From the NCBI GenBank assembly GCA_012520995.1, contig JAAYNI010000044.1:62001-126000 (forward strand): DNA of 64,000 nt. The letters are read 5' to 3'. Positions 1 to 64,000 of this stretch are shown here, one piece after another; positions within the stretch are counted from its first letter, which is position 1; each line of letters begins with the position of its first letter. This DNA is from Candidatus Rifleibacteriota bacterium (GTDB taxonomy: Bacteria; Muiribacteriota; Ozemobacteria; Ozemobacterales; Ozemobacteraceae). Made by a program: the position numbers and the translations under genes. The notes below the pieces were generated by a model. It was not told where the DNA came from. It ran no database searches and saw only the letters and a list, made by a program, of their open reading frames with translations.

Positions 1-152
1 ATAGACTGCATCTCATTATTCAGGAAAAGATAGCCTTGTTGGAAAGCTCTTCCTTTTATAGCAAAGGTAAAACCAAAGGATGATTGTGATTCTGCTTTTA
101 TAAGAGGCGCCTTTTCCGCGCGTTTTTTGAAAATTGCGTTGTTTTGAGCCAT
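1..152 (-). CDS. Partial unknown protein, N-terminal 50 residues
   Basis: An open frame starts at ATG (152) and runs off the window edge. It lies 9 nt behind the stop of the LysM gene, so it is probably co-transcribed with it. The visible N-terminus begins MAQNNAIFKKRAEKAPLIKA, is basic and has no signal peptide, so the product is probably cytoplasmic. An AAGGAT sequence 7-12 nt upstream can act as ribosome binding site. No family is recognisable from 50 residues. Confidence 0.6.
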   Translation of the reverse strand, partial: MAQNNAIFKKRAEKAPLIKAESQSSFGFTFAIKGRAFQQGYLFLNNEMQS

Positions 153-161
153 TTTAGATCC

Positions 162-1187
162 TTATCCTCGCTTTCCCAAGGGTTTTACGTCAACAATGAT
201 TTCTTCGCCTACTCTTACAGATGAACTGCGTTCAATAAAGTTAAGATCAGCTATTACGCGTGCTTTACCTGCACTGCCATAATATTTCTCAGCTATAGAA
301 TTTAAAGTATCTCCGTCTTTTATAACGTATATTACAAGCTCTTCATCTATAGTTCTGAGTTTTTTGAATTCGTTAGGATCGATATTTCTGACAGCCTTGG
401 CTACCTCTTCCATTGCTACGGGTTTGTTTTCTGAAACAACTGCAACTTTCGCTTTTTCAGCTTTTGTTGCTGTTTCAGCCTTTGCAACTGCTTTTGGCTC
501 AACTTTGGCAGTCTTCTCAGGGGCTTTTATGCTCTGAGTCTTCACAATATTCGGCAACCCGGCTTTTTCGGCAGCTTTATCAGCTTTTTCTTCTTGCTTG
601 GCCGCTTTTTGTGCTGACTTTTTATTCTCAAATGGGATTTCTGGCGGAGGAGCAACCTTAAAGGGTTCAGGAGCAGAATAAAGAGTAACCTGCTTGATTC
701 CGGAGGCAGTTTCTTCTACAGGCTGAAAAGGCACAGAAGCAATTTTCTGAGGCTCTTCGTCTTTAAATTTTCTGGCGACTTCACCCGAGAAATCGGAAAA
801 TTCAGACCAAGTGATTTTATTGCCTATTTTACTGAAAACTCTGAACTTGCCATTTTTCTTGTCGCTTTCAGAGAGGGGAACCGCCATTCTGAATGTTTTA
901 AGCACATTCGAATCTATAGGGGTTTTAGGAGCCAAAGCGTAGGTAGTTATTTTTCCCTCGCCTTTCACCTCAACGCCTATTTCGTAATTGCCAGGCATCA
1001 CCGCTTGTTCACTTTGGTTTAGAACGTGAGCAAGCACTAGGCCTTTTCCCTTTTCCAAAGGTTGACTCGGACTTATTGCAGCCGACTTGCTCAAAAAATA
1101 ACCTTTGACCAAAGGTTCCGCCTCTATAACAGGCAGACAGGTCAAGAAAAGACCCAAAAGCGAAATCGCTTTGACAGATAGCCTCAT
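162..1187 (-). CDS. Secreted LysM-domain protein
   Basis: The 341-residue product has an N-terminal signal peptide (MRLSVKAISLLGLFLTCLP...). A unique N-terminal half follows, then an Ala/Lys/Glu-rich linker (about residues 185-265), and one C-terminal LysM domain (about 285-335, with the ending DGDTLNSIAEKYYG and a Val-Gly-Glu-Glu turn). LysM domains bind peptidoglycan glycan chains, so it is probably a periplasmic cell-wall-associated protein. The ATG at 1187 was chosen over one 17 codons upstream because AAGGAG lies 9 nt before it and the signal peptide then starts correctly. It follows ispF by 86 nt. The role of the N-terminal half is unknown. Confidence 0.85.
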   Translation of the reverse strand: MRLSVKAISLLGLFLTCLPVIEAEPLVKGYFLSKSAAISPSQPLEKGKGLVLAHVLNQSEQAVMPGNYEIGVEVKGEGKITTYALAPKTPIDSNVLKTFRMAVPLSESDKKNGKFRVFSKIGNKITWSEFSDFSGEVARKFKDEEPQKIASVPFQPVEETASGIKQVTLYSAPEPFKVAPPPEIPFENKKSAQKAAKQEEKADKAAEKAGLPNIVKTQSIKAPEKTAKVEPKAVAKAETATKAEKAKVAVVSENKPVAMEEVAKAVRNIDPNEFKKLRTIDEELVIYVIKDGDTLNSIAEKYYGSAGKARVIADLNFIERSSSVRVGEEIIVDVKPLGKRG

Positions 1188-1273
1188 TGTGTTTGACTCC
1201 TTGTATTGTTTTCTTATCTTCGTTAGATATCGGCACAACCCAAGGAATACATTAAAAAATTAAAATGCTTCTT

Positions 1274-1765
1274 TTAACTTTTCGTCAATTTCCTCAATAA
1301 AACAACCGCTTCGCATTCTATCGCAAGACCTGCTCCTATAGAGTCCATACCCTCATTCGTTCCAGCCTTTATAGATATTCTGTCGGGACTCAAAGAAAGA
1401 GCTTCAGCCAGTTTGGCTTTCATCTTTTCTCTATGCGGCATGATTTTTGGCTTTTCAGTGCGTATTGTGCTATCAATGTTTACAGTTTCATAACCCTTTT
1501 CTTTAATAAGGATCGCCACTTTTTTTAATAACTCCAAGGAGCTTATACCCTTATATGCGGGATCCGTATCAGGAAAATGAGTCCCAATATCATCTAAAGC
1601 CAAAGCTCCCAACATAGCGTCCATTATTGCATGTATCAATGCATCTGCATCAGAATGCCCTGCAAGCCCCTTGGGAAAATCTATCTTTACACCGCCTAAA
1701 ACCAGCGGTCTGCCTTCTTCAAATCTGTGTATATCATGTCCAAGACCTATCCTAAATTCAGGCAT
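1274..1765 (-). CDS. ispF: 2-C-methyl-D-erythritol 2,4-cyclodiphosphate synthase
   Basis: This 163-residue product is the usual IspF length. IspF cyclises CDP-methylerythritol 2-phosphate to MEcPP with loss of CMP, the fifth MEP-pathway step. The zinc-binding GHDIH motif is at residues 9-13, and AGHSDADALIHA with the third zinc histidine is near residues 35-46. The substrate loop reads KAGTNEGMDSIG, slightly different from the common KATTTE-LGF form but with the Thr and Glu kept. It lies 11 nt after dxr and is last of the four MEP genes. Confidence 0.96.
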   Translation of the reverse strand: MPEFRIGLGHDIHRFEEGRPLVLGGVKIDFPKGLAGHSDADALIHAIMDAMLGALALDDIGTHFPDTDPAYKGISSLELLKKVAILIKEKGYETVNIDSTIRTEKPKIMPHREKMKAKLAEALSLSPDRISIKAGTNEGMDSIGAGLAIECEAVVLLRKLTKS

Positions 1766-1776
1766 TTCTAATTCCT

Positions 1777-2925
1777 TTATGAAATAAGTTCTGCAGCTTT
1801 TAGCCTAGCTTCTCTGTCCGCATCTAACAAATCTGCAAGAACAATGTTCTCCTTATTTTTGAAAGACTTAAGGGTATCAGCGACCACTTCAAAAATTTCC
1901 GTAAAAGATATACGTTCAGCCAAAAAGGCCGCTACAGCTTCTTCATTTGCCGCATTCATGACAGCCGGCATAATGCCGCAAGCTCTGCCAGCTGAATATG
2001 CCAGCTTCAGAAGCGGAAAATCATTATATCTCGGCGCTTCGAAAGTCATAGAAGTCGGTTTTGTAAAATCGAATACTTCCAAAGGAGGATTCCATCTATC
2101 AGGAAAACTCAAAGCATATTGAATTGGCAGTTTCATATCAGGATTACCGATCTGAGCTAGAATGGAAGCGTCTGTAAATTCTATCATGCTGTGAACATAA
2201 GATTGAGGGTGTACCACCACATCAATTTGCTCATAAGAGACATCAAAAAGCCATCTGGCTTCTATTACTTCCAAACCTTTATTCATTAGTGTAGCTGAAT
2301 CAACCGTTATTTTACCGCCCATATCCCAGTTAGGATGTTTCAAAGTTTGAGCTACCGTCACATTTTTCAGTTCTGAAGCTGGTTTTGTTCTGAACGGGCC
2401 ACCAGAAGCAGTTAAAATCAGTCTGCGTATTTTGTTGTTATCCGCCGCTCTCAAACATTGAAATATAGCAGAATGTTCACTATCAACCGGAACTATTGCA
2501 ACTTTGTTCTTTTTAGCCAGCTCAGTTACTATTTTACCTGCTACTACCATAGTCTCTTTGTTGGCAAGACATATAAGAAGCTTTTTGTCAATCGCTTCCA
2601 ACACAGGCTTTAAAGCTGCCGCACCTACTATTGCCATTATTACGCTGTTGACTTTAGGCACATTCAAGGCTTCCAGAGAACCTTGCTCGCCTGAAACGAC
2701 TAGAATATTTTCGCCTTTCAAAGCCTCGCGCAAAGGTTTTTCATATTGAGAATCAGCTATGGAAACAAGAGCGGGCTTAAACTCTATCGCCTGTTGAGCT
2801 AAAAGTTTCCAATTACTGTGTGCCGAAAGAGAGGCGACCTTAAGCCTCTCGGGGTACATTCTGACAACTTCCAAAGAACTTTTTCCTATGGAACCGGTAG
2901 AACCTAAGATTGCTATATATTTCAT
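1777..2925 (-). CDS. dxr: 1-deoxy-D-xylulose 5-phosphate reductoisomerase
   Basis: The 382-residue product has full DXR architecture. It converts DXP to 2-C-methyl-D-erythritol 4-phosphate using NADPH and a divalent metal; this is the fosmidomycin-sensitive step. The NADPH-binding motif GSTGSIGKSSLEVV is at residues 8-21, NKE near 122, and the metal ligands lie in VDSEHSA near 148. SGGPF and NWDMGGKITVDSATLMNKGLE form the active-site loop and substrate region. It sits 12 nt behind ispE and 11 nt before ispF, so the MEP genes are clearly one transcript. Confidence 0.97.
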   Translation of the reverse strand: MKYIAILGSTGSIGKSSLEVVRMYPERLKVASLSAHSNWKLLAQQAIEFKPALVSIADSQYEKPLREALKGENILVVSGEQGSLEALNVPKVNSVIMAIVGAAALKPVLEAIDKKLLICLANKETMVVAGKIVTELAKKNKVAIVPVDSEHSAIFQCLRAADNNKIRRLILTASGGPFRTKPASELKNVTVAQTLKHPNWDMGGKITVDSATLMNKGLEVIEARWLFDVSYEQIDVVVHPQSYVHSMIEFTDASILAQIGNPDMKLPIQYALSFPDRWNPPLEVFDFTKPTSMTFEAPRYNDFPLLKLAYSAGRACGIMPAVMNAANEEAVAAFLAERISFTEIFEVVADTLKSFKNKENIVLADLLDADREARLKAAELIS

Positions 2926-2937
2926 ATTTTACGGAAC

Positions 2938-3825
2938 TTAAACAAATTTATTCTGATAAACAGAAGTATCAGTCAATTCTAGCATAACAGGCATACCTTC
3001 AAGATAAGATATGGCATCCAAAGCGTCTTTTCTGGTATAAAAGAGTCCAAAAACAGTAGAACCGCTGCCTGACATCATAGCAACTCCCTTGCCGTTTTTT
3101 TCCAGCATTTCTTTAATACGCTGTATCACGGGATAGCGATGCAAAGTAACAGATTCAAGATCATTAAATGCGAATTGCCTTAGAGCCAGCAAATCACGTT
3201 TTATATAGGCTGTAACTGCCAAAGAAAATGTAGAAGCTTTGGAAGAATTTTGCGAAGGCTGATAATTCTGATAAACCCACTTTGTAGAAACTGGACAATC
3301 AATCGGCATAACCAAAACCACTATCAGAGGCTTCGAGAGTTTTTCTAAAAATTGAACCTGCTCGCCTCTTCCAAATGCCAAGCCTAATCCGCCCCTAATC
3401 ATGAAAGGCACATCCGAACCTACTTTAGCTCCGACCTCCATCAAATCAGCTAAAGAAACTGTCTTTTCATACAGTCTTGGGATACCGGCTATTACTGCAG
3501 CAGCATCAGCACTTCCGCCGCCCAAGCCCGCTGCAGCGGGTATATGTTTTTCTATATGTATTTTAACTGCAGGCGTTATTTTAAGCAATTCGAAAACCTC
3601 AAGAGCTGCTTTGTAAACCAAGTTATCTGGGCCAGAAGGTATCGATTCATCGCTGCAAGTAACACCTATTCCCTCTTCTCTGGATGCGGAAAGAACGATA
3701 TTATCCGCCAGTGACACTGACTGCATCAACATCTGAAGGTCATGATAACCGTCAGACCTCTTGTTTTTAACCCAAAGAACAGGGTTTATTTTTGCATAAG
3801 CCGGTACAATTATTGTTTTTTTCAT
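2938..3825 (-). CDS. ispE: 4-diphosphocytidyl-2-C-methyl-D-erythritol kinase
   Basis: This 295-residue GHMP-family kinase phosphorylates the 2-hydroxyl of CDP-ME. The N-terminus PAYAKINPVLWV is the typical GHMP motif 1 with the catalytic Lys. The glycine-rich ATP loop PAAAGLGGGSADAAA lies near residues 95-108, and MMSGSGSTVFG near 245-255 is motif 3. The start lies 1 nt after the ispD stop, which suggests translational coupling. Length and motifs are normal. Confidence 0.96.
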   Translation of the reverse strand: MKKTIIVPAYAKINPVLWVKNKRSDGYHDLQMLMQSVSLADNIVLSASREEGIGVTCSDESIPSGPDNLVYKAALEVFELLKITPAVKIHIEKHIPAAAGLGGGSADAAAVIAGIPRLYEKTVSLADLMEVGAKVGSDVPFMIRGGLGLAFGRGEQVQFLEKLSKPLIVVLVMPIDCPVSTKWVYQNYQPSQNSSKASTFSLAVTAYIKRDLLALRQFAFNDLESVTLHRYPVIQRIKEMLEKNGKGVAMMSGSGSTVFGLFYTRKDALDAISYLEGMPVMLELTDTSVYQNKFV

Positions 3826-3826
3826 T

Positions 3827-4519
3827 TTATCTTTCAGATAATATAAGGTTTAAAATTTTAAAATCAATCGGAGAGGTAAGCTTAATATTCTCTAAGGATC
3901 CTGGAGCTATTCTAACTTCATTCCCCATCCCATAAATAAGGCTTGCTTCGTCTGTTGCCGCATCGCCTTCTTCTTTTGCTTTTTTTAGAGCTTGTCTTAT
4001 TAAAGAGCATTTAAAAACCTGAGGAGTTTGAACCCTATAAATTTCAGTTCTATTAAGACGCTTTGTCATTTGGCCTGATGAAACCTGAGCCAAAGTGTCA
4101 GAAGAGGGAATTGCGCAAATAGCTGCCCCTGTTTCAAAAGCAGCACGCAAAGTCATAGTTGCCACATCTCTTGTGATCCCTGGCCTTGCTGCGTCATGAA
4201 TCAATACAAATTCATCTTCATCCTGGTCTAAAGCGGCTATACCTGACATCACAGAATCTTGCCTTGTAGCCCCGCCTTCAGTTATAAGAAAAGGCTTAGA
4301 TGGCTTAAAAGCAGCCAAGAGGATTTTACCTCTTTGAATTTCATTGGCTGGCAAAACAAGAACAATCTTGGTAATCTCTTGCATGCTGTCAAAACATTCA
4401 AGACTCCATTGCATAACTGGCTTGTTGCAAAGATTCATAAACTGTTTAGGAGTTTTAGACTCCATTCTTTTACCCATACCGCCAGCAACTATAACTGCAG
4501 CAGCTTTCATCTCCTTCAT
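3827..4519 (-). CDS. ispD: 2-C-methyl-D-erythritol 4-phosphate cytidylyltransferase
   Basis: The 230-residue product transfers CMP from CTP to MEP. The nucleotide-binding N-terminus VIVAGGMGKRM followed by TPKQF (about residues 9-28) and the VLIHDAARP motif near 105 mark IspD. It appears to be the first gene of the ispDE-dxr-ispF transcript, because the 168 nt upstream contain only repeat modules. A second in-frame Met four residues in (MKEMKAA) is an equally possible start. Confidence 0.95.
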   Translation of the reverse strand: MKEMKAAAVIVAGGMGKRMESKTPKQFMNLCNKPVMQWSLECFDSMQEITKIVLVLPANEIQRGKILLAAFKPSKPFLITEGGATRQDSVMSGIAALDQDEDEFVLIHDAARPGITRDVATMTLRAAFETGAAICAIPSSDTLAQVSSGQMTKRLNRTEIYRVQTPQVFKCSLIRQALKKAKEEGDAATDEASLIYGMGNEVRIAPGSLENIKLTSPIDFKILNLILSER

Positions 4520-4544
4520 TGCTCTTAAGCCCTTTCTTTAAAAT

Positions 4545-4682
4545 CAGCACCGCCTGATTTGCTCAGTGGACAGTGAAATTGTCTTAGAAGCTTGGCATTA
4601 ATCCATTTCTAAACAATTTGTCTATCCCCTACACCCTACGCCCCACCCCCTCGAATTTTCGCCACCCGCCACTCATCACTGT
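4545..4682. repeat. Mosaic intergenic repeat: F-inverted, B, A modules
   Basis: The gap between ispD and xseB carries an inverted pair of module F fragments (about 4575-4588 and 4607-4619). Then come module B (4621-4650, CCCCTACACCCTACGCCCC) and module A (4660-4680, CGCCACCCGCCACTCATCAC). The reverse complement of 60158-60225 has the same order and near-identical wording. Module A lies directly behind the xseB stop codon, which is followed by AACAGACAGTGATGAGTGG on the minus strand. Confidence 0.75.
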
Positions 4683-4687
4683 CTGTT

Positions 4688-4972
4688 TCAGCGTCCGTCT
4701 TTTTCTATATTAAAATCTTTTTCCGAAGGATTTTCGGTAGTGCCCAAAAGCTGAAGCATCTTTTCTTCTGTTTCATCCAAAAGCTTTTTGCATCGATCTG
4801 CAAACTTAATTCCCAAAGTATATAAATTCAAAGACGTTTCAAGCGGAGTGCCTTCTTTTTCGAGCAAACCTACGGTCTTCTCAAGGTTCGCCGCCGCAGT
4901 CTCATATGACATATCAGCCAAGGCTTCATCCGTAATCTTCAATAAATTTTCCAATTGAGAGTTTTGAGCCAT
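4688..4972 (-). CDS. xseB: Exodeoxyribonuclease VII small subunit
   Basis: This 94-residue product has the usual XseB length and helical hairpin. The conserved part runs from YETAAANLEKTVGLLEKEG through LETSLNLYTLGIKFADRCK to a coiled helix ending in EEKMLQLL. With XseA it degrades single-stranded DNA to oligonucleotides. The start is 1 nt behind the xseA stop, so the two subunits are translationally coupled. The stop runs directly into a repeat module. Confidence 0.92.
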   Translation of the reverse strand: MAQNSQLENLLKITDEALADMSYETAAANLEKTVGLLEKEGTPLETSLNLYTLGIKFADRCKKLLDETEEKMLQLLGTTENPSEKDFNIEKDGR

Positions 4973-4973
4973 T

Positions 4974-6224
4974 TTATCTCCCTTTTTTATTCAGTATTAT
5001 ATCTTGAACCTTAACTTCCGCTTTTCCATCTGCAAAAGCCAGAGTCAAAGGTTGCTCTTTGGACAAATCGGCTGCAGAAACAACTACCCTTCCCTCTTCG
5101 TCTGAAGCCATAAGATAGCCGCGCTTAAGAATAGCTTCAGGATTGAGTGCCAAGAGTTTATTAAAAGCAAGTTCTGTTCGATGGCGCTGTGATTTATAAA
5201 AGAGCTTAAAAGCGTTTTCCAAATCCCTTGTAAGAGACATTACATTTAATCTGCGTTCAGAAATCAACAACTCAGGTCTGGTTAAAAATCTGCAAGCAGC
5301 GTGCTTTGAATAGACTTGTCTCAAAAAAGCGATTTTACGCTTCATAAGATTTGTCATCCTGCCAGTTTGCAATTTAAGATAGGCTTCCAGTTCCGCTTTT
5401 ACCGGAACAGCAAGCTCACCGGCAACAGAAGGAGTAGCAGCTCTCTTGTCTGCAACAAGGTCTGCTATAGTGGTATCTGTTTCATGGCCTATAGCTGAAA
5501 TTACAGGCTTATGGCAAGCTCCTATTGCTCTGGCAACCGACTCTTCATTAAAACACCATAAATCTTCGAGACTGCCGCCGCCTCTGGCTATTATTATAAG
5601 ATCTACCCTGTTGTCAGCATCAAGACGCTCAATTCCTTGTACTATCTCTTCTGCAGCACCTTCGCCTTGTACTTTTGCAGGCACGAGATAAAGAGGCATA
5701 TTAGGATAACGTCTTCTGATAACCCTATAGATATCCTGTATAACAGACCCTCTCGGAGAGGTGACTATACCGACACCCTTCGGAATGAAGGGAAGAGACA
5801 TCTTTCTCTCAGGTTCGAAAAGACCCTCAGCAGAAAGCTTTTTCTTGAGTTTTTCATAAGCTTCGTAGAGAGCTCCTACACCGGCAGGACGCAGATCATT
5901 CACCAAAATCTGATACTCTCCTCTTGGAGGATAGACAGAAATATTGGCGTAAACCGTTACAAGATCGCCGTTCGCAAAAGAAGCTTTTATACGTCTTCGT
6001 ACACCTGCCCAAAGAGCCGCCTTAACCACAGATTTATCATCTTTTAGCGTAAAATAACAATGGCCGGAAGCTGCTTTGACCAGATTCGAAATTTCGCCTG
6101 TTATCCAAACCCCGGAAAGTTGAGAATCACCCTCCAAAATGTTCTTAATACGATTAGTTAAATCCGTAACACTGTACACCTTGTAGGGCAACGCGGAGGT
6201 TTGAATAGGCTCATCCAGTTTCAT
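4974..6224 (-). CDS. xseA: Exodeoxyribonuclease VII large subunit
   Basis: The 416-residue product has an N-terminal OB-fold (about residues 12-110, with LSGVWITGEISN and SGHCYFTLKD). It is followed by the catalytic exonuclease VII core with VGIVTSPRGSVIQDI and the IIARGGGSLEDLWCFNEE signature. A helical region and a short C-terminal beta segment complete it. It acts with XseB in single-strand DNA degradation during repair. Its ATG overlaps the accC stop by 4 nt (ATGA type). Confidence 0.95.
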   Translation of the reverse strand: MKLDEPIQTSALPYKVYSVTDLTNRIKNILEGDSQLSGVWITGEISNLVKAASGHCYFTLKDDKSVVKAALWAGVRRRIKASFANGDLVTVYANISVYPPRGEYQILVNDLRPAGVGALYEAYEKLKKKLSAEGLFEPERKMSLPFIPKGVGIVTSPRGSVIQDIYRVIRRRYPNMPLYLVPAKVQGEGAAEEIVQGIERLDADNRVDLIIIARGGGSLEDLWCFNEESVARAIGACHKPVISAIGHETDTTIADLVADKRAATPSVAGELAVPVKAELEAYLKLQTGRMTNLMKRKIAFLRQVYSKHAACRFLTRPELLISERRLNVMSLTRDLENAFKLFYKSQRHRTELAFNKLLALNPEAILKRGYLMASDEEGRVVVSAADLSKEQPLTLAFADGKAEVKVQDIILNKKGR

Positions 6225-7612
6225 TCTGCTGCCGCTTCCATATCCTGTTTTCGATGTTCCTTCATGAGAAAATCGGGCATATGCTGAGCTACGAAAGAAG
6301 TGTTGAAATTCCCTGAGCGAAAGGTGTCTGTATTTAAAGTATACTCATGAAAAGGAATGGTAGTATCCACACCTTTGATAGTAAACTCTGAAAGAGATGT
6401 AAGCATTCTGTTTATAGCTTCCTCACGATTATTTCCCCAGACAATCAGTTTTGCTATCATGGAATCATATTCGGGAGCTATTTCATATTCTTGATAAGCT
6501 GAAGAATCAACTCTTACCCAAGGACCGCCTGGAGCTATATAAGTCTCCAAGGTTCCTGGATAAGGAGCAAAGGAGTTTAAAGGGCTTTCCGCGTTAATAC
6601 GGCATTCAATAGCCCAGCCTTTCAAATCAGCTATTTTATAAGGCAAATTCAGCTTCTCGCCATTTGCAATCCTTATTTGCATTTCCACAAGATCCAAGCC
6701 TGTTGCCAGTTCTGTAATAGGATGCTCAACCTGAAGCCTTGTATTCATCTCCATGAAATAGAAGTTATCATTGCCGTCCAAGAGGAACTCCACAGTGCCA
6801 AGGCTATAATAGTTAATAAGTTCTGCCGCTCTTATAGCTGTTTCACAAAGCTTTTTGCGTAGAGCAGGCGAAACTGCTGGTGATGGACATTCTTCCAAAA
6901 GTTTTTGATGTCTGCGCTGAATGGTACATTCTCTTTCGCCTAGAGCTACAACTGTACCATGAGTGTCCCCAGCTATCTGAACCTCAATATGTCGAGGATT
7001 CGTTATAAATTTTTCAATATAAACTCTGCTGTCGCCAAATGAAGCTTGAGCTTCTACTTTAGCCATGTCAAACATAGAAGCAAAATCTTCTGGTTTTTCA
7101 ACCAAACGCATACCCTTGCCGCCCCCGCCAGAGGTAGCCTTAATCAGAACCGGAAAACCTACCTGCTTGGCTATTTGCAAGCCTTCCCGAGCATCCTCAA
7201 TGCTATCGGGAGAACCTGGCACAACAGGTATGTTGTTTTTTTGCATAAGTTCTCTTGCTACAGATTTTTGTCCCATTCGTTCTATTGCTCTAAAATCAGG
7301 ACCAATAAAGGTAAAACCGCATTTTTCTACTATTTCAGCAAAATTCGGGTTTTCGGACAAAAAACCGTATCCGGGATGTATGGCATCACACTTAGCTGCT
7401 TCTGCAACAGAAAGCACATTAGGAATACTTAAATAAGATTGATCCGGCCTAGCTGGTCCAATACAATATATTTCATCTGCCAAGCGAGTATGAAGAGCAT
7501 TTTTGTCTGCCTCTGAATATACAGCGACTGTTTTTATACCCATTCTCTTGCAGGTTCTTATTATTCTTACAGCTATTTCGCCTCTATTTGCGACTAGTAT
7601 TTTAGAGAACAT
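6221..7612 (-). CDS. accC: Acetyl-CoA carboxylase biotin carboxylase subunit
   Basis: This 463-residue product has the three biotin carboxylase parts: an N-terminal Rossmann-like domain (KILVANRGEIAVRI), ATP-grasp with the glycine-rich loop KATSGGGGKGMR, and the EMNTRLQVEHPITE signature. It carboxylates biotin on the carrier protein with ATP and bicarbonate in the first step of fatty acid synthesis. It is about 15 residues longer than typical because of a charged C-terminal tail. The upstream gene is the AccB-like protein, but that partner lacks the biotin-accepting lysine, so AccC must use another carrier. Confidence 0.95.
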   Translation of the reverse strand: MFSKILVANRGEIAVRIIRTCKRMGIKTVAVYSEADKNALHTRLADEIYCIGPARPDQSYLSIPNVLSVAEAAKCDAIHPGYGFLSENPNFAEIVEKCGFTFIGPDFRAIERMGQKSVARELMQKNNIPVVPGSPDSIEDAREGLQIAKQVGFPVLIKATSGGGGKGMRLVEKPEDFASMFDMAKVEAQASFGDSRVYIEKFITNPRHIEVQIAGDTHGTVVALGERECTIQRRHQKLLEECPSPAVSPALRKKLCETAIRAAELINYYSLGTVEFLLDGNDNFYFMEMNTRLQVEHPITELATGLDLVEMQIRIANGEKLNLPYKIADLKGWAIECRINAESPLNSFAPYPGTLETYIAPGGPWVRVDSSAYQEYEIAPEYDSMIAKLIVWGNNREEAINRMLTSLSEFTIKGVDTTIPFHEYTLNTDTFRSGNFNTSFVAQHMPDFLMKEHRKQDMEAAAE

Positions 7613-7770
7613 TAAAAATTTCCTTTGTCTAGTAAGTTTGCAACAATTATTTGTTAATATGATGAGGTCTCTTGATTTTTATTCTGTATTTTGAAATCTC
7701 TAAGCTTCAACTGCTTATCAGCAAGGCAAAGCAATTAGCGGCATTATTTAGTTTAAGGTTTTTATCCTTT

Positions 7771-7799
7771 CTACTCCCTACCCCCTAGTCCCTAGCTTT
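7771..7799. repeat. Module B repeat before the accB-like stop
   Basis: CTACTCCCTACCCCCTAGTC and a few further bases match module B of the dispersed repeats. On the minus strand the accB-like stop sits inside CACTAAAAGCTAG, resembling the second part of module E, and runs straight into B. The rest of the 7613-7798 gap shows no gene. Confidence 0.65.
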
Positions 7800-8209
7800 T
7801 AGTGCGGGAGGTCGACAACCATTAAGAGTTTTCCATAATCGACAACCGTACCATCTTTGACGGCTAACTTGCTTATAGTGCCATCCAAGGAACAATTTAT
7901 CTTATCCTTGAAACCTATGCCCTTAACGTAACCCAAAGTCTCGCCCTTGCGTATAGAATCGCCAACCTTTAGAGGATTCGCAAAAGTGAAGGTGCCCACC
8001 TTTTCGCACCTAATCTCTACCTGAGTTACCTCACTTTCATCCTGTTCAAATTCTTCAGGAGCTAAAAAATCCTCACAAGCGCCCACTTCTTTTATGGTCG
8101 TATCCAGTTTTATTTTCAAACTGGTTTTATCTCTGTTAGTAAGCTCAAAAGAGCTGTATCCATGTTTTTTCATGGCTGCGCAAATGACTTCGAGTTCTTG
8201 TATATTCAT
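7799..8209 (-). CDS. AccB-like protein lacking the biotinyl lysine
   Basis: The 136-residue product has the full BCCP layout. There is an N-terminal helix (MNIQELEVICAAMKKHG), an acidic linker, and a C-terminal biotinyl/lipoyl-like barrel starting at VGTF (residue 71). Gapless alignment puts the canonical EAMKM at residues 96-100, but here it reads KGIGF, so Gly99 replaces the biotin-accepting lysine. The hairpin flanks (KGETLGY before, LDGTISKLAVKDG after) are intact, so the fold is probably kept. Start 8209 was preferred over an ATG 16 codons upstream because of an AGGAAA site and the BCCP-like N-terminus. Plant BADC proteins show the same kind of loss and regulate acetyl-CoA carboxylase; a similar role here is inference. 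Confidence 0.85.
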   Translation of the reverse strand: MNIQELEVICAAMKKHGYSSFELTNRDKTSLKIKLDTTIKEVGACEDFLAPEEFEQDESEVTQVEIRCEKVGTFTFANPLKVGDSIRKGETLGYVKGIGFKDKINCSLDGTISKLAVKDGTVVDYGKLLMVVDLPH

Positions 8210-8279
8210 TAATCTTTTCCTATATATAAGAATGTTGTAGGCTCTGGATTCTATCATAAGAAAATAGCTTTTTCAATTC

Positions 8280-8309
8280 TTGACAACATATCCTGCAAGT
8301 AGCTATTAT
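8280..8309 (+). promoter_or_regulatory. Sigma-70-type promoter
   Basis: TTGACA at 8280-8285, an 18-nt spacer and TATTAT at 8304-8309 precede the secreted protein at 8351. An overlapping TATAAT at 8307 would give a 21-nt spacer. The region is also the divergent gap with the AccB-like gene. Confidence 0.55.
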
Positions 8310-8350
8310 AATTACGTGCTAAAAAAAATCGTCACATGGAGTATCCAACT

Positions 8351-9388
8351 ATGAAAAGATTCCTGATTCTTATGTTGCTTGCAGTTTTCGCAGTAACCCC
8401 TCTTATGGCTCAAAAAGCCACAGATTTTCTTCCAGCTAACCCTGAAATCATTATTAATATCAATTTAAAACAACTTCTAAGCAACCCGGAAATCAAAGCT
8501 AGTGTTCAAAAATCTTTCAATTCCGAAGCCTACAATTCCGATTATAAAAAATTCTTGGAATCAACAGGTATAGACCCCTTTGAAAGTTTGGATTCTGTAG
8601 CTCTTTTTCTTTCCGAAAACTTCAACCCTGAAAAACCGGCAGGCGCAGCTATTATCAAAGGCAAATTCTTCCCCGATAAATTCAAAGAAGAAATGGATAA
8701 AGAAGTTAAGAAAAACGCAGCAGCCAACTCCCAAGCAAAATTGCCTGATATCCAACTGGTTAAAGCTAAAGACGGCATATATGATATAATTCCTTCTGGC
8801 CAAGCAGAACCTGGCAAAGAACAAATGTTCGGCTTCTTCGACAAAGAAGTTATTGTAGCTGGAACCAAAGCCGAAGTTGATAAAGTAAGAGCTGTTTACA
8901 CTAAAAAAGCCAGAACAGTAACTCAAGCTGACGCAGTTTACGGTTCTTTGCAAAACTTCAACCCCAAAGCGGTTGTCTCTGCAGCCGTTATGCTCAACGC
9001 TCAATTCAGAAAAACCCTTACAGACTCTGAAGATCCCAGCATGGAAGCTCTGTCTAACGTTAAAAGCTTCCTACTGAATATCATCCACGACAAAGATCTG
9101 AACCTTGAACTGGCAGCTCATACTATGACCCCCCAAGCTCTTCCTGAAGTACAGACAGCTTTGAATGGCTATCTGACTATGATCAAAGGCTTCTTGTCAG
9201 ACGCAACCACGCCATCTCCCAATGAAACAGCCGAGCAAAAAGCTGTCCGTGAAGCTGTTATTTCCGTAAACGACAGCATAGCTCTCAAAAAAGTAGCTCC
9301 TGACGCAGTAATGCTTACTCTCAAAATATCCGAGAAGGTTATTGAAACTTTCACAGCCGAACAGCCTAAAGCCCAAGGCATGAAATAA
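8351..9388 (+). CDS. Secreted protein, DUF3352-like
   Basis: The 345-residue product starts with a signal peptide ending around LMA-QKA. Its N-terminal region FLPANPEIIININLKQLL, its length and its alternating strands resemble proteins annotated as DUF3352, whose function is unknown. No catalytic motif, lipobox or anchor was seen, so it is probably periplasmic. The ATG at 8351 is used because GGAG lies 9 nt upstream and the signal peptide begins there; an ATG five codons earlier has no such site. It is a single transcription unit flanked by a promoter and a perfect 18-bp hairpin. Confidence 0.75.
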   Translation: MKRFLILMLLAVFAVTPLMAQKATDFLPANPEIIININLKQLLSNPEIKASVQKSFNSEAYNSDYKKFLESTGIDPFESLDSVALFLSENFNPEKPAGAAIIKGKFFPDKFKEEMDKEVKKNAAANSQAKLPDIQLVKAKDGIYDIIPSGQAEPGKEQMFGFFDKEVIVAGTKAEVDKVRAVYTKKARTVTQADAVYGSLQNFNPKAVVSAAVMLNAQFRKTLTDSEDPSMEALSNVKSFLLNIIHDKDLNLELAAHTMTPQALPEVQTALNGYLTMIKGFLSDATTPSPNETAEQKAVREAVISVNDSIALKKVAPDAVMLTLKISEKVIETFTAEQPKAQGMK

Positions 9389-9454
9389 TCCGAAAGTTTT
9401 TCAACAGAAGATTAATAAAAAAATAAAAACCGAGCTATAGCTCTTTAAAAGAAC

Positions 9455-9496
9455 AAAAGCCCTAAAATTGAGTTTACCCTCAATTTTAGGGCTTTT
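9455..9496 (+). terminator. Perfect 18-bp stem hairpin terminator
   Basis: The arms at 9455-9472 and 9479-9496 are perfectly complementary, with a 6-nt loop (TTTACC). The stem begins with AAAA and ends with TTTT, so it can terminate in both directions. It lies 66 nt behind the 8351 gene and directly before the start of the next gene. Confidence 0.85.
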
Positions 9497-9515
9497 CTTT
9501 CCGATTAATTTATCT

Positions 9516-10820
9516 ATGAAAAGAGCCTTTTTAACCTTAAAACTATTCTTTTTACTTTGCCTCTTCTTGGGCTTATCTAACCTGACAGCAAGCGCACAAG
9601 AAGAGATGGAATATGTCAATCCATTGGAAAGAAGGCTTAAAAATCTTTACGCCATAGATGAATATCTGTCTGCTGAAAAACTTACCAAGAAACCAAGCGA
9701 AGCAGAAGCCTATATAGAGCTGGGAAATCTCAGAAGAATGCAGGGAGAATTTGAAGAATCCGAGCGTTTTTATAAAATGGCATTGAAGTTAGAACCAAAC
9801 AGCCTTCAAGCTATGCAAGGCCTTGGAATGCTTTACTATGTAATGGGGGATTTTGAAAAAGCCAAAAGTCTTATGAACAAGACTTTTCCGGAAGCTTTTG
9901 TCAGCGATGAAGAAAAAATTATGGCTGATGCTTTAAAGGAAAAAGAAAACACTTCAATCTTTAGCGGCCTGAATATTTACGAAAATGACAAAAACATAAC
10001 CGAAAGCGACGGTTTTATAGAAGTTTACTGGGCAAGCGACCACAGGCTTTCAACCTCTCTGGCCTTAAACTACCTCACTTACGAAGAATATAATTCAAAG
10101 GAAGTAAACAAAAAAGCAGGATTGACGCTTTATTTTAAGCCATCTAATAGTCTTTCAGTATCTATGAATGCAAACACTCTTCTTTACTCACAAGGCTCCA
10201 GTCTCAACGGCTACAGCCTAACCGCAGCTGCAGAAAGCGGCAACTTTACTGCTACTGCTATAGCCTCAAAAGAAGCCTTTAGAGATAATATTTTTACAAT
10301 AAGAAACAGATATTACAAAAACTTCGGTAAATTGGCACTACTCGGAAAACTGAAGGGAAAGGCCAATATTATTCAAGGAATCAGTGCAAGTAAAGTTTCT
10401 GATGGCAATAAATTCTATGGTTTTGACACTGAATTTGTAAAACCTTTATTTGAAGATGAAAAAAATATTCTCACTGCATCCGCAAGAGTCTTTTACGAAA
10501 CAGCAACAAAACAAAAAGATGCCAATGGCATCTACTTGAATTATTGGATGCCAAAAGAATATCAGGGGGGAGAGTTGAGAGTCTCGCTAGAAAGAAAACA
10601 TACCAAGAAACTCTCTCTAGGGTGTGACTTGCAATATATGCAAAGCTCCTACAGACTTGACGACTCGGTTAAAAAAGTTAAGTCAAACGGTGTCGGAGCT
10701 GGTGTTTCTGCAAAATATAAAAACAAAGACTTTGAAGCGGCTGGATATTTTGGCGAAAAATTAAGACAAAACTACCGCGAACGCCGCTTGGAAGTTTCAG
10801 GGTTCTGGAGTTTCTTTTAA
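9516..10820 (+). CDS. TPR plus outer-membrane beta-barrel protein
   Basis: The 434-residue product has a signal peptide (MKRAFLTLKLFFLLCLFLGL, then NLTASAQ). Two TPR-like helical repeats follow (about residues 45-115, AYIELGNLRRMQGEFEESERF and the next repeat). After that comes a long region of alternating amphipathic strands ending in Phe (SGFWSFF), typical of an outer-membrane barrel recognised by BAM. TPR-plus-barrel proteins can export polysaccharides (PgaA, BcsC type), but no such genes are adjacent. The in-frame TTG at 9468 was rejected because it lies inside the terminator stem. The stop overlaps the convergent pilin stop by 4 nt. Confidence 0.75.
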   Translation: MKRAFLTLKLFFLLCLFLGLSNLTASAQEEMEYVNPLERRLKNLYAIDEYLSAEKLTKKPSEAEAYIELGNLRRMQGEFEESERFYKMALKLEPNSLQAMQGLGMLYYVMGDFEKAKSLMNKTFPEAFVSDEEKIMADALKEKENTSIFSGLNIYENDKNITESDGFIEVYWASDHRLSTSLALNYLTYEEYNSKEVNKKAGLTLYFKPSNSLSVSMNANTLLYSQGSSLNGYSLTAAAESGNFTATAIASKEAFRDNIFTIRNRYYKNFGKLALLGKLKGKANIIQGISASKVSDGNKFYGFDTEFVKPLFEDEKNILTASARVFYETATKQKDANGIYLNYWMPKEYQGGELRVSLERKHTKKLSLGCDLQYMQSSYRLDDSVKKVKSNGVGAGVSAKYKNKDFEAAGYFGEKLRQNYRERRLEVSGFWSFF

Positions 10821-11023
10821 AGCTTGCCTATCGCTTCATTAGCAGCTTTACCTATTGTCTGTCCGCTTTTATGTATCCCTTTGGAAGCAACCTCAACTGT
10901 ACGGCCTATTTCTTCACCCATATAAGTCAGTGCGCCTATAGCAGTTATAGCAATTAAGCCCAACAGCAAAGCATACTCGACAAGACCTTGTCCAGAGCGT
11001 CTGTTATAAAAAGATTTTCTCAT
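10817..11023 (-). CDS. Flp-type pilin, second copy
   Basis: The 68-residue product is a small Flp/Fap-type prepilin. A basic leader ends in Gly11, then QGLVEYALLLGLIAI starts the mature protein with Glu at +5 and Tyr at +6, the Flp hallmark. It is a paralogue of the 11150 pilin but has a longer, Gly/Lys-rich C-terminus. It lies 126 nt downstream of that pilin, behind a hairpin that should reduce its expression. No tad assembly genes are in the window. Confidence 0.85.
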   Translation of the reverse strand: MRKSFYNRRSGQGLVEYALLLGLIAITAIGALTYMGEEIGRTVEVASKGIHKSGQTIGKAANEAIGKL

Positions 11024-11045
11024 ATTTATGCACCTTTAGGCATAT

Positions 11046-11075
11046 AAAAAGGGCGACTCAAGCAAAGAATCGCCC
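11046..11075 (-). terminator. Terminator or attenuator between the two pilins
   Basis: On the minus strand, GGGCGATTC and GAGTCGCCC pair (one G-T wobble) around a 7-nt loop and are followed by TTTTT. The hairpin lies between the first and second pilin, so partial read-through could set a high:low ratio of the two. Confidence 0.8.
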
Positions 11076-11149
11076 CTTTACCCTTTTTTAAGAAATCTCA
11101 AAGCTTATAAAGCTTCGGAGAATCTCACACAAAATTACATCATTACTTA

Positions 11150-11350
11150 TTATATTGATGAGTTTGCAGCATTCTTGTCAACTTTTTCGTTGGTCTTGCC
11201 AAGAACCTCACCGATTTTGTTGAACATATTCTTAATCTGGTCGCCAGCGAGTGAGAGAGTAGCAATAGCAACGATAGCTATAAGACCAAGAATCAAAGCG
11301 TATTCTACGAGACCCTGTCCTTCTTCTTCACGGAAAAATCTGTTAATCAT
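11150..11350 (-). CDS. Flp-type pilin, first copy
   Basis: The 66-residue product has the Flp prepilin plan: MINRFFREEEG leader, then QGLVEYALILGLIAIVAIA with Glu5-Tyr6 after the predicted cleavage by a prepilin peptidase. The short C-terminus is charged. A strong AGGAGG ribosome binding site lies 9 nt before ATG, as expected for an abundant structural subunit. It is preceded by a sigma-54 promoter and followed by a hairpin and the second pilin. It probably forms the main filament subunit, whether in a Tad-like or another type IV filament. Confidence 0.9.
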   Translation of the reverse strand: MINRFFREEEGQGLVEYALILGLIAIVAIATLSLAGDQIKNMFNKIGEVLGKTNEKVDKNAANSSI

Positions 11351-11404
11351 TGTAATTCTCCTCCTAGGATATTTTCAGGTTTTAAACCTTACACATACAT
11401 TATC

Positions 11405-11420
11405 GCAAATCCCGTGCCAA
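11405..11420 (-). promoter_or_regulatory. Sigma-54 (-24/-12) promoter of the pilin
   Basis: The minus strand reads TTGGCACGGGATTTGC, with GG and GC exactly 10 nt apart, matching the TGGCAC-N5-TTGC consensus. The expected start of transcription, near 11393, leaves a leader of about 43 nt. A sigma-70-like TTGAAA, 17 nt, GATAAT overlaps the same stretch, so both holoenzymes might compete. Confidence 0.85.
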
Positions 11421-11500
11421 TTTTCAAGAAATTTATTTTCAAAGATAAAAAGAACTTCAAACTCTCTATTAAAGCGACTAAGACACTTCGGAGAGTCTAT

Positions 11501-11582
11501 TTGTCACTTTGTTCTTAAAAAATCAGAAGAATAAAAGTGTAGCTTTTAGATCCCAACCCCTGTGGCAATCTTGTCACATTGT
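11501..11582. promoter_or_regulatory. Paired candidate enhancer sites for the sigma-54 promoter
   Basis: TTGTCACTTTGT (11501-11512) and TTGTCACATTGT (11571-11582) match at 11 of 12 positions and lie exactly 70 bp apart. They are about 95 and 165 bp upstream of the -12 element, the usual range for bacterial enhancer-binding proteins. They contain TGTC, the core reported for PilR sites. Confidence 0.5.
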
Positions 11583-11602
11583 GTACACATAGCACTAACA
11601 CA

Positions 11603-11902
11603 CAGTGGCGGGTGGCGAAAATGCAAGGGAATAGGGCTTAGGGCGTAGGGAGTAGCCTGAAACTAGTGATGAGTGGCGAGTGGCGGGAAATTATTTAGAA
11701 CTCAATCGCTGAAACTGATAATTCTTCTAAGCAGCTCATAAACAAACGAAACATGATATTTTAAAAACAAATTCTGATAATATACTTAGATGGCATAAAA
11801 GCAAAAAGAAAATTAAAGAGAGAATAAGTTTTTGCAAAGTCTCAGTTTAAAAGCAGATACAAAATATTCTGTTTTTTCAGTGTATTCCGTGTGTTCTGTG
11901 GT
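11603..11902. repeat. Mosaic repeat A-B-A-F plus C-like module
   Basis: The 577-bp gap 11351-11927 holds the pilin regulatory region and then repeats. Module A is at 11603-11620, B at about 11630-11655 and a second A at 11668-11688. F starts at 11690 (TTATTTAGAACTCAA) and extends to TACTTAGATGGCATA at 11783-11797. A divergent C module (CCGTGTGTTCTGTGG) is at 11887-11901. F and its tail recur at 37718-37819 with the same spacing. No gene was seen here. Confidence 0.75.
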
Positions 11903-11927
11903 TTATTTTTTCTTTGTTAATTATAGA

Positions 11928-13937
11928 TTAGTTTAAGCTTGGAGCTTTGCCTCGCTGGATTCCCCAAGGATCCAGCTTGTTAGGATAAGCAGCTGGAAGT
12001 CTTAAGTCATAAGGGTTTGAGCTGTCCAAGTCACGCATAAAGACTAGTTCTTGCTCTGTAGAATCTACAGAAGCCTGGCAGTTGATATATCTGGATTCAG
12101 GAGCGATATTCTGTATATTATTAGGCCCAAAAACCAGAGTCGGAGAAATATTAGGAGAGCAAAAAATACCGTATTTATCAGTTTTAAGAGTAGTCACTGC
12201 AGCAAATAAATTCTTCTCGATTATAGGCCTTCCGCTAGCCACCTCTATAGCATAAGGAGTATCAAAAGTATTGTTTGTAACAATGGCATCATGCCCATCA
12301 ATTCTTACTCCCCTGCCCTTTTCAGATATAAAAAGCGAGTTTTTTACTTTAACCTGGCTGTTGAGCCCGTCGCTGTTCAAAGCAGAATTAGTATAATCAA
12401 TAAAATCGCATGAATCTACGAGCAGATTTCTGTTGTTTTCTGAAAGCATACTATCAGCAAGTTTGTAAAAAACAGAAGCTGAAACAGTCAAATTCCTGTT
12501 GTTTTCCGCAATTATCCCTTTGGAAGCATTTGATATTACAAAACCGGAAAGTTCAATATCCATATTATTGTTTGTTAAAGCTAAGCCAATCTCAGAGCTT
12601 GAAATGGTAATGTTTTCAGCTTTAAGAGAAGTATTTTCAGCTGTAATAGCTGTATCAGCGCCATAGATTTCTGTCCAATAGAGCTCGCTCTTTTGGTTAA
12701 ATAAAGATTTTCTGAACTTTATCCCATTCCAAACTCCGCTTACTCTTGGATTATATCCGCTGTAAAATCTAATAGGACTGCCTTCTGTGCCGTTAGTGAT
12801 TAAACAGCCATTAACTGTGAAATCTATATTCTCAGGGTCTCCCCAACGCAATATATCATTTTCAGCGAATATAACTTCTACTCCTGCGTCGACTACAAGA
12901 GTTGCACCTTGTTCGACGGTTATGTCGCCAGTGATATAGTAAGGGCTGTTTTTTGCTGTCCAGACAGTATCTTTTGATATACTTCCGCAAGCAAAAGCAT
13001 TGTCCGTATTATGATATCCGCTTACGTTTCCAGCCTGATCCACAGCTTTGACATAGTAATAATATTTATTGCCGGGTGATGCGGTTCTGTCTTTATAATT
13101 TGAATCGGGAATCAAAGCATCACCTGTGACAGATTCAAAAGTTCCATCAGGCATGTGACTTCTATAAAGCTTATACCCTTTAATATCCTGTTCAGGGGAA
13201 GGATCCCAGGTTACATCTATTACGCCGGGATGTACCGAAGCTATAGAGCGAATATTCTTCGGCGGTTCCGGGGATGATGTATCTTCCAAGGCGCTGACAG
13301 TTCTAAATGTATAAAGCCCAGAAGTTTCTTCTGTCATTCCTTGTCTTTTAGCAACTATTCTAAAATAATATTCTGTTTCCGGGTTAAGATTTATAAGCTT
13401 CACTTGATGCAACTTGCTAAGACTGCCTGTTTCCAAGGCATAACTCCCAAGCTTTTCATTGGTTCCGTAATTAACTGAACCCAAGGTGAAGTCCGTGGTA
13501 GTCCAAGTTATAATAGCGCTTGTAGAAGTAATCTCTGAGGATTTTATATCCAGATACTCAAAACTTTTGGTTTCAGCTATGATATTCCCTGCCTGAGTAA
13601 GAGAGCCAGTATAAATTTGTGCATAAAAATAGGTATCTCTTAAACCCAAGGCCTTTACTTGGAAAATCTGTCTTCCAAAGCCTATGCCATCCAAAAAAAA
13701 GGCTCCATTGGCATCGGTTCTGCTCCATCGAGTGTTGTCATAATGCCACATAACTAAGGCATCTTGCAAAGGTTTTCCCGCAGGATCCATTATTCTGCCT
13801 GCAATTGAGCCCTCTCTAGGCTGAACATCGCCTGAGGAGCCGCAACCGCTCATAGCCGCTGTAAGAATAAAAAGCAAAAGAACGAAGAAAGCAGTTCTCC
13901 CCATACTTTTTATCGAGTTTTTAAAAAAATCAAACAT
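11928..13937 (-). CDS. Lipoprotein with FN3 domains and beta-helix
   Basis: The 669-residue product has a lipoprotein signal peptide with the lipobox AMSGC (Cys32). A carboxypeptidase-regulatory-like beta sandwich follows (about 42-120, GSIAGRIMDPAGKPLQDA). Then come two fibronectin type III domains (about 130-215 and 225-320, the second with IDVTWDPSPEQDIKGYKLYR) and a C-terminal parallel beta-helix (about 330-650, Asn-rich rungs such as ENNRNLTV). Such proteins are surface or outer-membrane adhesins or polysaccharide-binding proteins; no polysaccharide lyase motif is evident. Start could also be Met12. It is the last gene of the 25.7-11.9 kb run, 5 nt after the TPR gene. Confidence 0.8.
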   Translation of the reverse strand: MFDFFKNSIKSMGRTAFFVLLLFILTAAMSGCGSSGDVQPREGSIAGRIMDPAGKPLQDALVMWHYDNTRWSRTDANGAFFLDGIGFGRQIFQVKALGLRDTYFYAQIYTGSLTQAGNIIAETKSFEYLDIKSSEITSTSAIITWTTTDFTLGSVNYGTNEKLGSYALETGSLSKLHQVKLINLNPETEYYFRIVAKRQGMTEETSGLYTFRTVSALEDTSSPEPPKNIRSIASVHPGVIDVTWDPSPEQDIKGYKLYRSHMPDGTFESVTGDALIPDSNYKDRTASPGNKYYYYVKAVDQAGNVSGYHNTDNAFACGSISKDTVWTAKNSPYYITGDITVEQGATLVVDAGVEVIFAENDILRWGDPENIDFTVNGCLITNGTEGSPIRFYSGYNPRVSGVWNGIKFRKSLFNQKSELYWTEIYGADTAITAENTSLKAENITISSSEIGLALTNNNMDIELSGFVISNASKGIIAENNRNLTVSASVFYKLADSMLSENNRNLLVDSCDFIDYTNSALNSDGLNSQVKVKNSLFISEKGRGVRIDGHDAIVTNNTFDTPYAIEVASGRPIIEKNLFAAVTTLKTDKYGIFCSPNISPTLVFGPNNIQNIAPESRYINCQASVDSTEQELVFMRDLDSSNPYDLRLPAAYPNKLDPWGIQRGKAPSLN

Positions 13938-13942
13938 AAAGC

Positions 13943-16528
13943 CTAACCTTGTGTTTGCAGACGTTCACAGGCCTCTGAGGCAAATTTTCTAATTTTGCTG
14001 TTTACGGGAGCATTTTCCAAACAGCGTTGATAAGATTCCAATGCTTTGTCTATTAAACGTTTTTCTTCATAGGCCTGTCCAAGATAGAAACAAGCGTAAG
14101 CATCTGCGGGCGAAGCTTCTGCTACATGCCTCAGAGCATTAATCGCTGAATCCAAAGCCTTCATGTCAAGATAAGCTATACCCAAGTTGTACATTACATA
14201 AGTATCTTCGGGATTAATAGCCATAGCTCTTTGCATATAGATCACAGCCAGTTCTAATTGGCCGCTTTCATAAAATGCCAAGCCTAAATGCGAGTGAGCA
14301 TAACCGTCATCCGGATCCAGCTCCACACATTTGGTAAAAGCTTGTATTGCTTGAGATATCCTGCCAGACTTTTTGTAAAGAACAGCCAAGTTATATTGAG
14401 AAAAAGCGTCATCAGGATTAATCGCTATAGCCTTTTTGAATGAAATTTCGGCTAACTCGTCATTTCCCATGCTTCTATGAATAGTGCCCAATAAATAATG
14501 AATATAGAAGTTGTCAGGATCGAGCCTTCTGCTCATCATAGCACTGTTCAAAGCATTGGTGTCGTCACCAAGGCTCTTATAGGTTGAAGCCAAGGTCGCA
14601 AGAACATCAGCATCATCATCTTTCAAACCGGCCAAGTCTTCCAAGGTATCATTGGCTTCTTTGATCATGCCATTATTCTTATAAATAAGACCTAACAAAT
14701 AGCGGCTTTCAAGATCTTTCGGATTTAAACTGATAGTCTTCTTGATAGAACTGACAGCTTCTTCCAATCTGCCCTGATTCATGTAGGTTTTTCCCAAGTA
14801 ATAGTATGCTTCTTGGAAATCAGAATCCAGTTCAGCCGTCCTGTGCCAAGCATTAACGGCCTCTTCCGATTTGCCTACATTTTTATAAGCTATGCCTAGC
14901 TGTAAATGAGCATGAGAAAATTCCGGATCAAGAGCTATGGCTTTTTCCCACTCTCTTATGGCTTCGTCAAGCATGCCCTTTTCTTTATATGCAAGCCCAA
15001 GTCTGTAATGAGCGCCTGCATTATCAGGATTTATTATTACATTTTTCTTCCAACGACTGAAGTTTTGATCATCCTGTCCTTGCATCCGCTGGATATATTC
15101 AAGATTATAGTTAGCAAAGCTGTCATAGGGATTGAGAGCAAGCACCTTTTTATATTCTATAGCCGCTTCTTCATACATTTCCTTGTTTTTCAAGGCTGAA
15201 GCAAGCTTGTAATGAGCATCAGCATTATTTGGATTAAGCTTGACCTCTTGGCGATATCTTTCAATATTCCTATCCAGCTCACTTTTTACTTTCATAACCG
15301 GATTTGTTGTAACAGTTGTCTCTTCCGGATATTTTTTTCTAATCTCTTCCTCCTTTTTCCAAGATGCTGCAGCCTGCTCATAATCGCCTTTGGCATTATA
15401 AATTTCGCCCATCAGGTTATAAGCCTTAGCCATTTTATGCTCTAGAAAAACGCAACGTTTCAAAGAAGCAAGAGCGTCATCTATCCTGCCCACTGCCTTA
15501 TAGACTTGGGCAAAGCTGTAATGCAGTTCCGGATCGTTCGGAGACAAAGTTTTCTCTACAGCATATGCCTCTAGGGCCTTTGAAGTTTCACCTTTTTTGC
15601 GATAAAGATCACCTATTTTCAAGTGAACTCCAGGAAACTTTTTATCCAGCTTGACAGCTTTTTTAAGCTCTATCATGGCCGCTTCATCCATTCCTGTCTT
15701 AATATAGGAATAACCAAGATAGACATAAGCTTCAAGAATCATGGAGTTAATAGCGGAAACTCTCTTAAAGGATTCAGCAGCCTCAAAATGTTCACCGCTG
15801 TAATATTGGGCTAAACCCAAGTTAAGATGCACATAAGCATTTTCAGGATCCAACATGCCAGCCTCTGTCAAAACCTGTTTAGCCTCAGAATATTTCTCCA
15901 GTATTACATAGGTTCTGCCAAGCTGGGAAAGAGCGCTTGTATCTTTCGGATTCAAAATAGCAGCCTTTTTAAATTCTACCGCTGCCCTTTCAGGTCTTTC
16001 TTCTTCCAGATAGAGAGAAGCCAAGGAATAATGGGCATAAGCAAAATTTCGGTTGAGGCTTATAGCTTTTTTAAAACTTTCTCTAGCTTCAGGGTATCTT
16101 TTTTTAGCTTTATGGATATGACCTATTTGCAAATGTGCATAAACATAGTCAGGCTTAAGATATATGGCTTTTTTAAACCTGATAAGAGCTTCGTCATACA
16201 TGCCCTTGAGTTTATAAATACCGCCCAAGTTTGCGTATGGATAGGGATAGGTGTTTTTGTACATTATGGCCTTTTTGAACTCTACGACAGCTTCATTTAT
16301 TAGGCCTTTGTTTCTGTATGCCAAGCCCAAAAAATTATGAGCATAAGCGTCTTTTGGATTTATAGAAAGAGCGCTCTTGTAGACTTTAATAGCCTGATCC
16401 GTTTCGCCTGAAAGCTCCAGAGCACGCGCATACTGATAATAGGCGTAAAAATCTCTAGGGTTTTCAGCAATACGCCTTTTGCAATCCTGTATAACGTGTT
16501 CGTATTTTCTTAAGAACATCTTTTGCAA
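13943..16528 (-). CDS. Large TPR protein (about 24 repeats)
   Basis: The 861-residue product is almost entirely tandem 34-residue tetratricopeptide repeats with the W/A-L-G-A-A-P pattern (for example AYAHNFLGLAYRNKGLINEA). A short charged break near residues 390-425 splits it into two solenoids. It has no signal peptide or membrane segment, so it is probably a cytoplasmic scaffold. The CheR-type gene lies 72 nt upstream and the beta-helix lipoprotein 5 nt downstream. Its partner is unknown; a role in assembling the pilus-linked machinery of this operon is only inference. Confidence 0.88.
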   Translation of the reverse strand: MQKMFLRKYEHVIQDCKRRIAENPRDFYAYYQYARALELSGETDQAIKVYKSALSINPKDAYAHNFLGLAYRNKGLINEAVVEFKKAIMYKNTYPYPYANLGGIYKLKGMYDEALIRFKKAIYLKPDYVYAHLQIGHIHKAKKRYPEARESFKKAISLNRNFAYAHYSLASLYLEEERPERAAVEFKKAAILNPKDTSALSQLGRTYVILEKYSEAKQVLTEAGMLDPENAYVHLNLGLAQYYSGEHFEAAESFKRVSAINSMILEAYVYLGYSYIKTGMDEAAMIELKKAVKLDKKFPGVHLKIGDLYRKKGETSKALEAYAVEKTLSPNDPELHYSFAQVYKAVGRIDDALASLKRCVFLEHKMAKAYNLMGEIYNAKGDYEQAAASWKKEEEIRKKYPEETTVTTNPVMKVKSELDRNIERYRQEVKLNPNNADAHYKLASALKNKEMYEEAAIEYKKVLALNPYDSFANYNLEYIQRMQGQDDQNFSRWKKNVIINPDNAGAHYRLGLAYKEKGMLDEAIREWEKAIALDPEFSHAHLQLGIAYKNVGKSEEAVNAWHRTAELDSDFQEAYYYLGKTYMNQGRLEEAVSSIKKTISLNPKDLESRYLLGLIYKNNGMIKEANDTLEDLAGLKDDDADVLATLASTYKSLGDDTNALNSAMMSRRLDPDNFYIHYLLGTIHRSMGNDELAEISFKKAIAINPDDAFSQYNLAVLYKKSGRISQAIQAFTKCVELDPDDGYAHSHLGLAFYESGQLELAVIYMQRAMAINPEDTYVMYNLGIAYLDMKALDSAINALRHVAEASPADAYACFYLGQAYEEKRLIDKALESYQRCLENAPVNSKIRKFASEACERLQTQG

Positions 16529-16600
16529 AGCCTCCAGACTATGTCATCATTCCTACTTTGATGTTCAATCGGCAGAAATAGAGGAAAAGTGTATAATAAA

Positions 16601-17638
16601 TTACAAAAGATGTCTTTTTACCTCTTTAATTTTTATTGAGCGCTTTTGAAAAATACTCAAAACACGCTCCAAATGTTTTTCCTGTAAAATCATGCTTCTG
16701 GTACAATCCTGATCCAGAATATTTTCGCCAAAATCGAATTTCAGATTATTTTTTTCCATCAAGTTCATAGCCTTAATCATATCTCCAGCAGTAGCAAAAA
16801 ATATTTCAGCTTTTTGCGGAACCATATGAGATTTTTTATATACTGAACTTTTATTTTCAAAAGCTCTATCAATACTGGGATACAGATTCAAATCAAGAGA
16901 TTCATTGGCTCCTAAAAAAAAGTAACCGCCTGGCTTTAAAGCTTTCAAAAAACGTTCAGACAGTTCCTTTTTATCTTCGCGCTTAAAATAAATCATGGTG
17001 TTTCGACAAAGAATTATATCAAACTGTTGTTTAGGCCAATCTTGAAAAAGATTCATTTTCTCAAAGTTAACCATTTCTCTGTATTGGCTTTTCACAACGT
17101 AAGACTCTGAATCAATTCTCTCAAAGTATTCAGAAAGTCGGCATGCATCTACTTCTTTAAGCTCTGCCAAGTTGTATCTGCCTCTTCTGGCAGACTCCAA
17201 TACCCTTCTGGAGATGTCAGTAGCTAAAATATCTATTGTTCTCTCTGAAGAAGAAGCTTTTATTGCTTCTAAAAGCAGAAACAAAACAGAATAGGCCTCC
17301 GCTCCGTTTGAACAGCCGGCTGACCATATTCTTATTTTTCCGTAGCCTTCCGAAATAAGTTCTGGAAGAATCTCTCTTTTAAGAATCTCAAACTGTTTCG
17401 GATGTCTAAAAAACCAAGTTTCATTGGTTACCAATGCTTCAACTAATCGCCTTCGTAATTCTGCATCTTTTGAAACTCTGAGAACTAAATTTGAATAATC
17501 AGATATACCTGCATCCAATGCAAAAGAGTGTAAACGCTGCCTGACAAAAGAATATTTTTCAGGCTGAAAAAAGAGACCATAGTCCTTTAACATTGTATTT
17601 ACTATGAGCTCCAACTCTGCAGGCGTGAAATCATACAT
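16601..17638 (-). CDS. CheR-type protein methyltransferase
   Basis: The 345-residue product has the CheR N-terminal helical domain (residues 1-70) and the NETWFFRHP motif at 72-80. The SAM-binding loop WSAGCSNGAEAYS is near 105-117 and FDIILCRNTMIYF near 205-217. CheR enzymes methylate glutamates of chemoreceptors using SAM. An extra C-terminal segment of about 75 residues is not part of the family core. There is no chemotaxis gene nearby; instead it lies in a run of prepilin, GT-C-like and TPR genes, so a different Glu-containing target is possible. It starts 3 nt after the zinc-ribbon gene. Confidence 0.9.
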   Translation of the reverse strand: MYDFTPAELELIVNTMLKDYGLFFQPEKYSFVRQRLHSFALDAGISDYSNLVLRVSKDAELRRRLVEALVTNETWFFRHPKQFEILKREILPELISEGYGKIRIWSAGCSNGAEAYSVLFLLLEAIKASSSERTIDILATDISRRVLESARRGRYNLAELKEVDACRLSEYFERIDSESYVVKSQYREMVNFEKMNLFQDWPKQQFDIILCRNTMIYFKREDKKELSERFLKALKPGGYFFLGANESLDLNLYPSIDRAFENKSSVYKKSHMVPQKAEIFFATAGDMIKAMNLMEKNNLKFDFGENILDQDCTRSMILQEKHLERVLSIFQKRSIKIKEVKRHLL

Positions 17639-17641
17639 AGC

Positions 17642-17830
17642 TTAATAGCCCAAGGTCCTTTTAGGGAAAACTCTGCTTGAAACAACTTGCCAAGCTTGAC
17701 GTGTATTCTGCGCTATTTCATCTTCGCAAATGCGGCATATGAGTCTTTCTGTATTCTTATATTTTAAGTATTTTTCTTCGGGAATTAAATATTCCCGCTC
17801 TTTCATGCAGAGGGGACAAAGTAACTTCAT
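17642..17830 (-). CDS. Small zinc-ribbon protein
   Basis: This 62-residue product (MKLLCPLCMKEREYLIPEE...) has two CxxC knuckles, CPLC at residues 5-8 and CRIC near 32-35, giving one predicted zinc site. Its start overlaps the stop of the preceding GT-C-like gene by 4 nt (ATGA), so it is translationally coupled. A longer frame starting 13 codons upstream only re-reads the end of that gene. It is followed after 3 nt by the CheR-type gene. The function is unknown; similar short ribbons are often regulators or assembly factors. Confidence 0.75.
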   Translation of the reverse strand: MKLLCPLCMKEREYLIPEEKYLKYKNTERLICRICEDEIAQNTRQAWQVVSSRVFPKRTLGY

Positions 17831-19332
17831 TTTAATTTTCCTACATAATACTTGTCTATTTTTTTCCATTCTAGCGCATCAATCTCATTAGGATCTTTTT
17901 TTTCTGATCTTGTTTTAAAATACTCATTAAAATGCTTCTCAGAAAAAATCATTCTGTCTTCGGGTTTCATTTTATCAGTCCATCGTTTTAGGTTTTCTGC
18001 TGTAAAATCACTGATAATTGCTCTTAGCTGCTTTAAATTATCTTCCGGCATCAGCTCTTGCTCAAAAGCTAGATAATATTTCCAATCTCCATGTGGATAA
18101 CGGAAATAATTATCATAATAAATTTCCATTTCTACCGCATAAATCATACCGCCTGAGTCAGGCATCCAAGGTTTATTCTCTGGAGATAAAAAATCACATC
18201 CTATTTCTTTAGGAGGAACAAAAGTAAAAAAAGGAGATTTAGCATTATAATTTACAATCCAAGAATTCAAACCTAGAAAGATCGCCAAAAATGCTACCAC
18301 TCCTTTTTTCTTTAGCAAAACAAACTTAGGATAAAGTATATAGAGCTGCCAAGCCAGCCAAAAGAGAAGAGCAGGCACTGCCCAATCACGCCAAAGACGT
18401 AAAACTTTATAAGACCCAATATAAGATATAAACCATAAAACGAAAGCAGGATCTTTATGCAGCTTTCGCCAAGCAAGAGACTTTTTTGAAATTAATGCAA
18501 TAAATATTAACATTAAAAAAAAGGTGAAAACCCAAAATGTCTCTTCCAAGGGCCGAAGTTCACTGACCAACACCTTATTAACAATATCTTTTAGAAAAAT
18601 ATCTTTGGTTACATTGTAGTGGTAGTTAAAATAACCGAAAATATCGCCAGAAAGCAAAGCTGTAGTCAATGCAGCTGCCAACAACAGCAAAAAGATAGAG
18701 AAAGCATCTTTAAGCCTCCCCGCTAATGCAAAAGCTAATGGAAATAACAAAAACAAATACCAAGAACCATGAAGCCAACAAACTGCACATAAAATGAAAA
18801 ATGAAGCCAATAACAGACACTTTTTAGACAAGCAGTCTTTCTCAACACACCAAAGTCTTAGCAAAAGCATAATAGCTGCTGATGTGATTAAGAAAGGTCT
18901 GCCCATAATAAGGTTATTTACATATAAAAATAAAAAGCTGTTAGCTATACAAAATGAAAAATACCAAGCCAACGGATGAGGAGAGGAGATGATGCCAGCT
19001 AAATGAAACAGCAGATAAAGAAAGATTATGGAAAAATATAAGACTTGTTTTTGATTAAAACCGAAAATCTTTCGGACTGTTCTCAAAAACCTGTGCCAAC
19101 CGAAATTATGATCAAAAGAATATTCTGGCCGCATCAATACAATTTCGCTGTCTGAACGCTCATGCATTGCGTGAGCAGAATGTCTTAGAGCATCATCAAT
19201 GGGCAGTTCTTGTTCTGCTATTTTTCTGAAAAGAAGCAGAGAGAAAAAAAGCAAAATCAGCATAAAAAAAACAAAAAACTTTTTTTCTGAAAGAGGCTTG
19301 TTTTCAGATAAAGCAGCTTGATAAATGCTCAC
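17827..19332 (-). CDS. GT-C-like polytopic membrane protein, copy 2
   Basis: The 501-residue product has about 10 to 12 transmembrane segments and a soluble C-terminal domain of roughly 130 residues. After the first membrane segment comes LPIDDALRHSAHAMHERSD; an acidic pair at this place is typical of GT-C glycosyltransferases that use lipid-linked sugars. It is a tandem paralogue of the upstream gene: order, length and the C-terminal YYVGKLK are the same. The start GTG at 19332 overlaps the upstream stop by 4 nt (GTGA). A start at 19371 would only re-read the upstream gene. Glycosylation of the neighbouring pilin-like proteins is plausible but unproven. Confidence 0.75.
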   Translation of the reverse strand: MSIYQAALSENKPLSEKKFFVFFMLILLFFSLLLFRKIAEQELPIDDALRHSAHAMHERSDSEIVLMRPEYSFDHNFGWHRFLRTVRKIFGFNQKQVLYFSIIFLYLLFHLAGIISSPHPLAWYFSFCIANSFLFLYVNNLIMGRPFLITSAAIMLLLRLWCVEKDCLSKKCLLLASFFILCAVCWLHGSWYLFLLFPLAFALAGRLKDAFSIFLLLLAAALTTALLSGDIFGYFNYHYNVTKDIFLKDIVNKVLVSELRPLEETFWVFTFFLMLIFIALISKKSLAWRKLHKDPAFVLWFISYIGSYKVLRLWRDWAVPALLFWLAWQLYILYPKFVLLKKKGVVAFLAIFLGLNSWIVNYNAKSPFFTFVPPKEIGCDFLSPENKPWMPDSGGMIYAVEMEIYYDNYFRYPHGDWKYYLAFEQELMPEDNLKQLRAIISDFTAENLKRWTDKMKPEDRMIFSEKHFNEYFKTRSEKKDPNEIDALEWKKIDKYYVGKLK

Positions 19333-20831
19333 TTCAATTTTCCCACGTAATATTCGCCTATTTTTTTCCAAGCAAGAGTATCAATTTCAAGCGGATTTTT
19401 CTGTTCTGAGCTGGTCACAAAATAATTATCAAAATATTCTTTTGAAAATATTAATCTGTCTGCAGGTTTCATAATATTAATCCACTTTTTGAGGTTATCT
19501 GCCGTAAAGTTGCCAGAAATTTCCCTCATCAATTTTAAATTTTCCTCTGGCATAACTTCTTGTTCAAATCCTAAATAATATTTCCAATCACCAAAAGGAT
19601 ATCTGAAATAGTTGGAATAATAAACGCCCATTTCTAAAGCATAAACAATGCCGTCTGTTCCTGGCTTCCAAGAAATATTTTCGGGAGATGAAAAATCACA
19701 GCCTACTTCTTTGGCAGGAAGAGGTTTTAGTGATAGAGATTTTTCAGGCGAGTTGACTACCCAAGTAAAAAGACCCAGAAAAGCAATCAAAAAAGCCATA
19801 AGTTTTTTATTTTTTAAAACTGTAAATTTCGGATATAGAGCATAAAACTGCCAAGCCAACCAAAAGAGCAAGGCAGGCACAGCCCAGTCTCGCCAGAAAC
19901 GAGAAACCTTGTATGCGCCAAGATAGGAAATAAACCACATTATAAAAGCAGGGTCTTTGTACAGTTTACGCCAATCAAGGCTTTTTAAGGCAAGCATTGG
20001 AATAAAAAGCACAACAACAAAAAATATATGACGCCAAAAAGATTGCAAAGGCTGAAACTCTGTTACCAACTGTTTATCTAGAGCACGCTCTGCAAAGATT
20101 TTTTTAGTAACATTAAAATGAAAATTGAAATATCCGGCAGCATCTCCTGAAAACACACCAGCTGCTATAGCTGCTGCCAATAAAAGCAGAAGCAAAGAGA
20201 CACTGTCTTTTAATCTGCCTGCCAATGCAAACGACAGAGGAAACAACAAAAACAGATACCAAGAACCATGAAGCCAGCATACCGCCAGCAAAATGATAAA
20301 TGAAGCAGTCAGCAAATGCTTAAAAGCAATTTTCTCCTTGTCTACACACCAAAGCCTAAGAAGAAGAATAATTGCTGATGTCGAGACCATGAAGGGTCTG
20401 CCTATGGTAAGATTGGGGGCATAAACTAAAAAAAAGCATGAAGCGAGAGTAAAAGAAAAATACCAAGCCATCGGATGAGGCGACGATATTATACCAGCCA
20501 CATGAAAGAGCAAATAAAGAAAGATTATAGAAAAATACAAGACTTGCCGCTGATTGAAGTTAAAAAGCTTACGAATTCCCCTTAAAAAACAGTGCCAGCC
20601 AAAATTATGATCAAAAGTATACTCAGATCGCATCAAAAGGATTTCGCTGTCTGAGCGTTCATGAAGTGAATGAGCAGCATGTCTTAATGCGTCATCTTCC
20701 GGCAAGTTTTGTTCTGCTATATTCCTGAACAGAAGCAGAGAGAAAAAAAGCATGCTCAGAAGAAAATAAATAAAAAACTTCTTTTCAGACAGTTTCTCAT
20801 TTTCAGACAAAGGCACAGCTGTTGTATTCAT
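19329..20831 (-). CDS. GT-C-like polytopic membrane protein, copy 1
   Basis: The 500-residue product is the paralogue of copy 2. It has an N-terminal segment KKFFIYFLLSMLFFSLLLF, the acidic pair in LPEDDALRHAAHSLHERSD, then SPHPMAWYFSF, WLHGSWYLFLLFPL, FWRDWAVPALLFWLAWQ and a C-terminal soluble domain ending YYVGKLK. It lies 15 nt after the large prepilin-like gene. Its N-terminus (MNTTAVPLSENEKLSEKK) is longer than expected for a signal peptide and fits a polytopic protein. Family-level naming is uncertain; GT-C fold is inferred from topology and the acidic pair. Confidence 0.75.
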   Translation of the reverse strand: MNTTAVPLSENEKLSEKKFFIYFLLSMLFFSLLLFRNIAEQNLPEDDALRHAAHSLHERSDSEILLMRSEYTFDHNFGWHCFLRGIRKLFNFNQRQVLYFSIIFLYLLFHVAGIISSPHPMAWYFSFTLASCFFLVYAPNLTIGRPFMVSTSAIILLLRLWCVDKEKIAFKHLLTASFIILLAVCWLHGSWYLFLLFPLSFALAGRLKDSVSLLLLLLAAAIAAGVFSGDAAGYFNFHFNVTKKIFAERALDKQLVTEFQPLQSFWRHIFFVVVLFIPMLALKSLDWRKLYKDPAFIMWFISYLGAYKVSRFWRDWAVPALLFWLAWQFYALYPKFTVLKNKKLMAFLIAFLGLFTWVVNSPEKSLSLKPLPAKEVGCDFSSPENISWKPGTDGIVYALEMGVYYSNYFRYPFGDWKYYLGFEQEVMPEENLKLMREISGNFTADNLKKWINIMKPADRLIFSKEYFDNYFVTSSEQKNPLEIDTLAWKKIGEYYVGKLK

Positions 20832-20846
20832 ATAAAGAACCTAATA

Positions 20847-23276
20847 TCAGAACTCGTTGTAATATTCTTTTGAAGCGGCAGTATCTTGCCAGCGTATTAC
20901 AACATAAGAAGTATAAGCATATTTCGAAAGCCCTTCGCCGCCTGTTGCCAAGGTATCATCATAGATACGCCTTCTTATCGGGGGATTATAACCATTGCCA
21001 GGCAAGTCAACAACATCTTCTGTTCTTAAATTTACTTCAGAACCAAAGTTCCTGTGGATAAAGGTTCTATCACCATCTTTCTTATACGGATGACCCACAG
21101 AAGGGTCTTGAGTATAGTTACCAATTTCATTGAAAGTTTTGCTTTCGTCCGGACCGGCATAGAAAGTGTGGTTAATTTTTCCGCAGGATATAAACATGCC
21201 ATTGGTAGTCATCTCGGGATAATAGAGATAATCAAGACCGTTAGCATCAGAAGACTTCATTTTTTCATATAGTCCCTCATAGAGTTTGTAGAGTATATTA
21301 TCTGCATCAACTGCACATTTGCCTTTAATCCCGGAATCCTCATATTGAGCTTTTGAAAGATTCCAGAGAGTTGCCGTCATCTCATTAAACTTTCCAGGAA
21401 TTATTTCAATCTCTTGGCTTCCGTCAACACAGCTTTCAAAAATAGCAGTAAGCTGATCCAAAGCAGCATCCTTATCTGCCATGCTGTAACCTTTTTTTTC
21501 AAAAAAATGCTTATCTAAATAATTTCTAAAATCTTCTTTAGGATCATACTCTTCCTGAGAGTCTTCCTCGGCATCTTCTTCACCCTCTTCTGCCGGCTCA
21601 GGTTGAGGCATCTGATACTTCAATTGCGGCAAAGATGCGTCTCTTAGAAAAGCGTTGTCAGACGCGGTGCCTGGATTCTCTTCTCCTGGCTTAAAATTCA
21701 ACAGAGCATTTCCCAACTCATACTGAAGCATGGGATAGAGTTCATTTTCGAAGCAATCAACAGGACTCCTGTAGTCCATCACTACTCTATGCTTTGCCAC
21801 AACATTAGCCATAACGTGGTGACGAAACTCTCCATTTGGTATATCTGCGTCATCTTTATAGAGCTTCATGGAGCTTTCTGTATAGTTTGTGACCTTATCT
21901 GCGTTATTTGGACCACCTTCAAAGAGTTGCGGAAATCCGTGTTTATGCTTCGGATTGTCAGGATTCCCCGCATGATTGAAGTCACCTGCCACAAAAACAT
22001 TTTTTTCGCTGACTATAGTAACATCCTTTGGAGGATTGCCTTTGATAACTATATCCGATTCTGAATAGATTACCCCGTTTGCTGGCACCTCTGCCTTACT
22101 AACAGCATTTCCGCCAACAACCTGAGAAACAGCATCTGAGACATTGTTGCCAAAATCCAAATAGACAACAGGCAGCGACTGTTTGCCATAAGCCGATTGC
22201 CAGTTTTTAGGCAACCAGTATTGAGTATCTCCGCTAGAATAATATTTTCCGCCTTCTTTGGCAGCTTCTTTGTAGCGATCGAATGCAGGTGTCACTGGCG
22301 GAATAGAAATGCCGTCGTATTTATTCTTTACCCAAGGTTTTATCTCATCAGGAAGCACAGGAACTTCGTTTCTCAACTCCTCAGGCATTTCGCCTTTACG
22401 CTCAGCCTCAGCTGATGTATAGGTACCCGAAGTTGGAAAAGTTGCATTTTCTGAAATGGTTATCTTTTCTTCGCTGCCTTTGTTATGATCTCTGAATTTG
22501 GATTCTACATCTGAATAAAAGAAAATACCGCCATCGCCGCTTAATACAGCATCTATTTTATCCAGTCGTTGTTTTGTACCTTGAAATGAACCTTGGCGGC
22601 CTTTCATTAAAACTCTGCTGATTTCAAGTCCTTGATGCCCGTAAAGATGTCCAATAGAAAATACGTTTTCATCGGAACCATTAGCCATACCATAAACCAC
22701 AGAAAGAACACCGCCATCAAACATAAGAAATTCTCGTGCAGGAAAACGTCTGTTAATAACAGCCTGGACACGTCTTACTCTGTCGCCGACTTTGCCTAAG
22801 GATTCCGCATATATATAAGCTTTGCTTTCGTCTATAGCTTCTGTTTTTGGATTATCGTCAAAGGGAAGGGTTCCAAGACGGACCTTAAACTCACCTGCCC
22901 CTATTTGTCCTTCATAGGTTCCTTTTGAACCTCCCTTAGTTTTAAGATTAACATCTGATATAGGCCGTAAATTAGCTTTTCTTTCCAATTCGCCTTCCCA
23001 AAGAAAATCCTCACCATCTTCTTGGGTGTTTATTTTTACTTTGTGAGTTTGAAAGGAAGGATCAGCATATAGTTCGGACAAAGCCATTTCTAATCCTGCT
23101 TCAGCGACAGCCATAGCAATGACATTTGCTTCTTCAGTAGTTGCCCTGTTTATACGGTAGGAAGAAAAATAATAAAGAGCTATTATAACTATAGCTATAA
23201 CGGTTGCCATAGAAATAGCTGACAAAATCGCGGAACCCTTTTTTTCTGTTTTTATTTTTATTGGGGTTATCTTCAT
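20847..23276 (-). CDS. Large prepilin-like protein (PilX-type N-terminus)
   Basis: The 809-residue product has a PilX-like N-terminus: KKGSAILSAISMATVIAIVI, then the amphipathic helix containing EANVIAMAVAEAGLEMALSEL. The very long remainder is a putative periplasmic/surface domain with an acidic stretch (PAEEGEEDAEEDSQEE). Minor pilins of this class usually have about 150-500 residues, so this one is unusually large and could be a tip protein or adhesin. The start at 23276 overlaps the preceding stop in ATGA. An upstream ATG at 23303 would add nine residues only. Confidence 0.75.
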   Translation of the reverse strand: MKITPIKIKTEKKGSAILSAISMATVIAIVIIALYYFSSYRINRATTEEANVIAMAVAEAGLEMALSELYADPSFQTHKVKINTQEDGEDFLWEGELERKANLRPISDVNLKTKGGSKGTYEGQIGAGEFKVRLGTLPFDDNPKTEAIDESKAYIYAESLGKVGDRVRRVQAVINRRFPAREFLMFDGGVLSVVYGMANGSDENVFSIGHLYGHQGLEISRVLMKGRQGSFQGTKQRLDKIDAVLSGDGGIFFYSDVESKFRDHNKGSEEKITISENATFPTSGTYTSAEAERKGEMPEELRNEVPVLPDEIKPWVKNKYDGISIPPVTPAFDRYKEAAKEGGKYYSSGDTQYWLPKNWQSAYGKQSLPVVYLDFGNNVSDAVSQVVGGNAVSKAEVPANGVIYSESDIVIKGNPPKDVTIVSEKNVFVAGDFNHAGNPDNPKHKHGFPQLFEGGPNNADKVTNYTESSMKLYKDDADIPNGEFRHHVMANVVAKHRVVMDYRSPVDCFENELYPMLQYELGNALLNFKPGEENPGTASDNAFLRDASLPQLKYQMPQPEPAEEGEEDAEEDSQEEYDPKEDFRNYLDKHFFEKKGYSMADKDAALDQLTAIFESCVDGSQEIEIIPGKFNEMTATLWNLSKAQYEDSGIKGKCAVDADNILYKLYEGLYEKMKSSDANGLDYLYYPEMTTNGMFISCGKINHTFYAGPDESKTFNEIGNYTQDPSVGHPYKKDGDRTFIHRNFGSEVNLRTEDVVDLPGNGYNPPIRRRIYDDTLATGGEGLSKYAYTSYVVIRWQDTAASKEYYNEF

Positions 23277-23920
23277 GGCAAAGCCGCCCTCTCCTTTATA
23301 CAAACAATGGTATCGTTCTCATACTGGCTTTTTGACTCTCCTTGACTCCTGCGAGAAAGTTTAAGTCTTACAAAAATATTGCCAGCTCTAGAAGCATTAG
23401 GGTTTTTAACTCTGTAAAAGACACAGTCTTCAATTCCTGAAAGAAGTTCGCGAATCTCGATTTCGCTTTCAACAAGAGTTCCATCAGGATTTATAGGAGT
23501 CATCTCGCGAATAAGCACCCAAGAAGAACTTGCCACAGTCGTATCTTCTTTTTCAAGAAAAAAAGTAACATTATTTTTAGAGTGATTTAAAAGTCCGTTT
23601 TGGCTGTCTTTAAAATCATAAGTCACTTTTGTTATTGAAAGTCTGTTCTCCGAATTTTCAGTTTTGAGATTCGGAATTTCACTTAACTCATAAATTGGAG
23701 GAGAGCTGCTGGCTATAGAATTTGCTTCTCTGACATCTTCTATTATCTTCATAAGAACCATATCTACACTCTCATTTAATTTCTGGTTCAGCATGATTTC
23801 CCTGGCATTTCTGCGTGATGAGTTGTAAACATGCCAAGAAGCAGCCGTCAAAAGAAGCAGCAAAACTATGACAACTATGACTTCTACAAGAGTAAAGGCA
23901 TTCTTGCTGTCATTCATCAT
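23273..23920 (-). CDS. Prepilin, PilW/GspJ-like
   Basis: The 215-residue product has a type IV prepilin N-terminus, MNDSKNAFTLVEVIVVIVLL. It has Phe at +1, Glu at +5 and a hydrophobic helix for membrane storage and filament packing. The mature part has GspJ/PilW-like length and strand pattern. An AAGGGAG site precedes MM, and either Met could be used. The gene is 3 nt after the 24406 prepilin and overlaps the next gene in ATGA. It probably belongs to a minor-pilin tip complex. Confidence 0.85.
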   Translation of the reverse strand: MMNDSKNAFTLVEVIVVIVLLLLLTAASWHVYNSSRRNAREIMLNQKLNESVDMVLMKIIEDVREANSIASSSPPIYELSEIPNLKTENSENRLSITKVTYDFKDSQNGLLNHSKNNVTFFLEKEDTTVASSSWVLIREMTPINPDGTLVESEIEIRELLSGIEDCVFYRVKNPNASRAGNIFVRLKLSRRSQGESKSQYENDTIVCIKERAALP

Positions 23921-23923
23921 TGC

Positions 23924-24406
23924 CTACTCCCTTCTCGTCAGAGCTGTTGTGACAGGCAAAGTATGAATTTTGTTGCGGCTGTCTTCATATTTAATTTCGA
24001 ATTGGAAAACATAAGCATTGGGCTTTTTTGCGGAATTCTTGCCTTCGTTTTCCGCCGCTTCAGAAGTCCAAACAGGCAAAATTTTCACAGAATCCGTCAC
24101 TACCTCGTATACAACATTGTTAAGCACATGCTTTTTATAAAAATCATCATTTTTAAGTTTATGCTCAAAAGTCTCGCTTTTCTCGCTCTCATCAGCTTTA
24201 GCTTCTGAAATCAGCCTAAAAGAATGAGCCCTGAACATTTCTATTACTTTTTGAGCTACAAAGGCCGCTTGTATATGCTCTCTGGTGGCATTGACCATTT
24301 TAAACTGGTTGTTTATGGCATTAAGAGAAGGTACAAGGAGAAGAGCCAGCAAAAGAAGGCCTATCATTACCTCGACCATACTCATAGCATGCCTATTGAT
24401 TTGCAT
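23924..24406 (-). CDS. Prepilin, PilV/GspI-like
   Basis: The 160-residue product begins MQINRHAMSMVEVMIGLLLLA, a prepilin helix with Met at +1 and Glu at +5 after a short basic leader ending in Ala. Most leaders end in Gly, so the cleavage site is atypical. The mature domain resembles minor pilins of the PilV/GspI class. It overlaps the end of the NamZ-like gene by 14 nt and is 3 nt before the next prepilin, so all are one transcript. Confidence 0.78.
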   Translation of the reverse strand: MQINRHAMSMVEVMIGLLLLALLLVPSLNAINNQFKMVNATREHIQAAFVAQKVIEMFRAHSFRLISEAKADESEKSETFEHKLKNDDFYKKHVLNNVVYEVVTDSVKILPVWTSEAAENEGKNSAKKPNAYVFQFEIKYEDSRNKIHTLPVTTALTRRE

Positions 24407-25685
24407 AGATCAAAAACTCTCCCCGTCTAGCAACAAAATTTTCAAATTCAGCAGCATATGGAATCAAAGCCTGTTCTACCGACGAGCCCCTTACAATAGC
24501 TTCTCTGACAGCGGGAGTGCCTATCAGAGCATCTAAGGCTCCAGCTACAGCATTGTTAGACAAAGGAATTCTCTCTGGGTAAAGCTCGTATAGCACTGTA
24601 AGAATAGAGACTCCTGTCAAAAAAGGATCGAAATTCTTTTGATCCAATATGGCTATTTCAATACCTGGAACATTTTGTCCTGAAAATAAACCGTAATATA
24701 CCCTTTGCTCAGTGGGAATAAATGCTACGCCGCTTAAAGGAAATTTAGAGAGTTTGTTTGCGACCAGTTCTGCATCAATCCAAGGAGCAAGAATATAGTG
24801 AAAAGGTCTTGGAGTGCCTACACCTGTAGAAAATACGCCTATTTCCGCAAGCCAGCCTGTCACAGCATAGTATAATGCCGAATCTGCCTCAGGCAAGTGA
24901 GCAAAAGGCGGCAACCAATGCAAGTTCATCTCTTTAAAAGTAGCATTGCGGCTATAGCCCTCCATACCTATTACAGTCAATTCGGAATTTATTCCAAATA
25001 CCTTATTGAAATAAAGCGCCAGCTCACCTACAGTCATACCATAAACCACAGGAATCGGGTAAACTCCGAACCGGGTACGCAAATTGATATCCAGCATAGG
25101 ACCACATATTAGATTGCCTCCAAGAGGATTAGGCCTATCCAGAAGCACAACAGGTATTTGAGCTTCTCGAGCAACATCTAACAACTGAGCCATAATAGTG
25201 ATGTATTTAAAAAATCTTACACCAATATCCTGAAAGTCTATAATGAGCAAATCAAGACCGTTAAATATTGATGCCGGCGGTCTCTGCAGAGGGTCTGACA
25301 TTTCATAAATGAGAGCATTTGTAAAAGCGTCAAACTTTTGCCCTTTTTCTCCTGGAATCACTGTACGCCAATAGGGATCACCTGTTATTATAAGTCTGAT
25401 TTTAGAAGCCTTGGCAAGCCTGTCAATACTAGAGGTAAGCTCCACATCTCTAGCCGCCGAAGAGGTGAAAAGAGCAACAGATTTATTTCGGACTAGCTCT
25501 GGATGGTGCCTGCCCAAGACATCAATGCCTAAATTAATGTTTGCTGCCTGCAAAAGCGAAGGCATCAAAAACAAAAAAATGGCAAAAAAGAAAAAGACAA
25601 GCTTTATAGGCCTGCTGTAAACAGCTCTGACATTAGTTTCAGAGTTAAAATCAATAGCAAATTTGCTTAAATCAATGTTAGTCAT
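24393..25685 (-). CDS. NamZ-like exo-beta-N-acetylmuramidase (DUF1343)
   Basis: The 430-residue product has a long basic N-region and signal segment (PIKLVFFFFAIFLFLMPSL), then a full DUF1343 domain. Diagnostic stretches are LLIIDFQDIGVRFFKYI, VVLLDRPNPLGG, GPMLDINLRT, YPIPVVYGMTVGELA and GVGTPRPFHYILAPW. NamZ of Bacillus subtilis removes terminal MurNAc from peptidoglycan fragments, so recycling or local wall remodelling for the pilus complex is likely. It heads the minus-strand prepilin operon. No clear ribosome binding site precedes the ATG at 25685. Confidence 0.85.
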   Translation of the reverse strand: MTNIDLSKFAIDFNSETNVRAVYSRPIKLVFFFFAIFLFLMPSLLQAANINLGIDVLGRHHPELVRNKSVALFTSSAARDVELTSSIDRLAKASKIRLIITGDPYWRTVIPGEKGQKFDAFTNALIYEMSDPLQRPPASIFNGLDLLIIDFQDIGVRFFKYITIMAQLLDVAREAQIPVVLLDRPNPLGGNLICGPMLDINLRTRFGVYPIPVVYGMTVGELALYFNKVFGINSELTVIGMEGYSRNATFKEMNLHWLPPFAHLPEADSALYYAVTGWLAEIGVFSTGVGTPRPFHYILAPWIDAELVANKLSKFPLSGVAFIPTEQRVYYGLFSGQNVPGIEIAILDQKNFDPFLTGVSILTVLYELYPERIPLSNNAVAGALDALIGTPAVREAIVRGSSVEQALIPYAAEFENFVARRGEFLIYANQ

Positions 25686-25739
25686 ATATTAATGCTGTGC
25701 TACAGCTGAAACTTCCTTTAAAAAGGATCTTACTTAAAA

Positions 25740-26220
25740 CAAATCATTGGTGGCAGCTGCTAAGATCACAGCGTGGCGAGTGGTGAGTGGCGGGTTGAAT
25801 TGTTTAGAACTCAACTGCTGTAACCAACAACTGCATTGCCATTGTTATGTGATTTTTCAAGAACAAAAATCGAAATGAATTGCAAGTCTATGTCAGATAG
25901 AATGCAATTTAGGTCGACTCGCGGAGTAAGGCAGAGATTTGCAAGTTTACTTGTAAAATCAATGGCTTAAGCCGAAAGTGAGGAAAAGCAGATATGCTTT
26001 TTCGAGATTTTTGGGTATTTGCCCTCCATCTGTGTAAATCTGTGTAATCTGTGGTTTCAAAGGTTTTCTGTCCTCTTGCTTTGTTTTTGGTTATTGCTAC
26101 TCCCTACCCCCTACGCCCTCCCCCCCCTCTAGTGCGTCTGCTGAATCAGTTAAGCATGGAGAGAACGTTGAATGGCTTGTCATCAAATAGGTAATTTAAG
26201 TAAAAAAGCAGCACTGATTT
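25740..26220. repeat. Mosaic repeat I-A-F, hairpin, C, B, E(inverted)
   Basis: The 622-bp gap 25686-26307 carries module I (25741-25771), A (25772-25794) and F (25795-25820). A short hairpin GAAAAGCA-GATA-TGCTTTTTC is at 25983-26003, then C at 26028-26054, B at 26096-26129 and an inverted E at 26130-26218. The I-A order recurs inverted at 33215-33276, and the E-B junction (CAGACGCACTAGAGGG) recurs at 37683-37698. No gene was seen in the gap. Confidence 0.75.
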
Positions 26221-26252
26221 AAGTATAGCACATTTTTTTTTACAAAACCAGA

Positions 26253-26281
26253 TTGACAGAGCCTTAGTCTTGTACTAAAAT
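26253..26281 (+). promoter_or_regulatory. Sigma-70-type promoter
   Basis: TTGACA at 26253-26258, a 17-nt spacer and TAAAAT at 26276-26281 precede the SH3b gene by 27 nt. GAGAGGAG at 26296-26303 is its ribosome binding site. Confidence 0.75.
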
Positions 26282-26307
26282 CAGACATCACAATTGAGAG
26301 GAGCGAG

Positions 26308-27156
26308 ATGAAGAAAAAAGCTAAAATTATAACCAGCCTGATTATTTTAGGAGCAGTTATAGCTTTCGGAGTTTTCATGGCTAATCAGGTTTTTGCGTTT
26401 TTAGAGAGAAAAGGCCAATCGGCTGAGCAAATACCTCAAACGCCTATAGAAACCGCGACAGCTATAAAAGCGGAAACAGACCTTCCTGCGTCCGCCTCTG
26501 AAAACCCGCAGGAAGAAAAACAGCAAGAGCCTGTCGAAGAACAACCGGCTGTAGAATTTGATCCGCAAACATCCAACTGGAGCATTTATATTTCTGTTCC
26601 AGGAGCCAACATAAGAAGTGACTCAAGCACTAAGGGTTCAGTGCTTTTCAGGCTTGCCAAGAATGCCAAGGGCAAGGTTTTGGAAAAGAAAAACGGTTGG
26701 ACGCTCGCCAGATGGGATTACACGCAAAAAAATGGCTGGATAAGAGATGATTTGGCCTTACAAGGGCCAGCAGCTATTTTAGATGCCATGGTAAAAAACA
26801 CCCAAGACATATCAACTATAAAGCTATCTCAAGTAACAAGCAGCGCCATAGCAGCTATGAACAAAGAATCCAAGGTAGCCATAGCCTTAGCAGAACCAGC
26901 CGACCCAGCTGAAACCTCCAATACCTATTCTGAAGGCAACAGAGAATTGCCCAAACATGGCACAATCGTTCCGCACAGCGGAGCAAATATCAGAGAAAAA
27001 GCTACCCGAGACAGCAACAGAGTAGCCAAACTTCCGAGAGGCACTATAGTAGGAATCAAAAGTGTAGCCAAATCCGGCAAATACGAATGGTTCGAAATAA
27101 CCTTTGACAACGGTAAAAACAGCGGCTGGACAAGAGAAGACAACCTCAAGTTCTGA
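26308..27156 (+). CDS. Membrane-anchored protein with two SH3b domains
   Basis: The 282-residue product has a basic N-terminus and one membrane segment (IITSLIILGAVIAFGVFMA). A Pro/Glu-rich linker follows to residue 90. Then come two bacterial SH3 domains (about 94-150, with GANIRSDSSTKGSV and NGWIRDDLAL, and about 218-280, with GANIREKATRDSN and SGWTREDNL). SH3b domains commonly bind peptidoglycan peptides. It is a single gene with its own promoter. Its stop runs directly into a D-type repeat (TAAAACAGTGGATAGTGG). Confidence 0.85.
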   Translation: MKKKAKIITSLIILGAVIAFGVFMANQVFAFLERKGQSAEQIPQTPIETATAIKAETDLPASASENPQEEKQQEPVEEQPAVEFDPQTSNWSIYISVPGANIRSDSSTKGSVLFRLAKNAKGKVLEKKNGWTLARWDYTQKNGWIRDDLALQGPAAILDAMVKNTQDISTIKLSQVTSSAIAAMNKESKVAIALAEPADPAETSNTYSEGNRELPKHGTIVPHSGANIREKATRDSNRVAKLPRGTIVGIKSVAKSGKYEWFEITFDNGKNSGWTREDNLKF

Positions 27157-27382
27157 TAAAACAGTGGATAGTGGCTACGGGTAAGAACCAACATCCAGAA
27201 CTATTTATCCACAGATTACACAGATGGGATTTTAAGCATTTGTCCTTAATCAGAGGCTATGAGCAAAAACAGAATTTATGCGGCAGCATAAGCTGTTTTT
27301 GTGAGATTTGTCCTCATCTGTGGCCATCTGTGTAATCTGTGGACAAAAAAGAAAAGAAACTTTTAGTAAAAATACCGCACTA
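27154..27382. repeat. Mosaic repeat D, C(inverted), G(inverted), C, E(inverted)
   Basis: D begins at the SH3b stop codon (27154-27180). C in reverse is at 27206-27227, G in reverse at 27240-27270 (TTAATCAGAGGCTATGAGC, seen again at 39838-39874) and C at 27311-27342. E in reverse begins at 27382, 2 nt behind the stop of the next minus-strand gene. Confidence 0.75.
27265..27300 (+). terminator. Bidirectional hairpin terminator
   Basis: AAAAACAG pairs with CTGTTTTT and TTATGC with GCATAA around a GGCA loop, with a small internal bulge. The A and T tracts allow action on both the plus SH3b transcript and the converging minus operon. Confidence 0.6.
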
Positions 27383-27384
27383 GC

Positions 27385-29247
27385 TCAGTCTGGCAGGTTT
27401 TCAAAAAGATTTCCTCTGATTATTCTCGGCTTATTTTTAAAATCAGGACTTAGTATGCTCTTGGTGAAGTCGCTTTGGGCAGTTTCTATACCTGCTAAAT
27501 CAAGCATTGTATGAAAAAGATCTTCTGTTATGAAAGGTCTCTTTCTATATTCTGGATTTTTGACTCGTTCTGCGAGCTCAGGAAATGACTTTTCAAAAGT
27601 CTCTGACATCCAAATAAACATAGGCACTCTAAGCATGCTTTTACTGTGCCCCATGTGGGTATGTGTAGTATATTTGCCATTTTGTCCTATCTCATCCGCA
27701 TGATCCGAAAGATAAACCACAATAACGTTTTTATCTTCAAAAAGTTTTATGATTTCTCCTACAACATAGTCTGAATAAAGTATAGAATTCAAATAAGCAG
27801 CTACAATAGGTCTCTTCTTTTGTTCTATTTCTCTCAAACCAAACTTTTTGTGAATATCCAAATCTTCAGGTTTAAAACGCTCAAATTCAGGCGGGTATCT
27901 TAAATCATAAGCATAATGGCTGCCCATAAAATGTATTGTATAAAATTGTTTTGGTTCATCCAAATTGCTGGCAATCGTTTCTTTTAAAGGCTTCAAAAGT
28001 TCACCATCAAAACATTGGTGAGTATAAGCCATAGACATTGAATCGGAAGTGAAATGACAAAAATCTGTCATTTCAGTCGCAACAAAAGTTATATAGGCAG
28101 AAGCAACTGTGTGATGATCCGCATTTGACAGCCAAAATGTCTTATAACCAGCCTTAGAAAAAATATCGACTAGATTTTCCGCGTTTTCTTCTTTGAATTC
28201 AGGCTTATCATTAGCTATAGATGTAATAAGCATAGGCACAGTTGTCCAAGTCATCGCATATGGAGCCACAGCGTCATAAAAGACATGAAGACTTCCTTCT
28301 TCTTCCAATCTGTCTCTAACTGGAGTTGTCTTTAGCGGATAGCCGTATTGACTCATATAATAAGAAGATTCACTCTCACCCAAAATTAAGACAATATAAG
28401 GAATTTCAGAGAAATTACTTTTAATATCAGCCGCATAGCCCTTTTCTTCTCTAAGCTTATTCAATTTAACATCAATGAGAAAGCTATGCACAACGGTCTC
28501 AAGAAAAGTTTGTACCGGCACTAATCCAGAAGGAATAAAGAAAAAGGTAAGAACAGAAAACAGAAGAAAAGATATAATTCGGCCTTTTCTGTGTTCGCTT
28601 CTAAGAAAAGCCTCTCCATATTTTCTTCCCAATCTCCAAAGTAGAGCTGTAGCCAAAAAAAAGATTAAACAAACAAAGAAGGCTTCCATTCCAAGATACA
28701 TTGACGCAAAACCTTTAATGCTAGTCACATTGGCTCCCAACGCTGAATTTATATAAGAAGTTGAAAGCATACTATTCATTTTATATGCGGTAAGAGAGCC
28801 GATGAAAGCCAAAAAAGCCGTCAAGAAAAAAACGGAACAATCGAACAATAGTTTAAAAGGCTTATAAAAAAGCAAATAACGGCAAACAGCAAAAAAGCCC
28901 CCTACTCCCATCCCCAATACAAAAAGCATGACTGCTAGAAAAACAACTAAAAAGTTAACGTAAGAGGCAAGAAACAAGTATGGAACTAGAGCAGAAAAAG
29001 CAGTCACAAAAATCAAAGGCATACCTTCGCCAAACATCTGCGATAAAGTTTTAGCAAAGCCCGTTAAGAAGTCTTTCGGCTTTTCATCCTTTGAAGAAGA
29101 TGGTTTCTTTTGTTGTTCGGGTTCTTTTGCAGTCTCCTTGTGCTCAGAAAGGCCAAGATTATCCACGTCAGCAGACGAGTTTGAAAGTTTATTCACAGAA
29201 GATGTCCCTGCAAAGGGCTCTTCCGAATATTGTCCGTTGTGTTTCAT
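27385..29247 (-). CDS. Phosphoethanolamine-transferase-like membrane enzyme
   Basis: The 620-residue product has a charged N-terminal tail, five membrane segments (about 75-250) and a periplasmic sulfatase-fold domain. Motifs match the EptA/OpgE/CptA family: LILGESESSYYMSQYGY near 287-303, MGSHYAYDLRYP at 441-452, LSDHADEIG at 513-521 and HMGHSKSMLRVPMFIW at 531-546. These enzymes move phosphoethanolamine from a lipid to lipid A, glycans or pilin. The usual Thr nucleophile after GE is Ser292 here. It follows GspF by 6 nt, which suggests a pilus-linked target, as with Neisseria PptA. Confidence 0.82.
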   Translation of the reverse strand: MKHNGQYSEEPFAGTSSVNKLSNSSADVDNLGLSEHKETAKEPEQQKKPSSSKDEKPKDFLTGFAKTLSQMFGEGMPLIFVTAFSALVPYLFLASYVNFLVVFLAVMLFVLGMGVGGFFAVCRYLLFYKPFKLLFDCSVFFLTAFLAFIGSLTAYKMNSMLSTSYINSALGANVTSIKGFASMYLGMEAFFVCLIFFLATALLWRLGRKYGEAFLRSEHRKGRIISFLLFSVLTFFFIPSGLVPVQTFLETVVHSFLIDVKLNKLREEKGYAADIKSNFSEIPYIVLILGESESSYYMSQYGYPLKTTPVRDRLEEEGSLHVFYDAVAPYAMTWTTVPMLITSIANDKPEFKEENAENLVDIFSKAGYKTFWLSNADHHTVASAYITFVATEMTDFCHFTSDSMSMAYTHQCFDGELLKPLKETIASNLDEPKQFYTIHFMGSHYAYDLRYPPEFERFKPEDLDIHKKFGLREIEQKKRPIVAAYLNSILYSDYVVGEIIKLFEDKNVIVVYLSDHADEIGQNGKYTTHTHMGHSKSMLRVPMFIWMSETFEKSFPELAERVKNPEYRKRPFITEDLFHTMLDLAGIETAQSDFTKSILSPDFKNKPRIIRGNLFENLPD

Positions 29248-29253
29248 CAGATA

Positions 29254-30453
29254 TTATTTAATGCTTTGGCTCATCTTGAATATAGGAACAAAAACAGATA
29301 GGGCTATAACGCCGATTATTATCCCCATAATAACTGTTAGAATGGGAGTTAAGGCTGAAGTCATAGCTTCAATTGAATCTTTTACTTCACGATCGTAAAA
29401 GTCAGCTGCTTTATTTAACATTGGCTCAAGATTTCCGCTGCCCTCGCCTACCTGCACCATTTTCTTAATCATTGGCGGAAAAACACTCGAATTTTCCAAA
29501 GTCGAATAAAGAGTCTTACCTTGCTGAACTCCGATAGACATATCATCCATAAGTTCTTCAAGTATTGGATTGTCCATTACCGAACCGGTTATCTTTAGAG
29601 CTTCGGTTACGTGAACACCTGCACCCAAAAGAGATGAGAAAGTTCTGGCAAATCTGCTCACAGCAACTTTTTGTGTAAACTCGCCCAGAACAGGAGCTCT
29701 CAGCTTTATAGTGGCTATAAGTCTTTTGCCTGATGTTGTTCGAGTAAAGAGATAAAGCAAAGTTCCACCGCCAACGAAAACTACCGTGACTATTATATAA
29801 TGCTCGATCAAAGTATCCGAAGCAAGCATCATCAGCTCTGTAATCTTGGGCAAATCAGCTTTCATCTTTGCAAACATTTTTGCAAAGTTAGGGAATATTT
29901 TAACCAACAAAAAAACTACTGCGCCAGCCGCCAAAACCAATTGAACTACCGGCATTGTCAGAGCAGCCTTCAGTCTGCCTCTTATTTCAGCGTCTGCCTC
30001 AGAAAAAGCGGCCAGCCTGTTCAAAACACTGTCGAGCATACCTCCAGCTTCTCCAGCTTCGCACATGTTGCAATAAACTCTGCTGAATACATCAGGAAAC
30101 TTTCTCAATGCGGAAGAAAAAGACTGTCCCGAGTTAAGATCTCTCTCAACCGATTTCAAAACAGATTTAAAATATTTGTTTTGCGTTTGATCTGCCAAAA
30201 TACCTACGGATTCGACCAATGAAACAGCTGAACCTACCAAAGTCGCAAGTTGAACTGTAAAAATAAGCAGTTCCTTTTGAGGAACGCTTTTGCTGAAAAA
30301 CATAGACAAGCCCTGTTTTTCAGCCTCAGCTTTAATTAAATAATAGCCCTGAGATGAAAGTCTGTTGGAAAGCTCTTGCATACTCGGCGCTTCAAGCGTT
30401 GTAGTAAGAACTTTTCCCTCTGCATTTCTGACTTCGCATTTGTATTTTGGCAT
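29254..30453 (-). CDS. Type II secretion/type IV pilus inner-membrane protein GspF/PilC
   Basis: The 399-residue product has the standard duplicated GspF layout. An N-terminal cytoplasmic strand-rich part (PKYKCEVRNAEGKVL) is followed by two GspF domains, each with helices and a membrane segment, and a final hydrophobic helix. EAGEAGGMLDSVLNRLA (near residue 135) and VGEGSGNLEPMLNKAAD (near 338) are the paired signatures. It forms the platform on which GspE/PilB acts. It lies 33 nt after the ATPase gene and 6 nt before the transferase-like gene. Confidence 0.93.
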   Translation of the reverse strand: MPKYKCEVRNAEGKVLTTTLEAPSMQELSNRLSSQGYYLIKAEAEKQGLSMFFSKSVPQKELLIFTVQLATLVGSAVSLVESVGILADQTQNKYFKSVLKSVERDLNSGQSFSSALRKFPDVFSRVYCNMCEAGEAGGMLDSVLNRLAAFSEADAEIRGRLKAALTMPVVQLVLAAGAVVFLLVKIFPNFAKMFAKMKADLPKITELMMLASDTLIEHYIIVTVVFVGGGTLLYLFTRTTSGKRLIATIKLRAPVLGEFTQKVAVSRFARTFSSLLGAGVHVTEALKITGSVMDNPILEELMDDMSIGVQQGKTLYSTLENSSVFPPMIKKMVQVGEGSGNLEPMLNKAADFYDREVKDSIEAMTSALTPILTVIMGIIIGVIALSVFVPIFKMSQSIK

Positions 30454-30486
30454 CTTTTGTTCCTATGACCGGAAAATCGGCTTTTA

Positions 30487-32175
30487 TCAGTCTCCTCTTG
30501 CTAAGGCAAAGACTTCTTGAGGAGTCGTAAGTCCCTGCTGAAACTTTTGCACTATATCTTGCTTCAGCGTAAACATACCGCCTTTTAATGCTGCCGTCTT
30601 TAAATCGTCGGGAGTAACACTTTGGATAATCATGCGGCGAATATTCTCATTAGTGAACATTACCTCGTGAACTCCCAGTCTGCCCTTGTAACCTGTTTTT
30701 CCACATTTGTCGCAACCCCTTCCGCGATAATAGGTTTCATTTATGGCTTCAGGCGGCAAATCCAAAGACTCGATAATTTCAGGGGTAATGCTGTCATCAA
30801 CATCCTTACATGTTTTGCAGATACGTCTTGCAAGCCTTTGAGAAACAATGCAAAGAAGAGCGGAAGCTACCAAAAACGGTTCTACTCCCATGTCTACCAG
30901 CCTTATAGCCGTACTGGGAGCATCATTTGTATGCAGCGTTGCAAACACAAGGTGACCTGTCAATGCAGCCTCAACAGCTATCGAAGCTGTTTCTGTATCC
31001 CTAATCTCTCCAACCATTATAACATCAGGATCTTGTCGCAAAAAAGCTCTCAAAACTGTAGAGAAGTGCAAATCTATCTCAGGTCTCACCTGCACCTGGT
31101 TTATGTATTTAAGCTTGTATTCAACCGGATTTTCAACAGTACATATATTCATCTCTGTGCCCTTAATAGCATTAAGACAAGCATAGAGAGTTGTAGTTTT
31201 GCCTGAGCCTGTCGGTCCTGTAACCAAAACCATTCCGTTAGGCGATTTTATAGCTTTTTCAATCAGTTTATAGTTATAAGTGGAAAAGCCCATAGCAGCC
31301 AATTCCACGTTGACGTTGGACTTATCGAGAATTCTCAAACAAGCTTTCTCGCCCCATGTTGTAGGGATAGTATTAACCCTGAAGTCTATAGGCTTATCCA
31401 TTATTGTCATCTGTATACGCCCGTCTTGGGGAATACGGCGCTCAGAAATATTCATGCCGCTCAAAATTTTTATTCTGGACATAACCGATGGCTGAGCTTC
31501 AGGCTGCAAGTTCATGCTGACCATCAAAGTTCCATCTATGCGATATCTGACACGCAATTCTCCTTCATCAGGCTCCAAGTGAATATCTGATGCCCCTTTT
31601 TGCACAGCTTGAGCCAAAATAAGATTTACAAGCTTAATAATTGGAGTTTCCTCGCTGGCTGTCTTAAGGTTAGCCACCATACTGTCATCGCCGCCATCTG
31701 GGGTGCCTTGATTTGTAAAAGCAGTCAAAGCGTCTGCCATAGCTCCGGCAACATAAAGCCTGTCTATCGTATCTGAAATCTGATTTTCAGAGCATATCGC
31801 CCTAGCTACCTCACAATTATTTTGAAACTGTATCTCATCTATAATGAAAACATCGAGAGGATCCGCCATGCCTATAGTCAAAATCTTGCCGTCAAAACTT
31901 ATAGGAAGAAGATTATGCTTGCGGCAAATTTTTTCAGGCACCATTTTAAGAACATCAGGCTTAATTTCAGCTTTAGAAAGGTCGACAAAAGGAACTTTAA
32001 GCTGTTTGCCTAAAACTGGCAATAGCTTGTCTTCTGTTATATAACCAAGCTCAATAAGAACTTGCCCTATCCTCTTGCCTCTGGCTTTTTGCTCGGACAG
32101 GGCTATCATAAGTTCTTTTTCGGAAATATGTCCAGCTTCGATTAAAAGCTGTCCTATTTTTTTTCTCTTGAACAT
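30487..32175 (-). CDS. Assembly ATPase GspE/PilB
   Basis: The 562-residue product has two N-terminal MshEN-type repeats (IGQLLIEAGHISEKEL, and IGQVLIELGYITEDKL). The ATPase core follows, with Walker A GPTGSGKTTTLYA near 330, an Asp box, and Walker B with VGEIRDTETA. A tetra-cysteine zinc motif (CKTCKD ... CDKCGKTGYKGR) near 465-505 is typical of PilB. It powers pilin extension. No retraction ATPase (PilT) is in the window. The gene is followed by GspF. Confidence 0.95.
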   Translation of the reverse strand: MFKRKKIGQLLIEAGHISEKELMIALSEQKARGKRIGQVLIELGYITEDKLLPVLGKQLKVPFVDLSKAEIKPDVLKMVPEKICRKHNLLPISFDGKILTIGMADPLDVFIIDEIQFQNNCEVARAICSENQISDTIDRLYVAGAMADALTAFTNQGTPDGGDDSMVANLKTASEETPIIKLVNLILAQAVQKGASDIHLEPDEGELRVRYRIDGTLMVSMNLQPEAQPSVMSRIKILSGMNISERRIPQDGRIQMTIMDKPIDFRVNTIPTTWGEKACLRILDKSNVNVELAAMGFSTYNYKLIEKAIKSPNGMVLVTGPTGSGKTTTLYACLNAIKGTEMNICTVENPVEYKLKYINQVQVRPEIDLHFSTVLRAFLRQDPDVIMVGEIRDTETASIAVEAALTGHLVFATLHTNDAPSTAIRLVDMGVEPFLVASALLCIVSQRLARRICKTCKDVDDSITPEIIESLDLPPEAINETYYRGRGCDKCGKTGYKGRLGVHEVMFTNENIRRMIIQSVTPDDLKTAALKGGMFTLKQDIVQKFQQGLTTPQEVFALARGD

Positions 32176-32220
32176 CGGTAAATAGTAACCTTTAATCCTT
32201 TATTTGGCAAGCCCTAAGAA

Positions 32221-32328
32221 ACAGTGGTGGGTGGCAGGTGGCGGGTGGTGCGATGCATACTTTTAACAGATATTGTCTTGTGAATTTTGAAAGACCGGCA
32301 GGAAAGTTTTAGAGAAAACAAAGCACTA
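32221..32328. repeat. Mosaic repeat A and E(inverted) at the TPR stop
   Basis: Module A at 32221-32250 (GTGGTGGGTGGCAGGTGGCG) and an inverted E between about 32285 and 32328 fill the gap. E begins with the stop codon TAG of the TPR gene, giving TAGTGCTTTGTTTTCTCTAA on the minus strand. The E-then-A order matches 35514-35608. Confidence 0.7.
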
Positions 32329-33093
32329 AGAATTGGCTACTTCCCAATAGGCTGCTCGTGCCTCTTTATAATTAGGATTAATCTGAATAGCCCTTAAGAA
32401 GGAATCCATGGCTTCATCTATCTTGCCGCGTTTGCGTAAAATCAAACCTAAATTGTAGTGTAAATCCGGATAAAATGGATTTTCTGCAACCATCCGCCTG
32501 TATTCTTTTTCTGCTTTTTCCAAAAGCCCCAATTCGGAAAAAATGAAAGCGAAATTCATCACAGTCATGCCCTTTTCAAGCTTATTGCCTTGAGTTTTTT
32601 CCAATGTTTCGCGATAGATCTGTAAAGCTGCGGAAACGTCACCTTTTACTTCGTGAACGCGTGCAACATAATATTGAGCAGCCACATAATCAGGATTTAT
32701 CTCAAGAGCATTTTTAAAAGATTCAAGAGCTTTAGAATATGCCTTAAGATCGAAAAAAATTAGACCTATATTAAAATGAGCATCTGCGAATTTTTCATTT
32801 AAGGTCAAAGCCGTCTGATAAGAAGTAACAGCCTGCTCCTGATCTCCATTATCACGATATGCGTGCCCAAGATGAACGAAATAGACTGGATTTTTAGGTT
32901 CTATATTAACCGCCTTTATATAACAAAATATGGAGCGGTCATACTGGCGTTGCAGATAAAAAGCGTTTCCTAAATAAAAGAGCAGCTTATGATCTTTTGG
33001 CTTTTTACGCAGAGCTTTTATGCATGCCTCTACAACTTCTTCCAGCAGCCTCAGATCATGATAGTTTTCTATGGCTCTTTTAGCCCCTCTCAT
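32326..33093 (-). CDS. TPR protein
   Basis: The 255-residue product consists of six to seven TPR units, for example KLLFYLGNAFYLQRQYDRSI and PDYVAAQYYVARVHEVKGDV. There is no signal peptide or membrane helix, so a cytoplasmic adaptor is likely. It precedes the GspE/PilB gene by 150 nt of repeats, so co-transcription is uncertain, but TPR pilotins and scaffolds often sit near pilus genes. The stop codon is the first codon of an E module. Confidence 0.8.
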   Translation of the reverse strand: MRGAKRAIENYHDLRLLEEVVEACIKALRKKPKDHKLLFYLGNAFYLQRQYDRSIFCYIKAVNIEPKNPVYFVHLGHAYRDNGDQEQAVTSYQTALTLNEKFADAHFNIGLIFFDLKAYSKALESFKNALEINPDYVAAQYYVARVHEVKGDVSAALQIYRETLEKTQGNKLEKGMTVMNFAFIFSELGLLEKAEKEYRRMVAENPFYPDLHYNLGLILRKRGKIDEAMDSFLRAIQINPNYKEARAAYWEVANS

Positions 33094-33139
33094 AGTTGCA
33101 CAATCACCCTCTAGCAGCCTTTAATATCTTACTTTTCTA

Positions 33140-33330
33140 TCCACAGATCACACAGATTAACACAGATGAGAACAAATTTACACTTTACACTCTATATTTC
33201 ACTGACTATAAAAAACTCGCCACCTGCCACTTACCAATGCGGTTAGTGCAATCTTAGCACCTGCCAATAATGATTTTATTCTAGAGCAAAACACCGTTAA
33301 TGAGAACGTTTTAGAGAAAAAACAGCATTA
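33140..33330. repeat. Mosaic repeat C, A, I and E around a gene end
   Basis: Module C is at 33140-33169 (CCACAGATCACACAGATTAA), A (reverse) at 33215-33234, I (reverse) at 33246-33276 and E (reverse) from about 33295 to 33330. E begins with the stop codon TAA of the 33328 gene (TAATGCTGTTTTTTCTC). Confidence 0.7.
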
Positions 33331-34056
33331 GTCATCAAAGGATATCAATTGTTGTATATCTTTTGCGACTTTGGTTCTAGGTTGATACTTACGGAACTTG
33401 TTCTTATCCGAAACATATAGATACAGAACCTCCAAAGGCTCATAATTTCCTCTCTTAAATGCCTGCTCTATTCCAGAGAAGGCATCATCAATCGCTTTCA
33501 AGCCTTCAGAGAAATCCTCCATGTAATTCTCTCTTGTAAAGAATCTGTATTTATGTATTATACCATTATCATGGCGATATATGTCTACTTCAGGGGTTTC
33601 TAGTTTTCTTGCTCTGAAAATATATTCGCTCAGGGCAAAAAAATGGTTTTTGTCATAATCTTCATAAAGGTTGAAACCCCAAATATACTGATTTCTGAAA
33701 ATCCATCGCGAGAAAATTGGAGACAAAAGCTTTTTAATTGCAGCCAGCATCTCATAGTTGTAGTTGAATTCATCAACAGCAACAGTGAGCTTGTTTCTGG
33801 AAAACTCAAAGTCCCCTCCGTAAAGAAAATGACCGCTTATATTTTCTATTTTGTCTATATCCGGAGAATTAACCAATATCTTTTGTGTACGATCATTTGT
33901 ATTGGAGTAAAATTCATCGGGACGGTCTGCATATTTAAGAGAGATGTTCTCCAAAGAGCAGTCAAAAAGAGTCTCCAAAACAGGCTTGTATATATCCCTG
34001 AATTTTCTTGAGCTCGAAAAGACATGCAACTCGAGCAATCCATTTTTTTCGCTCAT
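33328..34056 (-). CDS. Unknown protein, 242 residues
   Basis: No family is recognised. The product is mixed alpha/beta, rich in aromatic residues (FNYNYEM, FFTRENYMEDF), with no signal peptide, membrane helix or known motif, and is probably cytoplasmic. Its ATG overlaps the stop of the PP2C-like gene by 4 nt, so the two are translationally coupled and may work together. Its C-terminal segment (LEVLYLYVSDKNKFRKYQPR) suggests a compact domain. A partner or effector of the PP2C-like protein is possible but unproven. Confidence 0.65.
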   Translation of the reverse strand: MSEKNGLLELHVFSSSRKFRDIYKPVLETLFDCSLENISLKYADRPDEFYSNTNDRTQKILVNSPDIDKIENISGHFLYGGDFEFSRNKLTVAVDEFNYNYEMLAAIKKLLSPIFSRWIFRNQYIWGFNLYEDYDKNHFFALSEYIFRARKLETPEVDIYRHDNGIIHKYRFFTRENYMEDFSEGLKAIDDAFSGIEQAFKRGNYEPLEVLYLYVSDKNKFRKYQPRTKVAKDIQQLISFDD

Positions 34057-35507
34057 AGAACTTGCCTCAAATAAATGTAACTGGAATCAATATCGGCAGA
34101 ATCGTCGCTATTTTTTCCTTTAAGATTTAATAAAAATGTATTTAAAACTGTATCTCCAGAGGCTCCCTCGGAATCACCCAAAGCGATTTTCACTTCCTCT
34201 TCTCCTATTTTACCACTTTCAGAAGGTACAGTCACTCCGTTTGTGTACAAAAGAAGTCCATCGCCTGGCAAAAGTTCTATCAGAGTGTCTTTATAATAAT
34301 TATCGCCTGGCTCCAATAATCCCAAAGGCACAGAAGTATCCAGATTGGCGGGCATTGCAAACCCCATAGCTTTTCTGTGAATCAAAGGCGGATTTTGCCC
34401 AGCCGAAACCACTTCTATGACTCTTTTCTCTCCCAAATCCAGAGAGAGAACTGTAATGTTGATAAAATACTCTTTAAATGCTCCTTTAATCATAATGTCT
34501 GAAAGTCTGTTCAATAAATCTGCCGGGCTTTTAGCATCCAAGGCGAATATTTTGCTTATGTTCAAAAACTGCGTCAAAAACATTGCTGCTTTTAAACCTT
34601 CGCATGAAGCTGAACCTAACAAAACAAAGAGCTTGTTTTCAGAAGAAACTGCAAATTGATGAAAATCCCCTGAATAAACAGGCGAATAATAAATACTTCT
34701 GGCAATTTCCCATTGAGAAAAACGAGGTATTTCAGGCAAAGAATATCCTAGCAAAAGTTCACCTTTCACTTCAGTTGCTGCCATGCTTTCTCTTAAAATA
34801 GCATATTGAGAAGACACTTCTTCCTTTCTAAGAAAAAGTCCTAAAGAAGAAGCTATATAGCTCACAGACAATGAGATTGCTTGCCAAGTCTCAGCTGGGC
34901 AAACCAATCCCAAGATACCAAAAGTTTCATTATCGCTTCTGCAAGGAATAAGAACAGAAGCTATATCAGATGTGATGAAATCAATAGGCTCTATAAATTT
35001 TCTTTTCAGCTCTGTCGCAGTCTCTAAATTAGCAATTTTCAAAAGCAAATCATTAACTGCGGGATCATTTTTTGAAAGAGAGCGAACCCCGTTCCTGCCG
35101 TCAGCTTCATAAGCCGTAACAAAAGCAAAATCAGAGGAAGAGACACGAAAAAACATACAGGTGCCTTCCTCCATTTTTGCCGAATATTTTGATAGAAGAG
35201 AAACTATCGCTGAGTTGGGGTCTCCATTAAAAGAGTTTTCTAGAAGAAAAGACAAGTATTCGTCACTCTCAGCCTGTTTTTTTCTTTCTTCTATCTCTTC
35301 TGCTAAAGAAATGCCTTCACAAAGTTGAGGAGATTTTTTTTCCAAATCCCCACCACCTGTATACAGAGACCAAAAAGCATACAACATTAAGAAAATGCCT
35401 ATAACTGTTGCAAAAAAATTGTAGGAGGTAAGAAAAAGCGAAAATAAAATAAAAAGAACCCCTGCAGCAACAATCCAAAGCGCAGAGGTTCTTTTTTCTT
35501 CAGTCAT
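34053..35507 (-). CDS. SpoIIE/PP2C-like protein with missing metal ligands
   Basis: The 484-residue product has two membrane helices (11-50), a coiled linker, a GAF-like region (about 85-230) and a C-terminal SpoIIE/RsbU fold (about 260-484). Active family members coordinate metal through Asp residues in GGD, GDVSGHG, LYTDGV and DD motifs. Here SGD keeps Asp281, but GDVSGHG reads GSASCEG (Ser299) and LYTDGV reads LYTNGV (Asn423). The terminal DD (468-469) remains. It is probably inactive or weakly active as a phosphatase. It is coupled to the unknown gene downstream. Confidence 0.8.
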   Translation of the reverse strand: MTEEKRTSALWIVAAGVLFILFSLFLTSYNFFATVIGIFLMLYAFWSLYTGGGDLEKKSPQLCEGISLAEEIEERKKQAESDEYLSFLLENSFNGDPNSAIVSLLSKYSAKMEEGTCMFFRVSSSDFAFVTAYEADGRNGVRSLSKNDPAVNDLLLKIANLETATELKRKFIEPIDFITSDIASVLIPCRSDNETFGILGLVCPAETWQAISLSVSYIASSLGLFLRKEEVSSQYAILRESMAATEVKGELLLGYSLPEIPRFSQWEIARSIYYSPVYSGDFHQFAVSSENKLFVLLGSASCEGLKAAMFLTQFLNISKIFALDAKSPADLLNRLSDIMIKGAFKEYFINITVLSLDLGEKRVIEVVSAGQNPPLIHRKAMGFAMPANLDTSVPLGLLEPGDNYYKDTLIELLPGDGLLLYTNGVTVPSESGKIGEEEVKIALGDSEGASGDTVLNTFLLNLKGKNSDDSADIDSSYIYLRQVL

Positions 35508-35513
35508 AATATC

Positions 35514-35625
35514 TAGTGCTCCATTTTCACTAAAAGCTACCTGTTAAATGCCAAGCCGGTCAGTAACCTTTCCATGCTTACTTGATGCAGGCACCACTCG
35601 TCACTCTAGGTGTTACGCAGCACTA
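35514..35625. repeat. Mosaic repeat E-A plus E start at the HEAT stop
   Basis: E (35514-35590, TAGTGCTCCATTTTCACTAA) is followed by A-like GCACCACTCGTCACTC (35591-35606). On the minus strand the HEAT gene ends in TAG followed by TGCTGCGTAACACC, again the E opening. Confidence 0.65.
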
Positions 35626-36084
35626 AGCTGCTCGATAGTTTTCATAACTTTGGGCGAAAGACAGCTCCAAGTTTTCACAATGTTTAGTTATGGCTTCAAT
35701 AGCTCTGGGATCACCTATTTTAGCAAGCGCGTCACCTGCAGCAATTGAAACTTCTGGACGTTCATCATCCAAAGCGCCTATCAGAGCCTCGACAACTGCG
35801 GTGCCCCTTTTATTTGAAAGTTGCGTGCAAGCCAAACGTCTAACACGCCAATCAGGACTTTTAATGCTTTTTATATATCTCCAAGTTGAATCTGGAGTTC
35901 CAAGAGACGCCACGCTTCTGGTAGGTTGAATAGCCTCAGTAGCAACAGCTTGAGAAATAGTCTTTCGCACAGGCTTTTTCTCTGTGCTGCCTTTTTCAAA
36001 ACGATTAAGAAGCTTCTCGAAAATAAACCAACCCATGAAATATATTAAGGTAAAAACCATGATTTTAATTTCCAGATGCAACAT
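35623..36084 (-). CDS. Membrane-anchored HEAT-repeat protein
   Basis: The 153-residue product has an N-terminal membrane segment (MVFTLIYFMGWFIFEKLL). A basic linker and two to three HEAT-like repeats follow (about 85-145, SPDWRVRRLACTQLSNKRG and RPEVSIAAGDALAKIGDPRA). HEAT repeats act as protein-interaction scaffolds. GGAGG lies 8 nt before the ATG at 36084. The PP2C-like gene lies 115 nt downstream, separated by repeats, so joint transcription is uncertain. Confidence 0.75.
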   Translation of the reverse strand: MLHLEIKIMVFTLIYFMGWFIFEKLLNRFEKGSTEKKPVRKTISQAVATEAIQPTRSVASLGTPDSTWRYIKSIKSPDWRVRRLACTQLSNKRGTAVVEALIGALDDERPEVSIAAGDALAKIGDPRAIEAITKHCENLELSFAQSYENYRAA

Positions 36085-36192
36085 CTGTCAGCCTCCGTAT
36101 TATCTCTTTTTTTCTATATTATCTTTATCGGTATAATCTCAGAAAATTCTTAATTTTATTCCCTACCCCTTTTAATGGCTGAAAATATGGGG

Positions 36193-36198
36193 TATACT
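36193..36198 (+). promoter_or_regulatory. Candidate -10 element
   Basis: TATACT lies 33 nt before the ATG at 36231. A weak TTTAAT at 36170-36175 gives a 17-nt spacer as -35. An AAGGAG ribosome binding site follows. Confidence 0.35.
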
Positions 36199-36230
36199 TC
36201 CTACAAACAAATTCCAAGGAGAGCAAGCCA

Positions 36231-37607
36231 ATGTATTGTTTCAAGTGCGGACAAGAACTGCCTGATAACACAACTGTGTGCCCTGAATGCGATTCGCCGC
36301 AAGTTAAAACCAGAAATAGAAAGAGACGAATGATTCTAGGCATTTTGTTGTTTTTAGCCGGCGGCTTAACCCTTTGGATCGTAACCGCTCTGTTTTCTGG
36401 TTTTTTCTCAAAAGACCCCTCTTGGAAAGAATCTCCTCTTAGAGACAAAACTCAAACTCAGATAGCTGAACAAAAAACTCAAAAAACAACTCCAGAACTC
36501 CCTGACAAACAGCCTAAAGAAAGCATTCAATTTTCCTCCGACAAAAATCTGAAGCCTTCTGCTGACAGTCTTTCTCAACAGCAAAGTGCACAAACATCAG
36601 CAAAATACTCTGTGCCTGAAAAGCCTGAAACAAAAGAACCTGAAATAGCGAAAGCTTCAGATGTTTCCACTGCACAAACTGCAACTAAGCCAAAGACCGA
36701 GGCTCCTGCCGAAGTAACCTTCGGCTACACACCATTCGATACTCAAACCGCTGACAAATACAAAATCTCGTATCAAGGACAAGTAGTAGTAGAGGGCGGC
36801 GACAACACAGATATGCACGTATCCTTAAGCAATGCAGGAGATGAGCTTATATTCGTTTCCAAGAGAGACGGCGCTAATTTTCAATGCTACATAAAAAACC
36901 CGCCTATAACAGGCAAAGCAAAACTTGAGTTCAAGTGGCTCGGCAATGTCTGGACACCCGATTTGACGCCTGATGGAAACATGATTATCTTCTCAAGCGA
37001 CAGTGCAAAGCCAGAGCACATATTCCTGTATGACAGAAAGTCAAAATACAGCATACAGCTTACAAAGGGCACAAGCAAAAACATGATGTGTAACCTTTCG
37101 CCTGATGGACAACAAATTGCATTTGTATCAAACAGACAGGGCAAAAATGCGATTATGACAATGGATTTGACTGGCGGAAACCTCAAGGCTCTCACAGACG
37201 GAAAAAAATATGACGACAGAGAACCTCGCTGGACTCCAGATGGAAAATCTATAATTTTTTCCAGAATAATAAAACCTATGGAACAATCAAATATAATGAT
37301 AGTTCCAGCAACAGGCGGAGAACCTAAACCTCTAGTCGAAAACGGCAAGAGAAATTGGATGCCCGACCTTTCTCCCGATGGCAACACATTGGCTTTCACA
37401 ACATCACAAAGCAAGGGCGGAAGCAACAACACTATCATTTTGAAAGACCTAACGACAGGCAAAGAAACCCCTTTAAAAATGCCCGGAGTTTATGAAGCTA
37501 TCAGACCAATTTGGAACAAAGACTTATCAGGCTTTGCTTTCCACAGCATTTCTTCCAAAACCAAACGCACTCTTCATATGGCTAATATACATAAAGAAAA
37601 GATCTAG
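36231..37607 (+). CDS. Zinc ribbon, membrane helix and TolB-like propeller protein
   Basis: The 458-residue product begins with a CxxC-CxxC zinc ribbon (CFKC at 3-6, CPEC at 21-24). One membrane helix follows (about 34-60) and then a long low-complexity linker. The C-terminal part, residues 180-450, has TolB/PD40-type WD-like blades (DLTPDGNMIIFSSDSAKPEH, NLSPDGQQIAFVSNRQG, RWTPDGKSIIFSR). The ribbon should be cytoplasmic and the propeller periplasmic. Its role is unknown; it may sense or bind a surface partner. The stop TAG is the first codon of an E module. Confidence 0.82.
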   Translation: MYCFKCGQELPDNTTVCPECDSPQVKTRNRKRRMILGILLFLAGGLTLWIVTALFSGFFSKDPSWKESPLRDKTQTQIAEQKTQKTTPELPDKQPKESIQFSSDKNLKPSADSLSQQQSAQTSAKYSVPEKPETKEPEIAKASDVSTAQTATKPKTEAPAEVTFGYTPFDTQTADKYKISYQGQVVVEGGDNTDMHVSLSNAGDELIFVSKRDGANFQCYIKNPPITGKAKLEFKWLGNVWTPDLTPDGNMIIFSSDSAKPEHIFLYDRKSKYSIQLTKGTSKNMMCNLSPDGQQIAFVSNRQGKNAIMTMDLTGGNLKALTDGKKYDDREPRWTPDGKSIIFSRIIKPMEQSNIMIVPATGGEPKPLVENGKRNWMPDLSPDGNTLAFTTSQSKGGSNNTIILKDLTTGKETPLKMPGVYEAIRPIWNKDLSGFAFHSISSKTKRTLHMANIHKEKI

Positions 37608-37911
37608 TGCTGCTTTTTCACTAAAAGTTACCTATTTTGATACTATTCAACTCAGCAATGTCTTCATGGTTAATTGATGCAGCAGACGCACTAGAGGGAG
37701 TAGGGCGTAGGGGGTAGTGAAATACCTTTCAACTCAGCATTACAGCCGACAATTGCTTTAAGATGCTGATAAACAGATGAAGCTCTGACGTAAAAAACTA
37801 ATAATACTTAGATGGCATATCAATCAGAGAAAATATTGCAAATTGTCCTTTCTACCCACTATTTACTACCCACAACCCACTGCTTGTTACAGTCTGTGTA
37901 ATCTGTGGATA
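37605..37911. repeat. Mosaic repeat E-B-F-tail-D-C
   Basis: The 405-bp gap 37608-38012 is nearly filled by modules: E (37605-37694), B (37695-37717), F (37718-37780) with its tail TACTTAGATGGCATA near 37805-37819. D-like CTACCCACTATTTACTACCC is at 37851-37882, and C at 37892-37911. This is the longest intact module run in the window. A promoter follows. Confidence 0.8.
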
Positions 37912-37943
37912 GAAAAAAAATATTATTTTTTTCTTGTCAGCCA

Positions 37944-37972
37944 TTGCGTGTTGCCAAATATGTACGTATAAT
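37944..37972 (+). promoter_or_regulatory. Sigma-70-type promoter of the subtilase
   Basis: TTGCGT at 37944-37949, 17 nt, and TATAAT at 37967-37972 lie 40 nt before the ATG at 38013. AAGGAG precedes the start. Confidence 0.7.
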
Positions 37973-38012
37973 TAAACACTAAGCAAAAAATTTTATAAGG
38001 AGACAATAAGAC

Positions 38013-39533
38013 ATGCTTAAAAAGATCTTTTGTGTTGTGATTCTTAGCGTTCTTTGTACGACCTCGATTTTTGCAGCAGATTCCCGCTATATAGTCAGGT
38101 TCAAATCTGCACCACTTAAAGCCACAAATCCTTCACACGCTGACGTTGTTCATTATCTGCAGAGCAATCTCAAGAGCAACATGGCCGCCCTAAAAACTAG
38201 GAGCAACTCTTTTAAGAATGCCAACCCTCTCTGGGTTGCCAACGCTTTTGCATTTACGGGCACAGCCAAAGATATTGCTGAACTCAAGAAAAACCCCATG
38301 GTTGCTGAAGTTTTCGAATCTAAATATGAAATCTTCATGAAAATCCCCAAAAAGAATACTGTACGCGATAACCTTTCAGTAGTTCAGTGGGGCGTAAAGA
38401 AAGTCAATGCTCCTGATGTATGGCAAGAGCACAAAATCGATGGTGCAGGTGTTGTAGTCGGCGTTTTAGACACAGGAATCAATCCCGATCACCCCGCACT
38501 CAAAGGCAAAATCCTTGCATTCAAAGATTTCACAGGCGATAAATCTGAAAAACCCATAGACACTCAGGGTCACGGTTCTCACGTTTCTGGCTCTATAGTT
38601 GGCAGCAGCGGCGTAGGCGTAGCTCCCGGTGCGAAATTGATCGTAGCCAGAGTTTTCGACAACAAAGGCGGAACCACCACTGAAACTCTCCTTAATGCTA
38701 TGCAGTGGATGCTCGATCCTGATGGAGTTCCAGAAACCAATGATGCTCCCAGAGTGGTTAACAACTCTTGGGGTTCCAGCAGCTCAACAAATAAAACCTT
38801 CTGGGTTTCAGTTGAAAACTGGGTTCAAGCAGGAATTCTTCCCGCTTTTGCAGCCGGCAATGACGGTTACTGGGGCGGAAAAGTCGGCACACCCGCAGCT
38901 TTCCCCCACTCATGGGCAGTAGCGGCTACAGCCTCTAATGATACCCTTGCAGCTTTCAGCAGCACAGGTCCTGTTTTCTGGGATGGCAAAGAGCTTATCA
39001 AACCTGACATTGCAGCGCCTGGCAAAGATATTATCTCTTGCTCTCACAAAGACGGCAGCCTCGTATCCATGAGCGGAACCTCCATGGCGTGTCCTCACGC
39101 AGCAGGCGTTGCAGCTCTGCTGTTCCAAGCAGATCCCTCCCTTACTCCTGAAGACGTAATGAAGATTCTCGCCAGCACAGCTTTGGATCTCGGAGATTCC
39201 GGAAAAGACAACAAATTTGGCTTCGGTCTCATGGATTCGGCAAAAGCAGTAAAAGCTGTTTTGGCTAAAACAAGACTTATCAACTCTTATCGCCATTATG
39301 AAGAAACTCTTGCAAAAGAAAAAGCTTTAACAGGCGTACAGACTAGATCCATGCTTGCTGCTCCTTTGGCGACCTACATCATAGAAGCATCAGCTGAACT
39401 TTCCGACAAAGAATTTGAAGCTTTGTCAGATGAAGTCCTCAAAAATTGCGGAACTTCCGCTAAGAAAGTTCTGAAAGATGCTGAAGATCTCAGAACTGCC
39501 AGAAAACTTCATACAGCTGAAATAGCCGACTAA
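38013..39533 (+). CDS. Secreted subtilisin-like serine protease (S8)
   Basis: The 506-residue product has a signal peptide (to about Ala22) and an inhibitor I9-type propeptide (about 25-110, RYIVRFKSAPLKA). The S8 catalytic domain carries Asp153 (VLDTGINPDHP), His187 (QGHGSHVSG), oxyanion Asn283 (AAGNDG) and Ser357 (MSGTSMACPH). All triad residues are present. The C-terminal tail of about 90 residues is charged and not a typical sorting signal. It is a single transcription unit with its own promoter and a following hairpin. It probably degrades proteins outside the cell or matures a surface protein. Confidence 0.95.
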   Translation: MLKKIFCVVILSVLCTTSIFAADSRYIVRFKSAPLKATNPSHADVVHYLQSNLKSNMAALKTRSNSFKNANPLWVANAFAFTGTAKDIAELKKNPMVAEVFESKYEIFMKIPKKNTVRDNLSVVQWGVKKVNAPDVWQEHKIDGAGVVVGVLDTGINPDHPALKGKILAFKDFTGDKSEKPIDTQGHGSHVSGSIVGSSGVGVAPGAKLIVARVFDNKGGTTTETLLNAMQWMLDPDGVPETNDAPRVVNNSWGSSSSTNKTFWVSVENWVQAGILPAFAAGNDGYWGGKVGTPAAFPHSWAVAATASNDTLAAFSSTGPVFWDGKELIKPDIAAPGKDIISCSHKDGSLVSMSGTSMACPHAAGVAALLFQADPSLTPEDVMKILASTALDLGDSGKDNKFGFGLMDSAKAVKAVLAKTRLINSYRHYEETLAKEKALTGVQTRSMLAAPLATYIIEASAELSDKEFEALSDEVLKNCGTSAKKVLKDAEDLRTARKLHTAEIAD

Positions 39534-39598
39534 AAAAACGACTTTTAATAAAAACTCTTCCTAGGCTGGCTAATTAGAATACAGCCATAAAAAAACTC

Positions 39599-39637
39599 AG
39601 CCGCCGCAAATCATACAATCTGCGGCGGCTTCTTTTA
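39599..39637. terminator. Strong bidirectional terminator
   Basis: AGCCGCCGCA (39599-39608) pairs perfectly with TGCGGCGGCT (39621-39630). TCTTTT follows on the plus strand and GAGTTTTTTT on the minus strand. It serves the subtilase gene and the converging small gene. Confidence 0.88.
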
Positions 39638-39673
39638 TTCTCTAAAGTTTACCAGTAACTTTTTAAAATAAGC

Positions 39674-39802
39674 TCAGGAAAACTTTCCGTTCTTGCATCT
39701 CAAAGTTCTTAGATAAAGGCTTTCGAAATCACTTCTGTCAAAAGCGAAATCATAAGTCTGTTTCATGCAGAAAAATCTGTCAGGGCAATCTTTACATGTC
39801 AT
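39674..39802 (-). CDS. Small Cys-rich protein, 42 residues
   Basis: ATG at 39802 begins a 42-codon frame with four Cys: MTCKDCPDRFFC, then a single Cys near residue 36 (LRCKNG). The arrangement suggests a small metal-binding knuckle. GGAGG lies 10 nt before ATG, and the frame ends 37 nt before a strong terminator, both arguing for a real gene. It is separated from the waaA stop by 160 bp of repeats. No family is recognised. Confidence 0.6.
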   Translation of the reverse strand: MTCKDCPDRFFCMKQTYDFAFDRSDFESLYLRTLRCKNGKFS

Positions 39803-39837
39803 TGTTTCAAGCCTCCAATTTTTATCTATCTTCTAGC

Positions 39838-39946
39838 GCTGTTTTTGCTCATAAGCTCTGATTAAGGACAGATGCTGATGATCGATGCAAGGGGGGGGAA
39901 AGCTAAACCAATTTAACTCGCCACTCGCCACCCGCCACTCACCACT
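39838..39946. repeat. Mosaic repeat G and A(inverted)
   Basis: G at 39838-39874 (TTTTTGCTCATAAGCTCTGA) matches the inverse of 27240-27270. Module A, reverse, is at 39918-39946 (CGCCACTCGCCACCCGCCAC). A run of G (39890-39898) lies between them. Confidence 0.7.
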
Positions 39947-39962
39947 AAAATATATATCGGCA

Positions 39963-41273
39963 TCAAGAAGCAAAATATGAAACAATTAAATTCGTAGTCC
40001 TTTTCAAGGCACCTGAATTATTTTGCAAAACTTCAAAAGCTGCTTTGGAATAAGATAGAGCTAAGTCAGGGGATTGCAGGAATTCTGAAAGAGCTGACTC
40101 AAAGCTCTCTGCATCTTTAACAATCTTTACCGCTTTCTTTTCTTGCAACTCCTCAGTCACATCAGCAAAGTTGCGAAAATAATTTCCACTTATCAGAGGA
40201 ACATGAGCGTTGATAATCTCCAAAGGATTATGCCCGCCCACACTTTTATCTAATGTGCCTCCGATAAAAGCTACTGTTGCCAATGAGTAGAGAGAACTCA
40301 ACTCGCCCATTGTGTTGAGTATAATAGCCTCTGGAAGAAGTCTATTACGCAATTCTGTCTTTAAAATACAATTAACAGATGCCTCGGAAAATCTCTTTTG
40401 CCACAAATCAGCATTCTTAATGTTTCTGGGAGCAATTAAAAGCCTGTTTCCATTTCTTACAGCTTTAAGCATCGAGGGGAAAAGCTCTTCAAACTCTGAG
40501 GGATGTAAAGAGCCAAAAACAACTACACTTCTATCTTTAAAAGCTTTCTTAACGTTTTCTATATCAGCTTTTAAAAAAGAAGGTAGCAGATCTGCTTTGA
40601 TATTACCAGTGACTTCAACCAGTTGAGGATCTACGCCTATTTTAACAAGCTTCTTTTTGTCGCCAGGAGTTTGAACAAAAAAATTTGCAAAAGAAGTAAA
40701 AATCAATTCTCCCAATGACTTTTGCATAGAATAAAAACAGCAAATTTTATCACTAATACGGCCATTGATCAAAAACAGGGGCAGCTTGCGTTTTTTGCAT
40801 TGCCAAGAAAACTCTGGCCAAAAATCTGTTTCCGAGATAAAAACCGCATCAGGTTTAATACGGTTGAATGCTTTTGTCATACTGAAGTGAGCATCTAATG
40901 GGAAGTATGTGCAAATATCTGCCTTATTTTTGTTATTAGCAGTTTTTAAAACATCGGGATGAGTAGTAGTAAAAACAAAAGAAGCTTCAGGAAATAGTTT
41001 TTTTAGTTCTTCTATTAAAGCAAAAGCAACAGAGGACTCTCCCATAGAAACACCATGAACCCAGAAAACTTTATTATTCGGGTCTGTAGGAGGCAATAAA
41101 CCCAAATAATCAATAAGTCCCTCTTGCAAACGCCTTGAAAAATGTTTCAAGAAAGGATATAACGCAATAACTGGTGATAAAAGAAACATGTAAAGAGCTC
41201 TATAGCTAACTAAAGTTGCCTTTGCACTAAAACTGAGTTCCTTGTCCTGTTTAAAGACCATATTGCGGAACAC
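39963..41273 (-). CDS. waaA: 3-deoxy-D-manno-octulosonic acid (Kdo) transferase
   Basis: The 436-residue product has an N-terminal membrane segment and a GT-B fold. Family motifs are VHGVSMGESSVA (near 73-84), FISETDFWPEF (near 144) and GGHNPLEII (near 372), all typical of WaaA/KdtA. It adds Kdo to lipid IVA with CMP-Kdo at the inner membrane. The start overlaps the lpxL-like gene by 23 nt; Met5 is an alternative. It is the last gene of the lipid A run. Confidence 0.94.
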   Translation of the reverse strand: MFRNMVFKQDKELSFSAKATLVSYRALYMFLLSPVIALYPFLKHFSRRLQEGLIDYLGLLPPTDPNNKVFWVHGVSMGESSVAFALIEELKKLFPEASFVFTTTHPDVLKTANNKNKADICTYFPLDAHFSMTKAFNRIKPDAVFISETDFWPEFSWQCKKRKLPLFLINGRISDKICCFYSMQKSLGELIFTSFANFFVQTPGDKKKLVKIGVDPQLVEVTGNIKADLLPSFLKADIENVKKAFKDRSVVVFGSLHPSEFEELFPSMLKAVRNGNRLLIAPRNIKNADLWQKRFSEASVNCILKTELRNRLLPEAIILNTMGELSSLYSLATVAFIGGTLDKSVGGHNPLEIINAHVPLISGNYFRNFADVTEELQEKKAVKIVKDAESFESALSEFLQSPDLALSYSKAAFEVLQNNSGALKRTTNLIVSYFAS

Positions 41274-42213
41274 CTTCTGTCATTTGCCCTCTCTCTTGCC
41301 TATATTTGGCTATTTTAGCTTCATGACGCGGCTTAAATCTGTCATAGAACCATAAATAATTATCAGGATATTCCAGTATTATGCGTTCCATTTTTTGAGC
41401 CATAATCTGAGTCACTTTTATAACAGCCTCTTGATGGGAAAGACCTTCTAGATCTTCATAATCCAGTTTAAATATTTTTCCTTCGTAGGTAAATGTTCCT
41501 GGTTTCCTCAAAGAATAAATCAAATATATAGGAACTTTTGCTTTTATACTCCAATTAGCAGGCCCCGGAGGGACACTCACCCAATGCCCTAGAAAATCCA
41601 TATAGACACCAGCGTCAGAGCCATCCTGGTCAGCAATCATTGCTAGAAATCCGCCCTTTAGCAAAGCTCTATAAGCACCTGCAAGACCTCTGTCTCTGTC
41701 ATGCAAACGTATTTTTGTAAAACTTCTAAAATATTCTATCAGTTCTCCGATGAGATCTTCCTTCTGAGCCATATAAAAAGAGTTAAGAGGATAGCCGCCG
41801 TGAGCCAGAAAGGCACCTAAAAGCTCCCAATTGCCAATATGAGGCAAAACAAAAATAAGCCCCTTGCCATTGTTGACATGTTCGTCAAGAATCTCCTTCA
41901 ATCCCTCAATAGAAAATTTACTTTTGAAGTCATTGAAGCTATAGGCAGGGATTCTAAGAAAATCAAAAAACACATAAGCAAAATGTATGAAGGTTCTCTT
42001 AACTATTAAATCTACAGGCATTGGCGGTTTTTGACGCATTCTGAAATATATTCTGTCTATTTCCCGCTTAAGGCGAAGCCGCTCTTTTACCCAAAAAAGC
42101 CACAACAACAGCCCAAAAGACTCTGCAAGCATCCTGACAAAAGATTCTGGCAATAGAGAAACAATCTTAGAGAGAAGTTTAGCCGTTCTTTTTAACAATC
42201 CGCCTATATCCAT
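41251..42213 (-). CDS. Lipid A late acyltransferase (LpxL/HtrB family)
   Basis: The 320-residue product belongs to the LpxL/LpxM/HtrB family. The catalytic HX4E motif is HIGNWE near residue 120, and it has one N-terminal membrane helix and a basic C-terminus. It adds a secondary acyl chain to lipid A or its precursor. Which position it acts on cannot be told. It follows the divergent lpxB gene by 1 nt and overlaps waaA by 23 nt, so it is translated with them. Confidence 0.9.
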   Translation of the reverse strand: MDIGGLLKRTAKLLSKIVSLLPESFVRMLAESFGLLLWLFWVKERLRLKREIDRIYFRMRQKPPMPVDLIVKRTFIHFAYVFFDFLRIPAYSFNDFKSKFSIEGLKEILDEHVNNGKGLIFVLPHIGNWELLGAFLAHGGYPLNSFYMAQKEDLIGELIEYFRSFTKIRLHDRDRGLAGAYRALLKGGFLAMIADQDGSDAGVYMDFLGHWVSVPPGPANWSIKAKVPIYLIYSLRKPGTFTYEGKIFKLDYEDLEGLSHQEAVIKVTQIMAQKMERIILEYPDNYLWFYDRFKPRHEAKIAKYRQERGQMTEGVPQYGL

Positions 42214-42214
42214 A

Positions 42215-43375
42215 TTAAAGATTCAGCAGAGAAAGAACCATTCTTACGACACTAGCGTTAGCTCCGTCAGGTCCTAAACGCTTTCTGATTCTTTCAAAAG
42301 CTTCAAATTGTTTATTTCGGCTTTCCTTATTGGCTATCAGGTCAATAGCTGTCTCAGAAAGCTTTTTAACTGTAAAATCATCCTGAATAAGCTCAGGCAC
42401 AGCAAGTTCTCCCAATATAAGATTAGGCAAAGCTATATAATTAGGAAGCTTATAAAAGAGATTAGCTTGAATTTCAGTCAAAAAACCGACTTTATAACAA
42501 ACTATCATTGGCACTCCAACAACCGCAGCCTCCAAGGTAGCTGTTCCAGAACTGATAATAACCAAATCAGACAAATTCATTACATTGTATATATTGCCTT
42601 CTGGCAAAGTTATAGGCAATTTACTTTTCTCCAACATAGCTTTTAGCTTTTTCTTAGAAAAGTTAAAAACCTCATCTGTATCTGTTTTTATTACTGGAAC
42701 TGCAAACTGGTAATCAGGAAACTTTTTATGAATTTCCTTTGCTGCTTCAAGCATTGTCGGCAACATTTGAAAAAGTTCGCTGCGACGGGAACCTGGGCAC
42801 AGAGCCACAACAGGCTTACCAGGAACCATATTATAAAACTTAATTGTTTCTTCTTTTGTCATAGAAGGCTTGGCAAGATCCACCATTGGATGTCCGACAA
42901 ACTCAACATCAGCCTTCGCTTCTTTATAAATTTTATATGTGGTTGAAAAAGTAGCCGCAACTTTAGTTATCTTTTCAGCAGCTTCTTTAACTTCCTCGGG
43001 AGACTCAGCAAATTTGCTTGGCGGAAAATAGAATAATGTGGGAATACCCATTTTCTTTGCCATACGAACTATAGCCATATTGAAACCAGGATAGTCTACT
43101 GCTATAAACAGATCAAATCGGCTCTTAGAAAGCAATCTTTTAATTTTCCAAAGATTCATAATGATAGGCAACTGCTTGATAGACTCCATCAAGCCTATGG
43201 CTCCCCAATCTGTGGAATCGGCGATCATATTCACTTTGCGTTTTTTGGTTTCTATACCGCCTATGGCATGAATTTCAAGCTCAGGATATTCCAAAAGCGA
43301 ATCTATGAGACTGGCTGCATAGAAATCGCCTGACGTTTCACCGGAGCTTATTAAAATTCTTTTACCCGTTGTCAT
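42215..43375 (-). CDS. Divergent LpxB paralogue
   Basis: The 386-residue product keeps much of the lipid A disaccharide synthase fold: SGETSGD at 11-17, AVDYPGFN at 92-99, EFVGHPMVDLA, LCPGSRRSELFQMLP and SGTATLEAAVVGVPMIVCYK. The canonical PPQVWAW signature of the other copy reads PPSKFAES at 118-125. It lies between the DUF374 gene (5 nt) and lpxL. A second, canonical lpxB lies 2.5 kb upstream. It may therefore act on another acylated sugar or be a non-catalytic partner. Confidence 0.85.
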   Translation of the reverse strand: MTTGKRILISSGETSGDFYAASLIDSLLEYPELEIHAIGGIETKKRKVNMIADSTDWGAIGLMESIKQLPIIMNLWKIKRLLSKSRFDLFIAVDYPGFNMAIVRMAKKMGIPTLFYFPPSKFAESPEEVKEAAEKITKVAATFSTTYKIYKEAKADVEFVGHPMVDLAKPSMTKEETIKFYNMVPGKPVVALCPGSRRSELFQMLPTMLEAAKEIHKKFPDYQFAVPVIKTDTDEVFNFSKKKLKAMLEKSKLPITLPEGNIYNVMNLSDLVIISSGTATLEAAVVGVPMIVCYKVGFLTEIQANLFYKLPNYIALPNLILGELAVPELIQDDFTVKKLSETAIDLIANKESRNKQFEAFERIRKRLGPDGANASVVRMVLSLLNL

Positions 43376-43380
43376 CGAGA

Positions 43381-44118
43381 TTACCTTCTAAGTTTTTCAG
43401 CAAGCAGAAGATCTGCACGCTCTTTTGCCTTGCTTAACTGCTTTTTAATTAAATCAATTGAAGTTTCAAGTTCTTCTGTTTCAGAAATATAAAACTTGGG
43501 ACCACAGTAATAAACATTCTTTGAGAAAGGAAAAGCTACAAGTGTTTTATCCCAAGAGTTTAGGGAAAAACTGTTGCTGGATGCCATAACGCAAGGAACC
43601 AAGGGCACGCCAGTCTTTTTAGCCAGCATAACAGCACCGGGTTTCGGCTCTCCAACAGGGCCCCGGGGTCCATCAACCGTGATAAGAATAGATTTTCCGC
43701 TTTTCAAAGTCTTAAGCGCGCCAACCAGAGCTGCGACTCCCCCCCTGCTGCTTGAGCCTCTGACCATTCTGCTGTTGCATTCCCTTAAAGTAAATGCGGT
43801 TACCAAATCGCCATCTTTTGAGTTTGAAGCCATAGAAAGGATGTTAGGTCCTCTGAAGCGAGCTGCCATAAGAATTATATCTCTATGCCAAACCGCCAAG
43901 ATTACAGGTTCCGAGAACTTGAGTCTATTAATACCGCCTTCAGCTTCGTTGATGATCTTAAAAGATGAAATCTGTTTGTGAAAAAGCGTGAAAAAGCGCA
44001 AGAGAAGCAATTGAAACTTCAACTTGAATATATAGCGCCTATCCGACCAACGTTCATTTTTCGGGTCAATAAGGTCTGGTATATTGTTTAAACTGCCTAT
44101 CAGCGAATCCCTAATCAT
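43381..44118 (-). CDS. DUF374 lysophospholipid acyltransferase-like protein
   Basis: The 245-residue product has LAVWHRDIILMAARFRG (catalytic His-x4-Asp type), NSKDGDLVTAFTL, GSSSRGGVAAL and VDGPRGPVGEPKPGAVMLAKKTGVPLVP split across motifs of the DUF374 family. Some such proteins have been linked to late acylation of lipid A in other bacteria. Location between msbA and lpxB supports that role. Start 44118 was chosen: it overlaps the msbA stop by 8 nt (ATGATTAG). A longer frame starting at 44181 would overlap msbA by 71 nt. Confidence 0.82.
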   Translation of the reverse strand: MIRDSLIGSLNNIPDLIDPKNERWSDRRYIFKLKFQLLLLRFFTLFHKQISSFKIINEAEGGINRLKFSEPVILAVWHRDIILMAARFRGPNILSMASNSKDGDLVTAFTLRECNSRMVRGSSSRGGVAALVGALKTLKSGKSILITVDGPRGPVGEPKPGAVMLAKKTGVPLVPCVMASSNSFSLNSWDKTLVAFPFSKNVYYCGPKFYISETEELETSIDLIKKQLSKAKERADLLLAEKLRR

Positions 44119-45850
44119 CTTTGTAGTCCACCGACTTGTATTGTGAATAGTATAAATTATAATAAGCACCCTTGAGAGCAATTAAATCTTCATGCTTTCC
44201 AACTTCTACCATTCTGCCTTTATCCAGAACTATAATTTTATCTGCGCCGACAACAGTAGAAAGCCTATGGGCAATCATAAAGGTGGTTCTGCCCTTCATC
44301 AAAAGTTTTAATGAGTCTTTGATCAAGTTTTCCGTTTCAGAGTCCAAAGCACTAGTAGCTTCATCTAAAATGAGAATTGGAGGGTCTTTCAAGAAGGCTC
44401 TTGCCAAAGCTATTCTTTGCCCTTGTCCGCCCGAAAGGTTTACGCCCCTCTCTCCAAGCAAAGTCTCATATCCATTTGGCTGCTCTCGTATGAAAGTATC
44501 TGCATTCGCCATCTTGGCAGCCTGAACTATTTCTTCAAAGGTTGCGTCCAACCTGCCTAATCTAATATTCTCCTCTATAGTTCCTGAAAACAGGAAAGTA
44601 TCTTGAGGCACAACTCCTATAGAGCTTCTTAGACTATTTAAAGTCAGATCTTTTATATTTTTTCCGTCTATAAAAATGCCGCCTGAAGTTACATCATAAA
44701 AGCGCGGAAGCAAATTCACGAAGGTTGTTTTGCCTGAGCCTGAAGGCCCCACAAGAGCTATGATTTCACCAGGTTCTACCCTTATTGAAACTTTATTGAG
44801 AACCAGATCTGTATCTTCTTCGTAGCGGAAAACTACATTCTTGTATTCAACCTTGCCTTTGCAGTTTTCAAGTTTTTTAGCATCTGGAGATTCTTGAATA
44901 AGACTTGGGGTATCCAAAAGTTCAAAAACACGTTCTCCTGCCCCAACAGATTGGGCAATAACGTTACTGATTCTAGACAGCTTTCTGATAGGATGAAACA
45001 AACCTGTCAAAGCTACCAAAAAACTTATAAGCTGTCCTGGATTAATATTCCCTTTTATAACTTCACTGCCGCCATAAGCAAATATTACTGCTAAAGAGCA
45101 AGCATTAACAAACTCAATTATAGGGTTTATTGCAGCAGTGATCTTGCCGCCACGCATTGTCTCTCGATAGTTGCCCTCATTAGCTTCTTCAAACCTGTCC
45201 GCGAAGTATTCTTCCAAGGTAAAAGATTTTACAACCTTAACTCCTGTAATGAATTCTTGCAAAGTAGTCGCAATGTTGCCAATTTTATCTTGCATTGAGG
45301 CTCCAATGCGTTTCATTTTGCGAGCAAAATTGTTCATAAAGAGGCCTATTACAGGAATTATGACAACGCAAATAAGAGCTAATTTCCAATGTATATAGAA
45401 TATATAAATAAGAAAGCCCATCAAAGATATTGTATCGCCAGTTATAGTTGTCAACTGAGAAACAAGATTTTGCAAAACTCCGATATCGGAGGTTATTTTG
45501 CTCATGATCTGACCAGTCTGTTGTTTTTCGTAATAGGAAAGAGAAAGCAATGAAATTTTTTCAAAAGCTTTAGCTCTTATGGTTTTCACTATTCTTTGCG
45601 AAACTTTCAAGAGCAAATAATGCTCAGCAAAAGAGCCTAAGCCCTTCATGAAAAGAGCAAAAACTATAAGTGCCGATATAACACCTATCATGGTTGCATT
45701 GCCTTCTAGAAGGACTTCATTCACAACGTCTTTTACAATCCATGCGGGAAAGATTTCTCCCGCAGCAACTACTAAGCTGCAAAGAAAAATAGCTACAAAA
45801 TACCACTTATAAGGAATGCAATATCTCAGTAGCCTCTTAAATGAATTCAC
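44111..45850 (-). CDS. msbA: Lipid A ABC transporter/flippase MsbA
   Basis: The 579-residue product has six membrane helices in the first 310 residues and a C-terminal ABC ATPase domain. It carries Walker A GPSGSGKTTFVN near 362, the ABC signature LSGGQGQRIALARA near 472 and Walker B ILILDEATSALD near 494. It is a homodimeric half-transporter of the exporter family. With lpxB directly upstream and lipid A enzymes downstream, it most likely flips lipid A-Kdo. GTG at 45850 starts in a GTGA overlap with lpxB. Confidence 0.93.
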   Translation of the reverse strand: MNSFKRLLRYCIPYKWYFVAIFLCSLVVAAGEIFPAWIVKDVVNEVLLEGNATMIGVISALIVFALFMKGLGSFAEHYLLLKVSQRIVKTIRAKAFEKISLLSLSYYEKQQTGQIMSKITSDIGVLQNLVSQLTTITGDTISLMGFLIYIFYIHWKLALICVVIIPVIGLFMNNFARKMKRIGASMQDKIGNIATTLQEFITGVKVVKSFTLEEYFADRFEEANEGNYRETMRGGKITAAINPIIEFVNACSLAVIFAYGGSEVIKGNINPGQLISFLVALTGLFHPIRKLSRISNVIAQSVGAGERVFELLDTPSLIQESPDAKKLENCKGKVEYKNVVFRYEEDTDLVLNKVSIRVEPGEIIALVGPSGSGKTTFVNLLPRFYDVTSGGIFIDGKNIKDLTLNSLRSSIGVVPQDTFLFSGTIEENIRLGRLDATFEEIVQAAKMANADTFIREQPNGYETLLGERGVNLSGGQGQRIALARAFLKDPPILILDEATSALDSETENLIKDSLKLLMKGRTTFMIAHRLSTVVGADKIIVLDKGRMVEVGKHEDLIALKGAYYNLYYSQYKSVDYKDD

Positions 45851-47037
45851 GCTTTTTCTCCAAGAGCCTTAATTCTTTTTGATATATGTTCTGCAACTCT
45901 TTTTTCAGTGCCCTGTTCTCCAAGAAGTTCACGAGCAGCCTTCAATGAGTCTTTTGTCTTTTTATAAAGTTCTTTATCATTAAGAAGCTTTAAAGCTTCT
46001 GCGGCAGTTCTTTCCGGCGTAAAATCCCACATAAGCAGTTCAGGAACTATAGTTTTGCCTGCGATTATATTTGGCAAAGATACGTGCTTAAGGGTAATTA
46101 CCATACGGCCAAAAAGCTCTGTAAATGGGTTAAGCTTATAAACTACGACCATTGGAACTTCTAACATCGCCGCTTCCAAGGTCACGGTGCCTGACTTAAT
46201 TAAACAAAGATCTGAAGCTGCTATAAGACTTCTGGCGTCCTCTTTGCACACTACAACATTGAGAGACTCATGCCCCTCTAAGTGAGCCGACATAAGATCA
46301 TCCGACACGGCGGATGTTTGGGAAATAACAAAATCTGTGTCAGGAGCTTGTTTCCTAATAATTTCTGCTGCATCTAAAAGAACAGGCAAAATTTTATCAA
46401 CCTCTTGATTACGGCTTCCAGGAAGCAAGGAAACAAGCCTTTTTCCATTCAGGTTTAACTTGGTTCTGAAATCTTCTTTGGAAAGTTCAGGGTTTACGCG
46501 GCCAACTAACGGATGACCATACCAATTGACTTCCACGCCATTTTCTTTCCAAATATCTACTTCAAAAGGGAAAAGAACGATAGCCTCATCTGTAACTTCG
46601 CTGAAAGCTTTGGCTCGTCCAGGATTCCAAGCCCAAACCTGCGGAGGAATATAGTAAATAACCCAAATACCGAGACTTTTAGCATATTTGGCAATACGTT
46701 TGTTAAAGCCTGGATAATCGATTAAAACCACAGCCACAGGACGCTCTCTCTTGAGCCAGCTCTTAACATCATACTCAATACGTTTTAAAAGTTTGAGATT
46801 TTTGACAACTTCAACTATACCGACTATAGCCATTTCATCAGAGCTATGAAGCCTTTTCATACCAGCTTTTTCCATTAGTTCGCCCCCTATACCGTGAATT
46901 TCAAGGTCAGGAGAAAACTTTTTAAGAGCCTCAATTACAGCTGAAGCGTGCAGATCGCCGCTTTGTTCTCCTGCCAAGAAAAAGACTTTCTGTACAGGAG
47001 TGGCTGAGGAGATGTGGGTTTTACCAGAAGATTGCAA
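45847..47037 (-). CDS. lpxB: Lipid A disaccharide synthase
   Basis: The 396-residue product condenses UDP-2,3-diacylglucosamine with lipid X. Canonical motifs are AGEQSGDLHASA near 22-33, LIDYPGFN near 105-112, PPQVWAWNPGR at 131-141, LLPGSRNQEV and SGTVTLEAAMLEVPMVVVYK. It starts at TTG (47037) with AAGGAA about 7 nt upstream; its stop overlaps msbA. The first 15 residues are extra relative to the family. The neighbouring lpxI makes its lipid X substrate. Confidence 0.94.
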   Translation of the reverse strand: MQSSGKTHISSATPVQKVFFLAGEQSGDLHASAVIEALKKFSPDLEIHGIGGELMEKAGMKRLHSSDEMAIVGIVEVVKNLKLLKRIEYDVKSWLKRERPVAVVLIDYPGFNKRIAKYAKSLGIWVIYYIPPQVWAWNPGRAKAFSEVTDEAIVLFPFEVDIWKENGVEVNWYGHPLVGRVNPELSKEDFRTKLNLNGKRLVSLLPGSRNQEVDKILPVLLDAAEIIRKQAPDTDFVISQTSAVSDDLMSAHLEGHESLNVVVCKEDARSLIAASDLCLIKSGTVTLEAAMLEVPMVVVYKLNPFTELFGRMVITLKHVSLPNIIAGKTIVPELLMWDFTPERTAAEALKLLNDKELYKKTKDSLKAARELLGEQGTEKRVAEHISKRIKALGEKA

Positions 47038-47049
47038 ATCGTTTTCCTT

Positions 47050-47985
47050 TTAGTAGGTAGCGGCTTTCACCTGAGAAAGAATTTCAAGAGCAACTTCCAA
47101 AGCATTTTTGCCGTCTTCGATTGTGACTAAAGGCTTTTTCCTAGATTTGATGCACTCAATAAAGTGTTCCAATTCCAACTTCAAAGGCTCAGCCTTTTGT
47201 ATTTCAAGTTCCTCACACAGGATAGTCTCATCCTGTGCTGACTTTCTGCGTATGCTTATTGTTTGCTCGGCATAGTCCAGCGAAAAATACTTGTCCTTTT
47301 CAAACACTCTCAGCTTACGGACTTTATCTGAACTCACGCGCGAAGAAGTTAAGTTTGCTATACAACCATTTTCGAAAACCAAGTGAGCATTAGCTATATC
47401 TTCATTTTCAGTCAGAATGGGTATTCCAACAGCATCTATCCTCTTGATAGGAGATTTGACTAATGAAAGGACTATATCAATATCGTGAATCATCAGATCC
47501 AAAATAACGCCCACATCTTGCACCCTAGGCGAAAATGGTCCAAGTCGCTGGCACTCAATAAACAGAGGCTTTTCTGAAATAGTTCTGAGCTTCATCATTG
47601 CCGCGTTAAAACGTTCTACATGCCCAACTTGCAATATCAGATTCTTAGCTCCCGCTATTTCCAAAATCTCGTTAGCTTCCCGCAAAGTCTTAGTTATTGG
47701 TTTTTCTATAAAAATGTGCGTATCAGCTTCCAAAAAATACTTCGCAACTTCATAATGTAAAAAAGTCGGAACAACTATAGAGACAGCATCTGGAAAAGGC
47801 GTAATCTCTTTATAATCTTTAAAATAAGGGACACCAAGTCTTTCTGCTACTGTACGCCCTGTTTTTTCATCAACGTCCACAACCCCGATCAGCTCAGCAC
47901 CTTCTATCTCGTTGATTATTCTGGCATGGTGCTGTCCGAGGTGCCCAACGCCTATTACAGCGGTTTTTATGACATCTTTACTCAT
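47050..47985 (-). CDS. Gfo/Idh/MocA family oxidoreductase
   Basis: The 311-residue product has an N-terminal Rossmann domain (AVIGVGHLGQHHARI) and FIEKPITKTLREA, the EKP lysine typical of the family, near residues 92-105. The C-terminal alpha/beta domain contains GVILDLMIHDIDIVLSL. The family oxidises or reduces sugars or sugar nucleotides with NAD(P). Genes of this kind often lie between lpxI/lpxA and lpxB, so a nucleotide-sugar step for lipid A or surface glycan is likely. The substrate cannot be named. Confidence 0.88.
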   Translation of the reverse strand: MSKDVIKTAVIGVGHLGQHHARIINEIEGAELIGVVDVDEKTGRTVAERLGVPYFKDYKEITPFPDAVSIVVPTFLHYEVAKYFLEADTHIFIEKPITKTLREANEILEIAGAKNLILQVGHVERFNAAMMKLRTISEKPLFIECQRLGPFSPRVQDVGVILDLMIHDIDIVLSLVKSPIKRIDAVGIPILTENEDIANAHLVFENGCIANLTSSRVSSDKVRKLRVFEKDKYFSLDYAEQTISIRRKSAQDETILCEELEIQKAEPLKLELEHFIECIKSRKKPLVTIEDGKNALEVALEILSQVKAATY

Positions 47986-47999
47986 TTCTGCCTCCAGAA

Positions 48000-48800
48000 T
48001 TAAATAACTACTATGGCAATTCCTGCTTCATCAGCTAGCCTAACAACCTCATCCTTATCAAGCAAAAGCGTCATTTTATTTTCAAAAGCCAAACAAGTGG
48101 CTCCAGCTTTTTTAAGATATTCAACGGTATCTACGCCAACTGTAGGCATATCATAACGTTTATCTTGTCTGGGTCTTGCGACTTTCACTACTGTTATGTT
48201 CCCCTGCCCTAGTTCGCCGCCCCTCAATATAGCTGCGTCAGTACCTTCGATTGCTTCTACAGCGACAACCACCCGGTCCTTTATTACGACTGTTTGTCCT
48301 ATATCCATTCCCGCAATCTGTTTGGCTATATCGAAACCGAAGTTTATGTCAGCCCATTCTCTTTCATTTGGCTCACGTTTTGTGAGTGTACCCTTTTCAG
48401 GAAGGAGAAAAGAAAGAAAAGTCGTAGAATCACAAACCTCAATACCTTCTTTGCGAAATTCGCTTATAAAAGCTCCTAAGAGAACATTATCATTTTGAGC
48501 TGGCAGTTTTTGCAAAAATTCCGCTAACCTCTCATCAGGCTTCAAAGACTCAAACATCACTGTTTTCGGAATTCTGCCAGCCATGATTATTTGTTTAACA
48601 CCAGCGTCGACAAAGAAATCTATGACCTTCTGAAAATCTCCTACATAGATGGAAGTTGCATGACTTGCCAATTCAAAAACTTTAGGAGAGGCTTCGTCTT
48701 TTATTGCAGCAGCATAAACTTCATAGCCGTTTTTCCTTGCGGCCTGCAAAAAATAGATAGGAAATCTGCCGCTACCTGCTATTAGTCCTATACGTGACAC
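48000..48800 (-). CDS. lpxI: UDP-2,3-diacylglucosamine pyrophosphatase LpxI
   Basis: The 266-residue product has the DUF1009/LpxI plan: N-terminal RIGLIAGSGRFPIYFLQAA, KQIIMAGRIPK near 70-80, VVAVEAIEGTDAAILRGG, and the C-terminal YDMPTVGVDTVEYLKKAGA with the catalytic Asp region. It cleaves UDP-diacylglucosamine to lipid X and UMP and replaces LpxH. GTG at 48800 is preferred because GAGGAAA lies 6 nt before it; a GTG four codons upstream has none. Only lpxA/D/C/K remain outside the window. Confidence 0.92.
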   Translation of the reverse strand: MSRIGLIAGSGRFPIYFLQAARKNGYEVYAAAIKDEASPKVFELASHATSIYVGDFQKVIDFFVDAGVKQIIMAGRIPKTVMFESLKPDERLAEFLQKLPAQNDNVLLGAFISEFRKEGIEVCDSTTFLSFLLPEKGTLTKREPNEREWADINFGFDIAKQIAGMDIGQTVVIKDRVVVAVEAIEGTDAAILRGGELGQGNITVVKVARPRQDKRYDMPTVGVDTVEYLKKAGATCLAFENKMTLLLDKDEVVRLADEAGIAIVVI

Positions 48801-48897
48801 GACTTTCCTCACTTGCTAAAAAAATGATGGTGAAAACCACCGCCATACAATATCATATTTATACAGATTAAGCTAATTCTTATTATCTTTAAGCTTT

Positions 48898-49935
48898 TTA
48901 CTTTGACTTTTTTCTTCTTTTCTTCTTTTTCCCTGTTCCTGGCGGATTGAGATTTTCTAGCAAAATGCCAAGATCAGGTTCAGGATCCTTAGGACCTTGT
49001 ATCCACCAAAGGTTTCGGCCAGTAGCTTTGTCTTTTCTTCCTTTCACATCAGATAAGTTAAAAGTAACTACGCGCCTATCTGGATAACTGAGAATTATCT
49101 TGAGAGTTATGTAGTTTATATCTACAACTCTTGCAGTAGCATCCTCAACAACAACCTCTGCTCCAATTTTTGGATACTTGCCCTTGAAGGAGGCATAATA
49201 TCTATATTCATGAGAAAGACAACATAAAAGGCGGCCGCATATCCCTGAAAGCTTAACTGGATTAAGGCTTAAGTTCTGTTCTTTGGCCATCTTGGTGGAA
49301 ACTGGATTAAATTTGTTCATAAACTGCTTACAGCACACTATTTTACCGCAACCGCCGATAGCGCCAAGCAATTTAGCTTCATCCCTCACGCCAATCTGGC
49401 GCAATTCAATCCTGGTTTTAAAAATAGAAGCGAGACTTTTTAGAAGGTCTCGAAAATCAACTTTATTATCAGATTTAAAGTATATAATCAAACGGGATAA
49501 ATCAAACAAATACTCTGCCTTCAAGAACTTCATAGGCAAATCATGTTTTTTTATCTGTTCTTTTATTGTCGAGGCAGCATCTTCCTCTTTCTGCACTATT
49601 TCTTTCACGCGAAGCAAATCAGAATCATCCAGCTTTCTCACTATCCTGCTGACAAATTCATCTTTGTATTGAGGCTTACGGCTCTCTTCTTTATCTTCTT
49701 TGTCAAAAAGTTCCTGTTCTTCATCTTCCAAGTCTTCTTCGAGATCATCCGCAAAGTCGTTTAAAACCGCGGCCCCCTTTTCAATTATTCGAAGAACCGT
49801 GGCAACTTCCCTGCCCTGCTCCGTTTCCACCAAAACATCATCTTGGACGTCAAAGCCTAAAGGCTCGTCCGATTCGATATCTGCCCAGTAAACGGCAGGA
49901 AGTTTTCTTAAGTGCAGAGCTACGCTTTGTATCAT
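48898..49935 (-). CDS. ricT: PSP1-domain protein, RicT/YaaT-like
   Basis: The 345-residue product carries a PSP1 domain with the Cys pairs GGCGKIVCCKQF (near 190) and GICGRLLCCLSHEY (near 230), the expected iron-sulfur ligands of RicT. An acidic insert (DDLEEDLEDEEQELFDKEDKE split over 60-90) and a Lys/Arg-rich C-terminus frame it. In Bacillus subtilis RicA-RicF-RicT assists RNase Y. Neighbouring holB is the common arrangement. The start overlaps the holB stop (ATGA), so both are translated together. Confidence 0.9.
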   Translation of the reverse strand: MIQSVALHLRKLPAVYWADIESDEPLGFDVQDDVLVETEQGREVATVLRIIEKGAAVLNDFADDLEEDLEDEEQELFDKEDKEESRKPQYKDEFVSRIVRKLDDSDLLRVKEIVQKEEDAASTIKEQIKKHDLPMKFLKAEYLFDLSRLIIYFKSDNKVDFRDLLKSLASIFKTRIELRQIGVRDEAKLLGAIGGCGKIVCCKQFMNKFNPVSTKMAKEQNLSLNPVKLSGICGRLLCCLSHEYRYYASFKGKYPKIGAEVVVEDATARVVDINYITLKIILSYPDRRVVTFNLSDVKGRKDKATGRNLWWIQGPKDPEPDLGILLENLNPPGTGKKKKRRKKSK

Positions 49936-51239
49936 ACCGCAGGTCCTCCAATTTGAGTAATAAGATTTTCCAAAGCTAAAACTGGCTGAACATTGCGTTC
50001 CAGCATCAAGAGACAGTTTTCTGTCGCCTCCAACTTGAACTCTGATAAGACAAAGCTCTCATATTGAGGCATCTTAATAATATCTTCTTTAAAATTCTTG
50101 TTCAAGAGTAAATCTTCATCTTCAGAAGCAGAATAAATTATGGAATCCGAGTAAAAGCCTGCCAAAACATGTGCCAGTCTCTTTATTTCTCCTATTCCAA
50201 ATCTGTCGATTCGGAACTCTATATCTTCTTTAATCTCTTTTAACAAAGCCGAGGGGTAAGATTTTGCAGCCTCATCCATTAGAGACTTCAATGCTTTGTT
50301 CATAGAAAATTGTCCGCTTTGGGCAATAGCCATAAACTCATCCGCAAACAGCGGTGCAAATGACAGCGGAAGCATGTTTGCTACAAACAACGAAAAAGCG
50401 AACTTTTTCCTGGCTGGCTCCAGTAAGTTGTTAGGCCTATCAAAAAGCCTGCGTAACGTTTCAGCTATAAGATCCAAGTTTCTTAATTCTTGCAATTCGT
50501 CGGAAGCAAAAATAAAAAATTGCTCCAAAGCTAAAAGATATTCGGCGTGAGCTCTGCTAATTCCATCAACTTTATCAATGGAAAAATCCTCTTCAGCACA
50601 AGCCAAGCTTCGCCCTAAACGCCCCTCGCCTAAAGAACATATGTCTGCAGCTGAATTTGAAGAAAGCTTATATATATTTTGTAAAAGCTCTCTAATCTCC
50701 TGATAAGAAGGCGAATTAAATTGAACTATCTCTGCACGGCTAGCAACAGTCGGCAAAACAGAGGTTTTATCATAAGCAGTTAAAATAAAAATTACGTATG
50801 AAGGTGCCTCTTCAAGGATTTTCAAGAGAGCATTGGAAGCTTCTTGATTAAGATTTTGTGCAGGATCCAAAATGAAGATTTTATAGCGGCTCAAGATTGG
50901 CGCAATCATAGCAGCATCACGTATAAATCGAGCCTTAGCGACTCTTATCTCGCGATCAGGCGAAAATATTTTTTCAACGTCAGGATGGCTGTTTCTCTGC
51001 ATACGCCGGCATGAATCACAAATGCCGCACATTGACATATTGCCTTCTACGTCTGTTTTGGGTTCCAAGCATTGGAGTATTCCTGCAAAAAGCTCAGCAG
51101 CAGCGACCTTTCCACAAGACTCGGTGCCTGTGAACAAATAGCATGATGGAAAGGATTTTTGATTAAGCGATCTTGAGAGATGCTCAGCAGCTTCCTTTTG
51201 AAAAAGAAGCTCAGAAAAGGATTTAATTTTTACTGTCAT
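49932..51239 (-). CDS. holB: DNA polymerase III delta-prime subunit
   Basis: The 435-residue product is an AAA+ clamp-loader subunit. The N-terminal P-loop is degenerate (FTGTESCGKVAAAELF), a zinc-like cluster CGICDSC follows, then ILDPAQNLNQEASNALLKILEEAP and the arginine-finger region VASRAEIVQF. Delta-prime does not hydrolyse ATP, so a weak P-loop is normal. It loads the sliding clamp with gamma/tau and delta. It overlaps wecA by 17 nt and ricT by 4 nt. Confidence 0.88.
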   Translation of the reverse strand: MTVKIKSFSELLFQKEAAEHLSRSLNQKSFPSCYLFTGTESCGKVAAAELFAGILQCLEPKTDVEGNMSMCGICDSCRRMQRNSHPDVEKIFSPDREIRVAKARFIRDAAMIAPILSRYKIFILDPAQNLNQEASNALLKILEEAPSYVIFILTAYDKTSVLPTVASRAEIVQFNSPSYQEIRELLQNIYKLSSNSAADICSLGEGRLGRSLACAEEDFSIDKVDGISRAHAEYLLALEQFFIFASDELQELRNLDLIAETLRRLFDRPNNLLEPARKKFAFSLFVANMLPLSFAPLFADEFMAIAQSGQFSMNKALKSLMDEAAKSYPSALLKEIKEDIEFRIDRFGIGEIKRLAHVLAGFYSDSIIYSASEDEDLLLNKNFKEDIIKMPQYESFVLSEFKLEATENCLLMLERNVQPVLALENLITQIGGPAV

Positions 51240-52293
51240 TTGAGATTTTAAAGTAAGTGAATATACAGATACATACCATAACAGTGAGCAATATAGCCGT
51301 AAAATGTTGAACGCCTCTGTGAGGAATGTCAGCCGCCAAAATCGCTACAAGACTGAAGCAGAAAGAAACCATCCATAAAAAGGTTGTCGTCTGTTTGCTA
51401 TTAAATCCTCTCTTCATGAGTTGATGATGCACATGTTCTTTGTCTGCTTGAAAAATAGGAACCCGCTTGAAAAAACGACGCAAAATAGCAAAAATCACAT
51501 CAGCAACAGGCAAACCAAATGCAATGAGAGGAATAATCAGAGGAAACAAAATAGACCCCTTTGCTCCTCCAGCTACCGAAAGAGCGGCTATAACAAAGCC
51601 TAAGAAATATGCGCCTGAATCGCCCATAAATATTTTAGCTGGATGCAAATTATATTTTAAAAAGGCTATTATGGCTCCCATGAGCGAAACCGAAATAACC
51701 AAAACATTCATAATCTGTTCTAGAGCATGCACATGAGGTGTAAGAAGACGAACTAAAAAAAGCGTAAAAAGAGCGATCAAAACTATTCCGCCTGCTAAAC
51801 CGTCTACACCATCTATAAGATTGATAGTGTTAGTCAAACCTATAATCCAAAGCATAGTCAGGGGATACGCCAAAAGTCCTAAAGCTATCTGCCCTTCTCC
51901 GCTTATGAAATCTGTAACAACAGTTATTTTAACTCCAAAAGCAAAAAGGATAAAACAAGCGACTATTTGCCCGGCAAGCTTCACCTTGGCGTTAACATCA
52001 ACCAAATCATCTATTAACCCGATAATAAAAACAAAAGTCGATGCAGCAAGCAAACCAATAGTAGCTTTATTTTGAGACAAAAACGGCAAAGAACCCAAGA
52101 GGCTGGCGAGATAAATCGCAAGCCCCCCGATTCTCGGCGTAGGCGTGGAATGAATTTTCCTGCCTCCCGGTCTGTCTACTAGCCCCAGTTTATTAGCAGC
52201 TTTTCTTACCAGCGGAATCAAGAGAAGTCCGCTTACTATCGAAATAAGAAACGCCCCAATAAAAGGCAAATAGTCAATATTGTTTAATTCCAT
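51223..52293 (-). CDS. Undecaprenyl-phosphate N-acetylhexosamine-1-phosphate transferase
   Basis: The 356-residue product has 10-11 membrane helices and the WecA/TagO/MraY motifs. The Asp-rich loop GLIDDLVDVNAKVKLAGQ is near 90-107, NLIDGVDGLAGG near 158, FMGDSGAYFLGF near 218 and KEHVHHQLMKRGFN near 287. It loads a sugar phosphate on undecaprenyl phosphate to start surface glycan synthesis (O antigen or similar). Whether UDP-GlcNAc is the donor cannot be seen. It is the first gene of the run and overlaps holB. Confidence 0.9.
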   Translation of the reverse strand: MELNNIDYLPFIGAFLISIVSGLLLIPLVRKAANKLGLVDRPGGRKIHSTPTPRIGGLAIYLASLLGSLPFLSQNKATIGLLAASTFVFIIGLIDDLVDVNAKVKLAGQIVACFILFAFGVKITVVTDFISGEGQIALGLLAYPLTMLWIIGLTNTINLIDGVDGLAGGIVLIALFTLFLVRLLTPHVHALEQIMNVLVISVSLMGAIIAFLKYNLHPAKIFMGDSGAYFLGFVIAALSVAGGAKGSILFPLIIPLIAFGLPVADVIFAILRRFFKRVPIFQADKEHVHHQLMKRGFNSKQTTTFLWMVSFCFSLVAILAADIPHRGVQHFTAILLTVMVCICIFTYFKISNDSKN

Positions 52294-52320
52294 TTTTTCA
52301 ACTCTCTAGAAAGAATTATA

Positions 52321-54132
52321 CTACATTTTTAGCAATTTATCAGCCAAGGCGTTGAATTTTTCAACTCTTCCTTTCAGACCTTCTATAGTCTCTGACCAAA
52401 ATGAGCTGTCTTCCAAATCAAAGCCTAAGGTTTTCTTAGCAATTGTTTGAGCTTCGCCAGCCCCTGATCTCTCCAAAAAGAGCTCATATTTTGGCAAAAA
52501 TGCTTCCGCACCTTCTTTTTTGAGTGTTTGCATCATGGCGTTACTTAAAAGCATTCCAAAAATATACGGATAGTTGTAGAAAGTCACGTCGTCCGCATAA
52601 AAATGCAATTTGGATGCCCAGAACAACTCGTCCTCGCCGCCATCTTCCAACAAGCCCACAAACTGTTCCTTCATGGTTGTCCGCATTATCTCCTTTAAAG
52701 CGGAAGGCGGAACTTCACCTTTTTGCCTTGCCTCATGGAAGCGCTTCTCGAAATGAAATCTTATAGGGATATCAATCAGGTGAGAAATTATGTCATTAAC
52801 AGAATTGGTCAAGATTGAGAGTTTGAGCGAATCTGAAGCTTCAGGATCATTTAGAATTCCTTCTGCTAAGATAATCTCAGCAAAGTTGGATGCAGTTTCA
52901 GCCAAGGTCATAGGATATTCGCTGCAAAGCGCCCTATTTTTTTTAATAATACTGCTGTGAAAAGCATGCCCTACTTCATGCGCAAGAGTCGAAATATCGC
53001 TGATGGAGCCAGTATAACTCATAAAAACTCTGGATTCTCCGTTATATAGAGAGCTGCTGCAAAAAGCGCCTGGTCTTTTCCCTTCTTTGGCTACTGAATC
53101 AACCCATTGTTTTTCAATTACTTTTCTGAAAAAGGTTCCCAGTGCAGGATAATGCTTATCAAAAGCCTTTTCTATTATTTTTAAAGCTTGCTCCCACGAG
53201 TATTTTTCAACTCCAGGAATTTGAAGAGCCGCTTCACAGTCATACCAGCAAAGCTTTTCTAATCCAAGAACCTTAGCTTTCGCTTTACCTGCAAGCAGTT
53301 TGATTTCCTTTGCTTCGTCAACAGCCTGCATCATAGCCTTAAGACATTCTTGGGAAATTGCAGATTGTTCCAATGCCACGTCAAGAAAATGCCCGTATCC
53401 GCGTCTTTCAGCAAGAGTAAGTCTGGTTCCTGCCAAAGCATTTAAAGCAGCAGCACAGACATCCTCCACTCTTCTCCAGGCTTTTTTTCCGCCTTCAAAA
53501 GCCGCTTTGCGAAGCTTTCTGTCGGGATTTGCACAAAGCGACCTGCATTGAGCCGCAGGAATAGTTTCTTTTTTACCGTCAGGCCATTCCATCTCAAAGT
53601 TGAGTTTGCCTGAAACAGTGCCATAAAGCCTAGTCCAAGAGCTGAAACCGTTCACGCTTAAGTCAGCCGTCAAAGCTTCCATTTCATCGCTCATAGTTCT
53701 TTGAGAAGCCTTGCGATAGCGTCTTAAAGTAGGAGCTGCCGTTTCAAGCTGTTTTCTGGAAACAAACTCTTCAAATTCTTTGTCAGTAGCATTTTTAAAA
53801 GCACCTTTAAAAAGCATTTTGAATTTTTCAGCAGCACTTGTTACACTACCTGACTCATAAGAGAGTTTCGCATAGTCTTCGTTATGAGCATCAGCAGCAG
53901 CTAAACAGCCAGCATAACTGCCTATATGCGTAATTCTTTTAAAAAGTTCTTCATAGGCCAAAAAATGCTTTTCCCATTCTTCCATGTTAGAAGACGAAAG
54001 AGGTTCAGCTTGCATAATTTCCTTCTCAAATACGGAAAGGTCTTTTTTCAGACTTGCAAGAAAGTCCTGCATTTCTTTTCCGTTAAATTCGTCAAAATAA
54101 GTCTTCATTTGCCATGTAGAACCACCGGACAT
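52321..54132 (-). CDS. pepF: M3 family oligoendopeptidase F
   Basis: The 603-residue product has the M3 metallopeptidase plan. An N-terminal helical domain is followed by the zinc site LAHEVGHAFHSS with His385, Glu386 and His389, and a third ligand in LAETASNFAEIILAE. It cleaves oligopeptides in the cytoplasm. ATG 54132 is preferred because AGGAGG lies 8 nt before it; a longer frame adds 41 Cys-rich residues without family similarity. The gene is 27 nt after the glycan transferase but is read on the same strand as a separate unit. Confidence 0.93.
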   Translation of the reverse strand: MSGGSTWQMKTYFDEFNGKEMQDFLASLKKDLSVFEKEIMQAEPLSSSNMEEWEKHFLAYEELFKRITHIGSYAGCLAAADAHNEDYAKLSYESGSVTSAAEKFKMLFKGAFKNATDKEFEEFVSRKQLETAAPTLRRYRKASQRTMSDEMEALTADLSVNGFSSWTRLYGTVSGKLNFEMEWPDGKKETIPAAQCRSLCANPDRKLRKAAFEGGKKAWRRVEDVCAAALNALAGTRLTLAERRGYGHFLDVALEQSAISQECLKAMMQAVDEAKEIKLLAGKAKAKVLGLEKLCWYDCEAALQIPGVEKYSWEQALKIIEKAFDKHYPALGTFFRKVIEKQWVDSVAKEGKRPGAFCSSSLYNGESRVFMSYTGSISDISTLAHEVGHAFHSSIIKKNRALCSEYPMTLAETASNFAEIILAEGILNDPEASDSLKLSILTNSVNDIISHLIDIPIRFHFEKRFHEARQKGEVPPSALKEIMRTTMKEQFVGLLEDGGEDELFWASKLHFYADDVTFYNYPYIFGMLLSNAMMQTLKKEGAEAFLPKYELFLERSGAGEAQTIAKKTLGFDLEDSSFWSETIEGLKGRVEKFNALADKLLKM

Positions 54133-54306
54133 TTTAATCTTTCCTCCTGATTTAATTTTCAACATACAGTTTACACCTATTAAGCGTTTTTTACAGAAAT
54201 TATATTTCCACACTTCACACTGCTTTAAAAAGCATGATGTACAATTTCCAATCAATAGAAATCCTCCATCACCATTTGCTATTTTTCATGTTTTTCAACA
54301 ATTAAC

Positions 54307-54335
54307 TAGACAACATAAAAGCAAAACCATATACT
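54307..54335 (+). promoter_or_regulatory. Candidate promoter of the TonB receptor
   Basis: TAGACA at 54307-54312, 17 nt and TATACT at 54330-54335 precede the receptor. Its GGAGG at 54366-54370 lies 8 nt before TTG. Confidence 0.5.
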
Positions 54336-54378
54336 TAATCATGTAAAAACATATAAAGTAGCACTGGAGGATATAAAC

Positions 54379-56403
54379 TTGAACCGTAAACTTCTGACAA
54401 CCCTTCTGATTTTCTTCTCCTTAACCATAGCCAACAAAGGCATGGCACAAGAATCCGCCTATTTCGAGCCATATCGTCTGCCAGACATATCGGTAGTAGA
54501 TATTGAACGTGCAGAGTATGTGCCTGTATACCAAAAAAGCCTTGATGTCATAGAATCAGAGCAGATAAAACTGAAAGCCGAACGTAACCCTGTTAAACTG
54601 CTCCAAGAAAGCAACTCTTCAGTAGTGTTCGGCGGTGGCTTGAGAGGTGCAACAGTAACCCCTTCCTATAGAGGATTTGCTCCAAGATACACCCTAGTCA
54701 CCTTGGACGGCACCCTTGTAAACACACCTTGGAACGGCACATCTCTGATTTCCGGTTTCCCGCTTGCTAGATTGAAACAGGTAAAAACAGTATCCCCAGG
54801 ATTTGCACTCGCTTATGGTCCAGGCAGTTCAGGCGGAGCAGTTAACATGGTATTGCCTTCTGGCAAAGATCTTGAAGGAGGAACACTTGCCCTTGAGGGA
54901 GGCAGCGATAGCAAAAAATATTTTGAACTAATGTACGGCATGTCAGATGATGAGCAAGAGCATCTTTGGGGTATTTTCAAAGATGAAGACGAAGGAAAAA
55001 GAAAATTCGCAGACTTCGTTAATGCCGCAACATTACCTGTCGCAGGCTTAGGTGAAGTCGACAATAGAAAAGACAGCACAGCCATCTTTTATAAAGGAAG
55101 CTTAAAACTGAGAGATGATCTAAAATTGCATAGTTTGATTTTGCACAATGAAGGCTCTATTACGTGTCCTCAATATTTCGAAAGATTTGATCCTTGGAGA
55201 ATGAGACTTTTTGGAATGGGCTTGGAAAAACAAATGGGCAATTCAGCCAGTTTACAGCTTAGATATACAGCATATCAAGACTTCACAAGAACATCTGCAT
55301 ACGCTTTCGGCGATAACAGCCTCTCTAACCCGACCAAAACTGATGACAGCCCTACCAGAGTCAACATGGACACTTTTGAGATTCTTTACAACCTTAAGAG
55401 CACGGACAGATACCACTGGACCTTTGGAGCCATGAAACAGGAAACAAAAGACGTTGGACACAGTTTTGCTAATGCAGCAGGAACTGGCATAATCAGGGAA
55501 AAATCTGTCGACAATAAAGGCTTTTTTGTCAACAATCTCATAAACTTAAGCGAAGACTTTGACTTGAACCTCTCATATCGTTCTGACGAAGACTACGAAG
55601 GCAGCATGCACTCATCTTGGGCAGCAGGCGGACTTTACAGAATAAGTGACAGCTTCAGAGTAGCAGGTTCGATCAGTGAAATCGCCAAAAATCCTAATAT
55701 GCAAGAAATGTACAGAATACGTATGAGCGGCAACACCATCAGAGCACGCGGAAATCCGGATTTGGACTCTGAAACCTCCAAAAATGTCGAACTTACTTTG
55801 GAATATGACATTTCAAATAAAACTGTGCTGACTCTGACTTACTTCAATGCTGATATTGATGACATGATAGCTTGGCGAAACGATCCTGGACTAGGCTTTG
55901 ATACTGCTGTAAACCTCGAAAAGACCAAATTTTCCGGTCTAGAGTTCTCAGCAGTCTCACAACTCAAGGATAATCTTAAGGCTTGGATTTCTTTTACAGA
56001 GTTCAGCAAAGCTGACGATGTAAGCCCTGGAATCGCATCCTACAGACTCCCCGACAGGCCGGAAAACCGTGCTGTTTTGGGAACTGCCTACGAATGCGGG
56101 AAAAACAGCTTCATGCTCTCTGCAATGTATCAAGGCAAAATTAAGGCTACAAACGATGGTGCCACAGCCTATCCCGAAGTAGACTCATCCTTCTCGCTAA
56201 ACCTTAACTTGAGACATCAGGTTTCCGATAACTTGGCATTCTATATAGGAGCTGAAAACCTCTTGGATGACGATGATATTATTCTGAATCAAACATCAGG
56301 TATTGGTGCAGCTCAAGGAGCAGGCATCAACTTAAATCGTTCAAATCCGATGTATTATCAGCCTGGCAGACAGATTACTTTCGGAACTGAATACAAATTC
56401 TAA
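54379..56403 (+). CDS. TonB-dependent outer-membrane receptor
   Basis: The 674-residue product has a signal peptide (to about Ala24), a possible TonB box (PDISVVD), and a plug domain (about 60-165, with PSYRGFAPRYTLVTLDGTLV and GPGSSGGAVNMVLPSG). A 22-strand-type barrel follows, ending in Phe (TFGTEYKF). It should take up a siderophore, vitamin or similar ligand with TonB energy; the ligand cannot be inferred. TTG is the start, supported by GGAGG. No TonB/ExbB genes or transport partner are in the window. Confidence 0.92.
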   Translation: MNRKLLTTLLIFFSLTIANKGMAQESAYFEPYRLPDISVVDIERAEYVPVYQKSLDVIESEQIKLKAERNPVKLLQESNSSVVFGGGLRGATVTPSYRGFAPRYTLVTLDGTLVNTPWNGTSLISGFPLARLKQVKTVSPGFALAYGPGSSGGAVNMVLPSGKDLEGGTLALEGGSDSKKYFELMYGMSDDEQEHLWGIFKDEDEGKRKFADFVNAATLPVAGLGEVDNRKDSTAIFYKGSLKLRDDLKLHSLILHNEGSITCPQYFERFDPWRMRLFGMGLEKQMGNSASLQLRYTAYQDFTRTSAYAFGDNSLSNPTKTDDSPTRVNMDTFEILYNLKSTDRYHWTFGAMKQETKDVGHSFANAAGTGIIREKSVDNKGFFVNNLINLSEDFDLNLSYRSDEDYEGSMHSSWAAGGLYRISDSFRVAGSISEIAKNPNMQEMYRIRMSGNTIRARGNPDLDSETSKNVELTLEYDISNKTVLTLTYFNADIDDMIAWRNDPGLGFDTAVNLEKTKFSGLEFSAVSQLKDNLKAWISFTEFSKADDVSPGIASYRLPDRPENRAVLGTAYECGKNSFMLSAMYQGKIKATNDGATAYPEVDSSFSLNLNLRHQVSDNLAFYIGAENLLDDDDIILNQTSGIGAAQGAGINLNRSNPMYYQPGRQITFGTEYKF

Positions 56404-56425
56404 AAAACAGTGGGTAGTGGGTGCT
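56401..56425. repeat. Module D at the receptor stop
   Basis: The stop TAA is followed directly by AAAACAGTGGGTAGTGGGTG, module D, as at 27154. Confidence 0.65.
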
Positions 56426-56487
56426 GGTTAGAAAGAGCCCAAAACCACAAAAACACCCTAAACCTTCTCTAACCGCTAATTAACAAA

Positions 56488-56519
56488 ACATCGCAGCTAC
56501 TATCAGCTGTGATGTTTTT
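56488..56519 (+). terminator. Rho-independent terminator
   Basis: ACATCGCAGCT pairs with AGCTGTGATGT (one G-T wobble) around a 6-nt loop and is followed by TTTT. It ends the receptor transcript 85 nt after its stop. Confidence 0.85.
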
Positions 56520-56589
56520 CTGTAATTAAGTCAAAGGATTCAGCTATTTAAGCACAGAATTTTTAAGCTACGCTTAAAAAGTGCTCTTC

Positions 56590-56667
56590 TTGCTATAAAC
56601 GCTAATTATTGCTATTATTAAAAAAGATATCAGGCAGTTTGCTTACATCTTGCAAAACTGCTTATAT
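56590..56667 (+). promoter_or_regulatory. Two overlapping candidate promoters
   Basis: TTGCTA (56590-56595), 17 nt, TATTAT (56613-56618), and TTGCTT (56639-56644), 17 nt, TTATAT (56662-56667). Either can drive the next operon, which has GGAGG before its ATG. The 295-nt gap holds otherwise only the terminator and module D. Confidence 0.45.
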
Positions 56668-56698
56668 GCCCTCTTTATAAGCTTCTTGGAGGAATTCC

Positions 56699-57310
56699 AT
56701 GAAAACAACAATATGCTCAAGAAATATTCTGAAAAAAATAGCTTTACCGCTTATGCTCTGTCTTTTTCTAGCGCTTTCCATGTTATTTAAATGCAACGCA
56801 AAACCGCAAGGCACTCTTCGCGAAGTCATTTTAAATGACGGCACAAGGCTCGTCGGCTATATAGATTCAATGAGCGGCGGTGTCTATACTATAAAAACAG
56901 AAAGCATGGGAACAATTACCATTGAAGAAAGAAAAATACGACAAATTTCAGATTACATGCCCCAAGCTATTCAGCAACCTTTAGAACACCGTCCTTCTGC
57001 CTACAACAATAATCGAAGCAATTCTTATTCGCCACCAAACCAAAGCAGAAAATCATCTCAAAGTGCTCCTCCAGCAAACTACGAATCCGAATACAATCAA
57101 GCTCAACAAAAGTTACAACAAAACATGTCTAATCCAGGATTTCTGGACTCTTTAATGAATTTATCTTCAGATCCTGACATGCTTGACGCTATGAGCGACC
57201 CCGAGTTTATGAGAGCTATAAACGAATTTGACATAGAATACCTGATGAATGACCCGACAATGCAAAAGATAATGCAAAGCGATGGAATACAAAATATTTT
57301 AGGCTATTGA
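56699..57310 (+). CDS. Secreted protein with Asp-Pro repeat (STI1-like) C-terminus
   Basis: The 203-residue product has a basic leader and a hydrophobic segment (IALPLMLCLFLALSMLF), cleaved or anchored before residue 35. A small beta domain follows (about 38-85, VILNDGTRLVGYIDSMSGGVY then TIKTESMGTITI), a Gln/Ser/Pro linker and a C-terminal part with repeated Asp-Pro and Met: SNPGFLDSLM, SDPDMLDAM, SDPEFMRAI, NDPTMQKIM. This resembles the STI1/DP fold of co-chaperones, unusual in a secreted bacterial protein. No function is known. First gene of a four-gene operon. Confidence 0.7.
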   Translation: MKTTICSRNILKKIALPLMLCLFLALSMLFKCNAKPQGTLREVILNDGTRLVGYIDSMSGGVYTIKTESMGTITIEERKIRQISDYMPQAIQQPLEHRPSAYNNNRSNSYSPPNQSRKSSQSAPPANYESEYNQAQQKLQQNMSNPGFLDSLMNLSSDPDMLDAMSDPEFMRAINEFDIEYLMNDPTMQKIMQSDGIQNILGY

Positions 57311-57372
57311 TTTTTCGTTTATTTATCCATATTTATAGTCAGACCACATTAAAACATTGAGAAGCGATACAA

Positions 57373-58047
57373 ATGAAACATCGAAAGACTGCAAACTTTC
57401 ATATTCTCTTCCTTTTAGCATTATATTCAGCTGTTCTTGCTATAAGCCCCGCCGCAGCTTTTGCTGAATTCTCTATAAATAAAGCTGCTTTGCTGCTGAC
57501 AACACAAACACATAACGAAATTTCAAAACTTAAAATTCCTCTGAAACAAACTGAATTTATAGATCTTGAAGATTTTGCGATGTCAATGGCAGCAGAACAC
57601 TCGTTCTCTCTTATAATCTCTAAAACAATTCATCTTCCCATAAAAAAAGCTCATGGAGCAACTATTGAAGAGGTTTTAAACAGCTTTTGCGAAGATACCG
57701 ACATAGGATGGCTCTTTGATGAAAATTGCCTATACTTGGCAGACAAAAATAAGCTGCAAACTTTCCTTCAAGACTTACAGACGATAGCTGCGACTCTGCC
57801 CGATTCTAAAACGACACCTGCAACATTTACAGGCAGCTTCAAACAGATAGATCTGTCAATGCTGTGCCTCTTTCTTTCCTCCCTTTCCGGAGTCAAGATA
57901 ATCCCGCCTTCAGATCACGATATATCCCTAACAATGAAAGTAATAGATTTCAACTGGAAAAAACTTCTTCTGGCGGTTACAATGTTAAATGACTTCAAAT
58001 TGGATATCTCGGATTTCTCTGTCTTCATTGTTCCGAGACAAACGTAA
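57373..58047 (+). CDS. Secreted protein with two STN/N0-like domains
   Basis: The 224-residue product has a signal peptide ending near AAAFA. The first unit (about 58-125, FIDLEDFAMSMAAEHSFSLII to NCLYLAD) and the second (about 155-222, GSFKQIDLSMLCLFLSSLSG to FSVFIVP) look like the short N-terminal (STN/N0) domains of secretins and TonB receptors. The secretin barrel is absent. It could cap or bind a secretin or receptor. It lies 62 nt after the STI1-like gene and 33 nt before the TPR gene. Family assignment is by pattern only. Confidence 0.65.
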   Translation: MKHRKTANFHILFLLALYSAVLAISPAAAFAEFSINKAALLLTTQTHNEISKLKIPLKQTEFIDLEDFAMSMAAEHSFSLIISKTIHLPIKKAHGATIEEVLNSFCEDTDIGWLFDENCLYLADKNKLQTFLQDLQTIAATLPDSKTTPATFTGSFKQIDLSMLCLFLSSLSGVKIIPPSDHDISLTMKVIDFNWKKLLLAVTMLNDFKLDISDFSVFIVPRQT

Positions 58048-58080
58048 AACATCTGAAAACCGGAATTTAAAGAAAAACAA

Positions 58081-59715
58081 ATGAAACTGTTCAGAGCAGC
58101 CGTATTTAAAACTTTACCTGCGTTTTTTTTACTTTTGTCGGGTCTTTTAGTATGCGAAGCAGCTCCCCTGCCATATTCTGACTTGGCTCAATATGATCAC
58201 CTGCCGCTCAAAGAGCGCATTGCCCAAATTGAAAAAGCAGGAATAGATATGTATAAACGTCACAGATACGATGACGCCATACAGATTTTCAATATAGTCT
58301 TAGCTTTGGATAGTAAAAACGCAACAGCGCATCTCTGGAAGAAAAAAGCCGAGATGCAAAACAGATTTAACCAAAATAATGAACTCAAACAGCAAGCTTA
58401 TAAAAAATATGACGGAAGACTCGTACCAAAAGAAAAGTTTGAATGGCCCGAGAGCATAGGACATTTCGAGGTAAGATATTCAGAGTACAAACCCAATGTC
58501 TATCCTCCAAAGGAAGTCAGACAACCAGCTACAGACGAAGAGTTAAAAAAATCAAAAGCGAAAACACTCGCCAAAGGAGCCAAAGCCTTTGATTTCTTTG
58601 AGTTGGCTATGCTCTACTGGTCGAGAAAAGAAACAGAGCAAGCTTTAAAAACCTATATAAAAGCGGTTGAAATGGATCCGCGAATCTCCGCCAAGAATGA
58701 CGAAGCAATGCTGTACACCATACAGCTTGAAATAGAAGAAAAAATGCTCTCTGGTGAACCCACAAAAGAAGACTACAGACAATATGCTTTGGTTTCTTAC
58801 TTGCAAGGAGCTATATATGACGCTGTTAAATATTTTGCAGCCAGTGCAGGGAAACCAGGAACAGAAGAGTATAACGAAGCCCGCAAAATTCTTTCTAATA
58901 TACTTAATAACACTCCTCATGCCCATTTCATGTCTCCAGCCGACTTATTTGGCTTCAGAATGCTCTATGCCTGTGAAAAAGATGGACATTATATATACCT
59001 GAGAATGAAACTTATGCCTCAAATGAACGCAATAGTAATTCCATTCGATATGTTTCTCCCCTCTCATCTCGTTGAGGATGTCTACCTGGAAAACTCAAAA
59101 GATCTTTCTTTTGTTCTTGCAGAAGAAGGCATGGATGAGTATACCCTCAGACTTTGGCTGATCATTAGAGAGCATCCAGACGACTTTCATCAGTATGATG
59201 CCCAACTGAGAATCAAACTAAAAGATCCGACTGAATCATCAACTTCTTTCTATTTGGCAAATCATATTACTCCAATTATAGAAACAGATAACTGGGCTTT
59301 TATAGTTACTCCTGCGGGCATAGAACCAGCTTTTTATGAGCCGCCTGATTTTGTCAGACACTTCAGAGACTCGGCTATAAGCGCCTACTCTCTTTATAAA
59401 CTAGAAGGAGAAGGCCCCAGAATAATCCTAAACAATTATGCTTATACTCCTGTCGACAAAGAAAACTATTGGGATATAATGACAGACAACCTTGACGCTG
59501 CAATAGATGACGTATTCAAAGCTATACATGCCAAAGCTGAGGCTGCAAAGCTGGATGAAGAAAAAGCAAAACAAGAAGCTGCTGAAAAACTGATCGAAGA
59601 GAAAGTTCAGCAACGCCTTGAAGAACGCTTAAAAGAAGAAACAGAAAAGATGTCCTCTCCGATGATGAAACGCATTCAACGGAGTAAAGAACCGGAAAAA
59701 ACACAAACTGACTAA
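58081..59715 (+). CDS. Secreted TPR protein, unknown function
   Basis: The 544-residue product has a signal peptide (LLLSGLLVCEA) and TPR-like repeats near 50-80 (AGIDMYKRHRYDDAIQIF) and 160-190. A long mixed domain of about 270 residues follows (HYIYLRMKLMPQMNAIVIPF, LRLWLIIREHPDDFHQYDAQ). A charged C-terminal coiled coil ends the protein (about 485-535). It is read with the STN-like gene and the NTF2-like gene. No family is recognised for the middle domain. It is probably periplasmic or outer-membrane facing. Confidence 0.7.
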   Translation: MKLFRAAVFKTLPAFFLLLSGLLVCEAAPLPYSDLAQYDHLPLKERIAQIEKAGIDMYKRHRYDDAIQIFNIVLALDSKNATAHLWKKKAEMQNRFNQNNELKQQAYKKYDGRLVPKEKFEWPESIGHFEVRYSEYKPNVYPPKEVRQPATDEELKKSKAKTLAKGAKAFDFFELAMLYWSRKETEQALKTYIKAVEMDPRISAKNDEAMLYTIQLEIEEKMLSGEPTKEDYRQYALVSYLQGAIYDAVKYFAASAGKPGTEEYNEARKILSNILNNTPHAHFMSPADLFGFRMLYACEKDGHYIYLRMKLMPQMNAIVIPFDMFLPSHLVEDVYLENSKDLSFVLAEEGMDEYTLRLWLIIREHPDDFHQYDAQLRIKLKDPTESSTSFYLANHITPIIETDNWAFIVTPAGIEPAFYEPPDFVRHFRDSAISAYSLYKLEGEGPRIILNNYAYTPVDKENYWDIMTDNLDAAIDDVFKAIHAKAEAAKLDEEKAKQEAAEKLIEEKVQQRLEERLKEETEKMSSPMMKRIQRSKEPEKTQTD

Positions 59716-59736
59716 TTAATTAAAAGGTGAATAACA

Positions 59737-60111
59737 ATGACAGATGTTGAAATGGTTTTTGCCAAGTATATGCAGACACTTTCAGATCAAAAGCCAGATG
59801 CTGCCACAAGTTTTTTTCATGAAAACGCAACAGTTTTTTTCAGAGAAGGCAGTTATTTTGGCAAAAATCAAATATCTCAGATTTTAAAAAACACTTTTTC
59901 CATTATAAAAGACGAAACCTTTACCCCCTCAAAGGTAAATTGGCATTATAAAAGCAACGACACAGCCGCTTGTACATTTCAATATGAGTGGAGCGGAAGA
60001 ATACAAGGCAAGCGATTTACCACTCTTGGCAGAGGCAGTTTAACTTGGGTCAAAGATATAAACGGAGATTGGAAAATAATTACCGAGCATTTCGGCCCTA
60101 CACCGAAATGA
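59737..60111 (+). CDS. NTF2/SnoaL-like protein
   Basis: The 124-residue product has the NTF2-like fold: an N-terminal helix (DVEMVFAKYMQTLSDQ), then FFHENATVFFREGSYFGKNQ, and strands ending GDWKIITEHFGPTP. Members with this length bind small molecules or act as isomerases; no catalytic dyad is clear. It has no signal peptide, unlike its three upstream neighbours, so it may work in the cytoplasm. It lies 21 nt after the TPR gene and ends the operon. Confidence 0.8.
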   Translation: MTDVEMVFAKYMQTLSDQKPDAATSFFHENATVFFREGSYFGKNQISQILKNTFSIIKDETFTPSKVNWHYKSNDTAACTFQYEWSGRIQGKRFTTLGRGSLTWVKDINGDWKIITEHFGPTPK

Positions 60112-60277
60112 CAGCGAGCAGGAATTAGTGGGTAGAAAGGGCAACTGGAACAGTAATAAGTGATGAGTGGCGAAAACTCCAATGAAGCAGGGCATAGGGT
60201 GTAGGGGTTAGTGAAATTGTTTAGAACCCATTGTTGAAACTGATAATTGTTATAAGCAGCTAATAAACAACTGAAAC
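60109..60277. repeat. Mosaic repeat D-A-B-F
   Basis: The stop TGA runs into ACAGCGAGCAGG. D-like TTAGTGGGTAGAAAGG (60125-60140), A-like GTGATGAGTGGCGAAAA (60160-60176), B (60190-60209) and F (60210-60277) follow. The section is the near-exact inverse of 4606-4680 in its A-B-F core. Confidence 0.75.
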
Positions 60278-60305
60278 CGTTAAGTTGTTCTTAGGTGAAA
60301 ATCGA

Positions 60306-60454
60306 AAAATTACATCGTAATTTTGAAATAGTCACATCAAAGCTTTTTGTATTGGTGTCCTTGGAACTCAACAAGGAAAGTAAAAATATTTTATATTTTA
60401 CGAGGGTCTTTGAAAAAGAAATAGATATTTAGAAGATTCATTTTATAAATATCT
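60306..60454. other. Three AT-rich hairpins in the gap
   Basis: AAAATTAC/GTAATTTT (60306-60324), GTAAAA...TTTTAC (60380-60401) and AGATATTTA/TAAATATCT (60423-60454) are inverted repeats between the NTF2-like gene and the next convergent gene. They may terminate transcription or belong to an uncharacterised repeat. The 533-bp gap 60112-60644 contains no gene. Confidence 0.5.
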
Positions 60455-60514
60455 GTTTCTGCTCGGATACATCAAACATTAGATTCTTTTAGTATATAAT
60501 GTCTGGCAGTTTGC

Positions 60515-60635
60515 TTTTCGTGCCTTCGTGTTTTTTGTCGTTTAGAAAGGTTCTTAGAGTATTTGTTCTAGGTATTTGGTCCTTGCTACCTCCTACACCC
60601 TACACCCTACACCCTACACCCTACCCTCTATCCCC
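60515..60635. repeat. CGTGCCTTCGTG block and CCTACAC tandem array
   Basis: CGTGCCTTCGTG lies near 60519-60530. From 60592 to 60626 there are four copies of CCTACAC and one CCTACCC with period 7; 60585-60591 and 60627-60634 extend the same composition. This is the longest B-type array, 10 nt from the stop of the minus gene. Confidence 0.75.
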
Positions 60636-60644
60636 TTAATAAGG

Positions 60645-61931
60645 TTACCAGTATTCCTCACCGCTCTTATTATCTTCTTCAGGCTCCTCAGCTACTTCGA
60701 CCAGTATTTTTGATACTCTCATGACATCCAATTCTAAAACCGTAAATTTCAAGTTTTGAAATTCAGATGACTGCCCTACTTCAGGCAACCTATCCATGTG
60801 CTCAATCAGCCAGCCTCCAATAGAATAATACTCGCTGTCAAAGTCCGAGAGGTCCAGATCAAAGTAGTCGACAAAATCTCTTATTGAAATATCGCCAGCT
60901 ACTTCATAAAAATTTTTCTCATTGGTTTCAAGTATACCTAGCTCAACATCATCGCTTTCATCCCAAATTTCGCCAACAAGTTCTTCCAAGACATCTTCTA
61001 GAGTAACACAACCTAACGTTCCGCCATATTCATCGTTCACAATCGCCATCTGAAGATTTTCATTATTCATAAGTTTGAAAACTTCAGGCAGTTTCATGGT
61101 CTCATAAACAAATCTGGGCTTCATAAGCATCTGCTCTAATTTTTCATGATCTATAGTTTCACCCTCTGCGAGAGCCTTCAAAAAGGAGTTAACGAAAAGT
61201 ATGCCTATAACGTCATCTATAGTATGTTTGTAAACGGGAATTCTGCTATATTTGGAAGTAAGCACTGCTTTAACTATATCTTTCATCTCGTCTTCAATGT
61301 CTATAGCCAAAAGATCAACGCGATGAGTAACAACTTCTGAAACAGTTATTTCTGAAAATTCAAGAGAAGATTGCAAAAGATCTGACGCATCCTCGTCTAT
61401 TATGCCATCCGCTTCTACTGACTCTATTATAGTCACAAGCTCATCTTCAGTTATTGTAGGTCCTTCTTCAGGCTTTCCCCAAAATCTCGATATCTTATCA
61501 ATGAGGTAAACTACCAAAGATGTTGCAGGTTTCAAAACAATCATTATAATCCTTAATGGGAAAGCAGCAATCATTACATAGGTTTCAGCAACCTTTTTGG
61601 CCACAATCTTTGGAGTAATTTCACCAAAAATTAAAATAATAACCGTCATAAGCACAGTAGAAATCAGTGCCCCGCTTTCTCCAGCTAACTCCATTATAAT
61701 GACTGTGCTTATGGCTGAAGCTGAAAGATTAACCAAGTTATTGCCAATAAGTATTGCTGACAAAGCCTCATTAAAGTTTTTTATAATATAAAGAGCTAAT
61801 GATGCTGCTTTACTGCCAGATTCACTCTTGTGTCTTAATCTGACTTTACTTGCTGAAGAAAAGGCTATTTCACAAGCAGAGAAAAATGCGGAAAAGAGGA
61901 TACATACAATTATGCCAATATAAGGAGCCAT
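60645..61931 (-). CDS. CNNM/CorC-type membrane protein with CBS and C-terminal domain
   Basis: The 428-residue product has a DUF21/CNNM membrane part with four helices (about 1-180, FFSACEIAFSSASKVRLRHK), a pair of CBS domains (about 200-330, GILFVNSFLKALAEGE and IVNDEYGGTLGCVTLEDVLEELVGEI), and a CorC/HlyC C-terminal domain (about 340-420). Such proteins transport or regulate Mg or other divalent ions; 'hemolysin' names are historic. ATG overlaps the preceding stop by 1 nt (TAATG). It is the longer of two tandem paralogues. Confidence 0.88.
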   Translation of the reverse strand: MAPYIGIIVCILFSAFFSACEIAFSSASKVRLRHKSESGSKAASLALYIIKNFNEALSAILIGNNLVNLSASAISTVIIMELAGESGALISTVLMTVIILIFGEITPKIVAKKVAETYVMIAAFPLRIIMIVLKPATSLVVYLIDKISRFWGKPEEGPTITEDELVTIIESVEADGIIDEDASDLLQSSLEFSEITVSEVVTHRVDLLAIDIEDEMKDIVKAVLTSKYSRIPVYKHTIDDVIGILFVNSFLKALAEGETIDHEKLEQMLMKPRFVYETMKLPEVFKLMNNENLQMAIVNDEYGGTLGCVTLEDVLEELVGEIWDESDDVELGILETNEKNFYEVAGDISIRDFVDYFDLDLSDFDSEYYSIGGWLIEHMDRLPEVGQSSEFQNLKFTVLELDVMRVSKILVEVAEEPEEDNKSGEEYW

Positions 61932-62974
61932 TAGACCACAGCTCCTTTGCTTAATTCTTTCAAATCTTCTTCATCCCAAATCTCTCCTACAAGTTCTTCA
62001 AGAATATCCTCTAAGGTGATTATACCTATGACTTTAGAATGATCGTCTAAAACCAAGGAGATATGATTGCGTCTTGAACTCATAGCATGCAAAACATTAT
62101 CAATATGAGCTTTGTGATTAACAGCAATAGTCTTGCGTAAAAGTTCCTTTATACTCTTCATATCCTTTTTTTTGATGTAAGCCCGTAAAAACTGTTTAGT
62201 ATGTAATATGCCAATAATATTTTCTCTTTTCCCTCTATAAACAGGAAGGCGAGAATATTTGGTCTTTTTGATTTGCTCTGCTATTTCATCTACAGGCTTT
62301 GTAATATCTACTAGTTCAACATTATCTAGGGGCGCGTATGCATCTTTGACTTTTTTAACATCAAATACTATGGCAGAATTTATCAGTTCTTGCTTATCCT
62401 CTTGAAGAACCCCTTCCTCATTGACAGTTTTTAATATGGTATAAAAATCCTCTTCGGTTATACCTTTGTTGTCAGATTCTTTGAAAAGCTTACTTGCAAA
62501 TACAGAAATTAAAGTAAACAAATAGCTCAATGGAGTAAAAAGCTTCATTAAGAAAACCAAAGAGCCGGAAATGGTCATAGCATAGTTAAAATTGGATTTC
62601 GCGTAGCTCTTGGGAATCATTTCACTAACAAAAAAAACTATGATGGTGGAAACCAAGGTCATATAGGTAACCGAACCAACACCCCAAAGCTTAGTGGCTA
62701 TAAGAGTTGCTACAGAAGCAAAACCTATATGCGTAATATTATTCCCTATAAGGAGAGTTGTCAGAGCCTTTTCAAAATTATCTAATATGTACAGGGCTCT
62801 TTTGGCTCTTTTATCACCCTCGTCCGCCAGTTTTTTGGCTCTGATTACATTTAGTGAGGCAAACGCTATTTCGGCAGATGCACAGTACATTGCACCTAAT
62901 AGCAAGATGAGTAGTATCAGCAAATTCAGCCATAGGTTGTCGTCCATATGAGGGTAAAAAAGTTCTCCTTTCAC
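61931..62974 (-). CDS. CNNM-type membrane protein with CBS domains, no C-terminal domain
   Basis: The 347-residue product is a paralogue of the next gene. It has the CNNM domain with YCASAEIAFASLNVIRAKKL, and a CBS pair ending VIGIITLEDILEELVGEIWD. It stops after the CBS pair, so the CorC/HlyC domain is missing. GTG at 62974 may be the start; ATG at 62947 (MDDNLWLN) is equally possible, but the only nearby GGAG is too far from it. The pair probably forms one operon and may form a heteromer. Confidence 0.85.
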   Translation of the reverse strand: MKGELFYPHMDDNLWLNLLILLILLLGAMYCASAEIAFASLNVIRAKKLADEGDKRAKRALYILDNFEKALTTLLIGNNITHIGFASVATLIATKLWGVGSVTYMTLVSTIIVFFVSEMIPKSYAKSNFNYAMTISGSLVFLMKLFTPLSYLFTLISVFASKLFKESDNKGITEEDFYTILKTVNEEGVLQEDKQELINSAIVFDVKKVKDAYAPLDNVELVDITKPVDEIAEQIKKTKYSRLPVYRGKRENIIGILHTKQFLRAYIKKKDMKSIKELLRKTIAVNHKAHIDNVLHAMSSRRNHISLVLDDHSKVIGIITLEDILEELVGEIWDEEDLKELSKGAVV

Positions 62975-63097
62975 ATTCTTCTAAATAATACAGAGAAGAA
63001 ATTTGTTCCTTATGAAGTATAGGCTTTTACCATAATTCAGCTTATAAAACAAGGAGAAGATTAAAGGAGAAAAAGTGCAAACTTTCACAAATCACTC

Positions 63098-63126
63098 TTG
63101 CTTTTTTCTATGCAATCAACTAAAAT
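63098..63126 (+). promoter_or_regulatory. Candidate promoter of desulfoferrodoxin
   Basis: TTGCTT (63098-63103), 17 nt and TAAAAT (63121-63126) lie 34 nt before the ATG. AAGGAG precedes the start. Confidence 0.6.
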
Positions 63127-63160
63127 CTCATCAGTATTTGCATATTAAGGAGACTTTCAC

Positions 63161-63538
63161 ATGAAAAGACACGATGTTTATAAATGCTCAATTTGCGGCA
63201 ATATCATAGAAGTAGTAAACCCAAGCGCCCCCGCATTAGTTTGTTGCGGCAAACCAATGGATCTGCAAACAGAACACTCAGCTGATCTTACAACTGAAAA
63301 GCACGTTCCCGTTATTGAAAAAACAGCTAACGGCATAAAGGTAGTAGTGGGTTCCACTGCCCATCCTATGGAAGAAAAGCATTACATTCAGTGGATTCAG
63401 GTCATAGCAGGCGACAGAGTATATATGAAATATCTGAAACCTGGCATGAAACCTGAAGCAGAATTTCCTGTTACAACTTCACCAATTAAAGTACGCGAAT
63501 ATTGCAACCTCCACGGCCTTTGGGTAAACAAAGCGTGA
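63161..63538 (+). CDS. dfx: Desulfoferrodoxin (superoxide reductase)
   Basis: The 125-residue product has a desulforedoxin-like N-terminus with Cys9, Cys12, Cys28 and Cys29 (centre I) and the neelaredoxin centre II with His48, His68, His74, Cys115 and His118. Lys47, next to His48, matches the substrate-guiding Lys of the family. It reduces superoxide to hydrogen peroxide with electrons from rubredoxin, typical for anaerobes. Both iron sites look intact. The next gene starts 12 nt later, so it may be co-transcribed. Confidence 0.96.
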
Positions 63539-63550
63539 GATACTAAAATT

Positions 63551-64000
63551 ATGGCAAGACGCACCAAATATCAGCAGCTCGCTGTTGCATACGACAAAGG
63601 CGTAAAGGATTGCAACAACTACCAAGCGAAATGTCGAGACTTCGTAACAGATCTTAAATGTTCTCTAATTGAGTATCTGAACTGTCCAGAGACTAAAATC
63701 TACATGTTCCAGCCGACTATGGGTCTGCAAGTAAAAGATCGTTCCTTCAAAGGAGACGCTTTCGACATAGAATTCGGGGAAGACGGTAAGGCTGCGATAG
63801 GATTTGCCGTCAATGTCAATGATCAAGATCTGAAAGACAAATTTTTCAGCTTTTTGGTGATTTTCAAGAAAAAGGGTGAAAACTTCGAATTTATGTTTGA
63901 TGACAAAAAGAAGTTCTTGAGCAGTCCTGAAGGAATCGAAGAGTTTTGCGAGCATCTGTTCAACGAAGCTCAACAAAACCTTTTACAAAGACTGGAAAAT
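63551..64000 (+). CDS. Partial unknown protein, N-terminal 150 residues
   Basis: ATG at 63551 opens a frame that continues to the window end without a stop. The start MARRTKYQQLAVAYDKGVKD is basic, then come mixed strands and helices (KGDAFDIEFGEDGKAAIGFA, FLVIFKKKGENFEFMFDD) and no signal peptide. No family is recognised. Placement 12 nt after desulfoferrodoxin suggests one transcript, but no clear ribosome binding site is seen. Confidence 0.6.
   Translation, partial: MARRTKYQQLAVAYDKGVKDCNNYQAKCRDFVTDLKCSLIEYLNCPETKIYMFQPTMGLQVKDRSFKGDAFDIEFGEDGKAAIGFAVNVNDQDLKDKFFSFLVIFKKKGENFEFMFDDKKKFLSSPEGIEEFCEHLFNEAQQNLLQRLEN

Follow-up and report, generated by a model that had tools for sequence, protein, structure and literature searches.

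Modular intergenic repeats in a Candidatus Rifleibacteriota genome: probably the interior of a MITE-like element family at CTAG

Introduction

The intergenic gaps of a 64,000-nt stretch of contig JAAYNI010000044.1 (positions 62,001 to 126,000; assembly GCA_012520995.1), which we refer to as the window, contain degenerate modules that an earlier note described as dispersed repeats with a fixed order and compared with MITE-like and REP/BIME elements. This raises the question of what kind of element these modules belong to, and how they can keep their order while their contents vary.

Extent of the repeats

Eleven gaps of the window carry the repeats (4520-4687, 7613-7798, 11535-11927, 25686-26307, 27157-27384, 32176-32325, 33094-33327, 35508-35622, 37608-38012, 39534-39962 and 60112-60644), and in each of them between 26 and 84% of bases find matches in three or more other gaps of the genome, the remaining window gaps having 0-2 matching gaps. 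Genome-wide, an all-against-all BLAST of intergenic DNA returned 11,662 pairs, whereas DNA shuffled in two different ways returned 0 and 2; the dispersed repeats are real and lie far above chance. The assembly comprises 2.84 Mb, of which about 2 Mb was read base by base with contigs below 3 kb masked, and ORF length was the sole basis for gene calls. Across 1.9-2.0 Mb of this draft genome the repeats make up approximately 35% of intergenic DNA and 3.5% of bases. They encode no protein, as the earlier note had it, the longest frame wholly within a complete copy being 42 codons, and an Rfam gathering search of the window gave no match.

Ends of the element

The modules form the interior of an element bounded by TIRs, with borders of the form CTAG-TGCTGTGTTGCARCTAAAA ... 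TTTTAGCTGCAACAGTCTA-CTAG. The TIRs (CTAGTGCTGTGTTGCAACTAAAA / CTAGTAGACTGTTGCAGCTAAAA) are imperfect, some 20 bp long and abut CTAG at both ends, and their pattern is matched 75 times in the genome and never in a reversed control. Adjacent TIRs face inward in 19 cases and take other arrangements in five, and the length between recognisable pairs is 77-572 nt, mostly 250-370. CTAG is present at 100 of 161 strong TIRs, a count from whose score CTAG was excluded but whose matrix was derived from CTAG-anchored seeds; the bases just outside it show no consensus. It flanks both sides of the element, and at the four places where TIRs lie back to back they share exactly one CTAG, never two. From the shared junctions and the stop codons discussed below we infer that CTAG serves as the target or was duplicated on insertion, and it may be a true duplication. 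A reading without TIRs or a target site is thus not supported; many copies in the window have a single recognisable TIR, and the TIRs were missed from one window because the right one has usually decayed there.

Module order and exchange of contents

From left to right, the slots hold a head (E, I or M), a G-rich heptamer array, F, a tail (T or U), an inverted array, W', H' and the right TIR. A head and F occur in this order 44:1 (E-F 25:1, I-F 14:0, M-F 5:0), and other pairs are similarly ordered (R-F 12:0, F-T 22:0, T-W' 17:0, U-W' 24:2). The sum of squares of adjacent pairs is 3520, compared with a mean of 1087 and a maximum of 1344 in shuffles, which bears out the claim of a fixed order. 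Among the pairings behind that claim, E-B (37683, and inverted at 26117), I-A (25741, and inverted at 33215) and F with its TACTTAGATGGCATA tail (11690 and 37718) are directly seen.

Within the slots, almost every combination of head, heptamer array type (AGTGGCG, AGTGGAC, AGTGGGT or TAGGGCG), F subtype and tail occurs, which implies that copies recombine. The copies had been called old or constantly rewritten, and the second description is nearly right because module contents reassort, while the first holds for the copies of this window only. Young copies exist as well, in a 306-nt subfamily with 94-100% identity at nine or more left-end places, mostly contig edges; since these copies are so nearly identical, and interrupt the assembly, the family has moved recently.

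Copies in the window

The best-preserved element in the window (37604..37912, plus strand) comprises CTAG and left TIR at 37604-37627, head E at 37604-37694 ending in GCACTAG, a TAGGGCG-type array at 37695-37717, F at 37732-37784, tail T at about 37790-37830, an inverted array at about 37848-37881 and W' (TCTGTGTAATCTGTGGATA) at 37893-37912, its right TIR being unrecognisable. Both TIRs, CTAGTGCTCCATTTTCACTAAAAGC ... GTTACGCAGCACTAAG, are found in a short complete copy of 114 nt (35513..35626, plus strand). Two mutually facing elements occupy 25697..26220, the first with an I head at 25708-25778 (plus strand), an AGTGGCG array, a truncated F at 25799-25840 and W' at about 26030-26056, and the second with a B array at 26097-26126 and head E at 26129-26216 (minus strand).

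Three minus-strand elements lie beside gene ends. The first (27164..27383) is made up of W (27206-27227), U (about 27235-27300) and W' (27324-27343), and its CTAG TIR at 27356-27383, CTAGTGCGGTATTTTTACTAAAAGTTTC on the minus strand, lies one base past the TGA of gene 27385-29247. The second (32223..32328) has head M at 32247-32283, an AGTGGCG-type array at 32223-32250 and the TIR TTAGTGCTTTGTTTTCTCTAAAAC, whose TAG is the stop of gene 32326-33093. The third (33126..33330) has head I at 33246-33316, a heptamer array at 33216-33239 and W at 33135-33165, with a TIR of the CTAA form falling on the stop of gene 33328-34056.

Less complete copies are also present. That at 11603..11905 (plus strand) has lost its left TIR and retains an AGTGGCG array, a TAGGGCG array at 11633-11655, F at 11691-11742, T from about 11755 and H' (CCGTGTGTTCTGTGG) at about 11870-11905, and that at 60120..60300 (plus strand) has an N-type head with its array, a TAGGGTG array at 60189-60211 and F at 60216-60268, with an inverted array following at 60586-60629. 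A truncated, inverted copy (4607..4680, minus strand) consists of A and B heptamer arrays and the start of F (GTTTAGAA). A fragment related to the young subfamily (83%) lies at 39839..39946 (minus strand) and is made up of a U-type segment (GATTAAGGACAGATGCTGATGATCGATGC) and an AGTGGCG array. A TAGGGAG heptamer array stands alone at 7771..7793 (minus strand).

Position relative to genes

The elements lie mostly downstream of genes, and their outer CTAG often overlaps the TAG stop of the host gene. Genome-wide, 47 genes end exactly on the TAG of an element, eight just before it and three further inside the element, and a TIR is carried by 35 of the 81 genes ending in CTAG, compared with 9 of 137 with any other NTAG and 3 of 1246 ending in TAA or TGA. 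The repeat is found in 76% of convergent, 44% of tandem and 23% of divergent gaps. In the one gene tested, 36231-37607, whose stop is the TAG of the CTAG of the 37604 element, the protein has the same end residue as its orthologs.

Search for a transposase and for relatives

In the roughly 2 Mb read, no transposase turned up whose ends match those of the family, and Y1_Tnp (RAYT), DDE_5 and DDE_3 are absent from the genome. The sole rve protein is the orfB of an IS3 element, which was rejected as a partner because its ends match poorly, and the sole DDE_Tnp_1 protein belongs to an IS5 element, considered below. TIR pairs more than 1 kb apart, sought in the same 2 Mb as a possible autonomous copy, are few and weak. 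A known partner is not required of a MITE, so the missing one makes it less likely that the family belongs to the MITEs without excluding it.

Among 39 relatives from the phylum the element is not present, the only matches being at arrays or W, and one relative matches at arrays only. The TIR 23-mer is absent from collections of species genomes and viruses, phage and plasmid collections hold no match to a complete copy, and a literature search with the motif strings gave no result. An attC/integron site, prompted by the GTTTAGA motif of F, was rejected as its core-site pattern, judged by eye, is a misfit.

Origin of the family

We consider it likely that the modules make up the inside of a single family of MITE-like, non-autonomous DNA elements, which sit at CTAG, have fixed slots whose contents can be exchanged, and are tolerated at the 3' ends of genes. 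A transposase acting in trans would recognise the TIRs and join them at CTAG, so that this word remains on either side. An insertion that falls on a stop codon or in the 3' region would leave the gene intact and hence survive, others being purged. As copies kept inserting, decaying and recombining with one another, swapped modules in constant order could have arisen; the heptamer arrays, which would also expand and contract by slippage, may have promoted the recombination. The partner transposase may have been lost, may be encoded where the assembly is unread or masked, or may belong to another cell.

The composite could instead be a functional 3'-UTR element (a terminator, mRNA stabiliser or source of sRNA) under selection, its order reflecting function and not mobile descent. 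Such an element would fit the location, which is at 3' ends and in convergent gaps, as well as the strict order and the folding of a complete copy, which exceeds that of shuffles (z = -4.6). However, RNAalifold gives no consensus structure for F, E and I and merely a 3-pair hairpin for U, so that conserved RNA structure of these four modules was rejected as the principle; moreover, CTAG-bounded TIRs and 94-100% identical young copies require a spreading mechanism, and only a minority of genes carry the element, relatives thriving without it. We therefore regard this explanation as unlikely.

It is still less probable that the IS5 element is the autonomous partner of the family. At its ends, TTAG-GGTCTGTTGAACATTTGAAA and CTAG, it is similar to the TIR CTAGTAGTCTGTAACATCTAAAA, with an alignment score in the top 1-2% of YTAG-anchored 28-mers of the genome, but this rank is weak and holds for some TIR variants only, and the ends match poorly overall. 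Its transposase is 97.6% identical to one from Providencia, which marks it as a recent immigrant that cannot have spread the diverged copies.

REP/BIME-like elements moved by a RAYT (Y1) transposase would share the intergenic location, the mosaic structure and the 3' bias, but with Y1_Tnp missing, no hairpin consensus in F, E and I, and a unit of 250-370 nt with TIRs at CTAG in place of a tagged palindrome of 20-40 nt, this origin is very improbable; of the two kinships first proposed, that with MITEs is retained and that with REP/BIME dropped. Hardly any credence can be given to independent heptamer microsatellites arising by slippage at many gaps, with the modules as convergent low-complexity by-products, for although arrays also occur alone (7771-7793), in one relative and, in similar form, in Xanthomonas and Nostoc (PMC4692102), E, I, M, F, T and U are aperiodic and alignable over 40-90 nt in constant order and orientation, and with 0-2 matches in shuffled DNA the idea is refuted for the non-array modules.

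Comparison with known systems

The MITE-like reading rests on the definition in PMC3049150: the family is short and non-coding, has TIRs and is dispersed with recent copies, while of an autonomous partner sharing the TIR there are two candidate transposases, neither convincing. With bacterial MITEs such as Nezha of cyanobacteria and Correia of Neisseria it shares short, non-coding, TIR-bounded and folded copies, a high copy number, lineage specificity and a 3' bias; it differs from them in that no partner transposase was found, in its exchangeable slots with tandem heptamers and in an outer CTAG that serves as the host stop. The family is best read as a new, lineage-specific variant among MITEs.

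In anatomy, on which alone the two were compared, it resembles the BOX element of Streptococcus pneumoniae (boxA-boxB(n)-boxC), which likewise has constant ends and order with a variable tandem middle, and for which alternative module types in related species and an excess between convergent genes are described (PMC3049150); BOX, however, has few modules, whereas here there are at least seven slots, several with two or three types, and CTAG-bounded TIRs. A CTAG target is also used by the IS481 family (NCTAGN), in which the target of ISLxc2 and ISLxx4 provides the stop codon of the transposase (PMC2516522). IS481 TIRs start with TGT, whereas those described here start with TGC or TAG and the CTAG serves as the stop of the host gene; no IS481 transposase was found in the genome. 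The G-rich heptameric repeats of Xanthomonas and Nostoc and the cyanobacterial STRRs are period-7 intergenic arrays near gene ends (PMC4692102), whereas here arrays of several types are one slot of a larger mobile element.

It is possible, and we suggest it tentatively, that the family is a fixed-slot cassette, whose ends and order are constant, whose contents are exchanged among dispersed copies, which lands at stop codons within CTAG, and whose slots include trans-phylum building blocks (the heptamer arrays as well as the hairpin ATCTGTGTAATCTGTGGAT) that themselves spread among bacteria. The family accounts for about one third of intergenic DNA in an uncultured lineage and for many assembly breaks, and insertion at a stop codon's CTAG with the stop kept intact would be a near-harmless route for a transposon. 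With its fixed order and shuffled content, the family further provides a large body of natural data on how mosaic bacterial repeats form. The W module hints at a widely shared class of intergenic hairpin, for which no description was found in the literature searched; exact copies of its sequence, ATCTGTGTAATCTGTGGAT, recur in genomes whose labels span more than 12 bacterial phyla.

Abundance and organisation of the intergenic repeats

The intergenic repeats are a MITE-like family of elements located at CTAG, which both confirms and explains the earlier observation of dispersed mosaic repeats. The family is new in sequence and in lineage; its unusual features are mosaicism slot by slot and the way its elements line up with stop codons. 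The draft genome comprises 2.84 Mb in 101 contigs (completeness 96%), with the window at C2:62001-126000; about 1.98 Mb, including the window, was examined base by base, of which about 1.93 Mb is unmasked, the shortest contigs being N. In an intergenic self-BLAST of the first 1.19 Mb, 11,662 matches linked one gap to another; order-1 shuffling gap by gap left none, and random DNA from an order-4 model of the whole set of gaps gave two. The dispersed repeats are therefore real. Within the 1.93 Mb, 67.8 kb of the 190.8 kb of intergenic bases are matched by at least three other gaps, and by this measure the repeat makes up 35% of the DNA between genes and 3.5% of the bases in total. It touches 321 of 574 gaps of at least 100 nt, and eleven of the gaps touched lie in the window.

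Modules A, B, E, F and I keep the letters of the earlier note, the remaining letters being assigned here. Profile searches of the 1.98 Mb, with overlaps resolved, found 128 copies of F, 78 of E, 27 of I, 17 of M, 27 of T, 37 of U, 30 of R, 26 of N, 134 of W and 77 of H. These modules adjoin according to one single grammar. Neighbouring pairs leading into F were E-F 25:1, I-F 14:0, M-F 5:0 and R-F 12:0, and the remaining pairs were F-T 22:0, T-W' 17:0 and U-W' 24:2 (the second number being the same pair in other orientations). The fixed order previously claimed also withstands comparison with shuffles, the sum of squared pair counts being 3520 against a shuffle mean of 1087 and maximum of 1344. 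The head, about 88 nt long, comes in three versions (E, I and M), each beginning with CTAGTGC, intact or decayed, and finishing in GCAC. It is separated from F by a short G-rich heptamer array of a type that differs by locus (AGTGGCG, AGTGGAC, AGTGGGT or TAGGGCG).

Terminal inverted repeats and the probable CTAG target

The ends of the element, which the earlier note had missed, are terminal inverted repeats (TIRs): CTAGTGC opens heads and GCACTAG closes some elements. A degenerate TIR pattern has 75 matches genome-wide against 0 for the reversed control, and a 24-base matrix of the element's first bases matches far more often than in random sequence, with 164 TIRs scoring at least 17 in 1.98 Mb. 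Neighbouring TIRs face inwards in 19 cases, against five in other arrangements, and the elements bounded by TIR pairs measure 77 to 572 nt. Complete copies are visible in the F-T alignment, reading CTAG, TIR, head, array, F, T, W', TIR, CTAG.

When strong TIRs were chosen on the 20 bases inside CTAG, 100 of 161 have CTAG, a count in which a mild bias persists because the matrix was built from CTAG-anchored seeds; further outward there is no consensus. Where elements abut, two TIRs share a single CTAG (C84:74003/74022, C70:61743/61762, C77:109/128 and C92:217885/217904), and a search for the abutting form with two CTAGs found none, as expected from repeated insertion at CTAG rather than from a CTAG owned by each TIR. 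Mobility and target duplication are strongly indicated, though short of proof.

Stop codons and gene ends

Among same-strand genes heading into a TIR, 47 stop exactly on the TAG of the element's CTAG, eight end one codon short of it and just three extend further into the element; random insertion into coding ends would hit the three frames about equally. A TIR lies at the end of 35 of 81 CTAG-ending genes, against 9 of 137 with other NTAG ends and 3 of 1246 ending in TAA or TGA. The window gene at 36231-37607 ends on an element CTAG, and since the orthologs of its family stop no more than a few residues away, its stop is native and not a product of truncation. Elements occupy 76% of convergent gaps, 44% of tandem gaps and 23% of divergent gaps; for pneumococcal repeats, the same bias serves to argue for parasitic mobility (PMC3049150).

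Candidate transposases

No matching transposase was found, although a partner could be missed among contigs below 3 kb, which are masked, or in the approximately 0.9 Mb beyond the part examined base by base. Genome searches for Y1, DDE_5 and DDE_3 transposases found none. The sole rve protein is an IS3 orfB. The sole DDE_Tnp_1 belongs to an IS5 element whose ends resemble some element TIRs only at the 1-2% level. This IS5-family element is intact (L094:1162-2018, on contig C93, which also bears native F elements), and its transposase shares 97.6% identity with copies on Providencia stuartii plasmids, so that the element is recent; a recent transfer between bacteria that are only very distantly related is probable, an assembly mix-up less likely.

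Mosaicism and age

Almost all combinations of head type, array type, F subtype and tail are found: E occurs with F1 in 12 cases and F2 in eight, I in seven and four, and M in four and one. Both arrays, A and B, occur with either F subtype, and both occur with T as well as without it. An order that is fixed while content varies freely implies recombination between copies, which may proceed by gene conversion, template switching or hybrid excision.

The suggestion that copies are old holds for those in the window, where the 15-30% divergence first estimated is compatible with identities of 73-86%, but not for a 306-nt subfamily, in which nine separate left ends (C39, C51, C99, C66, C17, C32, C92, C23 and C70) show 94-100% identity. 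Many of these copies lie at contig edges, as expected of young repeats breaking short-read assembly, and 28 of 73 contig starts examined fall inside the repeat.

Distribution in other genomes

The comparison set comprised 40 genomes of the same phylum, none from another species of the source genus. No such element occurs in 39 relatives, three of which match solely at the heptamer array or W; the TIR 23-mer has zero occurrences in the genome and viral collections searched, and searches of phage and plasmid records with a complete copy gave no match. The composite thus seems to have been invented within this lineage, whereas two of its ingredients are widespread. Heptamer arrays of the TAGGGCG type without head or F modules occur in a relative that belongs to the same family but a different genus (G031; L289, L292 and L294), and such arrays are thus either older than the element or more widely distributed.

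The second ingredient is the W 19-mer, ATCTGTGTAATCTGTGGAT; in the window, module W lies at 26039-26054, 27206-27227, 27324-27343 and 37893-37912. Exact copies of the 19-mer occur in genomes whose labels span more than 12 bacterial phyla, isolates (Asticcacaulis) included, and in at least 112 stretches of the genome collection (80 loci listed, L175-L254), against a chance expectation that we estimate from collection size at about two. Labels among the matches listed include Planctomycetota, Bacteroidetes groups, Verrucomicrobiota, Chloroflexi, Acidobacteria, Nitrospirota, Alpha- and Gammaproteobacteria, Hydrogenedentota, FCPU426, WOR-3 and others. It also occurs in eight stretches of viral contigs. 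The 19-mer is usually present as an inverted pair: among the matches listed, 58 of 94 have its reverse complement no more than 220 nt away. It sometimes adjoins heptamer arrays. None of the papers searched prints this string.

Other observations in the window

Two adjacent genes at 17827-20831 are tandem paralogs, their DNA being 72-74% identical over 300-nt blocks at an offset of 1.5 kb. At 60645-62974 lie two adjacent genes for CNNM/CBS-domain (CorC-like) membrane proteins, which share a 59-nt DNA match of 75% at an offset of 1013.

Follow-up and report, generated by a model that had tools for sequence, protein, structure and literature searches.

A conserved AccB paralog without a biotinyl lysine, encoded beside accC, is a candidate non-catalytic subunit of bacterial acetyl-CoA carboxylase

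The accC gene block in the window (i.e., the whole 64,000-nucleotide stretch of Candidatus Rifleibacteriota DNA that was analysed) opens with a gene encoding a 136-amino-acid AccB paralog from which the biotinyl lysine is missing, and we consider this paralog to be probably, though far from certainly, a non-catalytic ("pseudo") BCCP subunit of acetyl-CoA carboxylase (ACC) that assembles with AccC and biotinylated AccB. Far from being peculiar to this locus, the gene described in an earlier note on this DNA belongs to a widespread paralog family that is present in at least three phyla. Direct evidence on the paralog comes from its sequence and predicted fold, the linkage of its gene to accC, its conservation, signs of purifying selection and the presence of an intact AccB in the same genomes; binding to AccC and AccB, and an effect on activity, are what we infer.

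The open reading frame runs on the minus strand from an ATG at 8209 to a stop codon ending at 7799; a start at 8257, which would give 152 amino acids, is less likely because a Shine-Dalgarno-like AGGA precedes the ATG at 8209. The features of the locus, in which the paralog gene lies just upstream of accC, are as follows.

7799..8209, minus strand: accC-linked AccB paralog without biotinyl lysine, 136 amino acids (open reading frame, Pfam Biotin_lipoyl, relatives, AlphaFold2 fold)
8102..8209, minus strand: predicted N-terminal helix and beta-hairpin, residues 1-36 (AlphaFold2; conservation 0.45/0.38, linker 0.13; Chloroflexus precedent, PMC11077971)
7808..8026, minus strand: predicted C-terminal biotinyl-type barrel, residues 62-134, with a shortened thumb (AlphaFold2, Foldseek, conservation 0.54)
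7910..7924, minus strand: KGIGF, the hairpin tip replacing EAMKM (direct sequence, alignment, AlphaFold2)
7613..7798, no strand: 186-bp gap between the paralog gene and accC (length compared with relatives)
6221..7612, minus strand: accC, biotin carboxylase (TIGR00514/PRK08591 above cut-off)
4688..6224, minus strand: open reading frames directly downstream of accC, which we take, from sequence knowledge, to be xseA-like and xseB-like

Codons 7924..7910 of the minus strand (AAG GGC ATA GGT TTC) encode KGIGF, which aligns without gaps to EAMKM and places Gly99 (codon GGT at 7915-7913) at the position of the biotinyl lysine. In the AlphaFold2 model, residues 98-99 form the tip of a hairpin between strands 91-97 and 100-105 (pLDDT >90), and this tip corresponds to the BCCP biotin site. 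The earlier note's observation that the biotinyl lysine is missing is borne out both by this alignment and by the linked genes of relatives, as the lysine is missing in 35 of the 35 Candidatus Riflebacteria genomes that have an accC-linked AccB-like gene. The same count rules out a sequencing error or frameshift, which the note had linked to relatives retaining EAMKM; not one linked homologue of the phylum has the lysine. Conservation of the glycine, by contrast, did not extend beyond the absence of lysine, since within the family glycine occurs only in this genome; judged from the alignments, the conserved feature of the paralog is thus that lysine is absent and not that glycine is present.

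Preservation of the barrel and the N-terminal region, as proposed from the window alone, agrees with the AlphaFold2 fold, with Foldseek matches to E. coli BCCP and with conservation. Model confidence is high over most of the barrel (pLDDT >90) and moderate for the N-terminal helix-hairpin, and the best solved Foldseek matches include the E. coli BCCP biotinyl domains 1a6x, 1bdo and 4hr7, with Arabidopsis BCCP1 (9a87) matched as well. The protein matches Pfam Biotin_lipoyl at 27.2 bits (cut-off 22.1) and shares 30% identity across 54 amino acids with the AccB of its own genome, and a profile built from the family aligned with almost all of the E. coli BCCP chain in 4hr7 (E 1.3e-12). Like functional AccB (TIGR00531), the paralog combines the same fold and plan (N-terminal helix-hairpin, linker, barrel) with a place before accC, and its closest solved structure is that of E. 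coli BCCP. Unlike functional AccB, it has lost the lysine together with EAMKM, matches the NCBIfam BCCP model TIGR00531 only weakly (36.7 versus a cut-off of 115.2 bits) and falls on a separate branch. Furthermore, while the fold columns of the barrel are kept in the proteins without the lysine (G 100%, F 88%, G 99%, V 89%, L 85%), the thumb region is nearly stripped of its tyrosine (0.98 in canonical AccB, 0.18 in these proteins) and proline (0.97 and 0.01, respectively), and the thumb is shortened in the protein described here. Within the family, segment identity is highest in the tip (0.71), compared with 0.54 in the barrel and 0.13 in the linker. In other BCCPs the N-terminal region serves oligomerisation or the assembly of BC; in Chloroflexus aurantiacus BC1, the N-terminal BCCP hairpin alone holds BC dimers as tetramers, regardless of the biotinyl core (PMC11077971). 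Unlike the paralog, however, the BCCP of BC1 forms a fusion with BC and carries biotin on EAMKM (PMC11077971), and the separate C. aurantiacus BCCP also retains the motif.

The 35 linked genes of Riflebacteria carry Ser, Asn, Gln, Gly or Glu in place of the lysine. In Ozemobacteraceae, the family to which named relatives (Ca. Ozemobacter and Ca. Rifleibacterium) assign this genome, 21 genomes including the present one have the gene, with the motif KGIS[FIHV], RGISF, KGIGF or LSLNS; most members have serine at the lysine position (KGISF/KGISI), one genus has LSLNS, and accC lies immediately downstream of the paralog in the genomes of the family. Linked genes in other Riflebacteria families show RAMNI, TAINV, EAMNI, QCLGI, ESMQL, ESMNL or VSMEV. 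Two further phyla were searched with their own members as queries, and the lysine is missing in 22 of the 30 loci examined in one phylum and in 17 of the 30 in the other, fractions that are not prevalences as the 30 loci from each phylum were the best matches to queries without the lysine; motifs found were FALGI, RAMGL, DALTI, ESMRI, DTMHL, RVLGH, RAMHL, VSLQV, DCMGV and EVLGV. The stretches fetched for a minority of the loci did not reach accC, and there linkage was assumed from the paralog type. In total, 74 proteins without the lysine were found in the three phyla. Nine genomes of additional phyla (G040, G042, G045, G046, G047, G049, G051, G053 and G054) have an accC-linked AccB with the lysine. 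In two Riflebacteria genomes, G026 and G030, ACC-type AccC and AccB were not found and the paralog is likewise absent; only acyl-CoA-carboxylase-type BC and BCCP subunits were seen in their family (loci L132-L134). Two public records, which bear the titles "Candidatus Methylomirabilis" and "Erysipelotrichia bacterium" (L142 and L143), contain paralog-accC loci of the Ozemobacteraceae type, and these names look wrong.

With regard to the locus itself, accC is the sole copy of its type in the genome, with one strong match. The gap between the paralog gene and accC measures 186 bp, whereas most relatives have only 14-64 bp here and G023 has 174 bp; no repeat was seen in it that would point to an insertion, although short C-rich runs are present. 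A promoter scan gave matches at chance level, and a terminator scan gave two terminator-like sites, both on the opposite strand. The genome assembly (2.84 Mb, 96% complete) contains one other AccB, with an intact VEAMKMMNE motif, at C61:3145-3660; the search for a second accB that the earlier note had called for was therefore successful, and the possibility that no other accB exists is ruled out. This intact accB occupies an unusual place, with a DnaA-like gene on one side and a cluster of dihydrolipoamide-dehydrogenase-like, aspartokinase-like and GyrB-like genes on the other (L007:3145-3660). Also present are accD, one gene with a biotin ligase domain (C27:177526), and an OadA-type subunit with an intact biotin motif. 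Since an intact AccB, accD and a biotin protein ligase are all encoded, ACC should work without biotin on the paralog, and from gene content it looks functional in this sense.

The pairing of the paralog with a second AccB extends across genomes. Among genomes at least 90% complete, an unlinked, lysine-bearing AccB was found in 49 of the 49 that have a linked gene without the lysine, and a second AccB was missing in 15 of the 25 that have a lysine-bearing linked gene (Fisher p 1.8e-9; p 3e-5 in the phylum of G056 alone), p values that are optimistic and indicative, as related genomes are not independent. A second AccB was not detected in eight genomes with the lysine-less gene, all of them <90% complete. 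Three genomes of one Ozemobacteraceae genus (G014, G018 and G019; loci L080, L085 and L087), in which the linked paralog has LSLNS, encode an unlinked AccB with VSSCKNLNEI versus VEAMKMMNEI; the lysine is retained, the glutamate and both flanking methionines are gone, and the protein would be an unusual ligase substrate.

In a tree built from an alignment from which nine motif columns had been taken out, the accC-linked paralogs (45 rows, 7 with the lysine) separated from 55 canonical AccB rows as one branch with a support of 95, and a larger tree of 180 rows gave the same split with weaker support. The paralog branch is not defined by absence of the lysine, because some members retain it: eight in the phylum of G043, as well as that of G054. 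The eight loci concerned (L155, L162, L166, L167, L168, L174, L176 and L178; motifs ESMKL, EAIKL and ETIKL) come from genomes in which a second AccB is also present, possibly giving two working carriers, and these lysine-bearing members may carry biotin. A single clade was not rejected either for all proteins without the lysine (p-AU 0.59) or for the Riflebacteria paralogs (p-AU 0.85), while on the free tree, where lysine-bearing members lie inside the paralog branch, the lysine state requires seven changes; single and repeated loss of the lysine are both compatible with these tests.

Non-biotinylated relatives of BCCP are known from plants as BADC, and the parallel drawn in the earlier note stands to the extent that the biotinyl lysine is absent and a true BCCP coexists. 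BADC is homologous to BCCP, being about 25-30% identical to the true protein; it lacks the AMKL motif, coexists with true BCCP and is tied to biotin carboxylase (PMC11926652). The paralog is likewise homologous to BCCP (by its Pfam match, its profile match to 4hr7 and its identity to its own AccB), has KGIGF instead of an AMKL motif, and occurs with a true BCCP in the same organism (C61:3145-3660). Unlike BADC, which is nuclear-encoded and plastid-targeted, it is the product of a bacterial gene beside accC; it appears BADC-like by every sequence feature tested, and we claim this likeness and not membership of the class. An assembly role is also assigned to non-catalytic subunits that act as "glue" in some bacterial acyl-CoA carboxylases, in work cited in PMC11926652, although these subunits are not presented there as BCCP relatives.

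We propose that the paralog, which still has the AccB N-terminal helix-hairpin and barrel but neither the biotin attachment site nor the thumb residues, would be produced together with AccC and would co-assemble with it and with the biotinylated AccB that is encoded elsewhere. It would then serve as a structural, stoichiometry-setting partner in the biotin carboxylase subcomplex, a role argued for plant BADC, which has been described as an assembly glue or cap for BC-BCCP (PMC11926652). The part of the earlier note in which such a protein competes with BCCP and dampens ACC represents one position in a dispute within the plant literature; BADC as a competitor for BC figures in PMC7712654. Applied here, that model would have the paralog displace biotinylated AccB on AccC and dampen malonyl-CoA production, which we regard as possible but unlikely. 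It is one published model of plant BADC (cited in PMC7712654 and PMC11926652), co-expression with AccC would fix the AccC:inhibitor ratio, and the highly conserved tip could occupy the BC site. However, a gene fixed beside that of its target across phyla better suits a constitutive subunit than a conditional inhibitor, and recent plant work favours assembly (PMC11926652). We consider an assembly or stoichiometry role more likely than pure inhibition, since the gene has kept its place next to accC across large evolutionary distances.

It is improbable that the paralog is an autoregulator of the accC gene block, in which an excess of an AccB-type N-terminus represses transcription. While the N-terminal domain of E. 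coli AccB autoregulates accBC (reviewed in PMC3896788), and both the N-terminal region and the place upstream of accC are kept here, this explanation leaves unaccounted for that the barrel and tip are the most conserved parts, and no evidence of DNA binding was found.

We give very little credence to the idea that the gene is a relic of an old accC-linked accB, decaying since a second accB took over. The gene does sit at the classical accB position ahead of accC and, among genomes at least 90% complete, loss of the lysine is confined to those with another AccB. However, dN/dS values of close pairs are mostly 0.02-0.3, indicating purifying selection in many genome pairs and comparable to those of true AccB from the same pairs, with synonymous sites near saturation in many of them. 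With dN/dS well below 1, decay is refuted as a general reading, and a pseudogene is ruled out by dN/dS together with conservation of the tip. The frames are intact and kept across phyla, and since no segment is better conserved within the family than the tip, the paralog is, as far as sequence comparison can tell, a protein that is being maintained, with its tip under a new constraint, and not a decaying copy. Hardly credible, finally, is a working BCCP with biotin displaced to Lys96, Lys101 or Lys103, as the earlier note had allowed for: although Lys96 is invariant in the family alignment (A3, all members of KGIS/KGIG type), it sits in a strand three residues ahead of the tip in the AlphaFold2 model and gives way to Leu, Arg, Val, Glu and others in other genera and families, neither Lys101 nor Lys103 is conserved among relatives, and a proper AccB is present in the same genome, so that nearby lysines are ruled out by conservation.

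Plant BADC has been called unique to the plant enzyme (PMC11926652), and no bacterial counterpart of BCCP without the lysine was reported in the open-access literature searched; on that literature, a conserved bacterial counterpart of BADC provisionally appears to be unreported. We lean towards the view that in many bacterial ACCs an ancient AccB paralog, produced with AccC and present in at least three phyla, serves as a fifth and non-biotinylated subunit that assembles or tunes the BC core. The product of ACC is the first committed intermediate of fatty acids and the enzyme is an antibiotic target, and whether non-biotinylated BCCP-like subunits act as inhibitors or as assembly glue is disputed in plants. 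If the paralog is indeed a fifth subunit, pseudo-BCCP subunits would not be a plant invention, and proteins of this family that are annotated as AccB would not be biotin carriers. A bacterial family following the same logic would mean that the design is old or has arisen repeatedly, and it would provide simple systems in which the dispute between inhibitor and glue may be settled.
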